A stretch of 64,000 nt of DNA from the IMG/VR virus record IMGVR_UViG_3300025543_005580, positions 47,990 through 111,989 of that record. One strand, written 5' to 3'. Within the stretch, counting starts at the first letter, position 1; the number at the start of each line of letters is the position of its first letter. The notes under the pieces are model-generated. The model was not told where the DNA came from. It saw only the letters and a list, made by a program, of their open reading frames with translations, and did not search any database. The stretch is from a virus. Made by a program: the position numbers and the translations under genes. This document shows positions 1 to 64,000 of the stretch, one piece after another.

Positions 1-1037
1 GTTAAACCTTGACCACCTGCTATACCAGTATAACCAGTATAACCACCTGGACCTTGGGTACCTTGAGGACCTCTATATCCCGTGTGACCTACTATACCTG
101 TATTTCCTGTTCTACCTCCTGGTCCTGTTAAACCTTGACCACCTGCTATACCAGTGTATCCTGTAGGTCCTCCAATTCCTGTAAGACCTTGTGGACCTTG
201 ATAACCTTGAGGTCCTACATATCCTATAGATCCTTGACCACCACGACCACCTTGACCACCACGACCACCTTGAGCTCCTGTAAATCCGGTTGCATTTATA
301 TATCCTTGAGGACCTTGATATCCTTGAGATCCTTGGGTACCTACAAATCCAGTTCTACCTGTATAACCAGTATATCCTTGTGGACCCTGATTACCTTGAG
401 TACCTACTCTACCTACATATCCATTATATCCTTGGGGACCCTGGTTACCTTGGGTACCTATAGGTCCAACATATCCTGTTCTACCTCCAGGTCCACCTGT
501 ACCGTTTATTCCAATTATACCATTAGCGCCTTGAGGTCCATAAAAACCTGAAAGTCCTTGGTTACCTGGGGCTCCTATTATACCTGTATATCCTAAGTTA
601 CCTGTTCTACCATTAACACCTTGACCACCTTGTGGTCCTTGTATACCTAATATTCCCTTAGGACCAACATATCCAGTAGGTCCTTGAGCACCTTGAGGTC
701 CTTGATTACCTCCACCACCTTGATTACCCCTACCACCTTGAGTACCTCTACCACCTTGACCACCTTGAGGACCTCCAGTACCAGTAGGACCAGTATATCC
801 AGTTCTACCTTGATTACCTTGTGAACCTTGACTACCACGTCCTCCTGTGTGTCCTGGTGTTTTAGCACGTCTATATAATACTCCATTAGTATCTACACCA
901 ATGTAATTACCTGTGGATGGATTTGAAGATAATACATCAACAACGGGAACATTTCCATCAAAAATCACATTTTCAATGTGAACTTCTGTATCAGTTCCTG
1001 TTGCTATTATCGTATTATTTGTTATTTGTAATCCCAT
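1..1037 (-). CDS. Collagen-like fibre protein, C-terminus cut by window edge
   Basis: The ATG is at 1037 and the frame stays open to base 1, so only the first ~345 residues are visible. Residues 1-61 form a non-repetitive head that opens MGLQITNNTI. From about residue 62 the protein is Gly-X-Y triplets rich in Q, P, R, T and Y (GPQ, GNQ, GYT, GGR), that is, collagen-like. The head matches that of the next gene upstream (which opens MGLEITGNRI), so the two are paralogues, and this supports the start. The likely role is a trimeric tail or head fibre shaft whose attachment domain is the N-terminus; the tip domain lies outside the window. An ATATTTATA motif sits 4 bases upstream of the ATG. No Shine-Dalgarno is visible. 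Confidence 0.85.
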   Translation of the reverse strand, partial: MGLQITNNTIIATGTDTEVHIENVIFDGNVPVVDVLSSNPSTGNYIGVDTNGVLYRRAKTPGHTGGRGSQGSQGNQGRTGYTGPTGTGGPQGGQGGRGTQGGRGNQGGGGNQGPQGAQGPTGYVGPKGILGIQGPQGGQGVNGRTGNLGYTGIIGAPGNQGLSGFYGPQGANGIIGINGTGGPGGRTGYVGPIGTQGNQGPQGYNGYVGRVGTQGNQGPQGYTGYTGRTGFVGTQGSQGYQGPQGYINATGFTGAQGGRGGQGGRGGQGSIGYVGPQGYQGPQGLTGIGGPTGYTGIAGGQGLTGPGGRTGNTGIVGHTGYRGPQGTQGPGGYTGYTGIAGGQGL

Positions 1038-1041
1038 TATA

Positions 1042-1050
1042 TATAAATAT
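1042..1050 (-). promoter_or_regulatory. ATATTTATA motif close to a start codon
   Basis: Minus-strand ATATTTATA ends 4 bases before the ATG of the partial collagen-like gene. The short spacing (also 3 bases at 27825) is unusual compared with the 15-18 bases of most copies. Confidence 0.4.
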
Positions 1051-3609
1051 TTAAGACAATTTTGTTATCATTAAGCAAGATGATCCTTGTTCTGGGGATT
1101 GGCTAAAATTCATTAGACCTCCTGTTAAGTTGTAAACTCTAGGATACCTGGTTGATATAGATCCAAAAGTATAAGTCATAGCTATTGTTAATCCTGTTAC
1201 TATTAAACCTGCAGTAGCATAGTTAGATACATTTTCAAAGGTTGCTAATTCAGCCCCACCATTTCCAGGAATTATTGATTGTTGATCGTTAAAATCAATC
1301 ATTACAGTTTCTGATGTTGTACCTACATTAAGTCCTCCTTGTATTGGTTGGTTGCAACTAAATATAACACTATATTCTATATAATAAGTACCTGCATTGA
1401 ATTGAATATTATTTGCATTTACTGTTATACCGGCAATACTACCAATAGGAGAACCACAACTCAAAATAGACATTGTATTATTAGCTATTCCATTTTCACT
1501 TAATGGGACTATAACTTTAGAACCACCATTTGGATCACCTAAACCAGGTGATCCTGTAGGTCCAGTACCTGAACCAGAACTACCTTGACCACCTTGAGAA
1601 CCTCTTCTACCATTAGGCCCATCTTCTCCATTAACTCCTGTAGGTCCTTGTGATCCTCTATATCCAGAATAACCTGTATTTGCTGCTGTTCCTTGGGGAC
1701 CTCTACCACCTGGTCCTCCTGTATATCCTCCTGGTCCTCCAAATCCAGTATAACCAACTCCACCAGTACCACCTTGTGGACCTCTATATCCTGTATTTGC
1801 TGTTGAACCAACTTGACCTTGTGGTCCTTGATAACCACTACTACCTCCTCTTGTAACACCGGCAAATCCAGTAAGACCTTGACCACCTTGATTTCCTCTA
1901 TGTCCTTGATAACCTGTATATGAAGTAGAACCTGTAGGTCCAGTATATCCTGCTAATCCACCACCTCCTTGTGGTCCTCTATATCCTTGAGAACCATTAA
2001 TACCATTAAGACCTTTTGGTCCATTATTACCTTGAGGACCTTGAGGTCCTGGGCCTGCTCCTTGAGGACCTCTAGGTCCAGTAGGTGGGGCATATGAACC
2101 ATATCCTTGTGGTCCTTGATTACCTTGACCACCAACAATACCATTATATCCTTGTGGTCCTTGATTACCTTGAGGTCCAGGACCTGATCCTTGAGGACCT
2201 CTTCCACCAGTAGCGGCTAGGAAGGCTGTATATCCTTGAAGACCGGGTTGGCCTTGAGGTCCAGTGGCTCCTTGATTACCTTGACCACCTTGAGGACCTT
2301 GAGGTCCTGTAGTACCACTTTGAGCACCTCGAGCTCCTGGGGCTGCTGTTCGACCAGTATATCCTTGAGAACCACGTCCACCTTGGCCGCCTTGAGTACC
2401 TCTACCACCTTGACCACCTTGAGGACCTTGAGGTCCTGTTGTTGAGCTTTGAGCACCTCGAGCTCCTGGGGCTGCTGTTAGACCAGTATATCCTTGGGAA
2501 CCACGTCCACCTTGGCCGCCTTGAGTACCTCTACCACCTTGACCACCTTGAGGACCTTGAGGTCCTGTAGTACCACTTTGAGCACCTCGAGCTCCTGGGG
2601 CTGCTGTTCGACCAGTATATCCTTGAGAACCACGTCCACCTTGGCCGCCTTGAGTACCTCTACCACCTTGACCACCTTGAGGACCTTGAGGTCCTGTTGT
2701 TGAGCTTTGAGCACCTCTACCACCTTGACCACCCTGAGGGCCTCTATACCCAGATATACCCCTAGGTCCTGTACCTCCTTGATTTCCTATATATCCTTGA
2801 ACACCTTGGTATCCTTGAGGGCCTGTAGGACCTGAACCACCTTGTGGACCTCTAGGTCCATTAAATCCAGTGTATCCTCCTAATCCAGTAGGACCTTGTC
2901 CCCCTTGATTACCTCTACCTCCAGTAGGTCCAGTATAACCTGTAGGACCATTTACTGTACTTTGGGTACCTTGAGAACCTTGAGGTCCTCCAAATCCTGT
3001 TATACCGTTATTACCTTGAGGACCTTGACCACCTTGATTACCACGTCCACCTTGACCACCTTGAGAACCTTGTCCACCTTGTACACCTCTTAAACCTGTA
3101 TTTCCTCCAGCTCCTCCTGAAGCACCCGGAGTACCTTGTTGTCCAACAGGTCCTTGTGAACCTCTACCTCCTTGTGGACCTCTATATCCTGTAAATCCTT
3201 GATTTCCTTGTGTACCTTGACTACCACGTCCTCCAGTAGGTCCAGTGTAACCACCTCTACCTCCAGGACCTGGGGTACCTTGATACCCAGGTACTCCTTG
3301 ATATCCTGTAACACCTTGATTACCTTGTGATCCTTGGTTTCCTTGAGCACCTTGACTTCCACCATTACCTGTACGGCCTGTATTTCCTGTATATCCTTGG
3401 GGTCCTTGAGGTCCTTGTGAACCCGCACTTCTTACAGTATCATATACTCTAGCTCCGGAAGTTGTGAAGGTTACAAAATCACCATCATTAGAATGAGTTT
3501 GCAGGTTTAGGACGACAGGGTTCATTGACCCTGTCATCACTACTGTCCTCATATCTATATCATTAGAACCTGTTGGAAAGATTCTATTGCCTGTTATTTC
3601 TAAACCCAT
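1051..3609 (-). CDS. Collagen-like fibre protein with C-terminal jelly-roll-like head
   Basis: This is an 852-residue protein. Residues 1-62 are an N-terminal domain shared with the neighbouring downstream gene (both open MGL-Q/E-IT). Residues ~63-690 are Gly-X-Y triplets (GPQ, GGQ, GGR, GYT). Residues ~695-852 form a globular domain with alternating hydrophobic strands (for example FNAGTYYIEYSVIF), resembling the C1q/TNF-like trimerising heads common at the end of bacterial and viral collagen-like proteins. The likely role is a virion fibre with a receptor-binding or trimerisation tip. The shaft contains a 43-residue tandem repeat (2303-2818). The gene starts 9 bases after the stop of the 4333-residue gene and is probably cotranscribed with it. 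The fold is inferred from pattern only. Confidence 0.87.
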   Translation of the reverse strand: MGLEITGNRIFPTGSNDIDMRTVVMTGSMNPVVLNLQTHSNDGDFVTFTTSGARVYDTVRSAGSQGPQGPQGYTGNTGRTGNGGSQGAQGNQGSQGNQGVTGYQGVPGYQGTPGPGGRGGYTGPTGGRGSQGTQGNQGFTGYRGPQGGRGSQGPVGQQGTPGASGGAGGNTGLRGVQGGQGSQGGQGGRGNQGGQGPQGNNGITGFGGPQGSQGTQSTVNGPTGYTGPTGGRGNQGGQGPTGLGGYTGFNGPRGPQGGSGPTGPQGYQGVQGYIGNQGGTGPRGISGYRGPQGGQGGRGAQSSTTGPQGPQGGQGGRGTQGGQGGRGSQGYTGRTAAPGARGAQSGTTGPQGPQGGQGGRGTQGGQGGRGSQGYTGLTAAPGARGAQSSTTGPQGPQGGQGGRGTQGGQGGRGSQGYTGRTAAPGARGAQSGTTGPQGPQGGQGNQGATGPQGQPGLQGYTAFLAATGGRGPQGSGPGPQGNQGPQGYNGIVGGQGNQGPQGYGSYAPPTGPRGPQGAGPGPQGPQGNNGPKGLNGINGSQGYRGPQGGGGLAGYTGPTGSTSYTGYQGHRGNQGGQGLTGFAGVTRGGSSGYQGPQGQVGSTANTGYRGPQGGTGGVGYTGFGGPGGYTGGPGGRGPQGTAANTGYSGYRGSQGPTGVNGEDGPNGRRGSQGGQGSSGSGTGPTGSPGLGDPNGGSKVIVPLSENGIANNTMSILSCGSPIGSIAGITVNANNIQFNAGTYYIEYSVIFSCNQPIQGGLNVGTTSETVMIDFNDQQSIIPGNGGAELATFENVSNYATAGLIVTGLTIAMTYTFGSISTRYPRVYNLTGGLMNFSQSPEQGSSCLMITKLS
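2303..2818 (-). repeat. 129-bp (43-residue) tandem repeats in collagen-like shaft
   Basis: Copies start at 2303, 2432, 2561 and 2690. Copies 1 and 3 share one variant (antisense tagtaccactttgagc) and copies 2 and 4 another (tgttgagctttgagc), giving an A-B-A-B arrangement. This points to duplication of a 258-bp pair. The last copy decays after its first ~30 bases. Confidence 0.85.
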
Positions 3610-3618
3610 ATTCGTTTA

Positions 3619-6600
3619 TTAAATATTAATGTAAGCATTAATAACATACGAGTCACCACTTCCGCTTTCGAGAGCTTTTGCAAATACTACATCTTGTAAG
3701 TTTTCGTTAATCATTTCTTCTCTCGTTATTGCTTTAGCATGTCCTACTTTATCTGAAGTAACAAGATAATCACCTTCTTTTACTATTCCAATTACAAGTA
3801 CTGGTTCAGCACCTTGAACAATTGGAATATTTTTATCAGGTACCATGACTCCCATTCTCATGTGATCTTTTTCGTTTGTACATGGAACTAAATCTCCATC
3901 TTTCCAAACCATTACAGTACCTAATTCGTGATTATTATTATCTTCTTTATTATTACCTGCTAAGTTCTGTTCAAATATACCACAAGTATTAAATGCGATT
4001 GCCCAAACATCTCTCCAACATAAATCTGGTCTACCAATATCCCAAACTCTATCTTGTATTGGGTTCATATTACCATCCCAATTGAAATCTGGGGCTGTAT
4101 AATTGGCAACTGTTAATCTATTTGGTCTACCTGCGTTGTAACTAACAATTTCACCGTTATTAGCTGTATTGCTCCAGTTAATAGCAATATCATTAGCATT
4201 AACAGTAATACCTGTACCTGAACCTATGTTTAATGTTCTATCAGTTGATAACGCACCTCCACCAGTTAAACCTGAACCTGCGATAATTGACACGTAAGTA
4301 CCGCTTGTACCCACATTACCTGATATACCACTAGTACCATCTATACCTGAAGTTCCTGATGTTCCTGAACCACCTGATACTCCACTAGCACCACCAACAC
4401 CTGAGGTACCGTTTGAACCTGTTGAACCTGATGTTCCTGATAATCTACTTAATCCGCTTGTTCCAGCTACACCACTTGTACCAATTGTACCTGAAGAACC
4501 GCTAGTTCCACTAGTAGCGCTTAATCCTGATAAACCAGCATTACCTGTTGTACCATTTGAACCTGTTGAACCACTAGTTCCAGATACTCTACTTAATCCA
4601 TTTGTACCATTATTACCTGTTGTACCATTTGAACCTGAACTACCTGATGTTCCAGATAATTTACTCAATCCATTTGTACCAGTATTACCTGAAGTACCAT
4701 TTGAACCTGTTGATCCACTTGTTCCTGATGCTCTACTTAATCCATTTGTACCAGTATTACCTGAAGTACCTGATGAACCACTAGTACCTGAAGTTCTACT
4801 AGCACCTGAGGCACCATTGACACCTGATGTACCGTTTGAACCTGAACTACCTGAAGTACCTGATAATCTAGATAATCCATTACCACCATTAACACCTGAA
4901 GTACCATTTGAACCACTTGATCCTGAAGTACCTGATACTCTAGATAATCCTGAAGTTCCAGCTACACCGCTTGTACCTATTGTACCTGAACTTCCTGAAG
5001 TTCCTGATGTAGCACTTAATGCTGATTGTCCTGCATTTCCAATAGTACCATTTGAACCTGATGAACCTGAAGTTCCTGAAGTTCCTGAAGTTCTACTAAT
5101 ACCTGAAGCACCATTAACACCTGAGGTACCATTTGAACCACTTGATCCTGAAGTACCTGATACTCTACTTAATCCTGAAGTACCATTAACACCTGAAGTA
5201 CCATTTGAACCTGTTGATCCACTTGCACCTGATGTTCTGCTTAATCCGGAAGTACCTGCAACTCCACTTGTACCAATTGTGCCTGATGAACCACTTGTTC
5301 CACTAGTAGCACTTAATCCTGATAAACCAGCATTACCTGTTGTACCATTTGAACCTGTAGAACCTGATGTTCCAGAAGTTTTACTAGCACCTGAAACACC
5401 ATTATTACCTGATGTACCTGATGAACCACTTGTTCCTGAAGTTCTAGATATTCCGGAGGCACCATTATTACCATTTGTACCTGTTGAACCTGAAGAACCA
5501 CTAGTTCCACTAGTTCTTGAAGCACCTGAAGCACCATTATTACCTGATGTACCTGAACTACCTGTTGAACCACTAGTTCCGGAAACATTACTTGTTCCGT
5601 TAGCACCTGCATTTCCTGAAGTACCATTTGAACCTGTAGAACCACTAGTTCCGGAAACATTACTTGTTCCGTTAGCACCTGCGTTTCCTGAAGTACCATT
5701 TGAACCTGTACTACCTGAAGTACCTGATACTCTAGATAATCCTGAAGTTCCAGCTACACCGCTTGTACCTATTGTACCTGAAGATCCTGAAGTACCACTT
5801 GTAGCGCTTAATCCTGATAAACCAGCATTACCTGTTGTACCATTTGAACCTGATGAACCTGAAGTACCACTTGAACCTGAAGTTCTACTAATACCTGAAG
5901 CACCGTTAACACCTGAGGTACCGTTTGAACCACTAGAACCACTTGTTCCAGAGAATCTACTTAATCCATTTGTACCATTATTACCTGTTGTACCATTTGA
6001 ACCTGAACTACCTGATGTTCCTGATAATCTACTTAATCCGTTTGTTCCAGCTACCCCACTTGTACCTATTGTACCTGAAGATCCTGATGTACCTGAAGTA
6101 GCACTTAAACCACTTTGTCCTGCGTTTCCAGTAGTACCTGTTGAACCTGATGAACCTGATGTTCCAGAAGTTCTACTAGCACCTGAAGCACCATTAGTAC
6201 CATTTGAACCACTTGATCCTGAAGTACCTGATATATTACTTGTTCCGTTATTTCCAGCTACACCACTTGTACCATTTGAACCAGTTGAACCTGAAGTACC
6301 GGATACATTACTTGTTCCATTAGCTCCTGCGTTTCCTGAGGTACCATTTGAACCTGTTGATCCAGAAGTTCCGGACAATGCACTTAATCCGTTTGTACCC
6401 GCAACTCCACTTGTACCTACTGTACCTGAAGATCCACTAGTTCCACTTGTAGCGCTTAATCCTGATTGTCCTGCATTACCTGTAGTACCGTTTGAACCGG
6501 TTGAACCTGAAGTACCTGATGTTTTACTTAATGCACTAGCTCCAGCATTTCCTGTTGTACCTGATGAACCTGATGAACCGCTTGTTCCTGATGTAGCACT

Positions 6601-9600
6601 TAATGCACTAGCACCTGCAACACCTGCGTTTCCTGATGTACCATTTGAACCTGTTGATCCGGAAGTACCTGAAGTCTTACTTAGTCCGGAAGTACCTGCT
6701 AATCCGCTTGTACCAATTGTACCTGATGAACCACTAGTTCCTGATGTAGCACTTAATCCTGATAAACCAGCATTACCTGTTGTACCATTTGAACCTGTAG
6801 AACCTGATGTTCCAGAAGTACCACTTGTAGCACTTAGAGCACTTGCTCCTGCATTTCCTGCAGTACCGTTTGAACCAGTTGAACCTGAAGTTCCCGATGT
6901 TCCTGAAGTAGCACTTAGTGCTGAAGCACCTGCGTTTCCAGCTGTACCATTTGAACCAGTACTACCTGATGTACCTGAAGTACCTGCTGTAGCACTTAAT
7001 CCTGAAGTACCTGCTACTCCTGAAGTACCTATTGTACCTGATGAACCTGAAGTTCCACTAGTAGCACTTAATCCTGATAAACCAGCATTACCTGTTGTAC
7101 CATTTGAACCTGTAGAACCTGATGTTCCAGAAGTACCACTTGTAGCACTTAGAGCACTTGCTCCTGCATTTCCTGCAGTACCGTTTGAACCAGTTGAACC
7201 TGAAGTTCCCGATGTTCCTGAAGTAGCACTTAGTGCTGAAGCACCTGCGTTTCCAGCTGTACCATTTGAACCAGTACTACCTGATGTACCTGAAGTACCT
7301 GCTGTAGCACTTAATCCTGAAGTACCTGCTACTCCTGAAGTACCTATTGTACCTGATGAACCTGAAGTTCCACTAGTAGCACTTAATCCTGATAAACCAG
7401 CATTACCTGAAGTACCATTTGAACCTGAAGAACCAGATGAACCAGATGAACCACTTGTTCCTGATGTAGCACTTAATGCGCTATCACCTGCGTTTCCAGC
7501 TGTACCATTTGAACCTGATGAACCGCTTGTTCCTGATGTATTACTTAATGCACTTGCACCTGCATCTCCGGCGGTACCTGATGAACCTGTACTACCTGAT
7601 GTTCCACTTGTTTCACTATTACCTGAAGTTCCAGCTACACCTGATGTACCTACTGTACCTGAAGAACCACTAGTACCTGATGTAGCACTTAAACCACTTT
7701 GTCCTGAGTTTCCTGATGTACCGTTTGAACCAGTTGAACCTGAACTACCAGATGTACCTGAAGTAGCACTTAAGGCTGAAGCTCCTGCGTTTCCAGCAGT
7801 ACCATTTGAACCTGAACTTCCTGAAGTACCTGAAGTAGCACTTAGTGCTGAAGCTCCTGCATCTCCTGAAGTACCACTTGAACCTGTTGAACCTGATGTT
7901 CCACTTGTTTCGCTATTTCCTGAAGTACCTGCAACTCCACTTGTACCTATTGTACCTGAGCTTCCTGAAGTACCTGAAGTTGAACTTAATGCACTTTGTC
8001 CTGCATTTCCAGCAGTACCATTTGAGCCACTTGAACCACTAGTTCCTGATGTAGCACTTAATGCGCTAGCACCTGCATTTCCTGCTGTACCTGATGAACC
8101 TGTAGAACCACTTGTTCCACTGGTGGCACTTAGAGCACTTACTCCTGCTTCACCTGCTGTACCTGATGAACCTGTACTACCTGATGAACCTGAAGTTCCT
8201 GAAGTTCCTGCAGATGCACTAGCACCTGAAGTACCTGCAACTCCACTTGTACCTACTGTACCTGAAGAACCACTAGTACCTGATGTAGCACTTAAACCAC
8301 TTTGTCCTGCGTTTCCTGATGTACCATTTGAACCTGTACTACCTGATGAACCTGAAGTACCTGCTGATCCTGATGTTGCACTAGCACCTGAAGCACCTAT
8401 ACTACCGTTTGAACCTGTACTACCTGATGTACCTGAAGTACCTGATGTATTACTAATACCTGATTCACCTGCGTTACCAGACGTTCCTGTTGAACCTGTA
8501 GAACCTGATGTTCCTGAAGTTGAACTATTTCCTGATGTACCAGCAACTCCACTTGTACCAATTGTACCTGAAGAACCTGAAGTACCACTTGTAGCACTTA
8601 GTGCACTTTGTCCTGCATTTCCAGCAGTACCGTTTGAACCTGAACTACCAGATGTACCTGATGTTGCACTTAAAGCACTTGCACCAGCATCTCCAGCTGT
8701 ACCTGAACTACCAGATGAACCACTTGTTCCTGAAGTAGCACTTAAAGCTGAAGCACCTGCTTCACCTGCTGTACCATTTGAACCAGTTGAACCTGATGTA
8801 CCTGAAGTACCTGCTGATCCTGATGTTGTACTATTACCGCTAGTACCAGCAACTCCACTAGTACCTACTGTACCTGAACTACCAGATGTACCTGATGTTG
8901 CGCTTAATCCTGATTGACCTGCATTACCTGAAGTACCATTTGAACCCGTTGATCCACTTGTTCCACTAGTTGCACTTAATGCACTAGCACCTGCATCTCC
9001 AGCAGTACCTGATGAACCTGACGAACCTGAAGTACCTGAAGTAGCACTTAAAGCTGAAGCACCTGCGTCTCCTGCTGTACCTGTTGATCCTGATGAACCT
9101 GAAGTTCCTGATGAACCTGAACTTGCACTATTTCCTGACGTACCTGCAACTCCTGAAGTACCAATTGTACCTGAAGATCCTGAAGTACCACTTGTAGCAC
9201 TTAGTGCACTTTGTCCTGCATTACCTGAAGTACCATTTGAGCCACTTGAACCGCTTGTTCCGGATGTAGCACTTAATGCGCTAGCACCTGCATTTCCTGC
9301 TGTACCACTAGAACCAGTTGAACCTGATGTACCCGAAGTACCTGAAGTTGAACTTAATGCACTAGCACCTGCTTCACCTGCTGTACCATTTGAACCAGTT
9401 GAACCTGAAGTACCTGAAGTACCTGAAGATCCTGATGAAGCACTGGCACCTGAAGTTCCAGCAACTCCACTAGTACCTACTGTACCTGAAGAACCGCTAG
9501 TTCCACTTGTAGCGCTTAATCCTGATTGACCAGCATTTCCATTTGTACCGTTTGATCCAGTACTACCTGATGATCCACTTGTACCACTAGTAGCACTTAA

Positions 9601-12600
9601 GGCTGAAGCTCCTGCTTCACCTGCTGTACCATTTGAACCTGAAGAACCACTTGTTCCACTAGTTGCACTTAGAGCACTTGCTCCTGCTTCACCTGAAGTA
9701 CCTGAGCTACCCGTTGAACCACTAGTTCCTGATGTTTCGCTATTTCCTGAAGTACCTGCAACTCCACTTGTACCTATTGTACCTGAAGAACCTGAAGTAC
9801 CTGAAGTAGCACTTAAACCACTTTGACCATCATTACCTGTAGTACCGTTTGAACCACTTGAACCTGATGTTCCTGAGGTTGCACTTAGGGCTGAAGCACC
9901 TGCATCTCCAGCAGTACCTGAACTACCTGTTGAACCTGAGGTTCCGCTAGTAGCACTTAAAGCACTAGCACCTGCTTCACCTGCTGTACCATTTGAACCA
10001 GTTGAACCTGAAGTACCTGAAGTTCCTGAAGAACCTGAACTTGCACTATCTCCACTTGTTCCAGCTACACCTGATGTACCTATAGTACCTGATGAACCAC
10101 TAGTTCCTGAAGTAGCACTTAATCCTGATTGTCCTGCATTACCTGAAGTACCATTTGAACCTGTACTACCTGAACTACCAGATGTACCTGAAGTTGCACT
10201 TAAGGCTGAAGCTCCGGCTTCACCTGCTGTACCACTTGAACCACTAGAACCACTTGTTCCAGATGTATTACTTAGAGCCGAAGCACCTGCATCTCCAGCA
10301 GTACCTGAACTACCTGTTGAACCTGAGGTTCCACTTGTTTCGCTATTTCCTGAAGTACCTGCAACTCCACTTGTACCAATTGTACCTGAAGAACCTGAAG
10401 TACCCGATGTTGCACTTAGTGCTGATTGACCAGCATTCCCCGCCGTACCATTTGAACCAGATGAACCACTAGTTCCTGAAGTAGCACTTAAAGCACTTGC
10501 TCCTGCATCTCCTGCAGTACCTGAACTACCTGTTGAACCGCTTGTTCCACTTGTTTCACTATTACCTGAAGTTCCAGCTACACCTGATGTACCGTTTGTA
10601 CCCGTACTACCTGATGAACCTGAAGTACCTGCTGATCCTGATGTTGCACTAGCACCTGAAGTGCCTGCTACTCCTGAAGTACCAATTGTACCTGAAGATC
10701 CTGAAGTTCCACTTGTAGCACTTAGAGCACTTTGTCCTGCGTTTCCTGCTGTACCATTTGAACCACTAGATCCAGATGTACCTGATGTAGCACTTAAAGC
10801 TGAAGCACCTGCGTCTCCTGCTGTACCACTAGAACCTGTTGAACCTGAAGTACCTGAAGTAGCACTTAAAGCTGAAGCACCTGCTTCACCTGCTGTACCA
10901 CTAGAACCAGTTGAACCTGAAGTTCCTGATGAACCTGAACTTGCACTATTTCCTGAAGTTCCAGCTACACCTGAGGTACCTACTGTACCTGAACTTCCTG
11001 AAGTTCCACTTGTAGCACTTAATGCGCTTTGTCCTGCGTTTCCTGCTGTACCATTTGAACCACTTGAACCACTTGAACCACTTGTTCCACTTGTAGCACT
11101 TTCAGCGGAAGCACCTGCTTCACCTGCTGTACCTGATGAACCACTTGAACCTGAAGTACCACTTGTAGCACTTAAAGCGCTTTCTCCAGCATCACCTGCT
11201 GTACCTGTTGAACCTGATGAACCTGAAGTTCCTGATGAACCTGAACTTGCACTATTTCCTGACGTACCTGCAACTCCTGAAGTACCAATTGTACCTGAAG
11301 AACCGCTAGTTCCACTTGTATCACTTAAGCCACTTTCACCTGCATTACCTGATGTACCTGTTGAACCACTAGAACCCGAAGTACCACTTGTTGCACTATC
11401 TCCTGACTCACCTGTTGTACCTGATGATCCTGTAGAACCACTTGTACCTGATTCTCCACTTGTAGCTGCAATTCCATTTTCTCCTGAAGTACCTGATGAA
11501 CCTGTTGTTCCACTAGTAGCACTAATTCCTGAAGTACCTGCAATTCCGTTTTCACCACTTGTACCTGATGAGCCTGTTGTACCTGAGGTGGCACTATCAC
11601 CACTTGTTCCAGCTACACCGCTTGTACCTATTGTACCTGATGAACCACTAGTTCCACTCGTAGCACTTAGTGCACTTTGACCAGCATTACCTGCTGTACC
11701 ATTTGAACCTGAAGAACCACTAGTTCCACTAGTAGCACTATCGGCTGAAGCACCTGCTTCACCTGCTGTACCACTTGAACCACTAGAACCACTTGTACCA
11801 CTTGTCTCACTTAAGGCAGAAGCACCAGCTTCACCTGCTGTACCTGAACTACCTGTTGAACCGCTTGTTCCACTTGAACCACTTGTTTCACTATTTCCTG
11901 ATGTACCTGCAACTCCTGAAGTACCTATTGTACCTGATGAACCTGAAGTACCTGAAGTAGCGCTTAAACCACTTTCTCCAGCATTACCATTCGTTCCTGT
12001 TGAACCTGAAGAACCACTAGTTCCACTTGTTTCACTATTTCCTGATTGACCAGCACTACCTGAAGAACCTGTAGAACCTGAAGTTCCTGATTCTCCACTA
12101 GTTGCAGCAACTCCATCAGCACCTGAAGTACCTGATGAACCTGTTGTTCCACTAGTAGCACTTATACCACTTGTTCCAGCAATTCCATCAGCACCTGCTG
12201 AACCTGAACTACCTGTTGTACCTGAGGTGGCACTATCTCCACTTGTTCCAGCTACACCACTTGTACCTATTGTACCTGAAGATCCTGATGTACCTGAAGT
12301 AGCACTATTTCCTGATTGACCTGCGTTTCCAGCAGTACCATTTGAACCCGTTGATCCACTTGTACCACTTGTGGCACTTAAAGCGGAAGCGCCTGCATCT
12401 CCTGCTGTACCTGATGAACCTGAACTTCCTGAGGTACCTGAAGTAGCACTTAAAGCTGAAGCACCTGCGTCTCCTGCTGTACCTGAACTACCTGATGAAC
12501 CTGAAGTTCCTGATGAACCTGATGAAGCACTAGCACCTGAAGTACCTGCAACTCCACTTGTACCTATTGTACCACTTGAACCAGCAGTACCTGAAGTAGC

Positions 12601-15600
12601 ACTTAAACCACTTTGTCCTGCGTTTCCAGCAGTTCCTGTTGAACCACTTGAACCTGAAGTACCACTTGTAGCACTATTTCCTGATTCTCCTACGGTACCG
12701 TTTGATCCTGTTGAACCACTTGTTCCTGATTCTCCACTTGTACCTGAAATTCCATCAGCTCCATTTGAACCTGATGAACCTGTTGTACCTGAAGTTGCAC
12801 TTGCGCCACTTGTACCTGAAATTCCATCAGCTCCATTTGAACCTGATGAACCTGTTGTACCTGAAGTTGCACTTGCGCCACTTGTACCATTAATTCCGCT
12901 AGTACCTATTGTACCTGATGAACCGCTTGTTCCGGATGTAGCACTTAAACCACTTTGTCCTGCGTTTCCAGCAGTTCCTGTTGAACCACTTGAACCGCTT
13001 GAACCGCTTGTTCCACTAGTAGCACTATCGGCTGAAGCACCTGCGTCTCCTGCTGTACCTGATGAACCTGATGAACCACTTGTTCCTGATGTTGCACTAT
13101 CTGCTGAAGCACCTGCTTCACCTACTGTACCACTTGAACCTGTTGAACCACTTGTTCCTGATGTTGCACTATCTCCACTTGTACCTGCGACTCCTGAAGT
13201 ACCTATTGTACCTGAGCTACCTGAAGTACCTGAAGTAGCACTTAAACCACTTTGTCCTGCGTTTCCAGCAGTTCCTGTTGAACCACTTGAACCTGAAGTA
13301 CCTGAAGTGGCACTATTTCCTGATTGACCTGCAATTCCATTATCTCCTGAAGTACCACTTGAACCAGTTGTACCTGAAGTACCTGATTCACCTGAAGTTC
13401 CTGCAACTCCATCAGCACCTGATGAACCTGAGCTACCTGTTGTTCCACTTGTAGCACTTTCACCACTTGTTCCAGCAATTCCATCAGCTCCGTTTGAACC
13501 TGATGAACCTGTTGTTCCACTAGTAGTACTTTCACCTGAAGTACCTGCTACACCTGAGGTACCTATTGTACCTGATGAACCACTAGTTCCTGAAGTTGCA
13601 CTTTGAGCAGATTGACCTGCGTTACCTGATGTACCAGTTGAACCACTAGTACCACTAGTTCCACTTGAAGCACTATCTCCTGAATTACCAGCAGTACCTG
13701 AACTACCTGTTGTACCTGAAGTACCTGATTCACCGCTAGTTGCTGCTATTCCATTTTCACCTGAAGTACCTGAAGAACCTGTTGTTCCTGAAGTACTTGA
13801 TTCGCCACTTGTGCCTGCAACTCCATCAGCACCTGCTGAACCTGAACTACCTGTTGTACCTGAGGTGGCACTATCTCCACTTGTACCAGCAACTCCTGAA
13901 GTACCTATTGTACCTGAAGAACCTGATGAACCGCTTGTAGCAGAAGCACCTGATTGACCTGCATTTCCTGAAGTACCTGAAGAACCATCTTCACCACTTG
14001 TACCTGAAGTACCTGTAGCACCTGATTGCCCAGCGGCACCTGTTGTACCTGAAGATCCGTCAATACCACTTGTACCTGATGTACCATCAACTCCTGAAGT
14101 ACCAACTGTACCTGAAGCACCTGATGTTCCACTTGTTGCTGAAACACCTGACTGACCTGCATTTCCTGAAGTACCTGTAGAACCGGTTGAACCTGAAGTT
14201 CCTGAGGTAGAACTTAAACCGCTTTCTCCAGCAATTCCATTATCCCCTGATGTACCTGAGCTACCTGTTGTACCTGATGTACCACTAAATCCACTAATTC
14301 CATCATTACCTGCTTCACCTGTTGTACCACTAGAACCAGTTGAACCTGAAGTACCTGATTCACCTGATGTACCTGATGTACCTGAATCTCCTGAAGTACC
14401 TGAAACTCCTGAAGTACCTATTGTACCACTTTCTCCAGACGTACCTGAAGTAGCTGTTAACCCTGATTGACCTGCATTTCCTGAAGTACCTGAAGAACCA
14501 TCTTCACCACTTGTACCTGAAGTACCTGTAGCACCTGATTGTCCAGCGGCACCTGTTGAACCTGATGAACCATCTATACCACTAGTACCTGAGGTACCAT
14601 CAACTCCACTTGTACCTATTGTACCTGAGTCTCCTGAAGTACCTGAAGTGGCACTATTTCCTGATTGACCTGCATTTCCTGAAGTACCTGAAGAACCATC
14701 TTCACCACTTGTACCTGAAGTTCCATCGGCTCCTGATTGTCCAGCAGCACCTGTTGTACCTGAAGATCCGTCAATACCACTTGTACCTGATGTACCTGCA
14801 ACTCCTGAAGTACCTATTGTACCTGAGTCTCCTGACGTACCTGAAGTACCTGCAACTCCGCTTTGTCCATCGGCACCATTTGTTCCTGATGTACCTGATT
14901 GTCCTGTTGTACCTGAAGAACCAGCTTGTCCTGATGTACCTGATGTAGCTGCTACATATCCTAGTGTTCCTGTAATAGGATCGTATGTTACTACATTTAC
15001 TATATCTTGTACAGGTAAAGTATCTACATTAAAACTACCTGTTACTTCTAAACTACCTGAAATTATTGCTGAACCAGTATATGGGAAAGCTCCTATACCT
15101 GATGTACCTGAGGTAGCAGCAATTTGACCTGTAGTAGTAATTACATATGAGTAATGTGAAGTACCTTCAGTATAGAAAGTTGTATTTAGATTTTGGTTTT
15201 CGTTGTTTTTAACCCAAATCTCAACCATCATACGATATGATGGATCAATAGTACTTCCTACTAATGTAATATCAGTTTCAAGTAATACTGGGGTTGTATT
15301 ATTGTTATTCCATCCTATTAGTGTGGGTTGAGAATTACCTAGGGTTTGTAATACGTTACCTGAACCGTCTGTAATTTTTAATGTAATAAATAATTCTACA
15401 TCATCGTTTATAGCTGGTTTAGTAGCCCATAATTTAAATTGTTGAACACCACCTGGGATTACATTAAATCCAAATGGAGTTGAAATATATGTTTGTAACT
15501 TAGTATCTGTGTTTTGAATAGCAGATACAGTAACTGATTGTTCGGCAGATACTGTTACATCTTTAGATAATTGTTTATAGGGTGATACTTCAACTACTGA

Positions 15601-16620
15601 TTCATTAAAGTAGTAAATAGCACCTGTTGTAAGACCATCTCTACCGGATGTACCTGATTCACCTGATGTACCTGATGTACCTGATGTACCTGATGTACCT
15701 GAAGTACCTGAAGTACCATTAGCACCTGAAGTACCTGCTGTAGCTGCTGCTCCACCAGTAATATCTACTAATACTCCGTTTGATCCCGAAGTTGTTACTA
15801 CAACACCAGATCCGGTAAAATTAATATCAGCATTATTTTTAGACACTAACGAACCGGTATAATATATATCAGTTTGTGTTAAATCATCTAGGAAATTTTG
15901 AACTTCAATTTGATAAGCAGCAAATTCTTGACCTGTATTTAAATCTGTAAATCCTGGGAAATTAGATTTAAACATTGGTGCTAAACTTTCGTTTTCTGAA
16001 AGAGCAACAACTGCTATATTTTGATTTGCCCCTGGGAATAAGGTATCTCCTGATTCTGTTTCTGTGCCTTTTTCATCCCACGTTATATAAATTGAACCTT
16101 CAGAACCATTTATTGCTCTATAATATACTTCTTCTATTGAATATTTATGAAATCTACCATTAATTGATTGATCAGAAAGATTAGCGGCTTGTCCTAAAAT
16201 AGCATACTCTGGGGATAATGCCGAGTTATAATCTGAATCTTCACTACCTGTAATATCATTAAAATCAATTAATCCTTGAGGATCAGTAATAGAAGCCGAT
16301 GGTATATAATAATCTCCAACGGCTGGTGATATACGAGCTAATCCTTGAGTTTCATTAGTTGCTGGAAGAGAAGCTACTGTAATAGTATTTAATACTGTAT
16401 CTACAGCTGTAATTGTTACGCCAGAAGGGAATGCTGAAGATTCTACTAGCATTTGGCCTACACGGACAAAGTCTATATTTAGATATCCAGCAACGTCTGT
16501 TACATTTGTTAGGGTTGTTGATGCTGTTGTTGCATCAAATGTTACCCTAATATATGAATTACTTCCATTACCTATTGGTGAAGCGTTTGATAGCTTCCCA
16601 TAAAAAAGTTGTCTTGCCAT
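3619..16620 (-). CDS. Giant 4333-residue collagen-like (GTS-repeat) fibre protein
   Basis: Residues 1-~290 are an N-terminal domain. After a short GTS stretch, residues ~324-560 form a second beta-rich domain. Residues ~561-4100 are nearly uninterrupted Gly-X-Y triplets dominated by GTS, GSS, GTA, GNA and GAS, with almost no proline. Glycine is periodically replaced by alanine in SATSGTSG. Residues ~4101-4333 form a tip. The tip starts with SGLTGGGALSTDRTLNI, a motif common in phage tail fibres, and continues with a segment (DIGRPDLCWRDVWAIAFNT then GTVMVW) resembling peptidase G2/chaperone-type fibre ends. The family role is probably a long trimeric adhesion fibre. The frame has no stop over 13 kb, so it is under selection. 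The start is ATG, with an ATATTTATA motif 38 bases upstream, just after a terminator. Confidence 0.9.
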   Translation of the reverse strand: MARQLFYGKLSNASPIGNGSNSYIRVTFDATTASTTLTNVTDVAGYLNIDFVRVGQMLVESSAFPSGVTITAVDTVLNTITVASLPATNETQGLARISPAVGDYYIPSASITDPQGLIDFNDITGSEDSDYNSALSPEYAILGQAANLSDQSINGRFHKYSIEEVYYRAINGSEGSIYITWDEKGTETESGDTLFPGANQNIAVVALSENESLAPMFKSNFPGFTDLNTGQEFAAYQIEVQNFLDDLTQTDIYYTGSLVSKNNADINFTGSGVVVTTSGSNGVLVDITGGAAATAGTSGANGTSGTSGTSGTSGTSGTSGESGTSGRDGLTTGAIYYFNESVVEVSPYKQLSKDVTVSAEQSVTVSAIQNTDTKLQTYISTPFGFNVIPGGVQQFKLWATKPAINDDVELFITLKITDGSGNVLQTLGNSQPTLIGWNNNNTTPVLLETDITLVGSTIDPSYRMMVEIWVKNNENQNLNTTFYTEGTSHYSYVITTTGQIAATSGTSGIGAFPYTGSAIISGSLEVTGSFNVDTLPVQDIVNVVTYDPITGTLGYVAATSGTSGQAGSSGTTGQSGTSGTNGADGQSGVAGTSGTSGDSGTIGTSGVAGTSGTSGIDGSSGTTGAAGQSGADGTSGTSGEDGSSGTSGNAGQSGNSATSGTSGDSGTIGTSGVDGTSGTSGIDGSSGSTGAAGQSGATGTSGTSGEDGSSGTSGNAGQSGLTATSGTSGESGTIGTSGVSGTSGDSGTSGTSGESGTSGSTGSSGTTGEAGNDGISGFSGTSGTTGSSGTSGDNGIAGESGLSSTSGTSGSTGSTGTSGNAGQSGVSATSGTSGASGTVGTSGVDGTSGTSGIDGSSGTTGAAGQSGATGTSGTSGEDGSSGTSGNAGQSGASATSGSSGSSGTIGTSGVAGTSGDSATSGTTGSSGSAGADGVAGTSGESSTSGTTGSSGTSGENGIAATSGESGTSGTTGSSGTAGNSGDSASSGTSGTSGSTGTSGNAGQSAQSATSGTSGSSGTIGTSGVAGTSGESTTSGTTGSSGSNGADGIAGTSGESATSGTTGSSGSSGADGVAGTSGESGTSGTTGSSGTSGDNGIAGQSGNSATSGTSGSSGSTGTAGNAGQSGLSATSGTSGSSGTIGTSGVAGTSGDSATSGTSGSTGSSGTVGEAGASADSATSGTSGSSGSSGTAGDAGASADSATSGTSGSSGSSGSTGTAGNAGQSGLSATSGTSGSSGTIGTSGINGTSGASATSGTTGSSGSNGADGISGTSGASATSGTTGSSGSNGADGISGTSGESGTSGSTGSNGTVGESGNSATSGTSGSSGSTGTAGNAGQSGLSATSGTAGSSGTIGTSGVAGTSGASASSGSSGTSGSSGSSGTAGDAGASALSATSGTSGSSGSSGTAGDAGASALSATSGTSGSTGSNGTAGNAGQSGNSATSGTSGSSGTIGTSGVAGTSGDSATSGTTGSSGSAGADGIAGTSGISATSGTTGSSGTSGADGVAATSGESGTSGSTGSSGSAGQSGNSETSGTSGSSGSTGTNGNAGESGLSATSGTSGSSGTIGTSGVAGTSGNSETSGSSGTSGSTGSSGTAGEAGASALSETSGTSGSSGSSGTAGEAGASADSATSGTSGSSGSNGTAGNAGQSALSATSGTSGSSGTIGTSGVAGTSGDSATSGTTGSSGTSGENGIAGTSGISATSGTTGSSGTSGENGIAATSGESGTSGSTGSSGTTGESGDSATSGTSGSSGSTGTSGNAGESGLSDTSGTSGSSGTIGTSGVAGTSGNSASSGSSGTSGSSGSTGTAGDAGESALSATSGTSGSSGSSGTAGEAGASAESATSGTSGSSGSSGSNGTAGNAGQSALSATSGTSGSSGTVGTSGVAGTSGNSASSGSSGTSGSTGSSGTAGEAGASALSATSGTSGSTGSSGTAGDAGASALSATSGTSGSSGSNGTAGNAGQSALSATSGTSGSSGTIGTSGVAGTSGASATSGSAGTSGSSGSTGTNGTSGVAGTSGNSETSGTSGSTGSSGTAGDAGASALSATSGTSGSSGSNGTAGNAGQSALSATSGTSGSSGTIGTSGVAGTSGNSETSGTSGSTGSSGTAGDAGASALSNTSGTSGSSGSSGTAGEAGASALSATSGTSGSSGSTGSNGTSGNAGQSGLSATSGTSGSSGTIGTSGVAGTSGDSASSGSSGTSGTSGSTGSNGTAGEAGASALSATSGTSGSTGSSGTAGDAGASALSATSGTSGSSGSNGTTGNDGQSGLSATSGTSGSSGTIGTSGVAGTSGNSETSGTSGSTGSSGTSGEAGASALSATSGTSGSSGSNGTAGEAGASALSATSGTSGSSGSTGSNGTNGNAGQSGLSATSGTSGSSGTVGTSGVAGTSGASASSGSSGTSGTSGSTGSNGTAGEAGASALSSTSGTSGTSGSTGSSGTAGNAGASALSATSGTSGSSGSNGTSGNAGQSALSATSGTSGSSGTIGTSGVAGTSGNSASSGSSGTSGSSGSTGTAGDAGASALSATSGTSGSSGSSGTAGDAGASALSATSGTSGSTGSNGTSGNAGQSGLSATSGTSGSSGTVGTSGVAGTSGNSTTSGSAGTSGTSGSTGSNGTAGEAGASALSATSGTSGSSGSSGTAGDAGASALSATSGTSGSSGSNGTAGNAGQSALSATSGTSGSSGTIGTSGVAGTSGNSSTSGTSGSTGSTGTSGNAGESGISNTSGTSGTSGSTGSNGSIGASGASATSGSAGTSGSSGSTGSNGTSGNAGQSGLSATSGTSGSSGTVGTSGVAGTSGASASAGTSGTSGSSGSTGSSGTAGEAGVSALSATSGTSGSTGSSGTAGNAGASALSATSGTSGSSGSNGTAGNAGQSALSSTSGTSGSSGTIGTSGVAGTSGNSETSGTSGSTGSSGTSGDAGASALSATSGTSGSSGSNGTAGNAGASALSATSGTSGSSGSTGSNGTSGNSGQSGLSATSGTSGSSGTVGTSGVAGTSGNSETSGTSGSTGSSGTAGDAGASALSNTSGTSGSSGSNGTAGNAGDSALSATSGTSGSSGSSGSSGSNGTSGNAGLSGLSATSGTSGSSGTIGTSGVAGTSGLSATAGTSGTSGSTGSNGTAGNAGASALSATSGTSGTSGSTGSNGTAGNAGASALSATSGTSGTSGSTGSNGTTGNAGLSGLSATSGTSGSSGTIGTSGVAGTSGLSATAGTSGTSGSTGSNGTAGNAGASALSATSGTSGTSGSTGSNGTAGNAGASALSATSGTSGTSGSTGSNGTTGNAGLSGLSATSGTSGSSGTIGTSGLAGTSGLSKTSGTSGSTGSNGTSGNAGVAGASALSATSGTSGSSGSSGTTGNAGASALSKTSGTSGSTGSNGTTGNAGQSGLSATSGTSGSSGTVGTSGVAGTNGLSALSGTSGSTGSNGTSGNAGANGTSNVSGTSGSTGSNGTSGVAGNNGTSNISGTSGSSGSNGTNGASGASRTSGTSGSSGSTGTTGNAGQSGLSATSGTSGSSGTIGTSGVAGTNGLSRLSGTSGSSGSNGTTGNNGTNGLSRFSGTSGSSGSNGTSGVNGASGISRTSGSSGTSGSSGSNGTTGNAGLSGLSATSGTSGSSGTIGTSGVAGTSGLSRVSGTSGSTGSNGTSGNAGANGTSNVSGTSGSTGSNGTSGNAGANGTSNVSGTSGSTGSSGTSGNNGASGASRTSGTSGSSGSTGTNGNNGASGISRTSGTSGSSGTSGNNGVSGASKTSGTSGSTGSNGTTGNAGLSGLSATSGTSGSSGTIGTSGVAGTSGLSRTSGASGSTGSNGTSGVNGTSGLSRVSGTSGSSGSNGTSGVNGASGISRTSGTSGTSGSSGSNGTIGNAGQSALSATSGTSGSSGTIGTSGVAGTSGLSRVSGTSGSSGSNGTSGVNGGNGLSRLSGTSGSSGSNGTSGVNGASGASRTSGTSGSSGTSGNTGTNGLSRASGTSGSTGSNGTSGNTGTNGLSKLSGTSGSSGSNGTTGNNGTNGLSRVSGTSGSTGSNGTTGNAGLSGLSATSGTSGSSGTIGTSGVAGTSGLSRLSGTSGSTGSNGTSGVGGASGVSGGSGTSGTSGIDGTSGISGNVGTSGTYVSIIAGSGLTGGGALSTDRTLNIGSGTGITVNANDIAINWSNTANNGEIVSYNAGRPNRLTVANYTAPDFNWDGNMNPIQDRVWDIGRPDLCWRDVWAIAFNTCGIFEQNLAGNNKEDNNNHELGTVMVWKDGDLVPCTNEKDHMRMGVMVPDKNIPIVQGAEPVLVIGIVKEGDYLVTSDKVGHAKAITREEMINENLQDVVFAKALESGSGDSYVINAYINI
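4320..14940 (-). repeat. Gly-Thr-Ser collagen-like repeat region (coding)
   Basis: About 10.6 kb of 9-base-periodic coding DNA specifies Gly-X-Y triplets. On the plus strand it reads as endless variations of acctgaagt, acctgatgt and accacttgt. There is a higher-order unit: blocks containing SSGTIGTSGVAGTSG recur dozens of times, alternating with NAGQSGLSATSGTSG-type blocks. The repeats are imperfect except for one exact duplication (6761-7390). Confidence 0.95.
6761..7390 (-). repeat. Perfect 315-bp tandem duplication inside the giant fibre gene
   Basis: Bases 6761-7075 and 7076-7390 read identically when compared by eye and encode the same 105 residues. Other higher-order repeats in the gene differ by many synonymous changes, so this duplication is recent. 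Confidence 0.85.
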
Positions 16621-16658
16621 TTTATACTAGTATGTTATGATCAATTTGAATATTCCAG

Positions 16659-16667
16659 TATAAATAT
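16659..16667 (-). promoter_or_regulatory. ATATTTATA motif, candidate late promoter element
   Basis: The minus strand reads ATATTTATA 38 bases upstream of the 4333-residue gene, directly behind the preceding terminator's T-run. It is one of 11 intergenic copies in the same orientation. Confidence 0.5.
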
Positions 16668-16670
16668 GAT

Positions 16671-16697
16671 AAAAAAAAGCCCCAAATTGGGGCTTTT
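16671..16697 (-). terminator. Intrinsic terminator after the 675-residue fibre gene
   Basis: The minus strand has a perfect 9-bp stem, AAAAGCCCC with GGGGCTTTT, around a 5-base loop (16675-16697), followed by a run of T. It lies 24 bases past the stop of the upstream gene and separates it from the giant fibre gene. Confidence 0.88.
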
Positions 16698-16720
16698 AAA
16701 AATAATTTTATTTTTTTATT

Positions 16721-18748
16721 TTAGAAATGCATTGTATATAATAATGAACCAAATAAATCTAAACCACCGGATAAAGTATAAACATTATGATTAGCAGATG
16801 TGCTAAAAGTAATACCACCAGCATTTATTTGAGATGAATTAGAACCACCAACATTAAAGAATTGACATTGGGCAACATTTCTAGTATCTAAACTATTATT
16901 TTTACCAGCACCATTTTCTAAAGCATTAGAAGGTAAAGTAACTGTAATAGTACCTGTATCCGATGAATTAATAAATACTTGGAGAGATAATAATTGGCAA
17001 TTTCCTGCACTTGGTGCTTCAATAGTTAATGCTGTTTCACTTACTGCTGTTACATCAAAAGCTGGTATATAAACACCTGCTGTTCCACTTGTATCTCCTG
17101 AATCTGCTACAGTACAAGTAAATGTATTAGTACCTGTTGAAGTAATAGAAACATAAACATAATCTACATTAAAGTTTCTTAATACAACATAATCTCCAGT
17201 TGTTAAACCATGTGATGTTGAAGTTACCGTTAATGTAGTACTTGAACGAGACCAACTTAATCCACTAATAGTATTACCAGCAGACATTAATTGTGCTTTA
17301 TCTGAACCACTAGTTACTTCATATCTAACTACATTAGTATATGGAGTACCACCTCCACCGGCAGCACTAGTACCTGAAGTACCGGCAGCACCACTTGTTC
17401 CAGATGAACCTGGGTTACCTTGAGCACCTGTTTCTCCACTTGTTCCTGATGAACCTGAATCTCCTGAAGTACCTGATGTACCTATTGCTCCATTAGCTCC
17501 ACTTGTACCTGATGTACCTATTGCTCCATTAGCACCTGAAGTACCTGATGTACCTGGGGCACCTGTATCTCCACTTGTTCCTGAAGTACCTGGAGCACCT
17601 GCGGCTCCATTATCACCTGAAGTACCTGATGTACCTGGATTACCTTGAGCACCTACTTCTCCTGAAGTACCTGATGTACCTACAGCACCTGCAGCTCCAC
17701 TTGTTCCTGAAGAACCAGGAGCACCTGCTGCACCTGCGTCTCCTGAAGTACCTGAAGTACCTGGAGCACCTGTGGCTCCATTATCACCTGAAGTACCTGA
17801 AGTACCTGGATTACCTTGAGCACCTACTTCTCCTGAAGTACCTGATGTACCTGGAGCACCTGCGGCTCCATTATCACCTGAAGTACCTGATGTACCTGGA
17901 GCACCTGCGGCTCCATTATCACCTGAAGTACCTGAAGTACCTGGAGCACCTGCGTCTCCTGATGTACCTGAAGTACCTGGAGCACCTGGAGCACCTGCGT
18001 CTCCTGAAGTACCTGATGTACCTGGGTTACCTGCAGCTCCTGTGTCTCCTGAGGTACCTGAAGTACCTGGAGCACCTGCGTCTCCTGATGTACCTGAAGA
18101 GCCAGCATTACCTGAAATTCCTGATGTACCGGATGTACCTATGGCTCCATCTTCTCCTGAAGTACCTGATGTACCTGGAGCACCTGCGACTCCATTATTA
18201 CCTGAAGTACCTGAAGTACCTGGGGCACCTGTATTTCCTGAGGTACCTGAAGTACCTGGGGCACCTGTATTTCCTGAGGTACCTGATGTACCTGGAGCAC
18301 CTGCGACTCCATTATTACCTGAAGTACCTGAAGTACCTACTGCACCTGCAGCTCCATCAGCACCCGAAGTACCTGAAGTACCTACTGCACCGGCAGCTCC
18401 ACTTGTTCCTGAGGTACCTGTAGCTCCTGATTCACCAGACGTACCTGATGAACTTGCACCACCTGATATTGTTATACTAGCTACACCTGCTGCTATATCA
18501 ACACTATCAACTGCTGTACCAGCAAAGTTAAGTGTTGATGCTGTACCTACTGCTGAACCAGTATATTGTATTGGAATTAAACCACTACCACCTCCTCCGG
18601 AACCGGAGACTGCGGGATATACATTACCCTGATAGTCTTTAATATATAAACGACCTAGGTCAGTTGGTTCAGAAAAAAGTGCTACAGATCCAGATGCTGG
18701 ATTTGTTATACTTCCTGATGGGGTTGATTGTTGATTTATTTGAGCCAC
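16721..18748 (-). CDS. Collagen-like fibre protein with GTSG shaft (675 aa)
   Basis: The start is GTG at 18748; an in-frame TAA two codons upstream leaves no other start. Residues 1-~100 are an N-terminal domain (opening MAQINQQSTPSGSITN) typical of small fibre attachment regions. Residues ~101-460 are Gly-X-Y triplets built from blocks such as GAPGTSGTSGDNGAA, so this shaft contains some proline, unlike the giant neighbour. Residues ~465-675 are a beta-rich C-terminal domain. The likely role is a virion fibre or decoration protein. The ATATTTATA motif lies 18 bases upstream and a strong terminator follows, so it appears to be its own transcription unit. The receptor or target is unknown. Confidence 0.87.
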   Translation of the reverse strand: MAQINQQSTPSGSITNPASGSVALFSEPTDLGRLYIKDYQGNVYPAVSGSGGGGSGLIPIQYTGSAVGTASTLNFAGTAVDSVDIAAGVASITISGGASSSGTSGESGATGTSGTSGAAGAVGTSGTSGADGAAGAVGTSGTSGNNGVAGAPGTSGTSGNTGAPGTSGTSGNTGAPGTSGTSGNNGVAGAPGTSGTSGEDGAIGTSGTSGISGNAGSSGTSGDAGAPGTSGTSGDTGAAGNPGTSGTSGDAGAPGAPGTSGTSGDAGAPGTSGTSGDNGAAGAPGTSGTSGDNGAAGAPGTSGTSGEVGAQGNPGTSGTSGDNGATGAPGTSGTSGDAGAAGAPGSSGTSGAAGAVGTSGTSGEVGAQGNPGTSGTSGDNGAAGAPGTSGTSGDTGAPGTSGTSGANGAIGTSGTSGANGAIGTSGTSGDSGSSGTSGETGAQGNPGSSGTSGAAGTSGTSAAGGGGTPYTNVVRYEVTSGSDKAQLMSAGNTISGLSWSRSSTTLTVTSTSHGLTTGDYVVLRNFNVDYVYVSITSTGTNTFTCTVADSGDTSGTAGVYIPAFDVTAVSETALTIEAPSAGNCQLLSLQVFINSSDTGTITVTLPSNALENGAGKNNSLDTRNVAQCQFFNVGGSNSSQINAGGITFSTSANHNVYTLSGGLDLFGSLLYTMHF

Positions 18749-18766
18749 GTGTTAAACTATTTTAGT

Positions 18767-18775
18767 TATAAATAT
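18767..18775 (-). promoter_or_regulatory. ATATTTATA motif, candidate late promoter element
   Basis: On the minus strand ATATTTATA is followed by ACTAAAATAG and lies 18 bases before the GTG of the 675-residue fibre gene. The downstream context resembles the copies at 34110 and 58773 (ACGAAAA). Confidence 0.5.
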
Positions 18776-18787
18776 TATATACTTTTA

Positions 18788-19093
18788 TTAGAAATTACTT
18801 TCTTCTGCATTTATTAATACTCCATTGTTTTCAATAGTACCTTCGTTTGTTAATATTGTTGCTATTTGAAGGAGACCATCTGAGTAAAATGTTTGATTAC
18901 CCACTATTACTGCCGATCCTGATTCTATTACTACTAAACCGAAATTAAAAAAATCAAACCCATAAAGTTGATCATTTTCCTTTACAATTAAAGTCTGGCC
19001 TGCATATAAAAAACGAGGAACCCTGCCTGAAATAGCAGCGGATTGTGCAAATGCAGTTACTGGGACTTGATCTAAGAATCTAACGTTAGCCAT
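18788..19093 (-). CDS. Small virion-associated protein of unknown function (101 aa)
   Basis: The sequence opens MANVRFLDQVPVTAF and is rich in beta-type residues (Y, V, I, F, G, N) without a membrane segment or signal peptide. The tail ends TNEGTIENNGVLIN, a parallel-beta-like motif. Its place between neck genes and fibre genes suggests a small structural or fibre-connecting protein. I recognise no family. It has its own upstream ATATTTATA motif (18 bases before the ATG), and the next fibre gene begins 40 bases after its stop. Confidence 0.75.
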   Translation of the reverse strand: MANVRFLDQVPVTAFAQSAAISGRVPRFLYAGQTLIVKENDQLYGFDFFNFGLVVIESGSAVIVGNQTFYSDGLLQIATILTNEGTIENNGVLINAEESNF

Positions 19094-19111
19094 GTTATAG
19101 TGTTTATCCTA

Positions 19112-19120
19112 TATAAATAT
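19112..19120 (-). promoter_or_regulatory. ATATTTATA motif, candidate late promoter element
   Basis: Minus-strand ATATTTATA, 18 bases upstream of the 101-residue gene, in the gap after the 157-residue gene. Confidence 0.5.
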
Positions 19121-19137
19121 GATAATATTTTATTTAA

Positions 19138-19611
19138 TTAATCTCTTACACAGAGAAATTTTGAATTAGACCCTGCGGATCCAGATAACCATAATTCCCC
19201 TGGTGTGGTTGGTTCGGAGGTAGGAAGATTACTCATAATTACTCTACCTCTTATATAATTAGTACTAGTATTATTATAATTTAGATGAGTTATAGTACCA
19301 TCTTCATTAATTAATCTAAATTCACCATCAATACTAACTGCAGCCGTTGTATCTGCAGATGATTGAGTAACGGAAAGTGTTACTAATTTTTCCGCTGCAC
19401 CTGATGGGATGTTATTATAACCTACAAATACATTTTCTTTAAATAAATTTATATCGGAAAAACCATTAATTGATCCTGAAAGAAATGGTAAACTGTCTGT
19501 TAGATTAATCATGTTATTTCTAACGTCACCAGCACCAATAGCACCTGTATTATTATCTGCTAAATCAGTATTGATGTTCGATTGTAATGTTGTTTTGTTT
19601 TGTTGTGCCAT
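19138..19611 (-). CDS. Putative virion structural protein (157 aa)
   Basis: The protein opens MAQQNKTTLQSNINTDL and continues with an amphipathic stretch ending NNMINLTDSL, then a beta-rich body. The ending ELWLSGSAGSNSKFLCVRD looks like the short tip segments of phage tail-fibre or tail-associated proteins. It follows gp15 by 16 bases in the same orientation and is probably cotranscribed with gp13-gp14-gp15. The name is by context only; I do not recognise the family. Confidence 0.7.
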   Translation of the reverse strand: MAQQNKTTLQSNINTDLADNNTGAIGAGDVRNNMINLTDSLPFLSGSINGFSDINLFKENVFVGYNNIPSGAAEKLVTLSVTQSSADTTAAVSIDGEFRLINEDGTITHLNYNNTSTNYIRGRVIMSNLPTSEPTTPGELWLSGSAGSNSKFLCVRD

Positions 19612-19627
19612 TATTATATATTATTAA

Positions 19628-20596
19628 TTATGAAAATCCTTTATCAAATGCGTCTGAAAATTCGTTATTTCCTGAGGGTAGAGGAGCAACATAAGAACTA
19701 ATTACTTTTTTAGTTGTTTCTACTCTATCACCATTTACAACACCATCATAAAATTCAGGACCCATTTCTGTTTCTAATGAGAAAATGAGTTTTGTTTTTT
19801 CAGTGTATTTTTTTATACCATTTAAATCACGTTGTATTATTTCTGGGATTATGTATCCGTTAAGAGTTATGTCAAAGGTACTACGAACTATACGTTCATC
19901 ATTTTTAACTAATTCTGTTTGAAAAGCAAATGAATCAATCATTGCTTTAAATTGATATCTTTCAGGATTACCCCAATAAGCATCTGAAGCGTATTGTATT
20001 GCTTCTACTAAGCCATTTAATTGTTCTACATAATAAGTAAAAAGAGTACATGAATATGTTACTGTAACATAATCAGGAACAGCAGATGCATAAAATTGTT
20101 TTTGAGGTATTCTATTATTTAATACTGTAAATTGATCGTAAGCATTTCTTCTATCATATTTTTTAGTAGATACAGTAAACAAATTTGGTTGATTAGCATC
20201 TAATTTATTTGCAATACTTCTATTTTTAGTAATAGTATTACGCTTAAACATAATTAAAGGGGCCATTATTTTACCCTTTAAATCTCTATAATAACCATCC
20301 TTTTGCATTGACTTCCATTTTTCAGGAGAACCATATATAATAGGGACTGGTAAACGTTCACCATTTTGTATGACTGTAGGTTTGATTACATTTTCAAAAT
20401 AATAAAATATAGATTCGTCTATATCTTGAATACCAACAGAAAATGGTTTTACATTATCTCCAGACCATGATGTTTTAGTACCTCTATTGAAGGTATCATC
20501 AGCTGAATTAGGATTACCTGCTGCTCTATCATAAGCAACGTGTTGGTCTTCACTAATTTGTCTTTGTGTTTTTGGTACTGGTTTTCTTTCTGCCAT
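19628..20596 (-). CDS. gp15: gp15-like tail completion / sheath stabiliser protein
   Basis: The 322-residue protein resembles T4 gp15 (272 residues), which caps the tail tube and sheath and joins tail to head. Shared features are a RLPVPIIYGSPEKW segment near residue 82, a central FTYYVEQLNGLVEAIQYAS helix, and an ITLNGYIIPEI strand near the C-terminus. An extra ~50-residue N-terminal segment is present. The start overlaps the stop of gp14 by one base (TAATG), implying translational coupling. The order gp13-gp14-gp15 supports the call. The assignment is from remembered motif similarity, not alignment. Confidence 0.85.
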   Translation of the reverse strand: MAERKPVPKTQRQISEDQHVAYDRAAGNPNSADDTFNRGTKTSWSGDNVKPFSVGIQDIDESIFYYFENVIKPTVIQNGERLPVPIIYGSPEKWKSMQKDGYYRDLKGKIMAPLIMFKRNTITKNRSIANKLDANQPNLFTVSTKKYDRRNAYDQFTVLNNRIPQKQFYASAVPDYVTVTYSCTLFTYYVEQLNGLVEAIQYASDAYWGNPERYQFKAMIDSFAFQTELVKNDERIVRSTFDITLNGYIIPEIIQRDLNGIKKYTEKTKLIFSLETEMGPEFYDGVVNGDRVETTKKVISSYVAPLPSGNNEFSDAFDKGFS

Positions 20597-21180
20597 TATA
20601 GTCTTGCTAATTTAATATTAACTCTATCTGCTGGTACATAATGTGCTTGACATATTACCGATATAGATGAACCAAAATTCCCTAAATTAAATTCGCCAGG
20701 GGCTGATAATGGGTTATTTCCATCATCATCATTAAATGGATAATCTGGGTTTAATCCTCTAAAGAATTGGTTTGAATTAGTATTATCTACTTCCCAATAT
20801 CCATTTTGATACATAATTATATCACCTACTTCAGGAACCAAATTAGCTCCATATATGTTTGAGAATTCAAAATCATAATTAAAATCCCAATCCATTTTAT
20901 TTAATAAATCGTCTCTTAAAAATTTAAAAGTAATAGACCATGAAAAATCAACACCCATATCACTTTCGGGAAACTCTTGGTCACTACGTTCTATTAAACA
21001 TGATAGTATTACAGGATCAGCAAAATATCTACCTTCAGCGGCTTCACCATACATGTTTACTTTTGTTTCTTTAATCATATATTTGTAATATACACATTCC
21101 TCGGAAATGATATTACTAATCAATTCGCGGTTAATGTTTCTAAAGAAACTAATATCTCTTGCTTCGCCGTATAATGCCAT
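20596..21180 (-). CDS. gp14: gp14-like neck protein
   Basis: This 194-residue protein has the landmarks of T4 gp14 (neck protein, 256 residues, bound to the head-tail connector): an early ECVYYKYMI segment, then VDFSWSITFKFL, and a PEVGDIIMYQNGYWEVD stretch equivalent to the gp14 PKEGDLIYFP region. It is shorter than T4 gp14, mainly at the C-terminus. It starts one base after the gp13 stop and shares a base with the gp15 start, so the three genes form a tight unit. Position and motifs both support the call. Confidence 0.82.
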   Translation of the reverse strand: MALYGEARDISFFRNINRELISNIISEECVYYKYMIKETKVNMYGEAAEGRYFADPVILSCLIERSDQEFPESDMGVDFSWSITFKFLRDDLLNKMDWDFNYDFEFSNIYGANLVPEVGDIIMYQNGYWEVDNTNSNQFFRGLNPDYPFNDDDGNNPLSAPGEFNLGNFGSSISVICQAHYVPADRVNIKLARL

Positions 21181-21181
21181 A

Positions 21182-22690
21182 TTAACCTATAAAAATTGTC
21201 ATTGGTACATTGTTTATTTCAGCAACACGTGCTACTGATTCTGCTTGTCTTCTTTCAAGTAATGCTTGACGTGAAGTTTCATTAAAGTATGTTCTTAATC
21301 TTTCAATTAAGGCATTTTTTTCTGCTGTAGCTGCTGATAGTAGATCACTTTGGTTTAATGTTACTTCAGCTCCTGGAATAGGGACTGTGGCATATTTACC
21401 TCTAACATATCCTAAAGTTTCTTTTACAATAGCTAATGTATACTCAAATATCCAACTTCTACCCACTGAATTTATTTGGGAATATATTGGGTTATTATAT
21501 GGGGCGTTTGATTCATTTGTTATTTTAGAAGGAGCATCAGTTAATGCTGCGTTTGTTCTAGCATCTAATTCTACATAATTAAACCATAATTTAGCAGGAT
21601 TACCTATATTACGATTAGTAATATCATCTTCTTGTAGGGTATATATTGCTGAGGTTGAATTAAGGCCTAATTTAGTAGCGGGGATTGTTAAAAAATCTCC
21701 TTTTTTATATCCACTACCAGCTGTTGTTACAGTAATACTTGTAATAGCTCCACTAGAAACTGTTACTATTAAAGTAGCATTAGTACCACCTCCATTTGTT
21801 GTTGGAATAACAGTATAAGTTCCATCAGTTGTATTTGTAGGAGGAGTTGTTATTGATGTTAACAATGAATCTACGGTTGTTACTAAGGCTCCTGATGCTT
21901 GATTTTGGAAAGTTGGTATAGGAAATATTCTTAATTTATTATTAATTAGCTGGAAGGTATAATTGGATAATCTAACTTGATTTGACATTTCAATCGCTTG
22001 GATAGTTTGCATATCAAAGCTTAAAGGCATCATCAAAAAGTTAATTCCAGGACCATATCCTAACCCAGCAAATCCAAATGCTGTTGCTCCACCAAATCCA
22101 CCTCCTTGACCTGCCCAAGGAGAATACATTTCACTTACCGCTGGGGTATCTTGGTAAAATACTTGTTTTACTTCTATCCCACCTGTTATATTTTGATTTT
22201 CAGCCCATTGGGCTAAATCATAATCTTGGATACCTGCTTCTAAAGCTATTGAACCACTTTTCCAATCTACATTCCCACCAGTACCTGCTTCCTCGCCGTA
22301 TTGTAAAGATAATCTAACTATATTATCAAATGAGGGTGTTACTATAGAATGGTTTATATCAGGGCCTGTTGAACTATAAGGATTATCACCTCCTTCAATA
22401 GATAACATATTATCTCTTACTTTAAAAGCATATAATTCATTACCATACACAGTAACTGCTTCTTCAAAGGATGCCCAAAATTGAATATCTTGTAATTCTA
22501 CATTTTCAATAGGATAACCTAATCTTCTAGCGCAAAAATCAGTAACACGATTTGCATCACTTTTAAAATCAGAATCACTATCATAAAACCCAAAGGGAGT
22601 TGGTGAACTGCCTGTTGGTGGGGTATTATAAAAGGATGCTGATGCTACTGTAAAATCAACAGATCCACTATATATAGGAATATTAGCCAT
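21182..22690 (-). CDS. gp13: gp13-like neck / head completion protein with insertion domain
   Basis: The protein is 502 residues against 309 in T4. The C-terminal third carries the gp13 signature: WIFEYTLAIVKETLGYVRGK, then PIPGAEVTLN and a long helix (residues ~440-490). The N-terminal part has FCARRLGYPIENVELQD, also typical. About residues 275-345 hold an extra glycine/threonine-rich beta module (with GAITSITVTTAGSGYKKGD) of a kind repeated in many phage structural proteins, which explains part of the extra length. gp13 joins the portal to gp14 and completes the head. The ATATTTATA motif lies 10 bases upstream, making this the first gene of the neck unit. Confidence 0.87.
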   Translation of the reverse strand: MANIPIYSGSVDFTVASASFYNTPPTGSSPTPFGFYDSDSDFKSDANRVTDFCARRLGYPIENVELQDIQFWASFEEAVTVYGNELYAFKVRDNMLSIEGGDNPYSSTGPDINHSIVTPSFDNIVRLSLQYGEEAGTGGNVDWKSGSIALEAGIQDYDLAQWAENQNITGGIEVKQVFYQDTPAVSEMYSPWAGQGGGFGGATAFGFAGLGYGPGINFLMMPLSFDMQTIQAIEMSNQVRLSNYTFQLINNKLRIFPIPTFQNQASGALVTTVDSLLTSITTPPTNTTDGTYTVIPTTNGGGTNATLIVTVSSGAITSITVTTAGSGYKKGDFLTIPATKLGLNSTSAIYTLQEDDITNRNIGNPAKLWFNYVELDARTNAALTDAPSKITNESNAPYNNPIYSQINSVGRSWIFEYTLAIVKETLGYVRGKYATVPIPGAEVTLNQSDLLSAATAEKNALIERLRTYFNETSRQALLERRQAESVARVAEINNVPMTIFIG

Positions 22691-22700
22691 ACTTTTTGAT

Positions 22701-22709
22701 TATAAATAT
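22701..22709 (-). promoter_or_regulatory. ATATTTATA motif, candidate late promoter element
   Basis: Minus-strand ATATTTATA, 10 bases upstream of gp13, in the 40-base gap after phoH. Confidence 0.5.
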
Positions 22710-22730
22710 TGAAGAAAATTGAACTAATTA

Positions 22731-23465
22731 CTACTTTTTATTTCTCCCACTAGTACCGGAAGAACCAGACATAATACCTCGTTCAACAGCATCCTCATAT
22801 ATACCAATTAATTCTTCAACAATTGGATCTCTGTGGTTTTGTTTTAATGTAATACTAACCATATTTTTTACTTTTCTAGCAGCTGCATATAGAAATCTAA
22901 ATCCAGATTCACGTTTTGATTTCAGATCTACTTGATGGTCATCACCACAAATTACCATTTTACTACGTAAACCAATACGTGTAGTAATCATTTCCATTTG
23001 TTCATGTGTTACGTTTTGCGCTTCATCTACAATAACCATACTATCAACAAATGTTCTTCCTCTCATAAATGATACAGGTACAATTTCAATTTTACCTTCT
23101 TCAATAAATTTTTCAATTTTTACTTTATCATATAAAAGAAACATATTCTGATAGATAGGTTGTACCCATGGGTCCATTTTTTCTCTTAAATCACCTGGTA
23201 GGAAACCTATATCTTCTTTCGATACTGTAGGGCGTGTTATGATAACTTTTTCATATTGTTTTCTAAATAATCCATCTAATGCCACTTGACATGCTAATAA
23301 TGTTTTACCTGAACCTGCTGAACCTGCTAATACAGTTAATGTATTATTTAATATTTGTTCTTTTGCTTGTTTTTGTTCTTCATTTAATTGTAATTTAAAT
23401 TTAATTGGATTTTTCAATACTTTTTTTTCTCTGAATACCTCATCGGTATGTGATTTTGAAGACAT
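22731..23465 (-). CDS. phoH: PhoH-family ATPase
   Basis: The 244-residue product has Walker A GSAGSGKT at 48-55, VIITRPTV near 74-81 and Walker B with MVIVDEAQN at 143-151. This is the PhoH domain, an ATPase/helicase-like protein often carried by marine and T4-like phages and of unsettled function. I place the start at 23465 (MSSKSHTDEV). The reading frame extends 22 codons further upstream, but that stretch is hydrophobic, A+T-rich leader-like sequence not typical of PhoH. The C-terminus ends SGSSGTSGRNKK, echoing the GTSG repeats of the fibre genes. The gene lies between the capsid terminator and gp13. Confidence 0.95.
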   Translation of the reverse strand: MSSKSHTDEVFREKKVLKNPIKFKLQLNEEQKQAKEQILNNTLTVLAGSAGSGKTLLACQVALDGLFRKQYEKVIITRPTVSKEDIGFLPGDLREKMDPWVQPIYQNMFLLYDKVKIEKFIEEGKIEIVPVSFMRGRTFVDSMVIVDEAQNVTHEQMEMITTRIGLRSKMVICGDDHQVDLKSKRESGFRFLYAAARKVKNMVSITLKQNHRDPIVEELIGIYEDAVERGIMSGSSGTSGRNKK

Positions 23466-23540
23466 ATACTTTGTTAATTTAGTGAAAATTATATAACTTA
23501 TTATTTTATTATACATATTAATAATATACAATATATAACA

Positions 23541-23567
23541 AAAAAGAGCCCTGCTTTCGCAGGGCTC
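23541..23567 (-). terminator. Intrinsic terminator after the major capsid gene
   Basis: The minus strand has GAGCCCTGC and GCAGGGCTC, a perfect 9-bp stem closed by a GAAA tetraloop (23546-23567), followed by TTTTTTG. It lies 35 bases beyond the capsid stop codon and closes the scaffold-capsid unit. A GNRA loop on the minus strand fits a stable RNA hairpin. Confidence 0.93.
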
Positions 23568-23601
23568 CTTTAATTTAGAATATTACTTCTTAAATCTAAT
23601 T

Positions 23602-25260
23602 CTAGATAGTATCTAAACCAGCTACATAGATTTTACCATAGTACTCAGGACGTAACATCTTCTTAGCGTAACGAGTCATCAAACCTTTACGTGGAGTAAA
23701 CGTTTCTGGATCGTACACAAGAGGAGTCATGATTAATGGAATGTAAGGAGCAAATACAGCACCTGTTTCCAAGAATTGAGAACCTCTATATCCCATTAAC
23801 ATTAAGTTGTTAGTGAAATATGGATTTTTGTAAACTTTGTAACGGTTATTGATTGTACCAATTTTTTGTACACCAAATGCGTACTCACCTTGAGCAGCAT
23901 CACCGTTAGCGTTTGAAGCAAATCCTGGGATTGATTCCAAGATAGTAGCTACTGTTGGAGAAGTAACAATAAAGTTAGCACCACCTCTAAGAGTTAATTG
24001 GTGAATTTTATTGCTCAATTTCTGCATTTTAGTACCTAAAGTTTGGAACCACTCACCTTGAGAGTTGTAGAAACCAGTTTGTGCTACAGTTGTTGGGAAA
24101 TCGAAACTTGAACCATTCCAAACACCGTTGTTTTTAGCTGTCCAGTACTCAGTACCTGCAGCAGCATCAGCGATTAACATATCTAAGATTTCCAAATCAA
24201 TTTCCATTGAAATGTACTCACTCATGATATTTGTTAATTCAGCTTCAGCATCGATGTTTTGGTATGCAGCTAAATCTTGAGCGAACTCAGGAGTCCATAC
24301 TGCTTTCAATTTCTTGGTTTTAGCAGTAATAGCTTGTGATTGCATTTTAACGTTAATTTCTGGAATAACGATGTTAGTCGCAGATAAATCGTTAGGAGAT
24401 GCGTAACCTGGAAGTGCTTGGTCAGCTTCAAAATCACCACGGTTAATATCTGTAGTTAACTTGTTGAAGTATACAGAAGCGGGGTTAAACGTAGGCTGTA
24501 CAGATTGAGATACGAAGAACTCAAGATCAGTACCGTTAGTAGCAACTCTAGTTAAGTCTGAAAGGTTTTCAGCTAAAGTTACATCTGATGAAGAGATAAC
24601 AAATGCAGCAACACCATCTAAATCAGCATTAGCTGGGGCAGCAACAGTTACTTTCCAAATTTCACCTGCAACAAAAGAAGCAGAATATGCATCGTTTACA
24701 TCGATATCTTTGTAATCAGCAGAAACAGCAACAGTTACAGAACCTGTAAGGATAGAAGCTGTGAACTGGTTAGTTGAATAAGCAAAACGACCAGCACCGT
24801 ATAAACCACCTTCAGCTGCAGGAGTTGAGAATGGATAAGAACCAGCAGCGTTACGATCACCATAAAGTGACTCACCAACTGCGAAAGGAGTTTTAGCATT
24901 TCCGTATTGGAAATCTAAGAAGAACACTAGACCAGAAGGCATGTTCATAGGTTGAACAGAAACGAATTCTTTAGCTACGATAGTACCGAATACTTTTCTT
25001 ACTAAAGGTAAAGCAATACCAGCCCAGTTTTCACCTTCAGTACCTGAAGTGAAACCAGAGTTAGTAGAGATTACGTTAGTTTCTGTTACTAATTGTTTTG
25101 CTTGGTTTTCGAGCATCAAAGACATATTGTTCTTCTCAACTTCACCAAGACCTTCAAGTAGTCCTGTTTTAGACCACTTACCTGCTAATTTAGCAGCGTC
25201 AGACTGTAGGTTCTTCCATGAACCAGCAGCAGACTCGAGTAATGAATTTACTTGTGACAT
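23602..25260 (-). CDS. gp23: Major capsid protein (gp23-like)
   Basis: The 552-residue protein is close in length to T4 gp23 (521), with the conserved N-terminal arrangement: a helical propeptide, then a Gly/Ser-rich turn and VQPMNMPSGLVFFLDFQYG at ~102-120, matching the T4 gp23 VQPMNSPTGQVFALR region. It assembles the HK97-fold head shell. In T4, gp21 removes the first 65 residues after an (L/I)-x-E site; candidates here are L-L-E at 34-36 and V-T-E at 58-60. No Shine-Dalgarno is visible; the leader is A-rich (AAAAATTAAAAAACA before ATG). It is preceded by the scaffold gene and followed by a strong terminator. Confidence 0.95.
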   Translation of the reverse strand: MSQVNSLLESAAGSWKNLQSDAAKLAGKWSKTGLLEGLGEVEKNNMSLMLENQAKQLVTETNVISTNSGFTSGTEGENWAGIALPLVRKVFGTIVAKEFVSVQPMNMPSGLVFFLDFQYGNAKTPFAVGESLYGDRNAAGSYPFSTPAAEGGLYGAGRFAYSTNQFTASILTGSVTVAVSADYKDIDVNDAYSASFVAGEIWKVTVAAPANADLDGVAAFVISSSDVTLAENLSDLTRVATNGTDLEFFVSQSVQPTFNPASVYFNKLTTDINRGDFEADQALPGYASPNDLSATNIVIPEINVKMQSQAITAKTKKLKAVWTPEFAQDLAAYQNIDAEAELTNIMSEYISMEIDLEILDMLIADAAAGTEYWTAKNNGVWNGSSFDFPTTVAQTGFYNSQGEWFQTLGTKMQKLSNKIHQLTLRGGANFIVTSPTVATILESIPGFASNANGDAAQGEYAFGVQKIGTINNRYKVYKNPYFTNNLMLMGYRGSQFLETGAVFAPYIPLIMTPLVYDPETFTPRKGLMTRYAKKMLRPEYYGKIYVAGLDTI

Positions 25261-25286
25261 TGTTTTTTAATTTTTAATTTTTAATT

Positions 25287-26396
25287 TTACTTAATTCCGG
25301 CAAGTTTTTGCCATCTTGCAACTTGAGAATCAACCTCTACAATAAGTTTTTTAGTCGGGGCATTACCCATTGCTTTTGATGCTCTACCTAAATTTTCTTT
25401 AACAACAGACTTTGCTGGGGTTAAACCTTCGTTTAATGTTTCAAACACTAGTTTAACTTCTGTTACGGTAGTTGCTTTATCAAATGCAGCTAATACTTTT
25501 GCTTTTTGGCTTTCGCTCAAATTTTTACCTCTGAAGATTTTATTAACATAAAGGAGTTTAGCATTCAACATATTAACTTCCATTAATTCTGATTTTAGTG
25601 CTTCTACTTCTTCTTTAATTTTTTCAAGATCTTCTTTCTCGTCCTTCATACCGTCTTTGTAGCCTTCTTCTTCAGCATCTGTACGAGCATCTTCTTCAAG
25701 ATCTTCTTTCTCGTCCTTCATGCCGTCCTTGTAGCCTTCTTCCTCAGCGTCAGTACGAGCGTTTTCATCCACAGTTACTTCTTCTTCGTCTTCTACTTCA
25801 ATATCAACATCCATATCAGATTCTTCATCTTCTTCGTCTGCATCAATTTCACCTTCTAACTCACCAGCTTTAACCATGTCTGCGATTACGTCTTCAATGA
25901 ATGATTTAAGATCGTCTTCTGACATATCTTCAAGATCAATTTCTTCATCTTCGTCTTTGTCTTCTTCGTCCTCTTTCTCGTCTTCCATTCCGTCGAGGTA
26001 ACCCTCTTCTTCTGCGTCTGTACGAGCATCTTCATTTAATTCGTTGTCGAGTTCAGCTAATAATTCGTCTAAATCCATTTCGTCTACTTCTTCAGCTTCA
26101 TCTACTTCTTTAGTACCAAGTTTTTTCTTGCCCATTTGGCCTTCGTACCCTTCAGCATCATCTGCTTCATCCATTTTCTTAACTTCTTTAGCTTCTTCTT
26201 TAGCTTCATCAGTTTTCATTTTGGCTTCTTCTAAATCGTCCTCTTCATCCATTTCGGCTAACTTTGCAGATAGCTTTTCTTTTAGATAAGGTGAGAATGA
26301 TTCTTCAAGTGCCATTTTTGCATTTGCAATAGCTGTTTCTTTAACTGCTTTAGCATCTGCGATTGCTTCTTTTAACAAATTTCTATTTGTTGCCAT
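25287..26396 (-). CDS. gp22: Prohead core scaffold protein (gp22-like)
   Basis: The 369-residue protein is extremely acidic and helical, as is T4 gp22, the internal scaffold that is destroyed by gp21 before DNA packaging. I start it at 26396 (MATNRNLLKEAIADAK), because a good Shine-Dalgarno (GAGGAC, 26401-26406) precedes it; the frame extends 28 codons further but through leader sequence containing a hairpin. A 24-residue unit opening ARTDAEEEGYKDGMKDEKED is tandemly repeated, with a third divergent copy. Two L-N-E tripeptides (ELNEDA and TLNEGL) match the expected prohead protease specificity. The C-terminal ~100 residues are less acidic and probably contact the shell. Confidence 0.92.
   Translation of the reverse strand: MATNRNLLKEAIADAKAVKETAIANAKMALEESFSPYLKEKLSAKLAEMDEEDDLEEAKMKTDEAKEEAKEVKKMDEADDAEGYEGQMGKKKLGTKEVDEAEEVDEMDLDELLAELDNELNEDARTDAEEEGYLDGMEDEKEDEEDKDEDEEIDLEDMSEDDLKSFIEDVIADMVKAGELEGEIDADEEDEESDMDVDIEVEDEEEVTVDENARTDAEEEGYKDGMKDEKEDLEEDARTDAEEEGYKDGMKDEKEDLEKIKEEVEALKSELMEVNMLNAKLLYVNKIFRGKNLSESQKAKVLAAFDKATTVTEVKLVFETLNEGLTPAKSVVKENLGRASKAMGNAPTKKLIVEVDSQVARWQKLAGIK
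25624..25767 (-). repeat. 72-bp tandem repeat in scaffold gene
   Basis: Two adjacent 72-bp copies encode the 24-residue unit that opens ARTDAEEEGYKDGMKDEKED. A third, more diverged copy lies near 25950-26035 (with GYLDGMEDEKED). Confidence 0.85.
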
Positions 26397-26400
26397 TTTT

Positions 26401-26406
26401 GTCCTC
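26401..26406 (-). promoter_or_regulatory. Shine-Dalgarno that sets the gp22 start
   Basis: The minus strand reads GAGGAC-AAAA-ATG. It is one of the few recognisable ribosome binding sites in the window and supports the start at 26396 over the longer frame. Confidence 0.75.
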
Positions 26407-26473
26407 AATTTAATTGTTGGAAATACGTTTATTGTTGGCGAGTGCCGAAACGTAATAAATAATTTATTTACTG

Positions 26474-26494
26474 ATGCCATATAGGAAATGGCAT
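26474..26494 (-). other. Hairpin in the leader of the scaffold gene
   Basis: A perfect 7-bp inverted repeat (ATGCCAT/ATGGCAT) with a 7-base loop lies ~80 bases upstream of the gp22 start. A TATAAT hexamer (26495-26500) abuts it on the upstream side and may be a -10 element, although no -35 is evident. The 212-base gap here holds a terminator, this possible promoter and the hairpin, but no gene. Confidence 0.45.
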
Positions 26495-26537
26495 ATTATA
26501 CTAATACATATATGGGTATATTTCGAAGTCGCAAAAG

Positions 26538-26580
26538 AAAAAAAGACCCGAGAGCAGATCTTACGGTATGCAACTCGGGT
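26538..26580 (-). terminator. Intrinsic terminator after the prohead protease
   Basis: On the minus strand ACCCGAG (26574-26580) pairs with CTCGGGT (26546-26552). The loop of about 21 bases contains a further GCA/TGC pairing, and TTTTTTTC follows. It lies ~29 bases past the gp21 stop and separates gp21 from the scaffold-capsid unit. Confidence 0.82.
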
Positions 26581-26608
26581 TCATTTAATGCCTAAGGTAG
26601 CAGGCGAG

Positions 26609-27208
26609 TTAAATTACCGGACAAGTGCCATTAGCACACAGTATTTCCGATAATATTGTATTTACTTTTAAGTATTTATCTACTTGAACTTCTTGTCCTT
26701 CTTTAATCATATGCATGTATGATCCTGGGTTTGATGGGGTGGAAACAAAATCCCAACATAATAATTCGAAATCGTCTTGGACTTCTAATACACCATTTCT
26801 ATCCTCTAATGAACCCATACCTCGTGATGACACACCAACTTGTACGTTATTTTCAATTAATGCTTTAAGAATATTTCCTGATGTTGTAGGTAGTACTTCA
26901 ATTTTACCCATTACTTGATCTCCATCCCACCACATATCTCTAATAATATGGGATACATTTTTAAGATTGATGATAGAGGATTCTGGGTGGTCTAATTCAC
27001 CTGTTGCTCTATTTTCTTTTACAAGTACTCTGTATTTATCGATTTCACGTTCCCATAGATCTTTTGAATAATAACGACCATTGCCATTTTTTACTTCAGC
27101 AGTCGCTAAGATACCTTCAACTAATGGGTTACCTGATGGGGCTACCGATTCAGTTAAGCTAACTGGTTTAGCATTAAATGCTTGGGTTTCTATGAGGACC
27201 TGTTTCAT
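26609..27208 (-). CDS. gp21: Prohead core protease (gp21-like serine protease)
   Basis: This 199-residue protein (T4 gp21 has 212) carries the prohead protease signature: GELDHP with the candidate catalytic His74, then IRDMWWDGDQVMGKIEVL, and VGVSSRGMGSL with nucleophile Ser127 or Ser128. In T4 this enzyme trims the capsid, scaffold and internal head proteins at (L/I)-x-E sites inside the prohead. In this genome its likely substrates include the LNE-bearing proteins encoded farther upstream. It begins two bases after the stop of the 203-residue gene and is followed by a terminator. Confidence 0.94.
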   Translation of the reverse strand: MKQVLIETQAFNAKPVSLTESVAPSGNPLVEGILATAEVKNGNGRYYSKDLWEREIDKYRVLVKENRATGELDHPESSIINLKNVSHIIRDMWWDGDQVMGKIEVLPTTSGNILKALIENNVQVGVSSRGMGSLEDRNGVLEVQDDFELLCWDFVSTPSNPGSYMHMIKEGQEVQVDKYLKVNTILSEILCANGTCPVI

Positions 27209-27209
27209 A

Positions 27210-27821
27210 TTAGTATCCTGATTCTTTATATTTGTCTACATCACCATATCCTGATTCTTTGTGTTTACCTTTAGGTTCAACAACTTTACCAGCTCCTGGA
27301 ACATCATCTTGGTAACCATCAATTTTAAGACCAAATGCTGAATTAGTAGTATAGAATGTCATATCTTTAGCTAAATTTTTAGCTACAATATCTTTTAATT
27401 CTTTAACTGTTTTATCTTCATTTTTTGGATCTTCCATCTCAACATAATATCCTGATAAGAATGCTTGGCCATAGATATTATCTATGTTTTTTTCATCTTT
27501 GTAGTCATAGTTTTTAGTTTCTAAATCGACTACATCTTTATCAGTTTCTTTTACTTCTGCCTTTACTTCTTCTGCTAAAAAATTAGCAAATGCTGTTTCG
27601 TATGAAGTTTTTTTAGATGTATGTGTTTGATTAGATTCCAAAGAAATAACACCTCCGATACCTTCAGAAATAATATTTTTACCTTGAAGAATATTTACGG
27701 TTTGTTCAAACGTATTATTAACAGTGAGAAATTTAGGAAATTGTCTCAATGCTTGTTTTAAAAAGAAATTTTTATCTCCTTTTCCTTCTTTAATTAAATT
27801 GTACTGTTGTTGTAGTGTCAT
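27210..27821 (-). CDS. Conserved phage protein of unknown function (203 aa)
   Basis: The protein begins MTLQQQYNLIKEGKGDKNFF and has a helical N-terminal ~55 residues ending VNILQGKNIISEG, a type of opening I associate with head-gene neighbours in T4-like phages. The middle is acidic/lysine-rich. The C-terminus contains KHKESGYGDVDKYKESGY, a short internal duplication of YKESGY-like sequence. It lies directly between the portal-side genes and gp21, so a prohead core or packaging role is plausible but unproven. An ATATTTATA motif ends three bases before the ATG, too close for a normal leader. Confidence 0.75.
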   Translation of the reverse strand: MTLQQQYNLIKEGKGDKNFFLKQALRQFPKFLTVNNTFEQTVNILQGKNIISEGIGGVISLESNQTHTSKKTSYETAFANFLAEEVKAEVKETDKDVVDLETKNYDYKDEKNIDNIYGQAFLSGYYVEMEDPKNEDKTVKELKDIVAKNLAKDMTFYTTNSAFGLKIDGYQDDVPGAGKVVEPKGKHKESGYGDVDKYKESGY

Positions 27822-27824
27822 GAT

Positions 27825-27833
27825 TATAAATAT
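27825..27833 (-). promoter_or_regulatory. ATATTTATA motif close to a start codon
   Basis: Minus-strand ATATTTATA is followed by ATC and then the ATG of the 203-residue gene; its first base is shared with the stop codon of the upstream gene. If it were a -10 element the transcript would be nearly leaderless or would serve a downstream gene. Confidence 0.4.
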
Positions 27834-28801
27834 TAATCTTTAAACATTTCGATTAAATCGTCTAAATAATCTACAGCTAAATCGGTGCCATAAACTACTT
27901 TAAAATCGGGGTTTTGTTTGTAATGGTCCATTGTTTTAATTTTAGCTTTAGCTAATAATGGAATGAGTTCATTTAGTTTATTTTCTACTTTATCAAATCC
28001 TAAGATACGAGAAGTAATGTGTTTTTTTAATGCTGAGCTTTCAATACCTAAATTATTAATATACTCCTCAACATTAATATCTGCTTCATTCAATGGAGTT
28101 GTTTTACTTTTAGATAAATCAACAATTGCTATTGTTTTTGAATCGTGAGGTTTAGGTGCTAATTTATATTTAAAAGTTTTAACTAATACATTATCTTTAA
28201 CTCCTTCAGGTCCAGCTGATGGACCTGGGCCCATTGTTGCTCCAGGACCTTCTTCTACTGGGGCTAATTTATATCCATACTTTTTAACTAGTATATCATT
28301 ATCAGTCCCATCTGCATCTTTATTTTTGTTAAAAGCGAATGGGGTATTATATGAACCAGCACCACCAGCAGTTGATATTTCTTCAACATCTTCTTCATTA
28401 ACAGACAATATATTTATTTCATCTAATAAGTTTTTAGCTTGTCTGTATTGGTCTGGGTAGTTTTTTCTAAGGTGGGTTCTATATTTATTAAATACACTTT
28501 TTAAATCATTAGCAATAGATTGAATACTTGCATCATCTTTTGCTTCTTTACTACTCATTAATATCTTTAAAGCTTTTACTGCTTGAGACATTTGTTTTAA
28601 TGAATCACCAAAACTAGCTAATTTAATAACATCATGGGAAACAGAATTAGTTTCAGTATCAATATCTCCTGTTTTAAAATAAGTATCTAAATCATCCGAG
28701 AAAAAATCAGTATCCTTGATAGGACCATATTGGTCCTCAAGGCGTTTGAGTAAAGCTGGATCTACATCTTTTGGTTTTAAAGATTCGTTTAGATTATTCA
28801 T
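27833..28801 (-). CDS. Putative head-associated protein of unknown function (322 aa)
   Basis: It opens MNNLNESLKPKDVDP, so an L-N-E tripeptide lies within the first six residues. Others are SVNEED (near 135) and PLNEADI (near 240). The chain is mostly helical and charged with a Gly/Pro-rich centre (EGPGATMGPGPSAGPEG). ILVKKYGYKLAP and VLVKTFKYKLAP form an imperfect internal repeat either side of it. The start overlaps the preceding gene by 8 bases. The position between portal and protease genes and the hydrophobic-N-E tripeptides suggest a gp21 substrate in the prohead. No family is recognised. Confidence 0.78.
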   Translation of the reverse strand: MNNLNESLKPKDVDPALLKRLEDQYGPIKDTDFFSDDLDTYFKTGDIDTETNSVSHDVIKLASFGDSLKQMSQAVKALKILMSSKEAKDDASIQSIANDLKSVFNKYRTHLRKNYPDQYRQAKNLLDEINILSVNEEDVEEISTAGGAGSYNTPFAFNKNKDADGTDNDILVKKYGYKLAPVEEGPGATMGPGPSAGPEGVKDNVLVKTFKYKLAPKPHDSKTIAIVDLSKSKTTPLNEADINVEEYINNLGIESSALKKHITSRILGFDKVENKLNELIPLLAKAKIKTMDHYKQNPDFKVVYGTDLAVDYLDDLIEMFKD

Positions 28802-29651
28802 TTGCTAATTTTAATTCTTCTAATAATTCACAATATTGTAAAAGATTAATTAAGTTATCATCATTAACATGAGATGTTTTACCTAATGGTTGTAATAAAT
28901 TAGCTACTTCATTAATTTTAATCTTAATTACTTGTGATTGAGTTTGAGTCGCTAAAATATTTAATTCTTCTTTTATTAAAGATATTTTATTATTATAATA
29001 TTCCTTTAATTTAGGAGTATTATCTACCGAATTAATAAATTCTCTAAGAATTTCTTTTTGATCATTATTTAATGTACCGTACTTATCATTAAATTTTTCT
29101 AAAAGGACTCTATATGTAAGAATTCTAATATCTTTATCATATGATTGAAATTCTTGAATCAAATCAGCTTCAACTTTTTTAGATTCGATAGGTGAAGCAA
29201 CCATATATTCTAATAAGGTTACTTTATTATCAATAATTTGATTAGGATTTGACAATACATCACTATTATATATTTCTAGAAGAGTATATAAAGAAGCATA
29301 TGTTTTATAACTTGGTAATTTAGTTTTAAAAAATTCTTCTAAGTTATAATGTTTAGATATTTCTTTAATTAAGTTATATTTTTGTCTTTTTAAAACACTA
29401 CGATTAAGTGAGCGTGAACTCTCAATAATTGTAGTTAAAATCATATCTGCTTTTGCTTCTGATATATTTTGGTGTTTTGAAATAGTCTCGTATAATTTAT
29501 ATTCTTTCCCTAATTCAGATTTTACAAAGAATTTTTTCATTATTCCAGACGCTTTTGAATTATTACCAGATAAAGTATCCGCCGTAATTTGTCTTACGAG
29601 TAATTCAAAAAGAAGCCCAGTATTTTTATACTTTGAATGTTTAATATTCAT
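28794..29651 (-). CDS. Conserved helical protein downstream of portal gene (285 aa)
   Basis: An all-helical, lysine/glutamate/leucine-rich protein that opens MNIKHSKYKNTGLLFELLVR. It has no membrane segment, signal peptide or cysteine pattern. The position immediately after the portal gene, before gp21, is where T4 keeps small core genes (67, 68). It is much longer than those, so orthology is not claimed. The ATATTTATA motif lies 15 bases upstream of the ATG, and a weak AGGGA abuts the start. I cannot name a function. Confidence 0.75.
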   Translation of the reverse strand: MNIKHSKYKNTGLLFELLVRQITADTLSGNNSKASGIMKKFFVKSELGKEYKLYETISKHQNISEAKADMILTTIIESSRSLNRSVLKRQKYNLIKEISKHYNLEEFFKTKLPSYKTYASLYTLLEIYNSDVLSNPNQIIDNKVTLLEYMVASPIESKKVEADLIQEFQSYDKDIRILTYRVLLEKFNDKYGTLNNDQKEILREFINSVDNTPKLKEYYNNKISLIKEELNILATQTQSQVIKIKINEVANLLQPLGKTSHVNDDNLINLLQYCELLEELKLANE

Positions 29652-29666
29652 TCCCTAGGATTTTAT

Positions 29667-29675
29667 TATAAATAT
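29667..29675 (-). promoter_or_regulatory. ATATTTATA motif, candidate late promoter element
   Basis: Minus-strand ATATTTATA, 15 bases upstream of the 285-residue gene, between it and the portal gene. Confidence 0.5.
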
Positions 29676-29682
29676 ATAAAAA

Positions 29683-31566
29683 TTATTGTTCCTTAATATT
29701 ACTTTCATCTAAAAGCGACTCGCCTTCATTCATCAAGCTTAATTTTTTATTAAGAGATTCAAATAATTGTTTATTTTTTAATTTTTCTTGTAATGCTAAT
29801 GGTGAACCCCCCTTATATTGTGGTTTAATTGAATCCGATTCGTTATCATCATCTTTCATTCCTTTAGCACCTAAACGATCTTTACCAAAATTATCATCTT
29901 GGGTATTACGATCTGTTGATTTTTCCTCAGGACGTCCTAATGGTGCTTTTTCATTATACCCATCAGGAACATTTGCTGGGTCTGAATCCATTCTACCAGT
30001 TCCATATAATGAAGCTAGATCATGTGGTGTACCATATGATTTACCTGTTTCTAACGGATCATTACCCTCTGCTTCAATTTGAGTTACGCGGAACTTACGT
30101 TTTTGGTCTTGTACAATTAAATCTCTATATTCATCATATTGATCAACACTGAAATGGAATACGTTTTCATATATCCAATCTGATGGGAATAATTTTGATT
30201 CCATCATTGAATTGGCTAAATCTACTTTTTGGGTTAATAACGCAATTTTTTCTTGATCATAAATAATAGAAGGTGTTGTTAAACTTAATTCAAAATTAGT
30301 TAACGATTCTTCAGTGTATCCTTGTGTATATAAATGCACTAACGCGATCTTATACAATTCCGATAATACAATACGTTGAATACGATCAATAGTACGAGCA
30401 AAACGTATATCTTCTGCTGCTAATGTAGCTTTACCAGTTAAATCTTTCTCATAACCCATAAATGCTTTAGGCACTTTAAGAGCAGCAAATAATTTATCTC
30501 TTAAATATTCAACATCTTGAATACCATCATATGTTAGTCCTGGTTGTGTTTCTATTTTGGTAGATGTATCATTACCTCTAATTGGAATATAAAAATCTTC
30601 CATTAGGTTTTGCATGTTATATTTTTGATTATATTCCCCACTTTGTGGATCTATTAATGGAGTACGTTTCATTGTAGAAATAGTTTTCTGCATGAAATTT
30701 TCTACTTCATTTGGTGGAATAGAACCAACATTAATATAGAATGTACGGCGATCAGGACTACGAGATATTCTATGAATTAACATAGCATCTTCCATCAACG
30801 CATATTGTTTATAAATTCTACGAGCTGGTTCAATATATGAGCGACCATAAGGTAAGAAATTAACATCCGTTAATAAACGGAAGTGAGCCATTTCGTAATT
30901 ATCGAAATAAATAGCATCATCGTTTTCTTGATATGTATTTGGAACACCATAATATCCTGAACCACCTGAATATATTCCTTCTGGGGAGTATTTAAATCTA
31001 ATAGTACTTGGGTTTTCTTGATCGTATGCTTCTTGTCTTTCAATATGGTATGCTGTATAAGGTATTACATTATAAACACCAAATTTTTCAGCAATTTCTA
31101 ATTTAAGGAAAAAATCACCATATTTGTTCATTTGGCGAATCCATGACCATAAATTAAATTCAATATTTAACACGTCATAAAATAGGTTATATAATATTTT
31201 TTGAATATTATCATCACTACTTCTAATTTGAAGCACCTCACCCATATCATTTTTTAATGTACACTCATCAGCAATAATATCAAGTGCTGAAGCAACAATA
31301 GCGTCATTATCCATTACATCATAATCTGAGTAGATAAATGTACGCATATATTGGTAATTCATGTTTAGCTGTTGGCCAAACAATGAAGTTGAAGAAGGAG
31401 AATAAATACGATTGTATTTATCCATCAATGAATTAGTTGCAATGTCTCCCGATTTTTGGATCGAATCAACGTCCATCACTTTAAGTTGGTTACCCCCTTG
31501 ATTTCTAATGATTACATCAGAAGAGAATAAACGTTGTAGTCGAGTAAATAATCTAGTATCTGCCAT
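29683..31566 (-). CDS. gp20: Portal vertex protein (gp20-like)
   Basis: The 627-residue protein (T4 gp20: 524) forms the dodecameric portal through which DNA is packaged. The features recognised are the N-terminal NQLKVMDVDSIQ region, a central RYIEPARRIYKQYALMEDAMLIHRISRSPDRR-type segment (seen here as YIEPARRIYKQYALMEDAML) and KVPKAFMGYEKDLTGKATLA, which are portal hallmarks in T4-like phages. The extra C-terminal ~100 residues are charged and end with an M-N-E tripeptide (612-614) in SLMNEGESLLDESN, a possible protease site. The ATATTTATA motif lies 18 bases upstream. Unlike T4, no gp18 or gp19 gene lies between gp17 and gp20. Confidence 0.95.
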   Translation of the reverse strand: MADTRLFTRLQRLFSSDVIIRNQGGNQLKVMDVDSIQKSGDIATNSLMDKYNRIYSPSSTSLFGQQLNMNYQYMRTFIYSDYDVMDNDAIVASALDIIADECTLKNDMGEVLQIRSSDDNIQKILYNLFYDVLNIEFNLWSWIRQMNKYGDFFLKLEIAEKFGVYNVIPYTAYHIERQEAYDQENPSTIRFKYSPEGIYSGGSGYYGVPNTYQENDDAIYFDNYEMAHFRLLTDVNFLPYGRSYIEPARRIYKQYALMEDAMLIHRISRSPDRRTFYINVGSIPPNEVENFMQKTISTMKRTPLIDPQSGEYNQKYNMQNLMEDFYIPIRGNDTSTKIETQPGLTYDGIQDVEYLRDKLFAALKVPKAFMGYEKDLTGKATLAAEDIRFARTIDRIQRIVLSELYKIALVHLYTQGYTEESLTNFELSLTTPSIIYDQEKIALLTQKVDLANSMMESKLFPSDWIYENVFHFSVDQYDEYRDLIVQDQKRKFRVTQIEAEGNDPLETGKSYGTPHDLASLYGTGRMDSDPANVPDGYNEKAPLGRPEEKSTDRNTQDDNFGKDRLGAKGMKDDDNESDSIKPQYKGGSPLALQEKLKNKQLFESLNKKLSLMNEGESLLDESNIKEQ

Positions 31567-31584
31567 GTTATATATATTATATCC

Positions 31585-31593
31585 TATAAATAT
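31585..31593 (-). promoter_or_regulatory. ATATTTATA motif, candidate late promoter element
   Basis: Minus-strand ATATTTATA, 18 bases upstream of the portal gene, directly abutting the terminase stop codon. Confidence 0.5.
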
Positions 31594-33165
31594 TTAAAGA
31601 AGCCACTTAATGTCCTCTTTCCCTCCATAAGGGTTATCAATTTGGTAAGGGTTACTTCCATTTTTAGTTCCGTATGCACCAACATACGTAGTTTTATTCA
31701 TACCTCCTAGGGTAGCTCTAGTCATATCGTGGGAATGTTGTTGGAATTTGAGTGATGTATCTCTTAAATACATCCCTATACCAAAAGCCATTACTAAATC
31801 ATCATTATAACCTGATTGTGCTTCTGGTCTACCATTTCTCCAGATAAATACTTTCATTTCTTCTAACAAACGTTTGGAACGAATTGTTACTGATCTATCA
31901 CCAACATATTCTCTAAATTTGTTTACAACTAATGGTCTTGATCTCATAGACATAGTAAATCCAGGGGTCATATCACTATTACCCTCAAATACTTTAAGAT
32001 AAGCATCTGCAGTAAATTGGTCTGATTTAGGGGAATGGTATAAATTTGAATAACCACGTTCAATAATTGAATCAATTGTAGCCCAACCAATTGAAGCGTT
32101 TTCTACAGCTAACATTGCATTATTATATTCGGATCCTAAACCAACTAAAAAATAACCAAATTCTTTAGGAGACATCTGTCCCCTATATTCACCTACTTGT
32201 GTATTAGTTGCAATATCAATTATATGTGCTGTTGAAAAATCTTTACCATCTCCACGAGCAACATCTGCGGTGATCATATATTCTCTAGAATAATCAGCTG
32301 CTTCCCAAATCCATAAGTTTTGATCTACACCTCGTCTTTCTAATGGATCTTGGATTGTTGTTTCTTTTAAAAATTCAATCCATTCATTATAGAATACAAC
32401 ATCTCCTGATGTACTAAAATCACAATCACATTCTTGTGCAGCCATTCTAGGATCACCTAGTAATTCATCTTGTCTATCTCTCCATGCTTGGTCCCTTTCA
32501 GGGTGAACATACCAGGGTAGTTTAATAGGAATAAAGTCATTTTCTTTATTTTCAGCTGATACCCATGTTTTGTGGAACCAATTACCCGTACCATAAGGAG
32601 TAGATAATACAATAGCACCACCACCAGTTGCTAGGGTTTGTTGAGCTGAGGCCCATATTTCACCAATTTGATCAATAAATGCTGCCTCATCAATTAACAA
32701 CAAGGAAACGGCTTCTGATCTACCAGCATCACTACTTGCAGATGTTGCTTTTATTTGTGAGCCATTATTTAATCTAAGTGATAATTTATTATTTTCATCA
32801 GCTGGTATTTTAAGCCAAGAAGGTAAGTTATCATACATAAACTTAACCTTAGTAACCATATTACGAGCTGTTTCTTGCTTTGTCGCAATACAAAGAATAT
32901 TTTTATCCTTTTGGAATAACATCATCCATAAAGAATAACCTGCTGATAATGTTGAGATACCTAACTGTCTTGATTTTAAAATAATCGAGTATGGGTTATC
33001 TCTAAATAAATGTAATGTTTTTTCTTGGAAGGGGTATAGATTAAATAATACTCTACCACGTTGTGGGTGTTGAATATTACAATATTTTTTCATAAAATGA
33101 GCTGGGTCTTGAGCACATTTTAAGTATTCTTGTCTAATTATCGATTTTAAATCTTGATCTGCCAT
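31594..33165 (-). CDS. gp17: Terminase large subunit (gp17-like)
   Basis: The 523-residue packaging motor has an N-terminal ATPase with the T4-type Walker A variant SRQLGIST (65-72), Walker B LLLIDEAAF (155-163, Asp159/Glu160) and coupling motif STPYGTGN (188-195). The C-terminal RNase H-like nuclease shows ITADVARGDGKDFS (Asp301), AVENAS (Glu355) and GYNDDLVMAFGIG near the end. T4 gp17 is longer (610), mostly at the C-terminus. It pumps DNA into the prohead through the portal and cuts the concatemer. It shares one base with the upstream gene (TAATG). A small terminase subunit (gp16) is not identifiable in the window. Confidence 0.96.
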   Translation of the reverse strand: MADQDLKSIIRQEYLKCAQDPAHFMKKYCNIQHPQRGRVLFNLYPFQEKTLHLFRDNPYSIILKSRQLGISTLSAGYSLWMMLFQKDKNILCIATKQETARNMVTKVKFMYDNLPSWLKIPADENNKLSLRLNNGSQIKATSASSDAGRSEAVSLLLIDEAAFIDQIGEIWASAQQTLATGGGAIVLSTPYGTGNWFHKTWVSAENKENDFIPIKLPWYVHPERDQAWRDRQDELLGDPRMAAQECDCDFSTSGDVVFYNEWIEFLKETTIQDPLERRGVDQNLWIWEAADYSREYMITADVARGDGKDFSTAHIIDIATNTQVGEYRGQMSPKEFGYFLVGLGSEYNNAMLAVENASIGWATIDSIIERGYSNLYHSPKSDQFTADAYLKVFEGNSDMTPGFTMSMRSRPLVVNKFREYVGDRSVTIRSKRLLEEMKVFIWRNGRPEAQSGYNDDLVMAFGIGMYLRDTSLKFQQHSHDMTRATLGGMNKTTYVGAYGTKNGSNPYQIDNPYGGKEDIKWLL

Positions 33166-33746
33166 TATTTACCTATTTTCCAATATAAACGGCCTGTATA
33201 TATTGGGGTAAATTCATTATTTACTCCTATTCCAAAACCGTATGCTTGTCTTTTTTTATTAACAAACAAAATTTCTCCATTTAAATTTTGAATTGCTGTT
33301 GGAGAACTACCTACCGAAATACCCCCGAAAAATTCCCTTTGGTAGATGTAAGAAGTATTAGTAACTGTAATTGTTGGGATGAATATGTTGGGTTGAACAT
33401 CTCTAAATAATATTGAGTTTTTACTTATAGTGTCATTTATGACAATACTCCCTAATGAATCTAAACTTAAGGTATCCGTGTAGGCGTATGTAGAATAATA
33501 ATCATTTAAAATAAATGCAGTATCAACATTAGCTAAAACAGTATCATGTATAGTAGTAACTTTAGTTCTCCATTTGGGGATATATTGTGTTTTTTCAACA
33601 ACTACAGTGTCCCATTTAACTACGGTTTCTGTAATAATTTTAGGTTCAGGAATAGTTTTATTTCCTGAACAACTTCTCATAAGAAGAATTATAACTACTA
33701 ATACTACTATAAGTAATGATTGTATATTTTTAAAGAAGTCCTTCAA
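33165..33746 (-). CDS. Single-pass membrane protein upstream of terminase (193 aa)
   Basis: Residues 9-23 (SLLIVVLVVIILLMR) form one N-terminal membrane helix, followed by a Cys and then ~165 residues of beta-rich, Thr/Val-dominated sequence (for example TVVKWDTVVVEKTQYIPKW) predicted to lie outside the cytoplasm. The C-terminal part (FGGISVGSSPTA then AYGFGIGVNNEF) resembles short beta-barrel-like segments. Small membrane-anchored proteins of this kind occur near lysis genes of Bacteroidota phages, so an envelope or lysis role (spanin-like) is possible, but no lysin is nearby. It overlaps the upstream gene by 17 bases. Confidence 0.78.
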   Translation of the reverse strand: MKDFFKNIQSLLIVVLVVIILLMRSCSGNKTIPEPKIITETVVKWDTVVVEKTQYIPKWRTKVTTIHDTVLANVDTAFILNDYYSTYAYTDTLSLDSLGSIVINDTISKNSILFRDVQPNIFIPTITVTNTSYIYQREFFGGISVGSSPTAIQNLNGEILFVNKKRQAYGFGIGVNNEFTPIYTGRLYWKIGK

Positions 33747-34092
33747 GTTCTTTTTTAATTTTAGTTAGAGTCTTTAATCGTTTTAAAAGCTCTTCTTTTT
33801 CAGCACCTTCAGCTTTTTTCCATTGATTAACTACCGTTTTCATTTCTTTATCAGTAGCAGATAATTTGGTAGCTATTTTAGCAACTGAGTCACCTTTTTT
33901 GATGTCAGCATTTGAAGGTTCCATATCATCATCGTCTATATCCTCAGCTAGTCCTGCTTCTTTAGATAATGCAATGGTTTTTTCTAATTCATCATTATAT
34001 TCTTTTTGGGCATCTACATCAGCATCAGAAACCTCAGATAGGATTTCAACTATTTCATTTTTAATGTATTCTTTAAACTCAGACTTTTTCAT
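33730..34092 (-). CDS. Small acidic helical protein with MKKSE-type N-terminus (120 aa)
   Basis: It opens MKKSEFKEYIKNEIVEILSE, then a highly acidic central stretch (EDIDDDDMEPSNAD) and a lysine-rich C-terminal coiled coil. The N-terminal module recurs inside the 438-residue protein (MKKSELKEMIKAAMMAEAE) and in weaker form in the 173-residue protein (MTKSELRDKIKGL), hinting at a second shared targeting or docking peptide. I-V-E and L-S-E tripeptides (about residues 14-20) fit the T4 prohead protease consensus. The ATATTTATA motif lies 17 bases upstream. It is probably an internal head or scaffold-associated protein. Confidence 0.72.
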   Translation of the reverse strand: MKKSEFKEYIKNEIVEILSEVSDADVDAQKEYNDELEKTIALSKEAGLAEDIDDDDMEPSNADIKKGDSVAKIATKLSATDKEMKTVVNQWKKAEGAEKEELLKRLKTLTKIKKELEGLL

Positions 34093-34109
34093 TATTTATA
34101 TATTTTCGT

Positions 34110-34118
34110 TATAAATAT
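34110..34118 (-). promoter_or_regulatory. ATATTTATA motif, candidate late promoter element
   Basis: Minus-strand ATATTTATAACGAAAA, 17 bases upstream of the 120-residue gene. The 16-base string is identical to that at 58773. Confidence 0.55.
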
Positions 34119-34119
34119 G

Positions 34120-34650
34120 TTAAAGATTCATATAGTTTACCATTTGATATATTCTATCCTCTGTACTACCTTCTAATGTATGTAATTTTTTGATTCTATG
34201 ATTATATTTATTTGTTAATTTAACAATCATATTATCAATTATATTTCTATATTGAGCATCTGTTTCACGAACGCCATTATCTTCAATTTCTACACCTTCA
34301 GGAGATACATAAAAGATATAGTCATACTCTCTAATTAGGTGAGATGCTAATGTTTCAAAATCTTCTTTATCATAAATGTCCATTGAAGTAGAACAATTAG
34401 CAAACGCCATAACATCAATTACAGTACGATCTGTAATAATATTTTCTACCATTAACTCACTTGATCGTTCAGCTAAAAATACACATTGACCTTTTAATGT
34501 TGAATCAGTATTCATTGGAATGCCTTGTACCATTAATTCCTTAGAACGTTCAGTTCTAAAGTTATAACCTTTAAAATAATCTAGCTCTTTAAGAGCATTA
34601 ACTAATGTAGTTTTACCTACACTCATTGTACCACATAATCCTATTTTCAT
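34120..34650 (-). CDS. P-loop kinase/ATPase, NadR-like AAA domain
   Basis: The 176-residue protein has Walker A GTMSVGKTT (7-15), an ITDRTVIDVMAFAN segment (about 71-84) corresponding to the DR-containing motif of NadR/thymidylate-kinase-like P-loop kinases, and DYIFYVSPEGVEIEDNGVR (about 110-128), typical of the NadR nicotinamide-riboside-kinase-like AAA family. It probably phosphorylates a small molecule such as a nucleoside. Its start overlaps the cupin gene's stop by 4 bases (ATGA), so the two are translationally coupled and may act in one pathway. The exact substrate cannot be read from sequence. Confidence 0.83.
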   Translation of the reverse strand: MKIGLCGTMSVGKTTLVNALKELDYFKGYNFRTERSKELMVQGIPMNTDSTLKGQCVFLAERSSELMVENIITDRTVIDVMAFANCSTSMDIYDKEDFETLASHLIREYDYIFYVSPEGVEIEDNGVRETDAQYRNIIDNMIVKLTNKYNHRIKKLHTLEGSTEDRIYQMVNYMNL

Positions 34651-35042
34651 ACGTCTTTATTATCTAACCATTTTCTATATACTCTATAACTATCACTATC
34701 AAAGTGTTCTGTACTAACCTCAAACAATGTTCCATCAGTTAACGCTTTAACTTGATGTGGTTGTCCAGGATATTGTCTTACACTATCACCTTCAATTAAA
34801 TGTTGCTCGTGAACTTCACCTGTTTCAGTATCAACCCAACGATATAAAAATTCGCCTTCTTGTACATACCAAGTTTCATCCTTAATCAAATGATAATGCA
34901 TGCTAAAGTTACAACCTTTTTTGAACACTAACAACTTACCACAGTAAAGCTCGTTATTTTCAAATATAATTTCATGTCCCCAACCTTTAGGAACATTACA
35001 TTCTTTACATTCTTTAGCGTTAAATACTATTGGTTTTTCCAT
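34647..35042 (-). CDS. Cupin-domain protein
   Basis: The 131-residue single-domain cupin has metal-ligand motif 1 H49-Y-H51 with Glu56 (MHYHLIKDETWYVQEGE) and motif 2 His96 (YPGQPHQVKA). The overall pattern is closest to mannose-6-phosphate isomerase-type cupins (HYH-K-ETWYV-G). The N-terminus has C-K-E-C at 12-15. It could be a sugar isomerase, dioxygenase or binding protein. It lies between the NadR-like kinase and a small unknown gene in what looks like an accessory metabolic group. Confidence 0.87.
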   Translation of the reverse strand: MEKPIVFNAKECKECNVPKGWGHEIIFENNELYCGKLLVFKKGCNFSMHYHLIKDETWYVQEGEFLYRWVDTETGEVHEQHLIEGDSVRQYPGQPHQVKALTDGTLFEVSTEHFDSDSYRVYRKWLDNKDV

Positions 35043-35043
35043 A

Positions 35044-35310
35044 TTATAATCTTGAAGTACCTCTCATTGATGGGTTTTTATACCAAGGTAAACCTTCTCT
35101 TTCTTTCATTAATTCATTATAATCATCATAATTAAATGGTATACCATGAAGGTAATATGATTTTTCAAATTCAGAATCTTTATTAAATGGGACAATTGCT
35201 GGACCATCCCATCTGTGATGTTTCCATATATTTTTATTTTCTATTCTAATTAAATAATGTTTTGCTCCCTTAAAACTGATTGTTTTGTATTCATATAATT
35301 TTTCACTCAT
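35044..35310 (-). CDS. Small protein of unknown function (88 aa)
   Basis: A charged, tryptophan- and tyrosine-rich cytoplasmic-type protein (segments IWKHHRWDGPAIVPFN and YYLHGIPFNYDDYNELMKER). The WDGPAI...YYLHG pattern is reminiscent of small phage and bacterial repeat motifs in which WDGPA is followed by WY-NG, but I cannot assign it. It lies one base from the cupin gene and 11 bases after the FAD enzyme gene, so it is part of the same operon. Confidence 0.7.
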   Translation of the reverse strand: MSEKLYEYKTISFKGAKHYLIRIENKNIWKHHRWDGPAIVPFNKDSEFEKSYYLHGIPFNYDDYNELMKEREGLPWYKNPSMRGTSRL

Positions 35311-35321
35311 AATTCTTTTTA

Positions 35322-36704
35322 TTAAAATGTAATATTATCTCCTTGATGATTATCCCATTCGCAAATATACGAACCATTTTCTACTTTACAAAATCGCTCT
35401 AAAATATCTTCAGCAACATATGTTCCTTGTGCTCCTGAAACTGTAATACCACGAGCTGAGAGTGCATCACCTACAAAGTGAACATTATCAAAATCAGCCA
35501 ATGCCAGATTTTTATAATCTACAAGTGGCTCAGGTGATAGATATTTTACTTCAGGAATATAAACACCCCAATCATCTCCAAGTGTTGGAAATACTTTTTT
35601 CATATCATCAATAAAGTCATCAATGTATTTATAGTAACCTTGAAATGCTTCTCTTACTGCATCCATTTTATCAATTGAAATAGCACTTACTATATCACCT
35701 TCTGATGTTGTAGATGGTGTACGAGTTGGACTATAATATAAACCAGTACCTTCTTTATTTACTTTAGATACTAATTCTCTAGACCAAGCAAATGGTTCTT
35801 CAATTCCTGGTATTTCCATTAGGATACCAAAATTGGTCATATTATTTCTAAACGCTTCATCTTTTTTAGCGTGTCCGTTGTAGCTGTGATCTCCATACGT
35901 TTCTTCAACGGCAACATATGCTGCATTGTTGTTTGTACAGAAAGAACGTAGTGATACTCCTTCATCAAATTTTCTATATAATTTAAAATCATAACTAATA
36001 TCAATTAGTTTCTGGAAGTGTTTTTGTGGTGCCTCAAATCGCACCCCAATTTGTACTGGTTTTGGTTCAGTAGGTAGTTCATAATCGTCTGCTAATTGTT
36101 TACCAAAATCAATACCTGATTTGCCAACAGCAAACATTAGGCGATCATAGCTAATAGGCCAATTTTTAGGATTAATAAATGTTTCTTCTTCTCCTATAAA
36201 TAATTCTTGAGAATTAAAATCAATTGAAGTTACTTTAGTCTCCCAAATAAATTTAACACCTTTAGACACTAGATAATCATACCAATTTTTACCAATCTCG
36301 TGTAGATAATCTGTACCAACGTGCCATACAGGAAATAATCTTAAACCGAAATATGGTTTAATAAAATCTGGTTCCGCTACTGGGTTTGAACATTGTACTT
36401 CTTCTGGTTTAGGATGGAAACGTTTGAAATTGGTAATTACCTGATCAAACAATTCCATTGCTTTATCTTCCCCACAATACTTAGACATATGACCTCCAAT
36501 TGCTGTGTGATAAGTTAATTTACCATCACTCCAACCACCAGCACCTAAAAATCCTTCCATCACTTCAGAATATTTTCGGTTATATGGATCTTTACCCATA
36601 TCGATGATAGTAATATTATCACCAGGATAACCATTATCTACCAATTTTGTAGCAGCATTAACACCTGCTACACCTGCTCCTACGATTACTAATTTTTCTA
36701 CCAT
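35322..36704 (-). CDS. FAD-dependent dehydrogenase / oxidoreductase
   Basis: The 460-residue flavoprotein has an N-terminal dinucleotide-binding motif VIVGAGVAGVNAA (GxGxxG at 9-14), a FLGAGGWSDGKLTYH segment (about 52-66) like the GGAGAFSDGKL motif of the COG2509-type uncharacterised FAD-dependent dehydrogenases, and a C-terminal FAD motif NVHFVGDALSARGITVSGAQ. The cysteine cluster usual before the GAG motif in that family is absent. No membrane segment or signal is present. A flavoprotein of this kind in a head-gene region is unusual for T4-like phages; it may alter host redox metabolism or a modification pathway together with the cupin and kinase. The terminator of the upstream gene separates it from 36839-37486. 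Confidence 0.88.
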   Translation of the reverse strand: MVEKLVIVGAGVAGVNAATKLVDNGYPGDNITIIDMGKDPYNRKYSEVMEGFLGAGGWSDGKLTYHTAIGGHMSKYCGEDKAMELFDQVITNFKRFHPKPEEVQCSNPVAEPDFIKPYFGLRLFPVWHVGTDYLHEIGKNWYDYLVSKGVKFIWETKVTSIDFNSQELFIGEEETFINPKNWPISYDRLMFAVGKSGIDFGKQLADDYELPTEPKPVQIGVRFEAPQKHFQKLIDISYDFKLYRKFDEGVSLRSFCTNNNAAYVAVEETYGDHSYNGHAKKDEAFRNNMTNFGILMEIPGIEEPFAWSRELVSKVNKEGTGLYYSPTRTPSTTSEGDIVSAISIDKMDAVREAFQGYYKYIDDFIDDMKKVFPTLGDDWGVYIPEVKYLSPEPLVDYKNLALADFDNVHFVGDALSARGITVSGAQGTYVAEDILERFCKVENGSYICEWDNHQGDNITF

Positions 36705-36748
36705 TATATAGTTATTGCCTTTATTTTTAACTCATTGAATATACAAAC

Positions 36749-36778
36749 AAAAAGTGGCGCCTCCAAAGGAGACGCCAC
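36749..36778 (-). terminator. Intrinsic terminator after the 215-residue orphan gene
   Basis: The minus strand has an 11-bp stem (GTGGCGTCTCC with GGAGGCGCCAC, 36754-36778) with a 3-base loop, followed by TTTTTGTTTG. One pair is U-G on the minus strand but C-A on the plus strand, so the hairpin is formed properly only by minus-strand RNA. Confidence 0.92.
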
Positions 36779-36838
36779 AGATGTCATTTTTTTTTACTTT
36801 AAATCGACTGGCTATGAATCAGTCTATAATATGATTAA

Positions 36839-37486
36839 TTATACACCTAATGCGGTCATCATCGCGCCATCTTGAGTTGTAGGATCTTCATAAGTAACCA
36901 AACATCCTTTAGCATATATACCTGTTGAACCTTCAATATCTTCAATTTCAGTTCCATTTAAGTTATATGGACCTTGTTGACCTATTAAACTTGGGAGTCT
37001 TTTTGTTAAATCTAAAAGAGTAGTAAGATTATTACCAGTTTCAGGTTGCCCAGGTAGATCTGTAACCCATTCAACAGAGAATACCATTACGTTTTTATCT
37101 TCAGAACCAACATAAATACACCATCTAGAATCACCTCCTAAAATTGGGGTTCCATTAATTGTAGATATTGCGGTCTGGATTAAACCATCAGAAGCGATTA
37201 GATTTGCACCTCTTCTACACTCATAACCTATATTTAGATTATCTGCGCCTGTTAATTGGCTTTCACGTATTGCAAAAGTACCTACTTCTGCGGCAGGTAT
37301 TCTTCCCCCGTTAACAGATCCGTTAAAAAATCCACCTATATTGTAGATACTTCTAATATCTTGGGCGATAGGGATACGAGCAGCAATATCACCTTGTTGC
37401 GCTACAGAAATTCCTGTTAGGAATGAGTTTGGACAAGCCACATATCTAATGTTATCTTGTGGGCTTTGTGTTAAAATAATTGGCAT
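36839..37486 (-). CDS. Orphan protein with its own terminator (215 aa)
   Basis: It opens MPIILTQSPQDNIRYVACPN and is a soluble, beta-rich protein with no charged coiled coil, no membrane helix and none of the LNE tripeptides of its upstream neighbours. The composition (G, N, T, I) looks like a structural or secreted protein. The strong dedicated terminator and a 49-base gap upstream suggest high, independent expression, as for a head decoration protein, but I recognise no family and this is only inference. Confidence 0.72.
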   Translation of the reverse strand: MPIILTQSPQDNIRYVACPNSFLTGISVAQQGDIAARIPIAQDIRSIYNIGGFFNGSVNGGRIPAAEVGTFAIRESQLTGADNLNIGYECRRGANLIASDGLIQTAISTINGTPILGGDSRWCIYVGSEDKNVMVFSVEWVTDLPGQPETGNNLTTLLDLTKRLPSLIGQQGPYNLNGTEIEDIEGSTGIYAKGCLVTYEDPTTQDGAMMTALGV

Positions 37487-37535
37487 TTTTATTTGGTTTT
37501 AAGTTATGTTGTTGATAATACATATATGGAAAAAT

Positions 37536-37838
37536 TTACTCTTTCCAAATTTTTATTATTAATTTTCCTTCTCCTTTTATAACACGATGCCATTCGTGTT
37601 TTGGAATAAATATAGGCACATTCATTGAAGTTGGTAATTGGTCTTCTAACTGTATTTGCCAATCTGTTTTACCTATAATCTCAATTGTTCTATCTTCATC
37701 ATCACGATGCCACATAAGTTCAATTGGGTCTATATTTTCACTAAATTCCCTAATTGTATATTTGTTGTTGATTTCTATATCAACATAAGGTCTACCAGAA
37801 ACCTCCGAAATTTGATTTGAGTCCGAGTAATTTTGCAT
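37536..37838 (-). CDS. Small cupin-like protein (100 aa)
   Basis: I start it at ATG 37838 (MQNYSDSNQISEVSG), which limits overlap with the upstream gene to 47 bases; the frame runs 27 codons further but through that gene. The core LMWHRDDEDRTIEIIGKTDW followed by IFIPKHEWHRVIKG has His and Asp/Glu spacing of a cupin-type beta barrel, and I recall similar short proteins, alone or as fused domains, in marine T4-like phages. The function is unknown. Confidence 0.75.
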   Translation of the reverse strand: MQNYSDSNQISEVSGRPYVDIEINNKYTIREFSENIDPIELMWHRDDEDRTIEIIGKTDWQIQLEDQLPTSMNVPIFIPKHEWHRVIKGEGKLIIKIWKE

Positions 37839-38619
37839 AACGTGGTAAGCGACAAGACCAATATCCTGCCTTTGTTTTATCCTTTTTAGTTGAACATTTA
37901 TGACGTGCCGCAAATGCATTACGTGCTTTTTTATCGTTGATTTTAGCTCTTAAACCACCTGAACCGAAACGTACTGTTTTAATTTTCTTGGTTTTAGGAT
38001 CTTTAACATAAACCTTATATGCTTTACCTCCTGAAGAGTCACGCATTGGTTTATTTAATTTTTTATTGTCGTTTTTGGCTTCTTTAAGTACAAACTTATC
38101 CACCCAAACATCGTGGGTTAATCTATATAATACTTTGTCTGGTATTCTATCTGTGTATATTTTTATTACACCTTCAGTACCACTATGTCTAGTATGATTG
38201 ATATTCATATCTTGCAATTTATCAATCATAAGGTCATAATTTTCAGGTCTAACTTTTAATAGAGCATATTTTCTATCATCTTCTCCACCTTCTTCATATG
38301 TTCCTTCGTCTAACATAGGAAAATCTAATGGTACTTTTTTACCTTCAAACATGCCATAATGACCTAAATCTGTTTCTGTTAGAACAGCTAAATCATCTTC
38401 ATGAGTAATCTCTAAAATATTACGAGAATATAAAGAACGAGCTTCAGCCCATAAGTTAAAGTAACTATCCGAACCAGCACGATATAAGTGTTCTGTTAGC
38501 GGTTTATTAGCGTCCATATGGTATTTTAAACCTTCAGACAATATAGCACGTGGAGCTAAACTTTCGTTGAGCATTAACGTTGATTTTGTATCGCAAGTAT
38601 TACATCCGCAGTCGCACAT
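37792..38619 (-). CDS. Three-part phage protein with Cys-rich start and basic tail (275 aa)
   Basis: The start MCDCGCNTCDTKST packs four cysteines into nine residues. A SLAPRAILSEGLKYHMD region (about 20-107) and a PLDFPMLDEG segment are of a type conserved in T4-like marine phages. The last ~90 residues are very basic (VYVKDPKTKKIKTVRFGSGG then AARHKCSTKKDKTKAGYWSC), another domain found at the ends of unrelated phage proteins and plausibly nucleic-acid or zinc binding. M-L-N-E (16-19) and I-L-S-E are candidate protease sites that would free the body from the Cys-rich leader. Function unknown. Confidence 0.8.
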   Translation of the reverse strand: MCDCGCNTCDTKSTLMLNESLAPRAILSEGLKYHMDANKPLTEHLYRAGSDSYFNLWAEARSLYSRNILEITHEDDLAVLTETDLGHYGMFEGKKVPLDFPMLDEGTYEEGGEDDRKYALLKVRPENYDLMIDKLQDMNINHTRHSGTEGVIKIYTDRIPDKVLYRLTHDVWVDKFVLKEAKNDNKKLNKPMRDSSGGKAYKVYVKDPKTKKIKTVRFGSGGLRAKINDKKARNAFAARHKCSTKKDKTKAGYWSCRLPRYAKLLGLKSNFGGFW

Positions 38620-38635
38620 ATTATTTTGTTTTATT

Positions 38636-39823
38636 TTATTTTATACCAGAATATTGGAATTTTAACATCCCCATTTGACCTAACCTACCCACATTACTAG
38701 GTGGTCTGTCAGGTTTAATACTTTTATCACTTCTGATAGTCATTTTTAATTTTAATTCTTCACCAGTAGCACCTTCAATTATTATATAAAATCCTTGAAC
38801 TGAAGAATCATCCATAACAGCTTTAAAGGATTTAATTGATCCTAAGGTAGAGGCTAGTATGTCTGATTTTTGAGATGCACTATTTCCTACTGCTTTTACA
38901 AGTATTAAAGGTATTTCTTGTTCTTTTTGAAGGTTAAAACTATTAAACACCCACCCTTTAAATTCTTCTAAACTTAATGAATTAATAGCATCAATGACTA
39001 CTTCTCTATTTACATTAAGCATCTCTCTATAAAGATCATTTGCTTCAATTTCATCTTCTAAATAAAATTGAACATATAAATCTACTACAGCTCTTTTATA
39101 TGTTTTTGTAAAATAGTTTGAGGCGTTAACACCTTCTATATTTTTTATTCCTGGTATTTTGCTATAAACTCTATCCCACATTTCTTGGTATAGGGCAGGT
39201 AAAAAATCCTCTTTACCCATAGCATTTAATTGAGTAGTAACAAAGGAATTAAGTAAAGGTTCTGATGATTTTTCAGTTCCCGCTTTTAATGACACCCCTA
39301 CAATTGATCCATCTTTAAAAAAGATAAATATGTCTCCAGCATGTCCGCTAGGTACTCCTTCTGGTTTTGCTCTATAACCCCAAACAACATAATCTATGGG
39401 ATTTTTACTATTTAAATCATAAAGCCAATTAGTTATCCCTATAGCATTTTGAAATTTTTCATCTAACATTTTGGGAGATAATACCTCTTCCATTGTATCA
39501 AAAATATTCTTTGCGGATTGTCTATCACCTGAATTAACAAAAGCTTTACTATTAAGGGAATGGTTTTTTACAAAGTCTTTAAAATCTTCTACTGAGGATG
39601 GTTTGTACCCGTCATTAAAGGCTAATGCTGGGGGTAGTTCTGTTATAGCTGCTGATAAAGTAGTATCAACTCTACCCTCATTTTCTTCTAAGCTAAATTT
39701 TTCACCTAAAAATTCACTTAATAATGTCTCCAATAACAAAACATCCTGATCATTATTCATGTCAGGATATCCTTTAGGAAATTTATATGCAATCCTATTT
39801 AAATATTTTGTAATATTATCCAA
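38636..39823 (-). CDS. Unknown protein with a PD-(D/E)XK-like motif (395 aa)
   Basis: The N-terminus is MDNITKYLNRIAYKFPKGYP. Around residues 165-190 the sequence GDIFIFFKDGSIVGVSLKAG has the shape of a PD-(D/E)XK nuclease core (Asp in a first strand, then S-L-K at the end of the second). The remainder is mixed helix and strand without membrane segments. It follows the 97-residue tagged gene by 7 bases and belongs to the block of putative internal head proteins. If it is a nuclease, a role against host DNA or in DNA processing is conceivable. The motif is short and the call tentative. Confidence 0.68.
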   Translation of the reverse strand: MDNITKYLNRIAYKFPKGYPDMNNDQDVLLLETLLSEFLGEKFSLEENEGRVDTTLSAAITELPPALAFNDGYKPSSVEDFKDFVKNHSLNSKAFVNSGDRQSAKNIFDTMEEVLSPKMLDEKFQNAIGITNWLYDLNSKNPIDYVVWGYRAKPEGVPSGHAGDIFIFFKDGSIVGVSLKAGTEKSSEPLLNSFVTTQLNAMGKEDFLPALYQEMWDRVYSKIPGIKNIEGVNASNYFTKTYKRAVVDLYVQFYLEDEIEANDLYREMLNVNREVVIDAINSLSLEEFKGWVFNSFNLQKEQEIPLILVKAVGNSASQKSDILASTLGSIKSFKAVMDDSSVQGFYIIIEGATGEELKLKMTIRSDKSIKPDRPPSNVGRLGQMGMLKFQYSGIK

Positions 39824-39830
39824 TTTTATT

Positions 39831-40124
39831 TTATTTTACTATTACTTTAAATAAACCTGGGTGTTCTTTTTCGAAATATTTAGCTTGATTATAGCTACGA
39901 CCAAAAACAAATTCATCTAATTCATCTGCATCAGTATATGTCGTAACATCTACTTCACCATCTTCTATTTCATCTTCAGTACCAAATTCATATGGAGAAT
40001 CTGCTAATTCACCTGACTCAACGTCAAAAGCTATTTCTGGGGTTAGAAGTTCAATGTGGTAATCCACTTCTTCTTCAAATAAGCGGCCTTCAGCTAAATA
40101 TTTTTTTAAATTGAAATTGTTCAT
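39831..40124 (-). CDS. Small acidic protein with shared N-terminal tag (97 aa)
   Basis: It opens MNNFNLKKYLAEGRLFEEE, one of six copies of a near-identical N-terminal peptide in this block. The rest is highly acidic (DEIEDGEVDV) and unrelated to the other tagged proteins. The tag resembles T4 capsid-targeting sequences: an amphipathic N-terminus ending in L-x-E sites (LAE, LFE) where gp21 would cut. The upstream leader is A-rich (minus strand AAAATAAAAC before the ATG) with no Shine-Dalgarno. Its likely role is an internal head protein; its function after ejection is unknown. Confidence 0.75.
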   Translation of the reverse strand: MNNFNLKKYLAEGRLFEEEVDYHIELLTPEIAFDVESGELADSPYEFGTEDEIEDGEVDVTTYTDADELDEFVFGRSYNQAKYFEKEHPGLFKVIVK

Positions 40125-40152
40125 TGTTTTATTTTTTTATTTTAATTTTATT

Positions 40153-40683
40153 TTAGATGATATAATACAAATCGTCTTTTAACATTTTCCTCATTTCATC
40201 TTTACTGAATTGAGGGATTGGTTTTCCATTAGCATCCATTTTAAATGCAGGAAGGAATTCTCTTCCATCTTCATCAGATAATTGTGGTATAGCATAAATT
40301 TCAATATCACCATTACTATGGATTTCTACATACCCCTCATCTCCAACAGCATACATACCAGGTTTAACCATTTGAGCTACCATATCAAAATCGTAGGGAT
40401 AATCATTTTCTTCAGCAAATTCTTTTTCGTATACATTAGAATTAAAGCTAAAATTATTATAAAATTTATTAAATTCTTCTTCGTTCCAAGGGCCTGATTG
40501 GTTATAGCCATATATATCATCATTTACTCCATCATAATATCCTGCACCACCTGAACCTACTCCCCCTAAAAGACCATCATCAAATCTAAATCCTGCTTTT
40601 ACGAGTACATCTTCAATGTCTCTTAGTTCTTCTTTTAATAAGCGACCTTCGGCTAAATATTTTTTTAAATCAAAGTTATCCAT
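40153..40683 (-). CDS. Tagged putative internal head protein (176 aa)
   Basis: It opens MDNFDLKKYLAEGRLLKEE, the shared tag, with L-A-E and L-K-E as candidate cut sites. The body is acidic and tyrosine/glycine-rich (DDGLLGGVGSGGAGYYDG, then a YVEIHSNGDIEIYAIPQL beta hairpin). The beta motif is of a kind also seen in the 438-residue tagged protein (EGEIEIISAE). No family is recognised. It is flanked by A-rich spacers of 28-32 bases. The antisense of its first 45 bases is nearly identical to that of the other tagged genes, so the tag is also a DNA-level dispersed repeat. Confidence 0.75.
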   Translation of the reverse strand: MDNFDLKKYLAEGRLLKEELRDIEDVLVKAGFRFDDGLLGGVGSGGAGYYDGVNDDIYGYNQSGPWNEEEFNKFYNNFSFNSNVYEKEFAEENDYPYDFDMVAQMVKPGMYAVGDEGYVEIHSNGDIEIYAIPQLSDEDGREFLPAFKMDANGKPIPQFSKDEMRKMLKDDLYYII

Positions 40684-40715
40684 TTTATTTTTATTTTATT
40701 TCCTTTTATTTTATT

Positions 40716-41273
40716 TTATTCGCTTGCTAAATCCATAGCATATTGTTCAACTTCATCGGCATCATACCCAAAATCTTCAACATCTTCTATAAATTCTGCT
40801 TTACCATTAGTAAGTATATTAGCTAATACAGTACCTGCTTCTCCTAAAGCATACTCAAAATCTTCCATTTTACTAAGATCCATTATAGCAGATTTAAAAC
40901 TTTTTTTCTGTATGGGGGTAAGAAAAATTGGTTTTGATTCTTCTTTTTGTTTTTGAATTGGTTGAGATGGTTGAGATGGTGGAGTAAGTTTTTGTAAATT
41001 TAAATCGTTATCCCAAGTTAATTCATAATCCATTAATTTTCCTGTATTAGTTTCCGCTGTAACATTAGCCTGAATTGCTTTATGCTGTATCTTGTTGTTT
41101 TTGGAAGATGTAACCCTAATAGATTGTATAGGATCTAATCCGTTTTGTTCATTATATGTTGATATTATTGGGAATGCCATTTTTTCAATTTCCTCCATAC
41201 CAACATTCACAAAGTTTTCTTCTTCAAATAAGCGACCTTCAGCTAAATATTTTTTTAAATCAAAGTTGTTCAT
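40716..41273 (-). CDS. Tagged putative internal head protein (185 aa)
   Basis: It opens MNNFDLKKYLAEGRLFEEE, the shared tag. The body has a small alpha/beta segment (residues ~25-95), a proline/glutamine linker (PPSQPSQPIQKQKEE) and an acidic helical C-terminus (FIEDVEDFGYDADEVEQY). After the tag the sequence is unrelated to the other tagged proteins. The most likely role is a protein packed into the head and trimmed at L-F-E (15-17). Its function is unknown. Confidence 0.75.
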   Translation of the reverse strand: MNNFDLKKYLAEGRLFEEENFVNVGMEEIEKMAFPIISTYNEQNGLDPIQSIRVTSSKNNKIQHKAIQANVTAETNTGKLMDYELTWDNDLNLQKLTPPSQPSQPIQKQKEESKPIFLTPIQKKSFKSAIMDLSKMEDFEYALGEAGTVLANILTNGKAEFIEDVEDFGYDADEVEQYAMDLASE

Positions 41274-41292
41274 TTTATTTTATTATTTTATT

Positions 41293-41814
41293 TTATACTT
41301 CTATATCTGTTGTATCGTCAACTTCTACATCTATTTCTTCAGTATCACTACCTTCTCCTGGTGATGAGGTTGTTGATGCGGTATCTGATGCTTCTAAAGC
41401 TGCTTCATCTCCCATTTCAGCATCGCTGTTACCATAAGATAACATACGAGCTATAGCTTCAATAGCTCTTTCTTCCTCATTTAAATTAAGTAAATAATAT
41501 TTTTTACCTTCAATTTTAGCAATCCAACTACGAACTGCCCAAATTAAATAAAATACTTCATCATTTGCTAGTACAATTCTAAATGTAGTAGGTTTTGGAG
41601 CTACCCATTGGATATCTTTAACGAATGTTTCAAATTGATCCGTTAGCATATCAACTAATATTCTCTTTAGTTCTGGGAATTTTAAGAGCATTGGAAATTT
41701 TTCAATTTCTAAATCTATAGTGGAATTACCCCCATCCAAATCAACGAATGATCCTGGTTTGTATACTTGGCTTACAAGTCCTTTGATTTTATCTCTTAAT
41801 TCTGATTTAGTCAT
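41293..41814 (-). CDS. Unknown protein with MTKSE-type start and acidic tail (173 aa)
   Basis: The N-terminus MTKSELRDKIKGLVSQVYK is a weak match to the MKKSE module of the 120- and 438-residue proteins. Residues ~30-125 form a mixed alpha/beta domain (with FRIVLANDEVFYLIWAVRSW and KKYYLLNLNEEERA). The tail is Ser/Thr/Asp/Glu-rich and low in complexity. It shares one base with the next upstream gene (TAATG). I recall no family; context suggests a head-internal or scaffold-associated protein. Confidence 0.72.
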   Translation of the reverse strand: MTKSELRDKIKGLVSQVYKPGSFVDLDGGNSTIDLEIEKFPMLLKFPELKRILVDMLTDQFETFVKDIQWVAPKPTTFRIVLANDEVFYLIWAVRSWIAKIEGKKYYLLNLNEEERAIEAIARMLSYGNSDAEMGDEAALEASDTASTTSSPGEGSDTEEIDVEVDDTTDIEV

Positions 41815-43157
41815 TATTTAGACTTTAATTTTTCTGCTAATCTTTTAGCAATTTTTTCGGCTTTACTTAAATCGCCTTTATTCATTGCTTTTCTAGCTTG
41901 TTGGAGTTGATAAGTTTTAGATATATCTCCTTTATGTTTATTCAATGCCTTTTGAATAGCAGAAGCTAACATATCAGCTTTACCTGGGGTTTCTTCGTTT
42001 ATTTCAATATCATCAACAACATCAACTTCCATTTCAGGGGTGATATCATCCATTCTATCTACTACAGCATCAATTGCTGGTTCTTTTAGTTCAAAATCTA
42101 AGTAATGCTTAGCACCTACAATAGCTGATTTAGCATTTGAGATTTTTGATTGCCACCAATGTGGTAAATCAACTTCTCCTTTACCTTCAAAATCATCCAT
42201 CATTTGGTATAATTCCATAGCATATTTTCCAATACGATATAGATCACCTTTTAACATATGAGGTTCGTTATCTTGATGACCAAGATCCATATCTTCTTGC
42301 ATCATGTCCTCATCTTCATCTTCTTCCTCACCGTATTCTTCAATTTCGTCTACGATTGAAGCAATTGTAGTATCGTATCTGTTTGAGCTAGAACCTAAAT
42401 CGAAAGCACCATATGCGTCTCCTTTACTAAGGTAAGATGGGAAGTTTTGTGCGATAATATCTCTGGCTTGATCTCCTAATACTTGGAGTTCATCTAAGAT
42501 ATTTCTTAGCTCCATAAGAGCTTCTACTTTATCTTCATTTAATGCATTTTCACTTAAAAATTTAGCTTTTGCTGCTTTAAAATCACCTTTGTATAGTTGT
42601 TTAACTATTTTACGTCCTAAAGTTTCTAATTGATCTAAATCTAAAGAATGAGGTTTACCAAATCCTTTTAAATATGCCGCTCCAATGTCTCCATACTCTG
42701 CAGGATCAATTACATCTTCAACACCTTCTTTTAGATCACCTAATTCCTTAGCTGCTCTAACAAGATCATTTCTTGCTTCATCTTCACCAACACCTCTGTA
42801 TTTGGCTATCTTTTTAATAGCCATTTTAGCAATGCGTTTTTCTTCAGATGAAGAACTTTCATCTAGGTTTTTTTCAATTGCCGCGCCACGTTTTTCTTCG
42901 TAATCTGAAAGTTTACCATCTTTATTTAGATCGGCTGCTTTAGGATTTTTAAGAGAATCTTTAATCATCTCTCTAACTTTATCTTGATTCATATTTTCAG
43001 TTTTTTTCTTAGCCATATTAGTTGCGCGACCATACATTACTGCTTCCGCGTCCTTACCATAACGTTTAACGAAGGACCTCTTATTTGTTTTGAGGTCCAT
43101 TATCGCATCTTCTCGATTTTCGAGTTCTTGTTTAGTAAGTTCGCGTTCGTTAAGCAT
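41814..43157 (-). CDS. Lysine-rich putative internal head protein (447 aa)
   Basis: I start it at 43157, giving MLNERELTKQELENREDAIM. The frame extends 39 codons further but overlaps the small gene at 43168-43323. The opening, with KRYGKDAEAVMYGRATNMAK near residue 30, is typical of a protein type I recall from marine T4-like phages. An ADLNKDGKLSDYEE segment (about 75-88) is an EF-hand-like calcium loop. L-N-E, A-L-N-E-D and I-N-E-E are spread along the chain and would cut it into pieces. The C-terminal 60 residues are basic (GDLSKAEKIAKRLAEKLK). Its likely role is internal head protein or polyprotein. Confidence 0.78.
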   Translation of the reverse strand: MLNERELTKQELENREDAIMDLKTNKRSFVKRYGKDAEAVMYGRATNMAKKKTENMNQDKVREMIKDSLKNPKAADLNKDGKLSDYEEKRGAAIEKNLDESSSSEEKRIAKMAIKKIAKYRGVGEDEARNDLVRAAKELGDLKEGVEDVIDPAEYGDIGAAYLKGFGKPHSLDLDQLETLGRKIVKQLYKGDFKAAKAKFLSENALNEDKVEALMELRNILDELQVLGDQARDIIAQNFPSYLSKGDAYGAFDLGSSSNRYDTTIASIVDEIEEYGEEEDEDEDMMQEDMDLGHQDNEPHMLKGDLYRIGKYAMELYQMMDDFEGKGEVDLPHWWQSKISNAKSAIVGAKHYLDFELKEPAIDAVVDRMDDITPEMEVDVVDDIEINEETPGKADMLASAIQKALNKHKGDISKTYQLQQARKAMNKGDLSKAEKIAKRLAEKLKSK

Positions 43158-43167
43158 GTGTTTTTTT

Positions 43168-43323
43168 TTACTTGTGTCCTCTTTTGAAGTCAGCGGATAA
43201 GTTTTTGATTTTGTTAGCGGCAGATCTACATCTTCCTTTAGCTGCAGCTGATGTTTTGTCAATTTCTGCTTCAATCAATAATACTTGTTCTTTGATTCCT
43301 TCTAATAATTCTTTAGTTTCCAT
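43168..43323 (-). CDS. Small Hc1-like basic protein (51 aa)
   Basis: The ATG is at 43323 and the TAA at 43168-43170. The 51 residues start METKELLEGIKEQVLLIEAE and end NLSADFKRGHK: an acidic N-terminal helix, then a basic, alanine-rich helix (SAAAKGRCRSAANKIK). The layout resembles the short histone H1-like Hc1 proteins of Bacteroidota and their phages, which bind DNA. An A-rich leader precedes it, and the next gene starts 10 bases after its stop. The frame is clean, but no alignment was possible. Confidence 0.72.
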   Translation of the reverse strand: METKELLEGIKEQVLLIEAEIDKTSAAAKGRCRSAANKIKNLSADFKRGHK

Positions 43324-43370
43324 AATTTTTATTGTTTTATAAATTTAATTGTTTGTTTATTTTTATTTTA

Positions 43371-44687
43371 TTATAATAATTTGTTTATCAAGCCATCGTT
43401 ACCTCTACGAACTGTAGATTCGTTAATTGACTCATTATTATCTACTTTAGAAACGTGTGCTCTAGTAAAGTAAGTAATTGTATTACCAATTTGATCAGTT
43501 AGTTTTTCATCTCCTAATTTTTCAGCTTCTTCTTGAGCTTTCATTAGTAAACTTTGAACTGCGATTTCATCTTCACCTTCACCTGGCATACTACCTTTTA
43601 CGTCAATATCGGTTTCAACTGATTCATCATCAACTTCAACATCTTTTTCAATGTCAACATCAACTTTTTCGTTGTCTTCAACATCTACTTCTTCTGCTTC
43701 ATACATATCATCTCCTTCATCCATATCTTCTATTTCGGCTACTGGGTCATATGCATCTGTAGTATCATTGATTGTGATTTCAGCTTCAGCCATCATAGCT
43801 GCTTTAATCATTTCTTTTAACTCTGATTTTTTCATTTTAGTTTTATTTTCGTTTAATTCAGTAGGCATTTCTTCATCTACTATTTCTTCTTTGGTATATG
43901 ATTTTCCACACATTTTTTCGTATAGTTTTTCCATCTTGGCTTTTCGTCTTTCAAGATCTTTAACTTCACGCTGCATTTCTTTCATTTTTTTCTTATCAAC
44001 TAATTGCGATAAGTTATCATCCTCAGTAACCATTGAAATTCTTTGGTTTTTAGATTCGATCATTTCATCAATAGCTGCAATTTTAGCTTCTAAAGCAACA
44101 ACTTGTGATTGTTTTTCGATTTCAGCTAATTTGCTGTCTACTGTTTCTTTTTTCATTTTATTTGATTTTGTTTTTTTAATTTCTTCTTCTTTAATTTCTT
44201 CCATGTAGTCGCTCATTTCTTTTCTGCGCTCCATATAATCGGTTTCTACATCATCAGTCATACCAAGATCCGCTTTGGAATCTTCGGCTGAAATGATTTC
44301 AATTTCGCCTTCAGGGGTAATATAAGCTACTTTAGCATTTCTTGAAGCAGCATTAGTAACTAAATAACCATCACCTTCAGGACGGATTACAAATGAACCA
44401 CCAGCATAATCACCTAAATAATTAGCAATACCGAATCCTCTACTGTCTTCCCAATCATCACCTGGTGTGTTAGGTCCTGCTTCTACATCTAAATCAAAAC
44501 CACCACCACGAGGATCAGCTTCAATTGAGTTAGGTGTAATTATATATTTAAGATCTAATTCATTATCTTCAGCTGTAAATTCATCAGCAACTGCTTGAGC
44601 TACTTTTTGAACTAAATCATCAGTAAGTTCTACTTCGTTTAGTAGCTTACCTTCAGCTAAATATTTTTTATAATTAAAATTATCCAT
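43371..44687 (-). CDS. Tagged coiled-coil protein, likely two-part fusion (438 aa)
   Basis: It opens MDNFNYKKYLAEGKLLNEV, the shared tag with a perfect L-N-E at 16-18. Residues ~20-135 form a small alpha/beta domain. Residues ~145-265 are a charged coiled coil. After a T-E-L-N-E-N site comes MKKSELKEMIKAAMMAEAE, the same kind of start as the 120-residue protein, then a very acidic tail and NNESINEST near the C-terminus. It therefore looks like two internal proteins joined and separable by protease. The ATATTTATA motif lies 16 bases upstream. Confidence 0.8.
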   Translation of the reverse strand: MDNFNYKKYLAEGKLLNEVELTDDLVQKVAQAVADEFTAEDNELDLKYIITPNSIEADPRGGGFDLDVEAGPNTPGDDWEDSRGFGIANYLGDYAGGSFVIRPEGDGYLVTNAASRNAKVAYITPEGEIEIISAEDSKADLGMTDDVETDYMERRKEMSDYMEEIKEEEIKKTKSNKMKKETVDSKLAEIEKQSQVVALEAKIAAIDEMIESKNQRISMVTEDDNLSQLVDKKKMKEMQREVKDLERRKAKMEKLYEKMCGKSYTKEEIVDEEMPTELNENKTKMKKSELKEMIKAAMMAEAEITINDTTDAYDPVAEIEDMDEGDDMYEAEEVDVEDNEKVDVDIEKDVEVDDESVETDIDVKGSMPGEGEDEIAVQSLLMKAQEEAEKLGDEKLTDQIGNTITYFTRAHVSKVDNNESINESTVRRGNDGLINKLL

Positions 44688-44703
44688 TCCTAATATATTT
44701 ATG

Positions 44704-44712
44704 TATAAATAT
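44704..44712 (-). promoter_or_regulatory. ATATTTATA motif, candidate late promoter element
   Basis: Minus-strand ATATTTATA, 16 bases upstream of the 438-residue tagged gene, in the gap after the 97-residue basic gene. Confidence 0.5.
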
Positions 44713-44714
44713 GG

Positions 44715-45008
44715 TTATTTTTTAGACTGATACGTCCCTTTCTTGTATTTTGCAGATTTTGTGTTTTTAACAAATTGTTTACCTTTTTTATCACCACGGA
44801 CTTTTTTAGCTACTGTAGCTTTTCTTTCTGCCTTTGTTAAGGATTGAGCTTTTTTTCTAGGCAAACATCTAGTAGTTGCTTTACCTTTTTTCATAGTACC
44901 ACAAGGGCCAGTAATGTTACCAGCCGTATCAATTCGAACCCAATCCTCTTTTTTAAACCAATCGCGAAGGGATTCTGAAATTATTTCTTGTAGTCTTTCG
45001 TTTGTCAT
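44715..45008 (-). CDS. Small basic phage protein with GPCG/CLPRKKA motifs (97 aa)
   Basis: It begins MTNERLQEIISESLRDWFKK. The EDWVRIDTAGNITGPCGTMK then RCLPRKKAQSLTKAER pattern, followed by a strongly basic C-terminus (KGKQFVKNTKSAKYKKG), belongs to a short domain I recall as widespread in T4-like marine phages, of unknown function. Two cysteines (about residues 36 and 48) may bind metal. An I-S-E site in the first 12 residues fits the prohead protease rule. It shares one base with the upstream membrane protein gene (TAATG). It probably coats or condenses DNA, by composition only. Confidence 0.8.
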   Translation of the reverse strand: MTNERLQEIISESLRDWFKKEDWVRIDTAGNITGPCGTMKKGKATTRCLPRKKAQSLTKAERKATVAKKVRGDKKGKQFVKNTKSAKYKKGTYQSKK

Positions 45009-45589
45009 TATGAAACTGCGTCTTCAACAGCACCTTTTAAAATAGTATTTACTTCAATACCTTTAATTGCTGCTTTTAAACTATATATTCCACCTTTAAG
45101 ATAACTTGCTTTTTTAAGATAAGCAACAGCTTCACCTCCTGCTTGACCTGCCATTAAGAAGATTATAACAGCATATAATACATCGGATATCCATTTTTGT
45201 TTTTTGGTGTCTTTAGTAAAGATACTTACTATTCGTTTAATTGGAGCTTTAAATGCTTCTTCATTTTTATGAGTAAAATCATAAATTTTCTTGGCGGCCT
45301 CTTCACCTTTACCAAAATTATGTTTAGCAAATTGTTTTTTAGCAAATTTAGAAAGCATATTAGCTATTGTATTAGATAATAAAATATATCCTATAATACT
45401 AACAGTAATTGCTACCTCATTGATTTCTTTATCGGACTTTTGAATTTCTTCTTTATGGTCTTCTAATTCATCTTTAATTTCATCTGCTAGATCATCTGCA
45501 AATGCATCTAATTCAGCACCAAATTGATCTTCTTCACTTTCAAATAGCTTGCCTTCAGCTAAATATTTTCTTAAATCGAAATTATCCAT
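45008..45589 (-). CDS. Tagged protein with two membrane-type helices (193 aa)
   Basis: It opens MDNFDLRKYLAEGKLFESE, the shared tag (L-F-E at 15-17). After an acidic helix (res 22-50) come a hydrophobic helix (about 58-80, AITVSIIGYILLSNTIANML), a basic region, and a second hydrophobic helix (about 137-158, VLYAVIIFLMAGQAGGEAVA). The combination of a capsid-targeting-like tag and membrane segments is striking: such a protein could be carried in the head and inserted into the host membrane on infection. No family is recognised. Confidence 0.77.
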   Translation of the reverse strand: MDNFDLRKYLAEGKLFESEEDQFGAELDAFADDLADEIKDELEDHKEEIQKSDKEINEVAITVSIIGYILLSNTIANMLSKFAKKQFAKHNFGKGEEAAKKIYDFTHKNEEAFKAPIKRIVSIFTKDTKKQKWISDVLYAVIIFLMAGQAGGEAVAYLKKASYLKGGIYSLKAAIKGIEVNTILKGAVEDAVS

Positions 45590-45619
45590 TTTATTTTTTC
45601 TTTAAGGGGTTTAGTTGAA

Positions 45620-46015
45620 TTAACTATTTTCCCAGTCTTTTTTTCTTCTATCTACTTCTTGGTAAAAAGCTTCTTCTCCTTTTTCTTTCCAACTTAAATA
45701 ATCAGCATATTTTTCAGGAAAACTAACTATCCATTTATTAATAGCATCATAAGCCTTTTTAACAGATTCAGGTGAAGGATTTATTCTAGGAACAGAGACA
45801 TCAAATTGGCCATCCCACCATCCTGTCATATCATCATTCCAATCGATTCTGAATACATCTGGAAATCGCATAGTTCTAAGTTTTGCTCCTGTTTTGATTT
45901 CTAAATCTTTAGCCATTTGTTCAAAGTCATTAAACATTTCTTTTCTTGAAGGAGTAGTTTCTTGTTCAAATAATCTACCTTCAGCTATATATTTTTTTAA
46001 ATCGAATGTATCCAT
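45620..46015 (-). CDS. Tagged putative internal head protein (131 aa)
   Basis: The start chosen is ATG 46015, giving MDTFDLKKYIAEGRLFEQE, the shared tag. The frame extends 47 codons further upstream, but that part overlaps the 594-residue gene in another frame and is not needed. The body has tryptophan-rich segments (RIDWNDDMTGWWDGQFDVSV) and a helical C-terminus (SWKEKGEEAFYQEVDRRKKD). It is unrelated to the other tagged proteins after residue ~20. Function unknown. Confidence 0.75.
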   Translation of the reverse strand: MDTFDLKKYIAEGRLFEQETTPSRKEMFNDFEQMAKDLEIKTGAKLRTMRFPDVFRIDWNDDMTGWWDGQFDVSVPRINPSPESVKKAYDAINKWIVSFPEKYADYLSWKEKGEEAFYQEVDRRKKDWENS

Positions 46016-46016
46016 T

Positions 46017-47801
46017 TTATTTTTTCTTTTTTCTTCCAGACATTTGTCCTTTACATACTTTAACTGCACGACCTGATAAATAAGCAGATGATTTTTCTCC
46101 TGCTGCTTTACGTCTTTTGATATATGCCTTGCCTTTAGGACATAATTCTTCTTCAATTACACCTTCACCTAATTTAATAGTTTCGGCTAATTCTTGAGCC
46201 ACTGATTTTTTCTTTTCATCACTACTATGACCAAAGGTTTTATGAACTAGTTTATCTAATTCTTTGTGAAATTCATTTTCCTCGTCTTCTGTAGCTTCAT
46301 TTACACCATCAAAATCTCTTTGTTTTAAAGCAGCCATAATAGCGTATACAGCATCTTGTTCGCTATAATCGTATCGTTTAGCCATTGCCTTAATAAAACG
46401 ACTTACTGCTTTAGATACTTCAGGATTAAGTGATTCTTTTATTTCACCTAACATGTTTGGATCCATATTAATGAAATCATCTGATACAGCAAATACTTGG
46501 ACAACTCCATTTTCTTTATCTACTATGTCGATGTCTTCTAAATCATATTCTGCTTTCAAATCTCTAGCTACATCACCAGCTAATCGCATAGCTTCAGCAG
46601 CACTTTCTCTTCGGATTTGACCAGTCATTGTTTCTTTACCTAATGCAATTGATGAACCACCTGGTCCTAAATCATATTCGATATTAACATATAGGAAGTT
46701 AGGGAATTTTTTATCTTTAACATAGCTAGGCATAGATACTCTTGCTCTAGAAGCTTCAGCTATTGATTTACCTCGTTGTTTAGCTTTTCTAACTAATGAA
46801 TTCCAATTAGATAAATCATATTCATCCCATGGTTCAACCTCCATTTTATTGAATGTTTTTTCTTGACCTTCTACTGGTTTGCTATTTAGGTAATGTGTTT
46901 CGTTTTGAGTTAATTCAAAGAATCTATCTACTTGATCTTGGGTAGGCATTTTGCTTTCACCTTCAGCTATTGCTTGATCATAGGTCATTTCTTTTCTACC
47001 TGATAGTTTAGCTATTACTTTATCAATACGATTTAATTTACTACCATATTCATCAGCAATTGGCCCACCTTCTGGTTCAGCTTCTTGCTCCATATCACGC
47101 ATTAATTGTGCTCTTTCTTTTTTGAGGAATGCTATTTTTTTAGCATTATCAAAGAATTTATCGTTACCATCATCACCAGCATTAGCAGCTCTCATTTTAG
47201 CTAATTTATCTTTAGCAGCTCTCATTTTCATAAGAACTGGGTCATTGATGTCCATTTCTTCTAAATTGCCTGCTTGAAGTTCGTACCCCCAACGCTTAAG
47301 TTTAGCTTCTAATTCAGCTTTATCTTTAGCTTCAAAATCGAATGAATCGTTTACACCATAGTAACCCATACCTCTTTTATAGATTTTAGTTTCACCAGCA
47401 TCACCTTTAGGATCATCATAGATAGCAATTTCACCATCGGTAAATGTACCTTCGTTTACTGATTCTTCATAGTAATCTTTATGACCACCGTTTACTCTAA
47501 AAATATCGCTATATTCTCTTCTTGAATAATTTGATGAATCACCTGAAATAGTGATACCTGAATTTCCACCCCAATTCAAACCTGCTGAATCTAGTCTTTG
47601 ACCAATGTCATCAACAATTTCATCTGGGGAATCTTGGCCTGTAATAATATCAATTTCATCCCATTTTGGAACTAACATTATAGTGAATGGGTAGGTTGAT
47701 TTGCTTAGTATTTTAACTACTTTATCAAAATCTTCTTTTGTTACCTTATTTTCTTCTAAAGGTTTAGAAAAGAATTCTTGTATTTTTTTAATATCTTCCA
47801 T
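46017..47801 (-). CDS. Large multi-segment phage protein, candidate polyprotein (594 aa)
   Basis: It opens MEDIKKIQEFFSKPLEENKV. V-N-E tripeptides at 115-117 (EESVNEGTF) and near 494 (DGVNEATED) separate segments of different character: an N-terminal alpha/beta domain, a lysine/glutamate helical middle (ADEYGSKLNRIDKVIAKLSG), a domain with FLYVNIEYDLGPGGSSIAL, and a basic C-terminus LCPKGKAYIKRRKAAGEKSS ending RKKKK. That Cys-containing tail is one I recall at the ends of many T4-like phage proteins. It shares one base with the upstream gene. Its function is unknown; the inferred role is an internal head polyprotein. Confidence 0.78.
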   Translation of the reverse strand: MEDIKKIQEFFSKPLEENKVTKEDFDKVVKILSKSTYPFTIMLVPKWDEIDIITGQDSPDEIVDDIGQRLDSAGLNWGGNSGITISGDSSNYSRREYSDIFRVNGGHKDYYEESVNEGTFTDGEIAIYDDPKGDAGETKIYKRGMGYYGVNDSFDFEAKDKAELEAKLKRWGYELQAGNLEEMDINDPVLMKMRAAKDKLAKMRAANAGDDGNDKFFDNAKKIAFLKKERAQLMRDMEQEAEPEGGPIADEYGSKLNRIDKVIAKLSGRKEMTYDQAIAEGESKMPTQDQVDRFFELTQNETHYLNSKPVEGQEKTFNKMEVEPWDEYDLSNWNSLVRKAKQRGKSIAEASRARVSMPSYVKDKKFPNFLYVNIEYDLGPGGSSIALGKETMTGQIRRESAAEAMRLAGDVARDLKAEYDLEDIDIVDKENGVVQVFAVSDDFINMDPNMLGEIKESLNPEVSKAVSRFIKAMAKRYDYSEQDAVYAIMAALKQRDFDGVNEATEDEENEFHKELDKLVHKTFGHSSDEKKKSVAQELAETIKLGEGVIEEELCPKGKAYIKRRKAAGEKSSAYLSGRAVKVCKGQMSGRKKKK

Positions 47802-48238
47802 TATTTAAATGCGTTTATTGCTCTTTCGTCTTTAAAATGATCTTGGACTGCTTTTAATGCTACCTCTCTATCTTCAGGGGATAAAGCATTGAATCTAGCT
47901 AATATTCTATCGTTATTGTCTTTTGCTCTTCTATACTGACCACCATCATCTATGTACTCATAGTAAGCATCGTATGATTTAAAGTATTTTAAAAAATCAT
48001 CTAATGATGATAAATCTTCGTTTTCATTAATAGATTCATTCATGCCTAATTCAGCATGTAACACTTCCATAAAAGGACCAAAATTATGAGAGCCATACTC
48101 GTCTTTAAGAATAGCGGCTACACCAATTGCAAAATCTTTGTATGATAAATTTTCATCAACAGAAGCAATAGCATTATCTATCGCTTTTGCTACTTCATTT
48201 TCTACAAGATCAGAATAATATTCTTTAAGGTTTTTCAT
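47801..48238 (-). CDS. Acidic helical protein with NESINE motif (145 aa)
   Basis: It begins MKNLKEYYSDLVENEVAKAI. Around residues 64-75 GMNESINENED contains M-N-E and I-N-E in tandem, dividing the protein into two helical halves, each with aromatic and acidic residues (FLKYFKSYDAYYEYIDDGGQ). The N-terminus, with L-V-E at 11-13, resembles the targeting-peptide style of its neighbours. It overlaps the preceding small gene by 14 bases and shares one base with the following one. No family is recognised. Confidence 0.74.
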   Translation of the reverse strand: MKNLKEYYSDLVENEVAKAIDNAIASVDENLSYKDFAIGVAAILKDEYGSHNFGPFMEVLHAELGMNESINENEDLSSLDDFLKYFKSYDAYYEYIDDGGQYRRAKDNNDRILARFNALSPEDREVALKAVQDHFKDERAINAFK

Positions 48239-48449
48239 TGTTATTTTTTTTAGTTCTTCTACGTTTTTTTGGTTTAGGTATTTCTTTTACTACCTTTTCT
48301 AATGATGATTCACCACTCATTTTAATTTCTACTTGTGGTTCTTCTGTGGTTACTCTAGTAACTTGTACTGGGTTAGTATCTCGGATTACTTTTTGGTTGC
48401 CTTTAGGGGCATGAAAAGTTCTACTATTTTCAAATTTACCTAATTCCAT
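48225..48449 (-). CDS. Small protein with basic C-terminal tail (74 aa)
   Basis: The N-terminal half (MELGKFENSRTFHAPKGNQK) is polar, and the C-terminus is a lysine/arginine cluster (PKPKKRRRTKKNNN) likely to bind nucleic acid or acidic proteins. There is no predicted fold or membrane helix. It shares one base with the membrane-anchored gene upstream and overlaps the downstream gene by 14 bases, so it is tightly coupled. Function unknown. Confidence 0.7.
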   Translation of the reverse strand: MELGKFENSRTFHAPKGNQKVIRDTNPVQVTRVTTEEPQVEIKMSGESSLEKVVKEIPKPKKRRRTKKNNNEKP

Positions 48450-49066
48450 TATTTTTTAGTATTTAGGTATTCGTCAAGTAATGTACCGATAACACCTGCT
48501 TTCTGTCGTATAAATATCCACTCTTCCTTAGATAATTTATGTTGTTGTTGAAAATCTACACAAAGAACGCCAATAAAACGATCTTTTAAATCGTCTAAAG
48601 CAAGTAAATAATAAGATTGGGCACCATAAGGTTCAGCAACGGCTCCTAACCCATAAGTTTCACCATTAGCATCCGATACGGCTATTTCACCATTTTTATA
48701 AAGTTCAGACATTGCTTTTGGAAATAATGATACTGGGATGTTTTGGAAGTTATGTTGTGCTGCTAGAATATTTGGTCCTACTTTTTCATAGAACATAGAA
48801 AATTTCTGGATTGATTTACCTGTTGGATAAAAATGTCCACCATTATGAAATTGGGTAACCCATACTCGGTCGCAATTTAATTCATCCATAATAACATCAA
48901 GTTGTTCATCAACTAAGTTATTTAGTTCTATTGCTTCATGTACAGGATTTTTTTCCTCTTTTTTCTTTCCAAAATGATTTTTTGCCCATTCAACAGCAAT
49001 TGGCCCAAATACAGCTGTTATTAAAGCAACGATTATTGTCGAAAGCATCATTATTGTAGTTTCCAT
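48449..49066 (-). CDS. Membrane-anchored GAF-like sensor-type protein (205 aa)
   Basis: Residues ~5-24 (IMMLSTIIVALITAVFGPIA) are one membrane helix, followed by a basic stretch (KNHFGKKKEEK) expected to face the cytoplasm. The rest reads as a GAF-type domain: a linker helix, then CDRVWVTQFHNGGHFYPTG, a SMFYEKVGP loop, FLAL-type strands (YYLLALDDLKDRFIGVLCVDF) and a final helix. GAF domains bind small ligands or act in dimers. A membrane-tethered one is unusual in a phage head-gene block; it might sense or modify the host membrane after ejection or late in infection. Confidence 0.78.
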   Translation of the reverse strand: METTIMMLSTIIVALITAVFGPIAVEWAKNHFGKKKEEKNPVHEAIELNNLVDEQLDVIMDELNCDRVWVTQFHNGGHFYPTGKSIQKFSMFYEKVGPNILAAQHNFQNIPVSLFPKAMSELYKNGEIAVSDANGETYGLGAVAEPYGAQSYYLLALDDLKDRFIGVLCVDFQQQHKLSKEEWIFIRQKAGVIGTLLDEYLNTKK

Positions 49067-49067
49067 C

Positions 49068-49640
49068 TTATTTTTTAAGTGATTGTAAAAATTTAATTGT
49101 TTCTTCTTTACTTTCTAGCATTTTTATTTTATTAGAACCAACCCAGCTTTCTATATCACCAGCTTCTGTTATAAAATCTTCGTTAGATTGATTTAGCATT
49201 TCGTCAAACCAAACCTCAAATTCTTTTGTTAAATTATCAACGTTATCGTTTATAAATACGTTATTATATTCTTCCCATAAACCCTTTAATTTTAAATCAG
49301 CTTCAAAGCTAACTTGACATGTTAAACATCTTTTAAATTGTAAATAAAAACGTTTATCTGCTTGCTTTTTCATTAAATTATTACATGAAGGACAAAATAA
49401 AGGCATATGTATTTCCTTTTTAGCATTATCCAGTTTAGTGATGTTTTGTTTAATACCGTTTTTAATAGTCCAAGTACGACCATCAGATTCCCAAACATCA
49501 CCTTCTTCATGAAATTCTTCTACTTTAGTATAACCAACACCTTGTACATTACGAGCCCCATGCTTGCCTGTCATTAGGTTACGAAGACGTTGTACGTCTT
49601 TTTCTTTAAATTCTTTCTTTAAAACTGATTCTTTACTCAT
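49068..49640 (-). CDS. Zinc-ribbon phage protein of unknown function (190 aa)
   Basis: The start chosen is ATG 49640 (MSKESVLKKEFKEKDVQRLR), overlapping the polyprotein stop by 4 bases (ATGA); the longer frame is inside that gene. A GDVWESDGRTWTIKNGIKQN segment (about 47-66) is of a type common in T4-like phages, and CPSC (about 82-85) with CLTC (about 107-110) forms a zinc ribbon. The C-terminal part is acidic and helical. The role may be nucleic-acid binding or transcription-related, unproven. It belongs to the same operon as the polyprotein. Confidence 0.78.
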   Translation of the reverse strand: MSKESVLKKEFKEKDVQRLRNLMTGKHGARNVQGVGYTKVEEFHEEGDVWESDGRTWTIKNGIKQNITKLDNAKKEIHMPLFCPSCNNLMKKQADKRFYLQFKRCLTCQVSFEADLKLKGLWEEYNNVFINDNVDNLTKEFEVWFDEMLNQSNEDFITEAGDIESWVGSNKIKMLESKEETIKFLQSLKK

Positions 49641-51988
49641 AAACCTAATTTTTTTAATTCTTTTATTGTTTGTTCTGTAGATATAAATAATATACCTATT
49701 CCTCCTGCTGCCTTCCATTGGTCAATATTTGAAGGACGATCATCGATTAATATATTATTACCATCAGCATAGTTTTTCTTATTATAAGAATTAGCTAATA
49801 TTAATTTAGTTCCTGGGAGGTTATTTCTAACCCATAAACGTTTACCTAAACGAGAGGAATTTGAACGGGATGGTGAAGATAATAACATTGGGTTATTTGG
49901 TTTAATATACTCCCATAATTGTTTACCATTAGGCATCCAAGGCATACCAACCCAAAATCCAACACCATTTTCATTGTCAATTAAATTCCAAAATGCTTCT
50001 TTGCCATTTTTTTCTTCATATTCACGAGGAGAAATACCACCAGATGCTTTTTCAAATTGCTTATCAAAGTCAACTAATACACCATCCATATCACAATAGA
50101 TAGTATATTTTTGATCATTTACTTCATTCATAACTTTACTTTTATATTCGAATATGGGTAAAGATAATGCCTTAGCTCGGTTTCTCCAAATTTTTAATAT
50201 GTTTTCTCTTTCCTCAGCATTAATAGGTTGAGTATCAAGATAATCATTGATTACATCAATATATGGTTTTTTCGATTTTTTAGCTTTAAAGTATAAACCT
50301 TGAAGCATAGCATCTATTTCTTTGGGTAATCTAAAGTAATCTGCTTTAGGTAGTAAATCCAAATTAATTAAATCTCTAATTGTTTGATCATCATCCATTT
50401 GCTTACTAGGTCTTACTAGTTTTGGATCATCACTATCTACTCCACCTTTAACATTTTCTCCATCTTGAGTTAAATGCTCAAGCTCGTGTCTTACAACATC
50501 TTTAATATCAAATGATACTTTTTGCCAGTCTGGGTTTTTAGGTATTTTAAATTTAACTGATAGTAAGGGGGTTATTTCATTTCCTTTAGTATCAAATCCA
50601 GCATTTGCTCCTCCATCCACATTATACTCATCATCTGTAATTTCTACTACGCCTTCAAAATCAAAATAAAATTCTTCAGATGGAATATCATGTTCATCAT
50701 CTGGGTGGTCTACTCTAAATTCAAAGTCGCCTTTTTTATCTCCTCTATCGTGAATATCTTTAAATGCTTCAAATGCAATTTTAGATAATTGGTTAGTTAG
50801 TGTATCATAACGACCTTCGTTTAATGATTCTTCTAAACCTTGGGCTAATTCACGAGCGTATTGATTTAAACCAAATGGGTCTTTATTTTTTTTCTCTTCA
50901 AGTGGGGTATTATTATGCTCACATTTATGGCATGTAAATAAATCATCCCCACCATCTGCTATTTTCCAACTCCAGCCACAATTGTCACATTCGATTTTAT
51001 CGCCTATAATTGCTTCATTTAAGCTATCAGTCCAATTTCTAAATGTCATTGTACCTTTCAAATTAGCTTCAGCTTCAATATCATTTAAGTTATCGTCTTC
51101 CTGTGTATTAGTTGTAGTAATATCACTCAATCTACCCTCTAAATTTTGAATGTGATGTACCATTTCATGTGAGAATGAACGTACTATATCTTTAGGATGT
51201 CGTCCCTCAGTATATAGCACGATTGTACTTGTGTTTGGGTTATAATACGCTGTTTTACCGAAAAAATCACGTGCGTTTTCGCTATCACCGTTAATAAATT
51301 CAACTGTGGGTAAGGGATCAATATTATATCCCTTATCTCTCATATAATTAGTTAATTCGATTATTTTATTTTTATAATCTATATCTTTAGAATATGAAGC
51401 ATTTTCGTTTAATGACTCCTTAACTACATCTTGTATGTAACCAAATATTTCTAATTTTTCATCATCAGTTAAATTTGATGGTAAAAATTTGTAGAATGAT
51501 TCTGGGGATTGCTTTGCTGCTGATCTTGCTTTAGTACCACTAACATTGGCATCTGGAGTTTGGATTATTTTAACTTTAACATTTGGATATTTATCTTCTA
51601 CACCAGTTGTTCTTAAAGCAACATCTGTTAGATCATCTTCATTTCCTTGCCTAGCACCTATAATAAAGTAAACTACTTCTTCAGGATGGTTTTTTCCATA
51701 TCTTAAAATATCACCTATTGGTGCTTTTGATGGTTGTATTTCTACTTTTGATGGAAGATAATTTTTATATATATCCCATATCAACAAAGATTCTTCTTGA
51801 GTAATACCATTACGTTCTCCACTACCCACATAAATAATAAATTTATCTATTTCAGGGAAGTCAGATAGTGCTTTTTGTACTACTTCAAGATGTCCTTTTG
51901 TTGGTGGTTTGAAACCGCCACCATAAACAGCGGTTACCAAATTATCACCAACTAGTTCGGATATTAACGACTTAGTTAGTGAATTCAT
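49637..51988 (-). CDS. Multi-enzyme polyprotein: nucleotidyltransferase, two zincins, HAD phosphatase
   Basis: The 783 residues carry five modules. Residues 17-190 are a cytidylyltransferase-type domain with YGGGFKPPTKGH (22-33) and a C-terminal VSGTKARS (149-156). Residues ~200-320 are a metalloprotease-like domain with HEMVHH (274-279). Residues 330-360 are a zinc ribbon, C334/C337 and C353/C356. Residues 400-610 are a second zincin with HELEH (501-505). Residues 628-783 are a HAD-type nucleotidase with DMDGV (633-637) and LIDDRPSN. L-N-E or M-N-E tripeptides lie at 193-195, 323-325, 389-391 and 620-622, the four module junctions. The N-terminus SLISEL (I-S-E at 9-11) also fits a protease-cut targeting peptide. 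I infer packaging and cleavage by gp21. The modules are from motif recognition; substrates are unknown. Confidence 0.87.
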   Translation of the reverse strand: MNSLTKSLISELVGDNLVTAVYGGGFKPPTKGHLEVVQKALSDFPEIDKFIIYVGSGERNGITQEESLLIWDIYKNYLPSKVEIQPSKAPIGDILRYGKNHPEEVVYFIIGARQGNEDDLTDVALRTTGVEDKYPNVKVKIIQTPDANVSGTKARSAAKQSPESFYKFLPSNLTDDEKLEIFGYIQDVVKESLNENASYSKDIDYKNKIIELTNYMRDKGYNIDPLPTVEFINGDSENARDFFGKTAYYNPNTSTIVLYTEGRHPKDIVRSFSHEMVHHIQNLEGRLSDITTTNTQEDDNLNDIEAEANLKGTMTFRNWTDSLNEAIIGDKIECDNCGWSWKIADGGDDLFTCHKCEHNNTPLEEKKNKDPFGLNQYARELAQGLEESLNEGRYDTLTNQLSKIAFEAFKDIHDRGDKKGDFEFRVDHPDDEHDIPSEEFYFDFEGVVEITDDEYNVDGGANAGFDTKGNEITPLLSVKFKIPKNPDWQKVSFDIKDVVRHELEHLTQDGENVKGGVDSDDPKLVRPSKQMDDDQTIRDLINLDLLPKADYFRLPKEIDAMLQGLYFKAKKSKKPYIDVINDYLDTQPINAEERENILKIWRNRAKALSLPIFEYKSKVMNEVNDQKYTIYCDMDGVLVDFDKQFEKASGGISPREYEEKNGKEAFWNLIDNENGVGFWVGMPWMPNGKQLWEYIKPNNPMLLSSPSRSNSSRLGKRLWVRNNLPGTKLILANSYNKKNYADGNNILIDDRPSNIDQWKAAGGIGILFISTEQTIKELKKLGL

Positions 51989-52366
51989 TTATTGTTTTAG
52001 TTTTTGGATTTTTTCCTTAGCTATACGTTTCTTTTCTTCGATGTCCTTTTTAGCACCTCGAAAAGACTCCATAGCATCTTCCATTTCTTTGAGACTATCT
52101 TGATATGCATTTAGTGCTTCTGATCCTGCTCTCTTTGCATCTAATTTTTGTTTATAGATACCTAAAATATTTTTAACATCTAATCCACCTTTGATTTGAA
52201 GAGCGAATGAAGGAAGGTCTAATTCGTAAACCACATCTTCCATTTCGGAATCTTTGGTTGGTTTTTCTACGATAAAAAATTTGCCGATCTCATCTACCAT
52301 TGAAGTCGCTACTTCAGTAACTACTTCATTTGTTTCTATTTCGTTTAATATATCTACTAATTTCAT
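51989..52366 (-). CDS. Small helical protein with ILNE start (125 aa)
   Basis: It opens MKLVDILNEIETNEVVTEVA: I-L-N-E lies at 6-9, exactly where a capsid-targeting leader would be cut. Residues ~25-60 form a short alpha/beta segment and the C-terminal 55 residues a charged coiled coil (AKRAGSEALNAYQDSLKEME). It overlaps the kinase gene by 4 bases (ATGA) and abuts the polyprotein gene. Its likely role is an internal head protein or a partner of the kinase. No family is recognised. Confidence 0.74.
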   Translation of the reverse strand: MKLVDILNEIETNEVVTEVATSMVDEIGKFFIVEKPTKDSEMEDVVYELDLPSFALQIKGGLDVKNILGIYKQKLDAKRAGSEALNAYQDSLKEMEDAMESFRGAKKDIEEKKRIAKEKIQKLKQ

Positions 52367-53160
52367 TTTTTAAGGAATTGGTTTAATCTCATTTGTGCCT
52401 CTTCTTTAGACATAGTATATTCAATTACATCATATACAAAGTCATCACTTAACATAGATTGAATTTCTTCTTTATCTTGAGCATTTCGCTCATCTGATTT
52501 TTTCTGTTGAGCTGGAGTTTTTGGTTTAGTATCTGTAGGTGCGAATGGTTTAAGATATTTATCTATAATCTTATCTATATCTTGCATTCTATCATCTAAT
52601 GTATTAGCTACAGCAACAAAATTATTACCAAATAAATCAGCATATTTAGGTAGGTTTTCTGTTACACCTTTCCAAGTACGCATTACAATAGCAGGTGCTA
52701 AGCTTCTATCTTCACCACCTGATTTTTGGTATCTATCTTGATTTTGTCTTAACGAACGTTCTAGATCAGTATAAACGTAAAGCATAAATACATCGTATCC
52801 TGCTTCCTCCAATTGTTGTTTTAATTCAGCTGTTTTTTTAAATGAAGCGGCTGTACCATCTAAAACAAAGGATTGTTTACCATCTATTACACCTTGTAGC
52901 TCACCCTTAAATTCTTTGTTAGCTGCAGCCATTGCTTTAGCTTGCTCACTTCTTTCCTCAGGAGTAGCATTTTTTAAATCTAAAGATACATTGGCTTGTT
53001 TAAGTTTACTAATAAAGGTATTGTCTATATTAAGGATTTTTAAATCACCTATATCTAATTTTGATAAAATAGACCCTTTACCAGCACCCGGGGCACCAGC
53101 AAGAATTACTGCTTTAGGTTTAGATATAGCCTCCTTTAAAAGTTCTGTCAACAAAATCAT
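52363..53160 (-). CDS. P-loop kinase, zeta-toxin-like fold
   Basis: The 265-residue protein has Walker A GAPGAGKGS (22-30), preceded by MILLTELLKEAIS, whose L-T-E and L-K-E resemble the cleavable leaders of the neighbours. KQSFVLDGTAASFKKTAEL (about 104-122) and the VYTDLERSLRQNQDRYQKSG lid (about 139-158) give the layout of zeta-toxin/polynucleotide-kinase-like P-loop kinases. The C-terminal ~60 residues are a basic/acidic extension. Such enzymes phosphorylate nucleotide sugars, tRNA ends or polynucleotides; the substrate here is unknown. If the leader is a capsid tag, the kinase would be injected with the DNA. Confidence 0.83.
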   Translation of the reverse strand: MILLTELLKEAISKPKAVILAGAPGAGKGSILSKLDIGDLKILNIDNTFISKLKQANVSLDLKNATPEERSEQAKAMAAANKEFKGELQGVIDGKQSFVLDGTAASFKKTAELKQQLEEAGYDVFMLYVYTDLERSLRQNQDRYQKSGGEDRSLAPAIVMRTWKGVTENLPKYADLFGNNFVAVANTLDDRMQDIDKIIDKYLKPFAPTDTKPKTPAQQKKSDERNAQDKEEIQSMLSDDFVYDVIEYTMSKEEAQMRLNQFLKK

Positions 53161-53184
53161 TAAGTATATGTTTAGTCATACATA

Positions 53185-53970
53185 TTACAACTTTCTTTTA
53201 GCTTGCGTTCTAAACTCAGTAAATATTGGTGAATGGTTAGGGTTTTCTAAATCAAATAATCTTTTAACAGTCATAAAAATATCAATATTTTCTTCTTGTG
53301 TACGTTTTGACTCATACATCTCCCATCCTTTACCTTGAATTTTACCTTCTGCTGCTTTACGTTTATTAGATTTTAACCAAAGTACACCGTATCTATCGGC
53401 TTTTTTACCAAAACATTCCTCATAACATTTACCATAAATTGCAGTTTGTAAATCATATGTTGTCTGGAGGTGGTTTGATGTTTTAAAATCAATAATCCAA
53501 AGTTCTGTTTTACCATCGATTTCAATCTCACATACCATATCACAAGTACCTGCTACTCTAATTTCATCTGAGAATAAATGTACTTCCGTTTCAATTAATT
53601 TAGGATTGTATTCTTCCCAAAAATCAACAAAACGTAAAAACATTTGCCACACTAATGGATCATATTGTGGATTACCTGATGGTGATAAAAAATTTAATTC
53701 TTCTCCATTTAGAAAATCTTCAATCATTTCATGAGTTTGAGTTCCTTGATCTGCTGCTTTACGCACTATGTGTTCAGAAGCATAACCTACTTTTTTAAGC
53801 CAATCTTCAAAAAATTTGCCTTTTGGATACGCACCTAAAACATATGTAATAGAAGGGTAATATTCACCATTACGTTGATAGTAACGGGAATCTGGCATAG
53901 TTATTTGTTTTGCATCTTCAGAAATTTCTAAAATTCTGTTGTAAGATTGCTTAATGTTTCTTTTTTTCAT
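53185..53970 (-). CDS. PD-(D/E)XK nuclease (RecB/Cas4-like)
   Basis: The 261-residue protein carries the PD-(D/E)XK core in order: His80 (GTQTHEMIEDF), Glu127 (LIETEV), Asp144 (VAGTCDMVCEI) and Asp161-Phe-Lys163 (LWIIDFKTS), followed by a QTAIYGKCYE helix typical of RecB/AddB and Cas4-type exonucleases. No iron-sulphur cysteine set is seen. Its likely role is DNA end processing in recombination-dependent replication. It overlaps the primase gene by 4 bases (ATGA), which supports a replication/repair unit. Confidence 0.88.
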   Translation of the reverse strand: MKKRNIKQSYNRILEISEDAKQITMPDSRYYQRNGEYYPSITYVLGAYPKGKFFEDWLKKVGYASEHIVRKAADQGTQTHEMIEDFLNGEELNFLSPSGNPQYDPLVWQMFLRFVDFWEEYNPKLIETEVHLFSDEIRVAGTCDMVCEIEIDGKTELWIIDFKTSNHLQTTYDLQTAIYGKCYEECFGKKADRYGVLWLKSNKRKAAEGKIQGKGWEMYESKRTQEENIDIFMTVKRLFDLENPNHSPIFTEFRTQAKRKL

Positions 53971-54896
53971 AGAAATAATTTTCTTTCCAATAGCCCTGAA
54001 AATGTTATGGGGTATGTTTCTTGGATTAATTTTGTGAAATTGTCAAAACCCATTTCACCCGGGTCCTTATCTTGCAAATCTACAAGATAAACTTCTTTAC
54101 CTTCATTCATTAAACGTTCACAGAACGTTAATGCCTGTTTTTGAGCGTCTTTATCCAACGCGATATATATTTTTTCAACACTCGATGTAACAATTTTTTT
54201 CATCAAATTAGACTGTATATTCTTACCTAATAATGGTATAGCGTTACGTTTGATTGATAATGCATCGAATGGACCTTCACATAATATAAGAGGTAAATTC
54301 CAATTAATATATAATTCAAAAGGAATAATATCTCTAGATACTGAAGGATTTTTATATTTTATATATGGTTCTTTTTCAAATGAACGTCCTGTAAAATAAT
54401 TAAGAGTTCCATTAGAATCATATGATGGGATTATGATCATTTTAGAATAACGACCTGTAGCACAATAACCAATATTATATTTTAGAATATCATCCATACT
54501 TATATTTCTGGATTTTAGGTAGGCTAATGCTTGTCTGCCTTCAATATTAGATTGTTTTATATTTTCGAATGTTTGGTATTCTTTAGGTAATTTAACTATT
54601 TCATTAATTATTGTATCTGTTTCTTTACCTACATACTTTACAATAGCCTTTAATTCAGCCATTTTTTCGGATGAGGCACTTACTGCTCTAAATAATTGAT
54701 ATAATTTTTTACCTTTTTTATCACAAACCCAACAATGCCATGGGTTTTCTCCTTTAGAATTTTCGGATAAATTAACTTCTAATTTTGGTTTTGTATGATG
54801 GCATAAAGGGCAGTGATAAGCATAATTACCTCTTGCCGTTGATTTCCCAGAACCGAGCACCGAATTAGTCAGTGCAACTAGACTTTGATTTACCAT
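53967..54896 (-). CDS. DNA primase (zinc-finger plus TOPRIM)
   Basis: The 309-residue protein has an N-terminal zinc finger (C29-x2-C32 and C55-x2-C58, in YHCPLCHH and HCWVCD) and a TOPRIM core with LILCEGPFDALS (Glu207) and IALDKDAQ (Asp248, Asp250), the layout of DnaG-type and T4 gp61-like primases. It makes RNA primers for lagging-strand synthesis alongside the phage helicase, which lies outside this window. It is shorter than DnaG, consistent with the phage form lacking the helicase-interaction domain. The start MVNQSLVALTN follows a 26-base gap after the GIY-YIG gene. Confidence 0.93.
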   Translation of the reverse strand: MVNQSLVALTNSVLGSGKSTARGNYAYHCPLCHHTKPKLEVNLSENSKGENPWHCWVCDKKGKKLYQLFRAVSASSEKMAELKAIVKYVGKETDTIINEIVKLPKEYQTFENIKQSNIEGRQALAYLKSRNISMDDILKYNIGYCATGRYSKMIIIPSYDSNGTLNYFTGRSFEKEPYIKYKNPSVSRDIIPFELYINWNLPLILCEGPFDALSIKRNAIPLLGKNIQSNLMKKIVTSSVEKIYIALDKDAQKQALTFCERLMNEGKEVYLVDLQDKDPGEMGFDNFTKLIQETYPITFSGLLERKLFL

Positions 54897-54922
54897 ATAG
54901 CTCGTAATATACGAACAATATT

Positions 54923-55369
54923 CTACACATCAAAGTCGCGAGTGAAGAACTTGCCGAGAATGTTGTCGTTGAAGAACTCATCAGGTTTTTCTAAAACCTC
55001 ATAGAGTATTTGATATTTTAACTCATAGTAAGTTAATAACTTTTTTGTAGGAGCACAAATTAAAATTTCACGTTCGAAGTTTTCTTTTGGTTCAATTTTA
55101 TATAAATCTTTTAAGAATTTATTTGAACCCCAATATGTTTTCCAATTAGATTCTTTAACCGCCATTTTATATGATGGTCGTCTACCTACTACACCTGCAA
55201 GTTCTTTAAGTTCTTTTTTACCTAATTTTACTTTAGTAGTATTTTGAAGTATTTTTCTACCTATGTAAATTTTACCTGTTGGTTTATGTATTATTCGATA
55301 TACAAATCCATGAGTATCGTTTGGAAAATCGGATATCGATTCCATTTCTTTTTTATTATATAACCACAT
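54923..55369 (-). CDS. GIY-YIG-type endonuclease
   Basis: The 148-residue protein has the GIY-YIG core as GFVYRIIHKPTGKIYIGRK (about 21-39) with a downstream basic segment, SNWKTYWGSNKFLKDL, and a NFEREIL strand plus a conserved glutamate (YYELKYQ). Freestanding short GIY-YIG proteins of this pattern are common in T4-like phages, as homing or host-DNA-degrading nucleases. No DNA-binding tail domain is present, so I cannot tell the two apart. It is first in the nuclease-primase-nuclease group, 10 bases after the tail gene. Confidence 0.87.
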   Translation of the reverse strand: MWLYNKKEMESISDFPNDTHGFVYRIIHKPTGKIYIGRKILQNTTKVKLGKKELKELAGVVGRRPSYKMAVKESNWKTYWGSNKFLKDLYKIEPKENFEREILICAPTKKLLTYYELKYQILYEVLEKPDEFFNDNILGKFFTRDFDV

Positions 55370-55379
55370 ATTAATTTAA

Positions 55380-56051
55380 TTATAATCGGTACCAACCCTG
55401 ATACATTACATTTGCTGTTGCTCCTTCAAATGTTACTACATTAACATTGAGGGATGGAGATATTGTAACTGCTGGTGAAGAAGGGGAAACTATTTCGTTT
55501 GCTGTTATGATTAAATCAACACCAAAACCACCTACGGGGGCAAATCCAAATATGGTAAATAAATCAACAGATGCACCCGGTCCTGCAAAATATTGGGCAA
55601 CACCTGCAATTGGGATCCATGTTGCTGATGTTGCGGGGTTTTGGCTATCGGGAGTAGTAGCCATTGTTAATGAAGAACCACCACCTGCATTTAAAGCATG
55701 TGAAGCTGTTACTGCAAATGATGCAGTGACAGTTAAAGTATCTGTAGATGGTTGATAATGCATACCTGAACCATCTGAACCTGAATCAGCGTATATTTGT
55801 TTATTAGCTGAACTTACAGGGCTATCAGTAAATAATACTGAGTATATTGTGGGAGATGTTGTGTTATTATTTATTCTTGCAAAGTTGGCATTTGTTGATG
55901 TACCTTGAACATCTCCTTTTAAACTACCAGTCATTACCAATCCAGTAATAGTTCCTGGATTTCCTGTGCCTAAGGCTGTATATAATTGGGTAATATCTGT
56001 TGTTTCTACTGTATTACCATTTACAATATTTGAATTATCTAAAGTTGCCAT
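55380..56051 (-). CDS. Tail-fibre-like structural protein (223 aa)
   Basis: It begins MATLDNSNIVNGNTVETTDI; an IVNGNTVETTDITQLYTAL opening is usual for phage fibre proteins. The middle has ITGLVMTGSLKGDVQGTSTNANFA and SGMHYQPSTDTLTVTASFAVTA, typical trimeric-fibre repeat motifs seen just before receptor-binding tips. The C-terminal ~90 residues are a compact beta domain ending MYQGWYRL. It is probably a short fibre or tip attached near the baseplate. It sits 4 bases after the preceding tail gene. Confidence 0.78.
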   Translation of the reverse strand: MATLDNSNIVNGNTVETTDITQLYTALGTGNPGTITGLVMTGSLKGDVQGTSTNANFARINNNTTSPTIYSVLFTDSPVSSANKQIYADSGSDGSGMHYQPSTDTLTVTASFAVTASHALNAGGGSSLTMATTPDSQNPATSATWIPIAGVAQYFAGPGASVDLFTIFGFAPVGGFGVDLIITANEIVSPSSPAVTISPSLNVNVVTFEGATANVMYQGWYRL

Positions 56052-56055
56052 TTTA

Positions 56056-57027
56056 TTATCTGTCTATATTAATAAGTATTGTTGTATCTGTAGTAGTTGA
56101 AGTAGGTAGTGGTTGTGATAATTTACCCACTGCTAATAAATTTTGGTATTCATCGTATAATCCTACAGTAGTAACATAAGGACTAAAATAAGATTCAGTT
56201 ACAAATCCATAAAGGGTTCCATCTGTTGAACCTGAAATTATTGAAGGGTTTAAACTAAAATTAAATTCACTTTCTCTAAGTGTACATTTATATTGTGTTT
56301 CAAATATATCAAGAGATGATGAAAACGAGCAAGTTACATTAGATGATGTTACAAAATTTTCTATAAAGGTTGAATCTCCTAGGCCATAAAATATACTACC
56401 ATATGAACCCTCACCATAGCCATCTCCTAAGGGAATACCATCGCTAGTTAATATTATCAAACCATGGTCATAAAATATATTCCCACAAATTTGATTATTG
56501 TATATAATATTTCCTTCACCATCATCTGTTATAGAACCACTAGGGGCTGTATAATTGAATGAATTAGGTTGTATGTAATTACCATATAATCTTGATGGTA
56601 TTGAAATAACACCTATTATATTATTTGAACCTGTGGGGAAATATTTTTCAAATGTTAAATCAGTTTGTGGGTAATTAAAATACCTACCATCTGATTGAGT
56701 TGTACCTACTAATCTATCACCTTCAGTATCTCTACCAGGAACTAAACTTGCTGTGTTAAGTACATCACTATATGATGAACTTATATGGTTTGAATAGTAT
56801 AATTCTTTTACAGAATTATAAATTAATTCTTGATCCTCAATAGAAATAAATCCAGTTGTAGGGTTAGAACCTGAAATAAATGGGTTAGATTGTATATTTT
56901 TACCTAAAAATCTATCAATAGAAACATCAGAGTTAGTAAAGTCCTCACCATTAAAGGTAAAACCTTTGTTTACTTCAAATGGAGTAACTATTATATCGGA
57001 TGCTAAAAATTGTTTGAATGTACTCAT
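56056..57027 (-). CDS. Baseplate/tail structural protein, paralogue of next gene (323 aa)
   Basis: It opens MSTFKQFLASDIIVTPFEVN. The last ~70 residues (ESEFNFSLNPSIISGSTDG through TTVGLYDEYQNLLAVGKLSQ) closely match the C-terminus of the upstream 351-residue protein (SSEYNYSANPSFISGSTGE, TTVGLYSDTNELLAVAKLSR), so both carry the same terminal domain. That domain recurs in tail proteins of marine T4-like phages and is probably a docking domain in the baseplate or tail periphery. The N-terminal parts differ. The exact T4 counterpart is not clear. Confidence 0.8.
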   Translation of the reverse strand: MSTFKQFLASDIIVTPFEVNKGFTFNGEDFTNSDVSIDRFLGKNIQSNPFISGSNPTTGFISIEDQELIYNSVKELYYSNHISSSYSDVLNTASLVPGRDTEGDRLVGTTQSDGRYFNYPQTDLTFEKYFPTGSNNIIGVISIPSRLYGNYIQPNSFNYTAPSGSITDDGEGNIIYNNQICGNIFYDHGLIILTSDGIPLGDGYGEGSYGSIFYGLGDSTFIENFVTSSNVTCSFSSSLDIFETQYKCTLRESEFNFSLNPSIISGSTDGTLYGFVTESYFSPYVTTVGLYDEYQNLLAVGKLSQPLPTSTTTDTTILINIDR

Positions 57028-57032
57028 TCATT

Positions 57033-58088
57033 TTAAAAGTCTAGCTTTACGCGGATTAGTGCTTCTTTGGTAAAATCTTTAACTAACGGTCTTGATAATT
57101 TAGCTACAGCTAATAATTCATTTGTATCACTATATAATCCAACAGTTGTCATATATGTTTGTGGATTATTAATAAAACTACTATATAATACTTCACCTGT
57201 TGATCCTGAAATAAAGGATGGGTTTGCTGAGTAATTATATTCTGAACTTCTTGGTCTTACAAATATAAAATCTGAAGTAATTGTTTCTTCTGAATTTATA
57301 AAGAATGGTTTATTAATTGCTCCTCCTAAAGATCCACTAATAGCTCTAAATAATTGTGAGGGAGCTGATGTATTAGAATTATATACCGCTGAACCACTAT
57401 ATCCTGAACCACTGTAAATAAGACCACAACCGCCAGATGCTAATGATCCACTTAAAGCAAATGGATTTAATATAATTGCTCCAATATCTGGGAGTAACCA
57501 TCCATATGACCCGGAATTTGTAGTATATCCTGTTGATGTATCATTTGCAGATGGAGATACAACACCTTGTGAGCCTGAGATTAATTGGAATACACGACCT
57601 GCTTCGTTAAATTGAACAGAAGTTACATAATTACTATTATCTGTTAATTCCAATACCCCTAAAGACCCAGAAATTCGTAGTGCTGTTGATCCAAGGAATA
57701 TTTTTTCTTTATAACATGCTCTTTCAAAAGGCATAGCAAAGAATTCAGATGAAGTAAAGTTACCAAATACAAAATCTGCATTTTCATCTCCTAAAACTAA
57801 ATCTTGCCATTGACCATAAACTGTTGAAGTTGGCGATTTACCATCAACTGCTGGGTTGTATACGGCACTACCACTTCCATATGAATTACCATAAGTTAAA
57901 GCAAATTGAACTGATTCGGTTGCTGATGTTTGGTAAACATTTAAATAAAAATCACCTGATGATCCAGCAGCCTGTGCTGAGGATGTAAATGCTGTTGTAA
58001 GTGATGGAGAACCGTCAGTCCACAATGTTGAGGAGATTGAATCTGCGGATACTACGAAATCGTCGTCTGTTAATCTTGTAAATGACAT
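57033..58088 (-). CDS. Baseplate/tail structural protein (351 aa)
   Basis: It opens MSFTRLTDDDFVVSADSISS. The body is rich in S, G, Y and N with many GSG turns (YSGSGYSGSAVYN), typical of virion beta-proteins, and the C-terminal ~70 residues are the shared domain described for the downstream paralogue. It follows the 218-residue structural gene by 10 bases. It is probably a structural part of the tail tip or baseplate. There is no membrane segment or enzymatic motif. Confidence 0.8.
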   Translation of the reverse strand: MSFTRLTDDDFVVSADSISSTLWTDGSPSLTTAFTSSAQAAGSSGDFYLNVYQTSATESVQFALTYGNSYGSGSAVYNPAVDGKSPTSTVYGQWQDLVLGDENADFVFGNFTSSEFFAMPFERACYKEKIFLGSTALRISGSLGVLELTDNSNYVTSVQFNEAGRVFQLISGSQGVVSPSANDTSTGYTTNSGSYGWLLPDIGAIILNPFALSGSLASGGCGLIYSGSGYSGSAVYNSNTSAPSQLFRAISGSLGGAINKPFFINSEETITSDFIFVRPRSSEYNYSANPSFISGSTGEVLYSSFINNPQTYMTTVGLYSDTNELLAVAKLSRPLVKDFTKEALIRVKLDF

Positions 58089-58098
58089 ATTTTATATT

Positions 58099-58755
58099 TT
58101 ATGATGCTTTATTTACAGTTACTGGAATTGTTACTCTAGCACCACTATCTCTACCTACTACAGTTAAAGTAGCATATAAAGAAGTTGAACTAGAACCAAA
58201 CAATGTGTTTACTGTAGTTGCTCTTAAGTTAATTGTTGTACCTACTACTGTTTTAGATACACTTGTACCTACTGTTGTTGTTGAATTTAAAGCCTGTACT
58301 TCAGGGGTATTAATACCTACACCATCAAATGAATTAAATAATCTAACATCTGATATGGTTGCGGTATAACCTGCGGTTTCAAATGTATTTCCTCCAAAAT
58401 AATTTAATGTTTGAGGAGTAATTGCTAATGAAGCTCCTTGTTTAATTACAATTGCATTGTATCCTAAATCTAAGATTGGCATTTTAGCAGTACCACGAGG
58501 TAAAGTAACTAATTTATATTTCATTACTTGTGTTTCTTGTGGAAACGCTTCTAGTAAAGGCATGTTTTGTAATGCTTCACCATAATATGCAGAACCTGAG
58601 GGGTGGTTTGGATTATACAATGTATAATCGATTTCATCATCAGCTAATGCAAACTGTGTAATACGGAATGAACCGTCATTTTGAGCTAACATTTGACGTC
58701 CTTTTGTTGTCAAAATGGCATCTACTGTTACTACCGAATTATTTAAATATCCCAT
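58099..58755 (-). CDS. Conserved virion structural protein with Ig-like C-terminus (218 aa)
   Basis: It opens MGYLNNSVVTVDAILTTKGR; TKGRQMLAQNDGSFRITQFA followed by ALADDEIDYTLYN is a pattern I recall from structural proteins of many T4-like aquatic phages. The C-terminal ~60 residues (SKTVVGTTINLRATTVNT then YATLTVVGRDSGARVTIPVT) read as an Ig-like beta sandwich. Its likely role is a tail or baseplate component. The ATATTTATA motif lies 17 bases upstream, so a transcription unit probably begins here and runs toward the replication genes. Confidence 0.83.
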   Translation of the reverse strand: MGYLNNSVVTVDAILTTKGRQMLAQNDGSFRITQFALADDEIDYTLYNPNHPSGSAYYGEALQNMPLLEAFPQETQVMKYKLVTLPRGTAKMPILDLGYNAIVIKQGASLAITPQTLNYFGGNTFETAGYTATISDVRLFNSFDGVGINTPEVQALNSTTTVGTSVSKTVVGTTINLRATTVNTLFGSSSTSLYATLTVVGRDSGARVTIPVTVNKAS

Positions 58756-58772
58756 TTGTTATTTGTTTTCGT

Positions 58773-58781
58773 TATAAATAT
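58773..58781 (-). promoter_or_regulatory. ATATTTATA motif, candidate late promoter element
   Basis: Minus-strand ATATTTATAACGAAAA, 17 bases upstream of the 218-residue gene, just past the large tail protein's stop. It is identical over 16 bases to the copy at 34110. Confidence 0.55.
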
Positions 58782-58782
58782 A

Positions 58783-61700
58783 TTAAGTTGTTGAAATTAA
58801 ACCATTATCTGTGAGGTTTCGCACGATACTTGAGAGGTTTTCTTTAAGTAATGGTGTTTGAAACTCAGGTAATATAAATCCGGGTTGCATTACAGCCCCA
58901 GGACCATCTATTATTATTGAATTTTTTTGAAATACATTTCTTCTAAATACATAATAATCTTTATCTACACTATTCATATCCAATGGTTTAGGAAAATAAA
59001 CAAATAAATTATATTTAGTAGGATTTGATAATACATCTACTTCATATTCTACTTTACTTATTTCTACTACTTTTTGTTCAGTTCCATTATATCTAATTTC
59101 ATCATTTTGTTGTAAATTGAATAGAAGGGGGTATTGGAACCCACTTCCAGGTACATTAGCCTGAACATAATTATATGCTTGGGCTAACTCTTGAGAAGCG
59201 GTTATAACTGATGTAAAATTACTAGATCCAGAATCATACAGCCACGATCCTGTAGTTTGTACTGTTATTGTTTGATCCAAAGGATATAATCGAAAATGTG
59301 GTTGATCGTTAAATATATCAAAGTCTTTTATTGTTAAATTTCCCGAACTTGTATTCTCTACGTTTATCCAGTATGAATTTCCAGATATAAGTTTTACATC
59401 TTTAGTTATATCTAGGTTAAATTCTACACCAGTTGTTCCTCTAGGTACTGATGATGATGCTATTAGTTGATTTCCTAAAGAACTACTTTCGTATAATTTT
59501 ACGGCAAACGTTCCAGTATTAGCATTTGTACATTCTAAATCGATATCTATTCTGGCTAAAATATTGGACGATTGGCTAACATAATATTGGTATTGTCCAG
59601 TTTGATTAAATCCCCATCCTATAGCTTGGTCATCAAATACAAAAGTAGGTTCATATCTTTTTACTGAGTTTGATGATACTGTTATATTACTAGTATTAGT
59701 AACATAAGTATTGAAATTAGCAAATTCATTCGGATCAGGAATAAAAGACATTGTAGTATAACTTCCTGATACTAAAAAATCATTTCCTAAAGAACCTGTA
59801 TCTGAGTATATAATTGGTTTAATTTTAGTAGCAGGGAGATGAACATTATAAGTTCCTGCTACAGTTGATCCCGTATCTGTAGGTACAAAAGTAATTTTAC
59901 TATCTTTCCCAAACGCAGAATATAAATTAGGTAAATAAGAAGATTCTGATTCTTGGGGTTCGTAGGTATTTCCTAATTCATCTACCATAAACCCAATTGT
60001 GTATAAAGCACTACCAGATCTATCAGCAATATTATTAAAATTACCTCCGGGGCTATATAAGAAATATGCTGAAGTGTGGTCAATTGATGCTAAACCATCA
60101 TCTGTTATTGCATTTAATTTAGGTGATGTATTTTTAGTCCCTAAATATCTTGGATTTATATTACGTAATAATGTATAATTTGAATTTTGTACATTAGCTT
60201 TTGGAGCACTACCATTTAATATTGCTCTTTCATTTACAGCTGTTACCGCATTTGATGAATAATCTACATCATAATATCTATTTGATACTCTATTAAAAGA
60301 AGCATTATTTAAAATAACATTACAATCACTAACAGGAAATGATGGTTGAACAAATGGTTCGATAGAAGTTACTGTGTTTAAATCCCAAGTACCTAATTGA
60401 GGTGCTACTATTGGGGTTGAACCAGATAGAGCAGAAATAAATTGGTTTTGTTGAATTAATATAGATACATTTGAACTTAAGGCACTGATTAAGTAATAAT
60501 TATCAACCCCTGGATATGCTATATTTTCTTGAATAGTTTCCCTTACTATTTCAACATGAGGACCTCCTATAAGTGTAGGACCTGATGTAACTCCAGACCA
60601 ATCTACAGGGAGTGAAATATCTGATTGTTGGAGATTTATAAAGGGAAATGAAAAATTTAATGCTTGTGGGATAATAGATGATAAATTAACGCCATTTGAA
60701 GATGTATCACTTAAACCTATTTGTTTGATAGTATAATAATAATTTACTATAGCAATATTTGTAGGATCTCTTTCTATTCTATCTAAAGCCCACCATAATA
60801 TAACTCTACCATTTGTAGTATTATAAAGATGAGCATTACTCCATCCTGATTGAGTACCAGAAAAATATGAAGAAGAGAAATTAGTTTCTGTTGTGTTGGG
60901 TGTTTTAAAAGGATCACATTCTGTATTAAGTTCTCCATTAGTAACAACAAATGCAGATCCACTTAATTCACCATCATAAAATTCATGTTGGTCATTATTT
61001 ACAAATTCAACTGATCCTGATAATGATGGTGTTGAACCGGTCCAACTTTGTGTTATAGGAATTATATTAAACCCAGGACCACTTCCTGATATTTCACCTT
61101 CTAAATCAGGCATTGATCCACCATTTCCGGCACTATATTCTCCTATTTCAATAGAAGCAGTATATATATCTTCTGAATATGTTGCTTGAGGAACAGGGAA
61201 TTTATTTCTTTCAAGTAAATGTTGTTTAATTACAACCCCAGCAGCTAAAGATGATCTAGCAGGGATAAAATCTTGTAACATTTTAAATAATGAATTATCT
61301 AAATATTTAATTAAACGTACATAATCAAATATATTATATTCATTTTTATATTTAGCAAAATATTCGTCTCTTAACGTATCTAATTGTGGATATGTTTCGG
61401 ATGATGACGATACCTGCCTTGGGTCACCAATGTAGTCACCTATGTTAAGATACCCGATACTATCGATAATATCATCGTTTATTTCGTTTTGAGGTGAAAA
61501 TGCTACTTCAACATAATCTAAATCATGAGTATAACTTTCACTTGCATAAGTATTTTGTTGTACTCGGATAAACGGAGATAATGAAGTATTTGGTATTGTA
61601 TTAGATAATGATCCTGTATATGGTAATACTATAGATGATTGTTTTATTTTATCAGAAACTCTATTTTTTATACCAGCTGGAAATTGATCTAAATAAATAT

Positions 61701-64000
61701 ATTCTTCTTTAGATGTAAATCTACCACCTTCTATTGCAAAACTACTATTAGTACTAAAAGATTGTGTTATTGATGAACCTGTTACTTTTGGATGTATTGA
61801 TGTTGAACCGGTGTACAATTCACCACCTAAAGATGCTCTAAATGCTAATTGATTTGCTGATTGGTAGACGGAATTACCCTCAATAGAGTTATGATTCATT
61901 ACATAATCATTAAATACACTTTGAGATAATGCGGGGATGTAATATCTAATTTCTTGTAGAGAACCGCTAAATTTATCAAATGTTGATATATTAGCGAAAG
62001 TTGAAGTAGTACCAGAAATATATGGAGATGGGTCTTCAGTAAAAGAAACTGAACCTGTAAATCCAATTGAAGATCCTTCTTCACCCGTATATATATTATT
62101 ACCTGCTAATAATGTAAATGTATTAAGTGAAGGATCAGGGTCGTAAGCTTCTTTTGTAACTGCAACAGACCACCATCCACCATCAAAGAAAGGTAGATAA
62201 ATACTTTCTGTAGTTCCATTTACAGATAATACTAATTTAGCATATTCATTTTCTGGGTTGGGGATTGAACCACTATATGAACCAGAAGTGTATCCTGAAC
62301 CTGTATATTGGAGATACAATTCTACATCAGTATCTAATTTCCATAAACTTTGTGTAGGTGAAGATATTGCTGAATCTAATCCTGGGGTTTTAAAACGGAA
62401 TTGAACTGTATTTGGAACAAAATTACCTGATGGGTCTTGCCAAGAATTATTTAATGCAAATTCTGATTCTATATACCCATCTGCTTGGGTATCCCATTTA
62501 TAATCATATTGGTTTTGCCAAAAATCATAATCATCAGAATCATCTATATCTTTACCACCAAATTCATTTACACGTAAGATTGTATCAGGAATACCATATA
62601 ATGATATTAATGATTTTAAACCAGCAACTGTACCTTTTTTCTTAAGTAAATATGGTAAATTATGATATATTCTTTTATAGATAGATTTATTAATATCATC
62701 TACTGGGTATAATGAACCTGTTGCTGATGCTGTTATATAAGTATCAATATATTCATATCCTGGAGGTGATGGTAATGAACCTGTGGTATTAGGTAAATTA
62801 AATAAACTGCCTGAAGGGGTAATACCTAATAAGGCACTATATAAATCTCCTGTTGAAAAATTATTTTGATATATATTTACACCTAAATCTCTAATTGCTT
62901 GAGCAATTAAATCTTTTGATATACCATAATTTAATCTATTATCAGCATCAAACTTATTTGTAACATCTTTTAAATATACCCATACATTATCATAATTTTG
63001 TCCTATCATTTCAACAAATAACTCGTAAGGAGCATTTGCTAAGTCATCTAAAATATATGATGGAATTGAATTAATTAAAGCATTATTGTTTTCACTATCA
63101 AAATATTCGGCTACTGCTGATTGGCTAGTTAGGAAATTTTGTCCTGCTGTAGAAACTGTAGTTGCATTAGTATATGGAAATGTATTATTTGTTTTAGGCC
63201 AAGAAGTTGATCCTGAAGTATAATATAAGTGATATTCATACCCATCAAAATTAGTAATAATATCATCTATTTTAGATTGATATATTACATTACTAGATGA
63301 TACATAATAATTAGAAGTAGTATTATCTGATAAACTGGCACTATTATTATATTCTTCTATAAGAGATAATTTATAATAAAAATTTTCTAATCTAGTTTGT
63401 GCTGAGGAGAAATTAATGAATTGAGAATAATCATTATAATCAATATTTATTTTAATTCCCTTATTAGCTAATAAACTATTTATTTGGTATTGTAAACTAC
63501 CTGATCCTTGTGATGAAGTAGTTTGAGATAAAGAAGAATAATTACCATATTCTGTGGAATTATTTATTTGGTCCTTAATAGCTAAATTAACATTAGGACC
63601 TTTTAAATAAATGTTTTGATCATTTGTGTCAAAAACCGTTGTAATATTAATATTATATGCTTGAGGTTCTGCTACTTTTTCAACTACCCATAATGTAGTA
63701 TTAACTGAGAAGTCTTGGGGTAATGGTTCATATAATTTAATTAATACTGTTGGGTTATTAACGTCAGAATCATCTAATAACACATTATTAGCTATAACTA
63801 GTTGATTATACCCAAAATTAAGGTAAAAATCAGGATATGCTAGTGATGATGATTGATTTTGTTCAATAAATTCTGCAGTAGATCCGATTATATCTGTAGT
63901 GGATATATCAGTACTATTTAATCTAATTTCTGTTCTATTAGTAGATATTTCACTAATATAGTATAAAGTAGATCCATTTGAACCTAATAATGGTCTTAAA
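58783..64000 (-). CDS. Very large tail/baseplate structural protein, N-terminus outside window
   Basis: The frame is open from 58783 to the window end: about 1738 residues are seen and the start lies beyond 64000. A GTG at 63783 could be mistaken for the start, but coding sequence continues smoothly upstream (ISEISTNRTEIRLNSTD, LAYPDFYLNFGYNQLVI). Features: LPYLLKKKGTVAGLKSLISL then YGIPDTILRVNEFGG (nt ~62560-62660), a motif of phage tail proteins; a laminin-G/concanavalin-type lectin module (nt ~61900-62450, ending FSGSLQEIRYYIPAL); and many beta-rich blocks. It is probably a tail-spike or baseplate protein binding host glycans. Confidence 0.87.
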   Translation of the reverse strand, partial: LRPLLGSNGSTLYYISEISTNRTEIRLNSTDISTTDIIGSTAEFIEQNQSSSLAYPDFYLNFGYNQLVIANNVLLDDSDVNNPTVLIKLYEPLPQDFSVNTTLWVVEKVAEPQAYNINITTVFDTNDQNIYLKGPNVNLAIKDQINNSTEYGNYSSLSQTTSSQGSGSLQYQINSLLANKGIKINIDYNDYSQFINFSSAQTRLENFYYKLSLIEEYNNSASLSDNTTSNYYVSSSNVIYQSKIDDIITNFDGYEYHLYYTSGSTSWPKTNNTFPYTNATTVSTAGQNFLTSQSAVAEYFDSENNNALINSIPSYILDDLANAPYELFVEMIGQNYDNVWVYLKDVTNKFDADNRLNYGISKDLIAQAIRDLGVNIYQNNFSTGDLYSALLGITPSGSLFNLPNTTGSLPSPPGYEYIDTYITASATGSLYPVDDINKSIYKRIYHNLPYLLKKKGTVAGLKSLISLYGIPDTILRVNEFGGKDIDDSDDYDFWQNQYDYKWDTQADGYIESEFALNNSWQDPSGNFVPNTVQFRFKTPGLDSAISSPTQSLWKLDTDVELYLQYTGSGYTSGSYSGSIPNPENEYAKLVLSVNGTTESIYLPFFDGGWWSVAVTKEAYDPDPSLNTFTLLAGNNIYTGEEGSSIGFTGSVSFTEDPSPYISGTTSTFANISTFDKFSGSLQEIRYYIPALSQSVFNDYVMNHNSIEGNSVYQSANQLAFRASLGGELYTGSTSIHPKVTGSSITQSFSTNSSFAIEGGRFTSKEEYIYLDQFPAGIKNRVSDKIKQSSIVLPYTGSLSNTIPNTSLSPFIRVQQNTYASESYTHDLDYVEVAFSPQNEINDDIIDSIGYLNIGDYIGDPRQVSSSSETYPQLDTLRDEYFAKYKNEYNIFDYVRLIKYLDNSLFKMLQDFIPARSSLAAGVVIKQHLLERNKFPVPQATYSEDIYTASIEIGEYSAGNGGSMPDLEGEISGSGPGFNIIPITQSWTGSTPSLSGSVEFVNNDQHEFYDGELSGSAFVVTNGELNTECDPFKTPNTTETNFSSSYFSGTQSGWSNAHLYNTTNGRVILWWALDRIERDPTNIAIVNYYYTIKQIGLSDTSSNGVNLSSIIPQALNFSFPFINLQQSDISLPVDWSGVTSGPTLIGGPHVEIVRETIQENIAYPGVDNYYLISALSSNVSILIQQNQFISALSGSTPIVAPQLGTWDLNTVTSIEPFVQPSFPVSDCNVILNNASFNRVSNRYYDVDYSSNAVTAVNERAILNGSAPKANVQNSNYTLLRNINPRYLGTKNTSPKLNAITDDGLASIDHTSAYFLYSPGGNFNNIADRSGSALYTIGFMVDELGNTYEPQESESSYLPNLYSAFGKDSKITFVPTDTGSTVAGTYNVHLPATKIKPIIYSDTGSLGNDFLVSGSYTTMSFIPDPNEFANFNTYVTNTSNITVSSNSVKRYEPTFVFDDQAIGWGFNQTGQYQYYVSQSSNILARIDIDLECTNANTGTFAVKLYESSSLGNQLIASSSVPRGTTGVEFNLDITKDVKLISGNSYWINVENTSSGNLTIKDFDIFNDQPHFRLYPLDQTITVQTTGSWLYDSGSSNFTSVITASQELAQAYNYVQANVPGSGFQYPLLFNLQQNDEIRYNGTEQKVVEISKVEYEVDVLSNPTKYNLFVYFPKPLDMNSVDKDYYVFRRNVFQKNSIIIDGPGAVMQPGFILPEFQTPLLKENLSSIVRNLTDNGLISTT

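What the first reader, a model, noticed from the sequence alone, without database searches (positions are those of the whole stretch)
3619..16620. 4333-residue, nearly proline-free GTS collagen-like fibre
Seen: ~3540 residues of continuous Gly-X-Y triplets dominated by GTS/GSS/GTA, with recurring Gly-to-Ala breaks (SATSG). Inferred: if triple-helical at ~0.286 nm per residue, the shaft would be about 1 micrometre long, several times a typical myovirus virion. Proline-poor collagen triplets are normally unstable, so Thr/Ser glycosylation or a different fold (beta-helix, polyglycine II) is possible. The fold of such a shaft is not established.
Basis: partly seen in the sequence, partly recalled or inferred. 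Interest (0 to 1): 0.8.

Follow-up and report, generated by a model that had tools for sequence, protein, structure and literature searches.

The report
Giant collagen-like phage tail fibre
An uncultured phage, probably of Flavobacteria, carries a real gene for a 4333-residue collagen-like fibre with no proline in its shaft and a regular break about every 24 residues, near a gene of an enzyme family known to put sugar on serines, which suggests a sugar-coated fibre whose shape nobody has yet seen.

Summary
In detail: a 4333-aa frame fills 3619-16620, on the MINUS strand. Its shaft (residues 561-4109) is 1183 triplets in one register: 1007 with Gly, 176 breaks (133 Ala), no proline. Separate contigs carry homologues of 4499 aa and at least 4262 aa, so assembly expansion is out. 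The breaks recur about every 8 triplets (24 residues), here and in most related Ser/Thr-type fibres (up to 4969 aa), and two serines bracket each break (99% and 97% of 1343 modules), coded by both serine codon families. Downstream of the fibre genes lies a TIGR04414 gene (336 bits, cut-off 200), the TibC/Aah protein O-heptosyltransferases that modify serine, with other glycosyltransferases, a 2OG oxygenase, then the tail sheath. Several related fibres end in the S74 tail-fibre chaperone. Best reading: a trimeric tail-fibre shaft of collagen-like triplets with phased interruptions, O-glycosylated on serine. Virion location, glycosylation and fold are inferred; a 24-residue solenoid (about 70 nm instead of about 1 micrometre) is not excluded.

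The parts
3619..16620 (-). Whole gene, 4333 aa, giant collagen-like fibre protein
   Evidence: Open frame; homologues of 4499 and >=4262 aa in other contigs; PF01391 over cut-off at many places along the frame
15772..16620 (-). N-terminal domain, residues 1-283, probable virion anchor
   Evidence: Conserved 65-92% in five aligned relatives whose shafts differ from none to long; no Pfam hit, PHROGs only E 0.16; anchor role inferred
15628..15741 (-). Short GXY stretch, about residues 294-331
14941..15627 (-). Second, mostly non-collagen region, residues 332-560
   Evidence: no convincing family hit; much of it is missing from the G002 homologue
4294..14940 (-). Shaft, residues 561-4109: 1183 GXY triplets, 176 Gly breaks with a period of 8 triplets, no Pro
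3622..4293 (-). C-terminal domain, residues 4110-4333, probable distal tip
   Evidence: 75-77% identity to three relatives; weak tail-protein profile hits confined to its first ~40 residues; PDB tail collar fibre gp4 (9d93) E 8.9e-5 on the same motif
16721..18748 (-). Upstream 675-aa collagen-like gene of GTS/GAP type with Pro at Y
   Evidence: Pfam Collagen 177 bits; 134 triplets by the looser rule, 18 Pro at Y, 12 breaks
1051..3609 (-). Downstream 852-aa collagen-like gene of Pro/Gln type
   Evidence: Pfam Collagen 114.5 bits
3..1037 (-). Next downstream 837-aa collagen-like gene of Pro/Gln type, cut by the window edge (whole gene L020:6513-9026)
23602..25260 (-). gp23-type major capsid protein, context for a T4-like phage
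   Evidence: PF07068 258 bits; 54.6% to Flavobacterium phage immuto

Best explanation
The gene encodes a very long homotrimeric tail-fibre (adhesin) protein. The N-terminal domain anchors it to the virion, the C-terminal domain is the distal tip, and between them runs a shaft of polyproline-II-type collagen triplets. The shaft is divided into modules of about 24 residues by a Gly-substituted triplet bracketed by two serines, often with Leu or Ala just before it; these act as phased, slightly widened nodes. Ser and Thr take the place of proline, and the phage's own TibC-type enzyme with partner glycosyltransferases adds sugar to serines (the pair at each node are the prime candidates), which hydrates, stiffens and shields the shaft. 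Shaft length is tuned by gain and loss of modules, giving the phage a long reach. SHOWN: gene, homologues, period, serine pair, collagen profile match, enzyme family, gene order. INFERRED: trimer, tail location, glycosylation of this protein, fold, length, reach.
For: Single triplet register over 3549 residues and 24 shifts in 60,570 residues of 27 fibres; PF01391 over cut-off at many places along the gene; lag-8 periodicity in nearly all Ser/Thr fibres and not in the Pro/Gln collagen neighbours; serine pair at 99% and 97% from both codon families; TIGR04414 336.4 bits over a cut-off of 200, TibC 4rap E 5.5e-67 with D110, K230 and four Cys aligned (with PMC4358343 passages); glycosyltransferases and oxygenase in one block between fibres and tail sheath, conserved in G003; TibC+ clusters 15 of 24 against TibC- 0 of 9 with a long Ser/Thr fibre; S74 chaperone or long-tail-fibre profiles at the ends of related fibres; phage collagen-like EPclA is a real triple-helical trimer (PMC3368898 passages).
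Against: No proline and a lost Gly about every eighth triplet should make a bare triple helix very unstable (general knowledge of collagen, recalled). AlphaFold2 of six modules as a monomer gives a strand pattern repeating every 24 residues, at low confidence (pLDDT 47.5). The window protein has no S74 domain. The TibC-like enzyme may act on something else. No phage-encoded ADP-heptose synthesis gene was found among the 10 window proteins given to Pfam (not a search of the whole genome). G029 has a TibC-like gene but only a 20-triplet fibre.
Confidence: 0.5

Rival explanations
1. The shaft is not a collagen triple helix but a solenoid with one 24-residue coil per turn (a beta-solenoid, or a sheet of polyproline-II strands as in snow-flea antifreeze protein and the phage S16 adhesin). 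The fibre would be about 71 nm for 148 coils, an ordinary tail-fibre length, and the TibC-like enzyme would act on it as on autotransporter solenoids.
For: Dominant 24-residue period in nearly all Ser/Thr fibres, including those with extra breaks at 2, 4 or 6 triplets; 40 consecutive exact modules in one relative; AlphaFold strand pattern of period 24; TibC's known substrates are autotransporter repeats (PMC4358343); the best, non-significant, Foldseek hits are polyproline-II bundle antifreeze proteins (E 0.83 and above).
Against: Register modulo 3 is kept although break spacing varies (1206 of 2345 gaps are 8 triplets, 24 register shifts in all); Gly in 97-100% of the first six slots; no obvious hydrophobic core; relatives beside TibC-like genes have unbroken GXY without the 24 period. 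Slippage of 9-base units could keep the register by mutation alone, so this is not decisive.
Confidence: 0.3
2. The glycosyltransferases modify host surface sugars (for example to exclude other phages) and the fibre is not glycosylated.
For: This is the reading given for glycosyltransferases in the host-recognition region of pelagimyophages (PMC7029224 passages).
Against: TIGR04414 is a protein O-heptosyltransferase family and scores far above LPS heptosyltransferase models here (336 bits against 20 or less); the gene block adjoins Ser-rich fibres and a long Ser/Thr fibre is seen in 20 of 21 TibC loci with enough upstream DNA.
Confidence: 0.25
3. The shaft is a disordered, mucin-like glycosylated tether rather than a folded rod.
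For: Ser, Thr, Gly and Ala make up most of it and order predictors are unsure (pLDDT 47.5); glycosyltransferases are nearby.
Against: Strict Gly phase, phased breaks and invariant serine pair over long distances and across divergent proteins are not expected of a disordered linker.
Confidence: 0.1
4. The length is an assembly artefact of the repeat.
For: Repeats are prone to misassembly (general knowledge).
Against: Homologues of 4499 aa and at least 4262 aa in other contigs, with different module arrangement and conserved ends; related fibres up to 4969 aa; one open frame throughout.
Confidence: 0.02

Closest known systems
Phage collagen-like fibre proteins (EPclA/EPclB of E. coli O157 prophages; Pfam Collagen PF01391)
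   Same: GXY shaft between terminal domains in a phage fibre; EPclA is shown to be a triple-helical trimer with 111 collagen residues, about 30 nm (PMC3368898 passages). The window gene passes the PF01391 cut-off at many places.
   Different: Here 3549 residues, no proline, Gly breaks with a 24-residue period and a serine pair at each, TibC-like enzyme in the gene block.
TibC/Aah autotransporter O-heptosyltransferase with AIDA-I/TibA
   Same: The enzyme is over the TIGR04414 cut-off with catalytic and iron-finger residues kept; Ser-rich repetitive adhesin-like partner.
   Different: Phage gene; the putative substrate is GXY repeats, not the autotransporter repeats; activity not tested.
Mimivirus L230 collagen lysyl hydroxylase/glucosyltransferase
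   Same: A virus that glycosylates its own collagen-like protein (PMC4691112 passages); a 2OG oxygenase and glycosyltransferases occur near this fibre too.
   Different: Different enzymes and residue (hydroxylysine in Mimivirus; this shaft has almost no lysine, 4 in Gly slots and none listed at X or Y).
C1q collagenous stem with discontinuity (non-twisting triple helix); snow-flea antifreeze protein; phage S16 adhesin
   Same: Polyproline-II assemblies that depart from the classical collagen twist, one with rings of hydrophobic side chains (PMC11869133 passages).
   Different: No periodic 24-residue module is described in the passages read; the fold of this shaft is unknown.
Flavobacterium phage immuto (Immutovirus)
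   Same: Closest named capsid gene (54.6%) and similar order of head genes.
   Different: Neither PF01391 nor TIGR04414 is found in its complete genome.

Membership tests
Collagen-like proteins (PF01391) | Match over the curated cut-off of 27.2 bits | tested here: met
   Many stretches of the frame score over the cut-off, best 38.9 bits
Collagen-like proteins (PF01391) | Gly in every third position, without exception within a helix | tested here: not met
   176 of 1183 Gly slots are other residues, with a period of 8 triplets; this speaks against an uninterrupted classical collagen
Collagen-like proteins (PF01391) | Proline or hydroxyproline stabilising X or Y | tested here: not met
   0 Pro in 3549 residues
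Collagen-like proteins (PF01391) | Three chains in a triple helix | not testable with these tools
   Needs CD, electron microscopy or a trimer prediction
TibC/Aah O-heptosyltransferase (TIGR04414), gene outside the window at G000:36807-38006 | Whole-protein score over 200 bits | tested here: met
   336.4 bits
TibC/Aah O-heptosyltransferase (TIGR04414), gene outside the window at G000:36807-38006 | D110, K230 and four iron-finger cysteines | tested here: met
   Aligned to TibC; roles from PMC4358343 passages
TibC/Aah O-heptosyltransferase (TIGR04414), gene outside the window at G000:36807-38006 | Heptose transfer to serine of the partner protein | not testable with these tools
S74-chaperoned tail fibres | C-terminal Peptidase_S74 (PF13884) | tested here: not met
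   Absent from the window protein's C-terminus; present in 8 of 10 related C-termini scanned, which I chose after seeing their ends
Phage tail fibre | Presence in the virion tail | not testable with these tools
   Gene order only: between head genes and tail sheath

The most novel reading that the evidence does not exclude
A distinct fibre architecture: a proline-free, collagen-derived shaft built of 24-residue modules, each ending in a Gly break flanked by two invariant serines that are O-heptosylated by a phage-encoded TibC-type enzyme. It would be a phage fibre stabilised by its own O-glycosylation system and, if triple-helical, about a micrometre long.
Probability: 0.3. Interest if true: 0.88.

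Novelty: new variant of a known kind. Interest (0 to 1): 0.72.

Why it matters
It offers a natural test of two open questions: how a Gly-X-Y fibre can be stable with no proline and with Gly missing in about every eighth triplet, and whether phages glycosylate their own fibres. The sequence rule (period 24, serine pair) and the linked enzyme make both directly testable with short recombinant segments. Fibres of this class were read in 22 viral contigs here and, in an unbroken form, they occur in a 735-kb phage and a cultured Microcystis phage that also carry TIGR04414 genes.

Tried and rejected
Assembly expansion: rejected. AlphaFold2 of the C-terminal domain (4 sequences) failed, pLDDT 36.7, so I ran no fold search on it. 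AlphaFold2 of six shaft modules gave pLDDT 47.5; one Foldseek PDB search gave 4 hits, none at E <= 0.001; I take neither as evidence for a fold. Searches of the phages collection with the N-terminal domain, the C-terminal domain and the N-terminus of a related fibre found nothing. The C-terminal domain as a single protein found no viral contig; as an alignment it found 3, all already known. The genome-contig scan with the TibC-like protein gave one locus. Paper searches showed no listing that describes GTS-type phage fibres, period-24 breaks or a phage TibC (I judged most listings by title and start of abstract only); most subscription journals are not in that library.

An idea I could not test: 8 triplets lie between the 7 and 10 triplets per superhelical turn of the two classical collagen symmetries (recalled), so breaks might line up on one face.

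Weak points. In the TibC co-occurrence table the TibC+ clusters come mostly from a TibC-seeded scan (best 80 of 316), relatedness is not removed, controls are more distant, and two TibC- controls had shorter frames (58 and 82 triplets). The 23 contigs were hand-picked, mostly because a Ser/Thr fibre had already been seen in them, so they do not measure frequency; 20 of the 23 had a TibC match and 3 did not. Regions of 19 of these contigs were fetched. In the profile the Gly columns are conditioned by how modules were chosen (the serine columns are not), and L240 duplicates L239 (61 of 1343 modules). In some searches I left out the Pro/Gln collagen frames (three of L222, one of L231), and also L240.

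Full report
WHAT IS THERE. The window is bases 47,990-111,989 of a 111,989-base viral record. It is a T4-like phage: gp23 capsid, gp20 portal, terminase. Its capsid gene is closest, in the phages collection, to Flavobacterium phage immuto (54.6%). A contig with the same tail block sits in a Winogradskyella metagenome-assembled genome. A host in Flavobacteriia is therefore likely (inference). The gene 3619-16620 is on the minus strand and encodes 4333 residues: N-terminal domain (1-283), a short GXY stretch (about 294-331), a second mostly non-collagen region (332-560), the shaft (561-4109) and a C-terminal domain (4110-4333).

THE SHAFT. It has 1183 triplets in a single register: 1007 Gly and 176 breaks. 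The X position is mostly Thr, Ser, Leu, Asn, Ala; the Y position mostly Ser, Ala, Thr, Asn. There is no proline, 95 acidic against 20 Lys/Arg residues, and 3 aromatics or histidines. Synonymous codons are mixed: Gly is GGT 677, GGA 314, GGC 11, GGG 5; Ser uses six codons. So the pattern is kept at the protein level and is not one recent DNA expansion (inference).

INDEPENDENT HOMOLOGUES. The N-terminal domain found 9 loci. G002 (92% in that domain) runs at least 4262 residues and is cut inside the C-terminal domain; G003 (65%) is complete at 4499 residues with 76% identity in the C-terminal domain. L009 (G001), open at its contig end after 2262 residues, matches G002. The other six have an 849-residue protein with a short GXY shaft (L017; 124 triplets by the looser rule) or a 377-residue protein with no shaft (L011, L012, L013, L015, L016). 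The anchor is constant while the shaft ranges from nothing to 3927 residues.

THE 24-RESIDUE RULE. In this gene merged break clusters are 8 triplets apart in 82 of 134 gaps; autocorrelation at lag 8 is 0.62, against -0.15 to 0.01 at lags 2, 4, 6 and 7 and 0.21 at lag 9. I then read Ser/Thr-type fibres in 19 contigs that carry TibC-like genes; frames complete at both ends range from 913 to 4969 residues, and those of 4969, 4661 and 3190 residues have other N-terminal domains. Lag 8 is the strongest of the nine lags reported in nearly all of them; exceptions are weakly broken frames (L234_18476, L238_11118), and L234_3497 and L235 have their spectral peak elsewhere (4.00 and 9.64 triplets) although lag 8 remains their strongest lag. 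The Pro/Gln collagen neighbours do not show it (L222_6433). Thirteen proteins, picked for regular stretches, align over 144 columns without a gap. The profile of 1343 exact modules reads GTS GSS G(S/T)(N/S) G(T/S)S G(N/V)A G(T/A)S (G/A)LS (A/R/N)TS. Serine is 99% at position 21 and 97% at 24, while the other Y positions range from 4% to 81%. The pair is coded by TCN and AGY (408 and 921; 827 and 482), which cannot interconvert by one base change without leaving serine. The register almost never slips: 24 shifts in 60,570 residues of 27 fibres, 0 in this one.

THE ENZYMES. Reading on from the fibre genes, partly outside the window: two more collagen-like genes (837 and 1011 aa, the latter with a PA14 domain), a GT2-methyltransferase fusion, DUF6445, a 2OG-Fe(II) oxygenase, two GT1-type glycosyltransferases, a TibC-type O-heptosyltransferase (G000:36807-38006), then tail sheath and tape measure. 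The TibC-type enzyme scores 336.4 bits for TIGR04414 (cut-off 200) and aligns to TibC nearly end to end, keeping D110, K230 and the four iron-finger cysteines (residue numbers from passages of PMC4358343). TibC puts heptose on serine, not threonine, in the TibA peptides studied (PMC4358343 passage). All six cassette genes are in G003 at 61-87% identity. In 18 of 18 TibC clusters with at least 6 kb upstream both GT1-type genes are detected; the oxygenase (4), DUF6445 (3) and GT2 fusion (4) are not general.

DO ENZYME AND FIBRE TRAVEL TOGETHER? Of 80 TibC loci fetched (316 matched), 21 have at least 9.5 kb upstream; 20 of these 21 have a Ser/Thr GXY frame of at least 100 triplets in the data I hold: three (L047, L074, L086) only after reading further upstream, and one (L100) on the other strand beyond the TibC gene. 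The exception, L104/G029, has 20 triplets in its whole 56-kb contig. In the joint set of TibC-seeded and sheath-seeded loci with at least 7 kb upstream of the sheath, 15 of 24 TibC+ clusters and 0 of 9 TibC- clusters have such a frame within the locus (Fisher p 0.0014, relatedness not removed). TibC-like proteins at 38-39% identity in G030 and G031 have none in the 20 kb read of each. Outside this group, the complete immuto genome has neither family, whereas Microcystis phage Mel-JY01 (320.6 bits) and the 735-kb phage LR756501 (307.1 bits) have TIGR04414 genes and Ser/Thr GXY frames without period-24 breaks. G004, with the 849-residue version, scores 235.3 bits; G005, with the 377-residue version, shows none, but its contig ends soon after.

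HOW IT MOST LIKELY WORKS. Related fibres end in the S74 chaperone (8 of 10 C-termini scanned, chosen after seeing them), and the two of these given to PHROGs match long-tail-fibre distal subunits, so a trimeric tail fibre is the natural reading. The phage collagen-like protein EPclA is a shown triple-helical trimer (PMC3368898 passages). Gly at every third residue with a nearly inviolate phase points to polyproline-II triplets; the node of Leu/Ala and a non-Gly residue between two serines is a regular interruption. Loss of proline and of about every eighth Gly would need compensation; glycosylation is believed to improve hydration in the Bacillus collagen-like protein BclA (PMC8968730 passage; glycosylated Riftia collagen recalled). 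I put 0.5 on the whole picture, about 0.85 on 'tail fibre or other virion fibre', 0.6 on serine glycosylation of this protein, and 0.5-0.55 on a triple helix.

WHAT SPEAKS AGAINST. A 24-residue solenoid explains the module length directly and fits TibC's known substrates; AlphaFold leans that way at low confidence. It would make the fibre about 71 nm instead of 1015 nm (for both products; the rise per coil is recalled). The unbroken GXY relatives and the triplet phase argue against it, but slippage of 9-base units could maintain the phase by mutation. I saw no virion data for any of these phages.

NOVELTY. Each element has a precedent: phage collagen-like fibres, TibC enzymes, viral collagen glycosylation (Mimivirus L230; PMC4691112 passages). 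New, as far as the searches listed under Tried and rejected show, are the size, the period-24 interrupted module with its serine pair, and the gene linkage. I file it as a new variant of a known kind.

Noticed in passing
4817-8917 (+), also 10661-11680 (+) and 12371-13327 (+): Long open frames on the + strand opposite the shaft (1366, 339 and 318 aa); most likely shadows of the repeat codons, not genes.
   Followed up: no
L020:912-1505 and L020:1509-2159 (outside the window): A 2OG-Fe(II) oxygenase (H-x-D and later H visible) next to a DUF6445 protein with a similar H-x-D ... H pattern, possibly a second oxygenase; substrate unknown, perhaps Pro in the Pro-containing collagen neighbours.
   Followed up: partly
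L020:3454-6489 (outside the window): A 1011-aa collagen-like gene with a PA14 domain, often carbohydrate-binding.
   Followed up: no
L150:4750-8430 (PP395634.1): Microcystis phage Mel-JY01: a gene annotated 'methyltransferase FkbM' carries a TIGR04414 domain at 320.6 bits, a few kb from a Ser/Thr GXY frame.
   Followed up: yes
L244 (JABDKL010000107.1): A Winogradskyella metagenome-assembled genome contains a contig with sheath, TibC-like gene and the end of a GXY fibre: probably a phage contig and a host hint.
   Followed up: partly
L245:16339-24786 (LR756501.1): The 735-kb phage has several Ser/Thr GXY frames, up to 437 triplets, without period-24 breaks: possibly the ancestral form of the shaft.
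   Followed up: partly
52363-53160 (-): Zeta-toxin-type kinase domain (PF06414, 64.3 bits).
   Followed up: no
49637-51988 (-): 783-aa protein with a cytidylyltransferase-like N-terminus and a deoxyribonucleotidase-like C-terminus; in immuto these are two neighbouring genes.
   Followed up: no
58783-63999 (-): A very large gene (at least 1666 aa, 1738 with the open end) running off the window edge, no PHROGs match.
   Followed up: no

Follow-up and report, generated by a model that had tools for sequence, protein, structure and literature searches.

The stretch of DNA analysed here (the window) covers 64,000 nt, positions 47,990-111,989 of IMGVR_UViG_3300025543_005580, from a phage related to Flavobacterium phages. 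Judged by sequence matches, it encodes an S77 prohead protease of the T4 gp21 type among head genes. In the following, Φ denotes a hydrophobic residue ([LIVM]), ΦNE is [LIVM]-Asn-Glu, ΦxE is hydrophobic-x-Glu, and expected values in the head-block and tail counts come from within-protein shuffles.

23602..25260, minus strand: major capsid protein, T4 gp23 family (Pfam PF07068, E 2.2e-76)
25081..25089, minus strand: VTE, capsid-protein residues 58-60, probable maturation site (ΦxE in 43/43 rows)
25287..26480, minus strand: scaffold-like acidic protein (LNE at 148 and 349)
26609..27208, minus strand: S77 prohead protease (T4 gp21 family), 199 aa, proposed cutter (PF03420, 5jbl)
26699..26707, minus strand: IKE, protease residues 168-170, possible C-terminal self-cleavage site (54/55 relatives)
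27149..27157, minus strand: LTE, protease residues 18-20, possible N-terminal self-cleavage site (ΦxE in 55/55 relatives)
29704..29712, minus strand: portal LDE 619-621, conserved alternative site (44/44 relatives; P2 D in 42, N in 2)
29725..29733, minus strand: portal MNE 612-614 (SLMNEGE)

The protease matched Pfam PF03420 with an E of 7.4e-30 and 104.4 bits, above the curated cut-off of 27, and the T4 prohead core protein protease 5jbl with an E of 6.6e-16. The segments L72-P75 (LDHP) and S127-G130 (SSRG) are at least 98% conserved among 55 relatives; we take H74 and the Ser of S127-S128 to be the catalytic His and Ser. At the two possible self-cleavage sites the middle residue varies among relatives (T38, S8, H5, N2, I1 and A1 at LTE; K33, R11, N7, S2 and T1 at IKE). 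The capsid-protein site reads VTE, VVE, VME, VIE or VSE in the 43 aligned rows (VSE in the isolated relative, Flavobacterium phage immuto_2-6A), never with Asn at P2; the putative propeptide here is 60 residues long, compared with the 65 N-terminal residues shed by the T4 capsid protein (PMC9958956). The scaffold-like protein has three ARTDAEEEGY repeats, each with ΦxE immediately upstream. Its ΦxE is kept at 148 in 22/23 relatives and at 349 in 15/25, and neither site passes the conservation filter described below. For the portal, trimming at SLMNEGE had been proposed in the preliminary description; MNE is present, but ΦxE is kept in only 7/59 ungapped relatives, which rules it out as a conserved cut site. 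Since LDE 619-621 is kept in 44/44 relatives, the portal may still be trimmed there. For T4, Table 1 of PMC9026906 gives the portal as an uncleaved protein.

We counted the motif in the head block (33 ORFs, 9121 aa, without terminase; a few ORFs overlap or have doubtful starts) and in 13 tail and fibre ORFs (9917 aa). In the head block, ΦNE occurs 26 times vs. 10.7 ± 3.2 in shuffles, a count reached by one shuffle in 1000, and the reversed motif 10 times vs. 10.6. LNE (15 vs. 3.8) and ΦNE followed by [AGSN] (14 vs. 2.5) are also in excess, as is ΦxE with any middle residue (246 vs. 188), so the enrichment is not confined to Asn. Between 25287 and 48238 (28 ORFs) there are 21 ΦNE vs. 8.5 shuffled, and the excess continues beyond 48238 in the 783-residue protein (four sites) and a 125-residue protein (one). 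The other ΦNE sites include two in the scaffold, one in the portal C-terminus (residue 612), four in the 322-residue, three in the 438-residue, two each in the 594- and 145-residue, and one each in the 275-, 285-, 173- and 193-residue proteins; a protein described earlier as having 447 residues is a 486-residue TTG-started ORF (41814-43274) read from Met40, with three sites. The claim that ΦNE recurs in head-region proteins was thus borne out, and all proteins listed for it carry the motif, although the 322-residue protein has four sites rather than three. Tail and fibre proteins have four ΦNE against 3.7 in shuffles; the motif is rare there, as had been described, but no rarer than composition predicts. 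In the head blocks of four phages (window plus three relatives) the motif excess was 2.2-3.1x, compared with 0.5-1.6x in six control sets. Two controls gave a signal: ΦNE[GASN] in non-head G000 1-48k (8 vs. 3.1) and ΦKE in the window tail proteins (6 vs. 1.1).

Conservation was examined column by column across relatives, with a filter that skips sites in well-conserved surroundings. Eight of the 26 window ΦNE sites pass it, one more, at residue 389 of the 783-residue protein, is supported by a module-anchored test, and the remaining 17 are unsupported or unsettled by these tests. In low-identity contexts, ΦxE was kept with a changing middle residue in 26/82 cases, compared with 3/62 for x-D, 9/67 for x-K, 0/19 for x-Q and 7/57 for E-x-hydrophobic; Φ-x-P (4/15) and Φ-x-F (3/17) were not silent. 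Representative sites are:

28085..28093, minus strand: LNE 237-239, 322-residue protein (ΦxE in 40/51 relatives; P2 W/N/F/K/R/M; flank identity 0.15)
28908..28916, minus strand: INE 246-248, 285-residue protein (kept in 62/63 relatives)
38563..38571, minus strand: LNE 17-19, 275-residue protein (10/10 relatives; P2 N6, T3, A1; flank identity 0.21)

Elsewhere in the 322-residue protein, the site at residue 134 is kept in 0/55 relatives, and residue 276 is probably no cut site, since it varies as LNE/LNQ/LNA. Sites 278 and 421 of the 438-residue protein fall in alignment gaps of all nine relatives.

Many head-block proteins carry the motif close to the N-terminus: [LIVM][NKSTA]E lies within residues 5-32 in 15/33 of them vs. 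5.6 shuffled. Otherwise unrelated proteins have in common a short N-terminal leader that ends at the protease motif:

39831..40124, minus strand: leader-family protein, MNNFNLKKYLAE^GR, common leader
40153..40683, minus strand: leader-family protein, MDNFDLKKYLAE^GR, common leader
40716..41273, minus strand: leader-family protein, MNNFDLKKYLAE^GR, common leader
43371..44687, minus strand: 438-residue protein, NFxxKKYLAE leader
44634-44642, minus strand: LNE 16-18 of the 438-residue protein (ΦxE in 46/55 relatives; flank identity 0.09)
44652-44660, minus strand: LAE 10-12 of the 438-residue protein (ΦxE in 45/54 relatives; flank identity 0.22)
45008..45589, minus strand: leader-family protein, MDNFDLRKYLAE^GK, leader common to the family
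45620..46015, minus strand: leader-family protein, MDTFDLKKYIAE^GR, from an internal ATG (start reassigned by inspection)
52363..53160, minus strand: zeta-toxin/P-loop kinase-like protein, leader MILLTELLKE^A (Pfam PF06414, E 1.3e-17)

Among kinase relatives, ΦxE lies upstream of the P-loop in 44/44 rows with the P-loop pattern (48 rows aligned), with mostly Lys at P2. Several unrelated leader classes, here given as loose patterns, occur in the phage group (NFDLKKYLAE, KKSEL..IKE, LL.ILKE and RMQKLAGI..E).

The 783-residue protein consists of five modules: N, a nucleotidyltransferase (1-191); B, zincin-like (197-322); Z, zinc-ribbon-like (327-388); C, with a second HExxH (389-616); and D, a 5'-nucleotidase (625-783). 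All four junctions carry ΦNE:

49637..51988, minus strand: 783-residue modular polyprotein
51404..51412, minus strand: LNE 193-195, N/B junction (column kept in 35/38; pLDDT <50 at 188-202)
51014..51022, minus strand: LNE 323-325, B/Z junction (pLDDT <50 at 286-328)
50816..50824, minus strand: LNE 389-391, Z/C junction (pLDDT <50 at 362-393)
50123..50131, minus strand: MNE 620-622, C/D junction (pLDDT <50 at 613-626)

The N/B site has VKE 189-191 just upstream. All four sites sit in low-confidence linkers of the AlphaFold model (13 sequences, pTM 0.31). A Foldseek search with the whole model supported the nucleotidyltransferase and no other module, and NCBIfam and Pfam searches of the relatives' modules gave weak, below-cut-off matches only. 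One or more of the modules occur in 101 distinct ORFs, and two or more in 69, in many orders; several distinct enzyme domains thus share a chain, and their order is shuffled among relatives. In 54 non-redundant ORFs (window included) with shuffled modules, the density of the motif in linkers is nine times that within modules. ΦxE stands immediately before all anchorable starts of modules C (23/23) and B (33/33), with Asn at P2 in 17 and 28 of them, respectively. The 66 short junctions contain ΦNE in 37 cases vs. 3.4 expected; E-x-hydrophobic, a control, was found in 42 vs. 30.3. Counting junctions of all lengths, ΦxE is present in 127/128, a figure inflated by the length of many linkers. Solo nucleotidase modules have a leader motif in 21/22 distinct N-termini, and the only solo C module has the leader LFE^GK. 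At the boundaries of mosaic proteins outside this family, ΦNE (126 vs. 86) and ΦxE (626 vs. 482) are again in excess; the reversed motif stands at 41 vs. 34, and the control E-x-hydrophobic is not silent (542 vs. 492). Four patterns for further small modules gave 0, 3, 12 and 6 instances, a lead that yielded no usable evidence.

A good share of the tripeptides are likely to be places where the phage's own S77 prohead protease cuts, punctuating leader-tagged cargo and polyproteins. From the sites collected here, ΦNE marks probable cut sites concentrated at leaders and module junctions. The protease would cut after [LIVM]-x-Glu and prefer Asn at P2; the residue following the cut would often be Gly, Ala, Ser or Asn. 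Its cargo would be of two types: single proteins whose short N-terminal leader ends in the motif, much as T4 capsid-targeting sequences do, and polyproteins such as the 783-residue one, with enzyme modules separated by motif-bearing linkers. Once the prohead is assembled, the protease would take off the leaders, cut up the scaffold, shorten both the capsid protein and itself, and divide the polyproteins into individual enzymes, which would stay with the DNA and could be injected.

Junction motifs could instead be cut by the embedded zincin-like metallopeptidase modules, a reading that we think improbable. Module B has HExxH plus ExEA in 35/35 aligned rows and, in one relative, matches the putative metallopeptidase DUF6782 weakly and below the cut-off; it is present in most multi-module architectures, and zincin processing of polyvalent proteins has been proposed (Iyer et al., 2017; PMC5512222). 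However, ΦNE is also enriched in 779 genes without HExxH (485 vs. 211; reversed motif 242 vs. 205), 50 of the 67 genes with at least three ΦNE have no HExxH, and conserved ΦxE occurs in the capsid protein, the protease and stand-alone kinases. The enrichment in HExxH-free genes disfavours zincin self-processing as a general explanation.

Marginally less credible still is that the tripeptide is a structural or compositional trait of flexible acidic linkers and helix ends, with no protease site. The reversed motif is indeed 3.1x denser in linkers than in modules and exceeds shuffles 1.9x, as Φ-N-Gln does 2.8x (14 vs. 5.1), but ΦNE in the linkers reaches 112 vs. 15.8 (7.1x). Aromatic or small residues at P3 are avoided there ([FYW]NE 1 vs. 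6.0; [AG]NE 1 vs. 6.8), the reversed motif occurs in 1/66 short junctions vs. 3.4 expected, and P2 changes at sites where P3 and P1 are conserved. Codon usage at LNE is near background: seven different nonamers encode the 65 sites, one of them in mild excess (43/65). This speaks against the compositional reading, and we see no clear DNA-level signal, so a recombination signal at LNE was also rejected. That the protease is narrower than T4's and requires Φ-Asn-Glu, while trimming the portal at SLMNEGE, is very unlikely: among linker sites Asn is the most frequent P2 (7.1x; next Lys, 2.2x), as it is at anchored module starts, which upholds the preference for Asn, but P2 varies at conserved P3/P1 sites, being T, V, S, K or D in the capsid protein, protease and portal and mostly Lys in kinase leaders, and conservation is lacking at the portal MNE. 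As in T4, the rule looks like hydrophobic-x-Glu, with Asn favoured and not required; a point against this main reading is that ΦxE without Asn exceeds shuffles only 1.2x in the linkers.

Cutting by the S77 protease would resemble T4 maturation, in which gp21 (S77) cuts after L/I-x-E (PMC9026906): the protease is homologous, the capsid protein and portal are of the gp23 and gp20 types, leaders are short, and an acidic scaffold-like protein has several candidate sites. Unlike T4, the window phage also has V and M at P3 of its candidate sites, with Asn favoured at P2, and has many leader-bearing proteins and multi-enzyme polyproteins with a site per module junction. Capsid-targeting sequences of T4 internal proteins are likewise short N-terminal leaders ending at the protease motif on otherwise unrelated proteins (PMC9026906, PMC9958956), whereas here several unrelated classes occur in one phage group and their targeting role is putative. 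In the giant phages phiKZ, SPN3US and 201phi2-1, many head proteins are cut after a short x-E motif (A-x-E in SPN3US, S-x-E in phiKZ; S80 family), with several cuts per propeptide and a self-cleaving protease, but the substrates have long propeptides and are not multi-enzyme chains (PMC10052503, PMC5694885). Polyvalent proteins of phages and conjugative elements similarly combine disparate enzyme domains per chain, shuffled among relatives, with zincin-like domains and a late or head gene context (PMC5512222); in contrast to the zincin self-processing proposed there, the window junctions carry a prohead-protease-like motif. In the text of that paper 'NMN' is absent and 'nucleotidase' appears once, in another context. 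The relevant passages of PMC7824862 and PMC9503650 mention polyvalent proteins and do not tie processing to a prohead protease, and the word 'cleaved' is absent from the portion of PMC7077304 consulted. Among the papers listed in searches of an open-licence PMC library, none describes, in its title or the opening of its abstract, prohead-protease cleavage of polyproteins between modules, which is weak evidence of absence.

With somewhat less assurance, we lean towards the view that a large T4-related phage group, with an isolated relative on Flavobacterium (immuto_2-6A, on Flavobacterium sp. LMO8) and environmental relatives in the hundreds (at least 598 stretches encoding a portal), loads chains of enzymes into its proheads and splits them by the prohead protease, the cut sites being punctuation between interchangeable modules. 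Any module placed behind ΦxE, in a leader or linker, would thereby gain packaging and release. This would be a modular virion-cargo system driven by capsid maturation, resembling RNA-virus polyproteins. The modules touch NAD/nucleotide chemistry, and a bearing on defence or counter-defence is speculation. If the reading is true, polyvalent-type phage proteins would be processed by an enzyme that is not one of their own zincins, and the harmless shuffling of their domains would be explained. Virion cargo would be readable from sequence, with ΦxE at a leader or module border predicting packed unknown proteins and their cut positions, and this would provide a testable list for the unsolved question of which proteins T4-like phages inject.

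The window forms the final 64 kb of the 111,989-base virus record, with its head genes on the minus strand (about 23.6-53.2 kb). Among named phages, the nearest relatives found are the Flavobacterium phages immuto (portal identity 59% over 98%), whose portal is annotated as T4-like Gp20; the window's capsid protein belongs to the T4 gp23 family and its protease to S77. Features used below or neighboring the head genes are:

3619-16620: one ORF of 4333 residues, downstream of the head genes
16721-18748: collagen-like protein, mostly GTSGTSG repeats, probably tail
35322-36704, within the minus-strand head block: FAD/NAD-binding-like protein (VGAGVAGVNAATKL, by inspection), with matches in 24 relatives' loci and no obvious leader
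49637-51988, within the minus-strand head block: 783-residue protein, beyond the range of the preliminary description

Every [LIVM]-Asn-Glu tripeptide (phiNE) was mapped, with 1000 within-protein shuffles as expectation. The preliminary description had reported it as recurrent in head proteins and seemingly rare in tail proteins. The head block (33 ORFs) carries 26 sites vs. 10.7 in shuffles, and the reversed motif (EN-hydrophobic) 10 vs. 10.6; the tail (13 ORFs) carries 4 vs. 3.7, a rarity that composition predicts. With A, G, S or N following, the counts are 14 vs. 2.5 expected (head) and 1 vs. 1.3 (tail). Head-block excess is 2.5x in the window, 2.2x in immuto, and 3.1x and 2.7x in the relatives G001 and G003; six control regions (replication, middle and tail of immuto; G000 1-48k; G001 1-60k; the window tail) gave 0.5 to 1.6x. 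The controls are not silent: phiNE[GASN] occurs 8 times vs. 3.1 in G000 1-48k, and phiKE 6 times vs. 1.1 in the window tail. Based on the shuffle counts, relatives and control sets, the reported enrichment is therefore real. The interpretation given with it is right in part: a good share of the tripeptides probably mark where the phage's own prohead protease cuts, though by a rule that looks T4-like.

The 783-residue protein has four phiNE sites at its four module junctions. It opens with a nucleotidyltransferase domain (N; its Foldseek matches are NaMN and phosphopantetheine adenylyltransferases, with E down to 3.7e-6) and closes with a 5'-deoxyribonucleotidase (D; PHROG 2643, 4e-27); between them come module B, which is zincin-like (HExxH and ExEA in 35/35 aligned rows), a zinc-ribbon-like tract (Z) and module C with a second HExxH. 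Module order differs among relatives (N-B, N-C-B-D, N-B-Z-D, N-Z-B-D, N-B-C-D and others), and D also occurs alone. Multi-module ORFs number 69, or 54 (including that of the window) once redundancy is removed; in these 54, with 128 junctions, phiNE is 9.3x denser in linkers (113 in 12,876 residues) than in modules (24 in 25,561); the reversed motif gives 3.1x and E-x-hydrophobic 1.2x. Among 66 junction segments of 6-45 residues, 37 contain phiNE (3.4 expected) and 65 contain hydrophobic-x-Glu (phixE; 30.4 expected), compared with 1 vs. 3.4 for the reversed motif and 42 vs. 30.3 for E-x-hydrophobic. Among 81 non-redundant ORFs, counting the module starts that could be anchored, phixE directly precedes module C in 23/23 and module B in 33/33. 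In an AlphaFold2 model (13 sequences, mean pLDDT 65, pTM 0.31), all four sites fall in segments with pLDDT < 50, as do 28% of residues. The immuto polyprotein (L001 25541-28264) has an extra N-terminal domain ahead of the nucleotidyltransferase, linked by LAE^A (^, supposed cut), and its nucleotidase is a separate gene.

Free-standing modules and other head-block proteins carry the motif in N-terminal leaders. The zeta-toxin-like kinase has phixE ahead of its P-loop in 44/44 scored rows, even though this one kinase bears two leader classes, and Lys is at the middle position (P2) in most; of 22 distinct N-termini of the solo nucleotidase, 21 have it and the remaining one begins nearly at the domain, and the sole solo C module reads LFE^GK. 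Thus a module tends to have the motif upstream, fused or free. A leader like M[DN]NFDLKKYLAE^G is common to six window proteins (for the sixth, 45620-46015, the start was re-assigned by inspection), and further classes follow the loose patterns KKSEL..IKE, LL.ILKE and RMQKLAGI..E. Over the loci, which hold 809 non-redundant genes, the density of hydrophobic-[NKSTA]-Glu per 100 residues is 2.65 at positions 1-10 and 2.04 at 11-20 vs. 0.90 beyond 100; in the same bins EN-hydrophobic has no clear N-terminal rise (0.05, 0.17 vs. 0.12), and E-x-hydrophobic gives 1.84, 2.55 vs. 2.02. Residues 5-32 contain hydrophobic-[NKSTA]-Glu in 15/33 window head-block proteins (5.6 expected) and 2/13 tail proteins (1.0 expected).

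Individual window sites fared unevenly. A column filter (phixE kept across aligned relatives in poorly conserved surroundings) was passed by 8 of the 26: 322-residue protein 237, 285-residue 246, 275-residue 17, 486-residue 41, 438-residue 16, 193-residue 56, 783-residue 193 and 125-residue 7. Residue 389 of the 783-residue protein passes the anchored test (phixE directly before a module start). In the 322-residue protein, site 134 is kept in 0/55 relatives and site 4 in 2/26, and residue 276 drifts among LNE, LNQ and LNA; sites 278 and 421 of the 438-residue protein face a gap in 9/9 relatives. Portal site 612, within SLMNEGE, is kept in 7/59, which gives the trimming proposed there no support. 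In a first, smaller set of relatives scaffold site 148 is kept in 22/23 and 349 in 15/25, but neither passes the filter in the larger set. The scaffold-like protein (25287-26480) has three repeats ARTDAEEEGYxDGMxDEKED, each just behind a phixE (LNE, VDE, LEE), as though the protein were made for chopping into similar pieces. At its C-terminus, ARWQKLAGIK is similar to RMQKLAGI, a leader on other head-block proteins (L098 14640-15167, L001 23256-23720), and the two may represent a shared core-binding element.

In aligned relatives, many sites keep the hydrophobic residue and Glu while P2 varies. Scored in head-block alignments for tripeptides with poorly conserved surroundings, phixE is kept with variable P2 in 26/82, compared with 3/62 for x-Asp, 9/67 for x-Lys, 1/32 for x-Asn, 0/19 for x-Gln and 7/57 for E-x-hydrophobic; x-Pro (4/15) and x-Phe (3/17), both small controls, exceed the others. 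PhixE is kept at protease residue 18 (55/55; P2 = T, S, H, N, I, A), residue 51 of the 203-residue protein (50/50), residue 126 of the 322-residue protein (65/66) and portal residue 619 (44/44, P2 Asp nearly fixed); the probable capsid-protein site at residues 58-60 has it in 43/43 rows, with Asn in none. T4 gp21 cuts after L/I-x-E (PMC9026906), so the rule here looks like that of T4 and not like the narrower one that had been proposed. The suggested preference for Asn holds in part: in polyprotein-family linkers Asn is the favorite P2 (112 vs. 15.8 expected), followed by Lys 2.2x, Glu 1.9x, Gln 1.9x, Pro 1.6x and Thr 1.6x, all phixE without Asn pooled reaching 1.2x only; elsewhere P2 varies at conserved sites. 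The same linkers avoid an aromatic or small residue at P3, and their phi-N-Gln excess (2.8x, 14 vs. 5.1) is not accounted for by a strict Glu rule.

The obvious candidate for the cutting is the S77 protease. The main rival, that the zincin modules cut the motif, follows the processing proposed for polyvalent proteins in PMC5512222, but it appears improbable: the 779 genes without HExxH hold 485 phiNE vs. 211 expected (reversed 242 vs. 205), and of the 67 genes with at least three phiNE among all 809 (6.7 expected), 50 lack HExxH. Mosaic boundaries outside the 783-residue family show a modest excess (phiNE 126 vs. 86, phixE 626 vs. 482; reversed 41 vs. 34, E-x-hydrophobic 542 vs. 492). Three phiNE-rich proteins without HExxH, L144 12277 (9 sites), L112 10488 (6) and L001 18864 (7), are likely further polyproteins. 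Basic Cys/Lys-rich C-terminal tracts (e.g., ELCPKGKAYIKRRK...KVCKG) occur in the head-block proteins at 46017-47801, 37792-38619 and 44715-45008 and may be released as DNA-binding peptides; phixE lies ahead of the first (46017-47801) in 3/3 instances.

With S77 cleavage as the favored reading, the motif would punctuate exchangeable enzyme modules, the larger find here, for which the nearest known precedents appear to be T4 maturation, CTS and polyvalent proteins.

Follow-up and report, generated by a model that had tools for sequence, protein, structure and literature searches.

The window analysed here is a stretch of 64,000 nucleotides, part of a 112-kb virus record (IMG/VR IMGVR_UViG_3300025543_005580). 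On its minus strand, among genes for head and internal proteins, lies a gene for a modular polyprotein. The features under discussion are collected in Table 1; in all peptides below, a slash marks the point after the Glu of a prohead-protease-like site. Just upstream of the polyprotein gene is one for a Zeta-toxin-like P-loop kinase (window 52363-53160; Pfam 1.3e-17), which has its own leader, MILLTELLKE/A. The tail genes include one for a collagen-like protein with GTSGTSG repeats (window 16721-18748).

Table 1. Features of the window, with positions counted from its first nucleotide
Feature	Position	Strand	Detail
Major capsid protein gp23	23602..25260	(-)	Pfam Gp23 2e-76
gp21-type prohead protease (S77)	26609..27208	(-)	Pfam PF03420 7.4e-30; T4 gp21 structure 5jbl 6.6e-16
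Small protein with capsid-targeting-like leader	39831..40124	(-)	MNNFNLKKYLAE/G
Protein with leader	40153..40683	(-)	MDNFDLKKYLAE/G
Protein with leader	40716..41273	(-)	MNNFDLKKYLAE/G
Protein with leader	43371..44687	(-)	MDNFNYKKYLAE/G
Protein with leader	45008..45589	(-)	MDNFDLRKYLAE/G
Protein with leader, internal ATG start	45620..46015	(-)	MDTFDLKKYIAE/G
Modular polyprotein ORF	49637..51988	(-)	783 aa
Module HAD, 5'-3' deoxyribonucleotidase-like	49640..50110	(-)	residues 627-783; phrog_2643 4e-27
Junction site 4	50123..50131	(-)	KVMNE622/VND
Module HB, second HExxH domain	50153..50806	(-)	residues 395-612
Junction site 3	50816..50824	(-)	ESLNE391/GRY
Module ZR, zinc ribbon	50900..51001	(-)	residues 330-363, 34 aa; CDNCGWSW..CHKCEHNN
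Junction site 2	51014..51022	(-)	DSLNE325/AII
Module HA, HExxH minimal-zincin-like domain	51029..51394	(-)	residues 199-320
Junction site 1	51404..51412	(-)	ESLNE195/NAS
Module NT, adenylyltransferase	51473..51937	(-)	residues 18-172; Pfam PF01467 (CTP_transf_like) 1e-4
N-terminal leader	51956..51988	(-)	MNSLTKSLISE/L, IxE site at residue 11

The first module of the chain, NT, is matched by Foldseek to PPAT/NadD (5ts2, E 4.7e-7; TMt 0.73 to PPAT), and it contains both GGFKPPTKGH, which resembles GxFxPxHxGH, and VSGTKAR (SxTxxR). Motifs and fold are those of a nucleotidylyltransferase, and the module may well catalyse a reaction of that kind. The AF2 model of HA (pLDDT 92.9) finds only weak PDB matches, to IrrE, selecase and SPRTN-type proteins (best E 0.056). 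In the HA alignment, H76, E77, H80, E107 and E109 are invariant, and HExxH is kept in 117 of 118 copies; HB keeps its HExEH in 69 of 69. The counterpart of the zinc ribbon in one relative (L008) has a weak Pfam DZR match, and HAD is, in many relatives, a separate gene with an LxE leader of its own. An AlphaFold model of the full chain, from an 18-sequence alignment, is good for NT, moderate for HAD and poor for HB. The five module identities given in the first-pass annotation hold, and the matches in Table 1 confirm that the gene which it took for a gp21 homologue encodes a genuine S77 prohead protease. That annotation also spoke of five enzymes. Five modules there are; a zinc ribbon, of course, is no enzyme, and the products of cutting would therefore be four enzyme-like domains and a ribbon.

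Between these modules the chain contains exactly four [LIVM]NE tripeptides, at residues 193-195, 323-325, 389-391 and 620-622, one in each inter-module linker and precisely where the first-pass annotation had placed them. Four or more such tripeptides arise with a probability of 0.018 when the protein is shuffled, but none of 100,000 shuffles put one into each of the four linkers; for four sites placed at random, the probability of one per linker is 5e-6. All four lie within or at the edge of segments where AlphaFold pLDDT falls below 50 (189-194, 286-329, 362-394 and 613-625). The looser pattern [LIVM]xE occurs 13 times. Nine of these are in low-confidence segments, namely the four just described and five others (among them the IxE at residue 11), and the remaining four are within predicted helices or strands of the modules, where folding would have to protect them from a protease. 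Many linkers hold two sites (for example, VKE191 and LNE195), which makes it uncertain where exactly a cut would fall.

Among viral contigs, a scan turned up 80 loci with homologues of this chain, from about 390 to 1312 aa long. Among 58 non-redundant proteins, about 20 module types (described by 20 module HMMs) meet in 60 types of junction. The adenylyltransferase comes first in nearly all homologues, and HA is found in essentially all complete ones; the modules downstream of the first are shuffled, duplicated and exchanged. One chain (L015:3062-6829) combines, between prohead-protease-like sites, an Fe/Mn superoxide dismutase that is complete (Pfam 4.5e-29 and 5.7e-19) with a plastocyanin-type cupredoxin (6.8e-14). 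In another (L040:9992-12985), one module is a CCA-adding/polyA polymerase (1.6e-32), and a second HAD-like domain is also present. GIY-YIG (L229) and GNAT (L175) modules also occur, as do weak matches to ART-like (L226) and KptA-like (L044) domains.

One relative is in culture. Gene 183 of Flavobacterium phage vB_FspM_immuto_2-6A (MW353175), annotated solely as an NMN adenylyltransferase (NadR), is a direct homologue with 41% identity. It resembles the window protein in its gene neighbourhood and in having LAE, VKE, LPE and MAE at its junctions. The predicted cut points are TLAE/ALDD, VVKE/GSSG, RLPE/GAEQ and VMAE/GRYD in gene 183 and LEE/SDFM in gene 184. The protein differs by an extra N-terminal Pol-beta-like module and by the lack of a zinc ribbon, and this phage encodes its HAD separately, behind an LEE leader.

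The relatives allow the junction motif to be examined well beyond a single chain. Here, with module cores delimited by eye, [LIVM]xE is present in all 155 distinct short linkers, which represent the 60 junction types; shuffled linkers yield 79±6, and stretches of equal length from module cores 23±4. The narrower [LIVM]NE is found in 88 of the 155, against 9 after shuffling and 1 in module cores, while the control patterns LxD and LxK stay near background with no comparable excess.

Because the cores had been drawn by eye, the result was rechecked in two ways. The first is blind to the motif: the ends of BLAST alignments between differently arranged proteins peak at the exact register of LxE, a signal weaker than that of the linker test, though clear. 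In the second, a hold-out, two further scans delivered 64 new proteins below 85% identity, for which the module models had been fixed beforehand. The site is present in 116 of 117 new linkers, compared with 59 in shuffles (maximum 77) and 24 in cores (maximum 37). With both sets combined, 271 of 272 unique junctions carry [LIVM]xE. The view that this is a multi-enzyme chain with gp21-type sites at its junctions therefore passed both the comparative test and the hold-out. The outcome that the first-pass annotation named as a refutation, homologues with the fusion but without the tripeptides, did not emerge, although a middle Asn is not required. In the junction logo, P3 is L, V or I, P2 is any residue (N being the commonest, 73 of 150), P1 is E, and P1' is N, G, E or A. 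A strict L-N-E motif was dropped in favour of [LIVM]xE, N being merely the commonest choice at P2.

The codons at the junctions were also considered. Where the site has the hydrophobic-N-E form, TTA AAT GAA is the commonest triplet (43 of 101). Nevertheless, junction codons broadly follow the usage of the genome, with several synonyms and with I, V and L as alternatives, which implies that selection acts on the peptide. A recombination or translation signal at the level of DNA was not needed to explain them.

Two linker peptides recur. One, KDPFGLNQYARELAQGLEE, precedes HB or HAD modules, at window 50824-50900 and in many linkers elsewhere; the idea that it repeats the leader MDNFDLKKYLAEG within the chain was abandoned when a PSSM of 30 leaders scored it no better than shuffles. 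The other, DGKAAPYGSGY or AGTALPYGSGF, appears in many linkers (L004, L011, L015, L068 and others) and in a standalone gene (L082:23226-23696).

Modules do exist as separate genes elsewhere, which the first-pass annotation had raised as a comparison, and their leaders end at the point where the fusion has its junction: MQLTLSDILFE/GKYD, MIKLIDILFE/GDPK and MESLKELLKE/GYPL. At site 3, for example, DILFE/GKYD in a standalone homologue corresponds to LNE/GRYD in the fusion. The polyproteins have leaders as well. That of the window protein is, to judge from its sequence, a probable targeting propeptide, and homologous leaders have the form MN.LTK.LV..ILNE/. Where the N-terminal extension of a polyprotein is at least 12 aa long, it contains [LIVM]xE in 58 of 59 cases (for example, MNQLTKFLVDGILNE/G). 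A further 26 of 85 homologues have no leader and start directly at the NT module (MGK...). In two loci (L003:9088-9999 and L012:9189-10019), such leaderless starts (MGK or MSK) overlap the end of the gene before, whose product has a capsid-targeting-like leader, an arrangement hinting at translational coupling.

Leaders of this general kind are frequent in the neighbourhood. Six mostly dissimilar proteins encoded between window positions 39831 and 46015 share the N-terminus M[DN][NT]F[DN][LY][KR]KY[LI]AE/G, probably a capsid-targeting sequence conserved in the clade; the version in the second of them has 35 conserved examples on diverse proteins in these genomes. Over the stretch of head and internal proteins, 23 of 35 genes begin with an LxE leader, against 2 of 16 elsewhere. 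Long proteins without HExxH, with internal LNE, INE or VNE and with shared modules, are encoded at window 41814-43274 and 46017-47801 and at L082:26048-28573, and are possibly further polyproteins.

The proteins of the maturation machinery carry similar sites. In an alignment of gp21 homologues, LIE and L[TND]E are conserved close to the N-terminus and [LVI]xE close to the C-terminus, where immuto gp21 reads LNE/G. The propeptide of gp23 likewise has conserved LxE sites, including VTE60/T, whose middle residue varies freely. Alignment with T4 gp23* did not settle the maturation cut between two nearby candidates, MLE51 and VTE60; the VxE is favoured since its P2 varies while its V and E do not. 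An S77 protease is present in 25 of 25 polyprotein-bearing records checked of at least 58 kb, and all misses are fragments of 53.6 kb or less, although gp21 is general in T4-like phages and its co-occurrence with the polyprotein is accordingly weak evidence.

What might such a chain be for? Most probably, it is a polyprotein of a T4-like marine phage that is targeted to the prohead, is cut there by the gp21 homologue at its junctions, and so releases enzymes for delivery. Here, a late-gene product of a relative of the Flavobacterium phage would enter the prohead core as a single chain. The S77 protease would then cut each of the inter-module linkers after [L/I/V/M]-x-E, which would free the adenylyltransferase, the two zincin-like domains, the zinc ribbon and the nucleotidase within the head. 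The freed proteins would enter the cell together with the DNA. Evolution, in turn, could exchange modules, each of which would retain its cut site. Packaging, cleavage, delivery and the catalytic activities of the modules are all predicted from sequence.

A serious alternative is that the chain processes itself, one of its HExxH modules cutting at the junctions. HA, after all, is near-universal in the homologues, its HExxH is retained and its model is zincin-like. Further, Iyer et al. (2017, PMC5512222) proposed a processing role for metallopeptidase domains of this sort in the polyvalent proteins that phages and conjugative elements encode. However, the same phages encode 568 proteins that lack HExxH and yet have [LIV]xE at their module borders (a peak of 283 over a median of 85), where LxD and LxK are flat; this argues against self-processing. 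The motif also ends the leaders of standalone modules that have no HA, occurs in gp21 and gp23, and is the known motif of the T4 prohead protease. Self-processing is, on balance, unlikely.

It might also be that the chain is never cut and works as one multi-domain enzyme. Here, LxE would be a relic of leader-bearing genes that became fused, or else a signature of linkers or of recombination. Modules that exist as separate leader-bearing genes are what this would lead one to expect, and the prevalence of a single codon triplet at the junctions could be read in the same way. A relic, however, would not be expected to retain the tripeptide alone, across unrelated contexts, with the remainder of the leader gone. 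Nor would its P2 vary while P3 and P1 stay constant, with codons drawn from the general usage of the genome. In addition, C-terminal modules often end without a site (for example, in WEDSIKNV before the stop codon). We regard this possibility as quite improbable.

That the sites are cut in the infected cell, in a cytoplasmic polyprotein that never joins the virion, would suit the lack of a leader in about a third of homologues and a literature in which we found no virion proteomics or cleavage data for the family (the main text of the Baltic Flavobacterium phage paper, where virion proteomics was sought, does not mention immuto), but it is very improbable given the location of the gene among head and internal-protein genes, the concentration of LxE leaders there, and the action of T4 gp21 within proheads (PMC5694885).

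Cutting by the gp21 homologue inside the prohead has a more general counterpart. It is likely that a whole clade of phages of the T4 type, Flavobacterium being the host of at least one, uses a plug-and-play cassette of virion effectors: a single gene would encode an array of exchangeable enzymes, each flanked by a prohead-protease site, with one leader loading many of them in fixed stoichiometry and head maturation setting them free. The cargo list comprises adenylyltransferase, nucleotidase, zincins, superoxide dismutase, cupredoxin, CCA-adding enzyme, ADP-ribosyltransferase-like, GIY-YIG and GNAT modules. If this is so, tailed phages share with many eukaryotic viruses the strategy of the polyprotein, and it is their capsid maturation protease that does the processing. 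This would answer both how the domains of polyvalent proteins separate and how a single packaging signal can serve many effectors. The boundaries of the products would be predicted residue by residue, so that many unannotated virion effectors could be delimited from sequence, including enzymes that, like superoxide dismutase, one would not expect a phage head to contain. With the cultured immuto, the question of how polyvalent proteins separate becomes directly testable.

Among systems that might be compared, the polyproteins of crAss-like phages are a possible parallel; a literature search for them gave no match. The polyvalent proteins are closer. These are multi-domain chains proposed to be injected together with the DNA, and the claim in the first-pass annotation that no phage precedent exists was, in view of them, too strong. 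The chain described here has the disparate domains, the shuffled architectures and the zincin-like hub that define polyvalent proteins; its transfer to the host would follow from its leader and gene context. Long chains of disparate enzymes, zincin-like domains and ART, GNAT and Pol-beta NTase-like types are common to both, although the word adenylyltransferase is absent from the text of PMC5512222. The mechanism proposed there is a different one, in which a metallopeptidase of the chain itself or a fused assemblin-like peptidase does the processing. A prohead-protease motif at the junctions is a feature of the present chains, and none was noticed in the part of PMC5512222 at hand.

In phiKZ and SPN3US, an S80 protease cuts the large propeptides of ejected head proteins repeatedly after a motif ending in Glu (PMC10052503, PMC5694885). 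Those cuts remove or break up propeptides; the parts of these accounts at hand do not describe the separation of enzyme modules arranged in series.

A further comparison is with T4 itself. Its capsid-targeting sequence has ten residues, and processing is controlled by those at positions 8 and 10 (PMC9026906); in the Alt protein, gp21 cuts at two sites, ITE-6 and LTE-619 (PMC5694885). The internal proteins and Alt have a leader ending in [LI]xE that an S77 prohead protease removes, as it would the probable leader of the present chain, and they are delivered together with DNA, as the modules here presumably would be. Each T4 precursor, however, gives one mature protein, whereas here many modules are strung together and a site separates each from the next. 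The chain would thus work in the manner of a T4 internal protein repeated many times over. The new element would be one prohead-protease site per junction, travelling with the modules.
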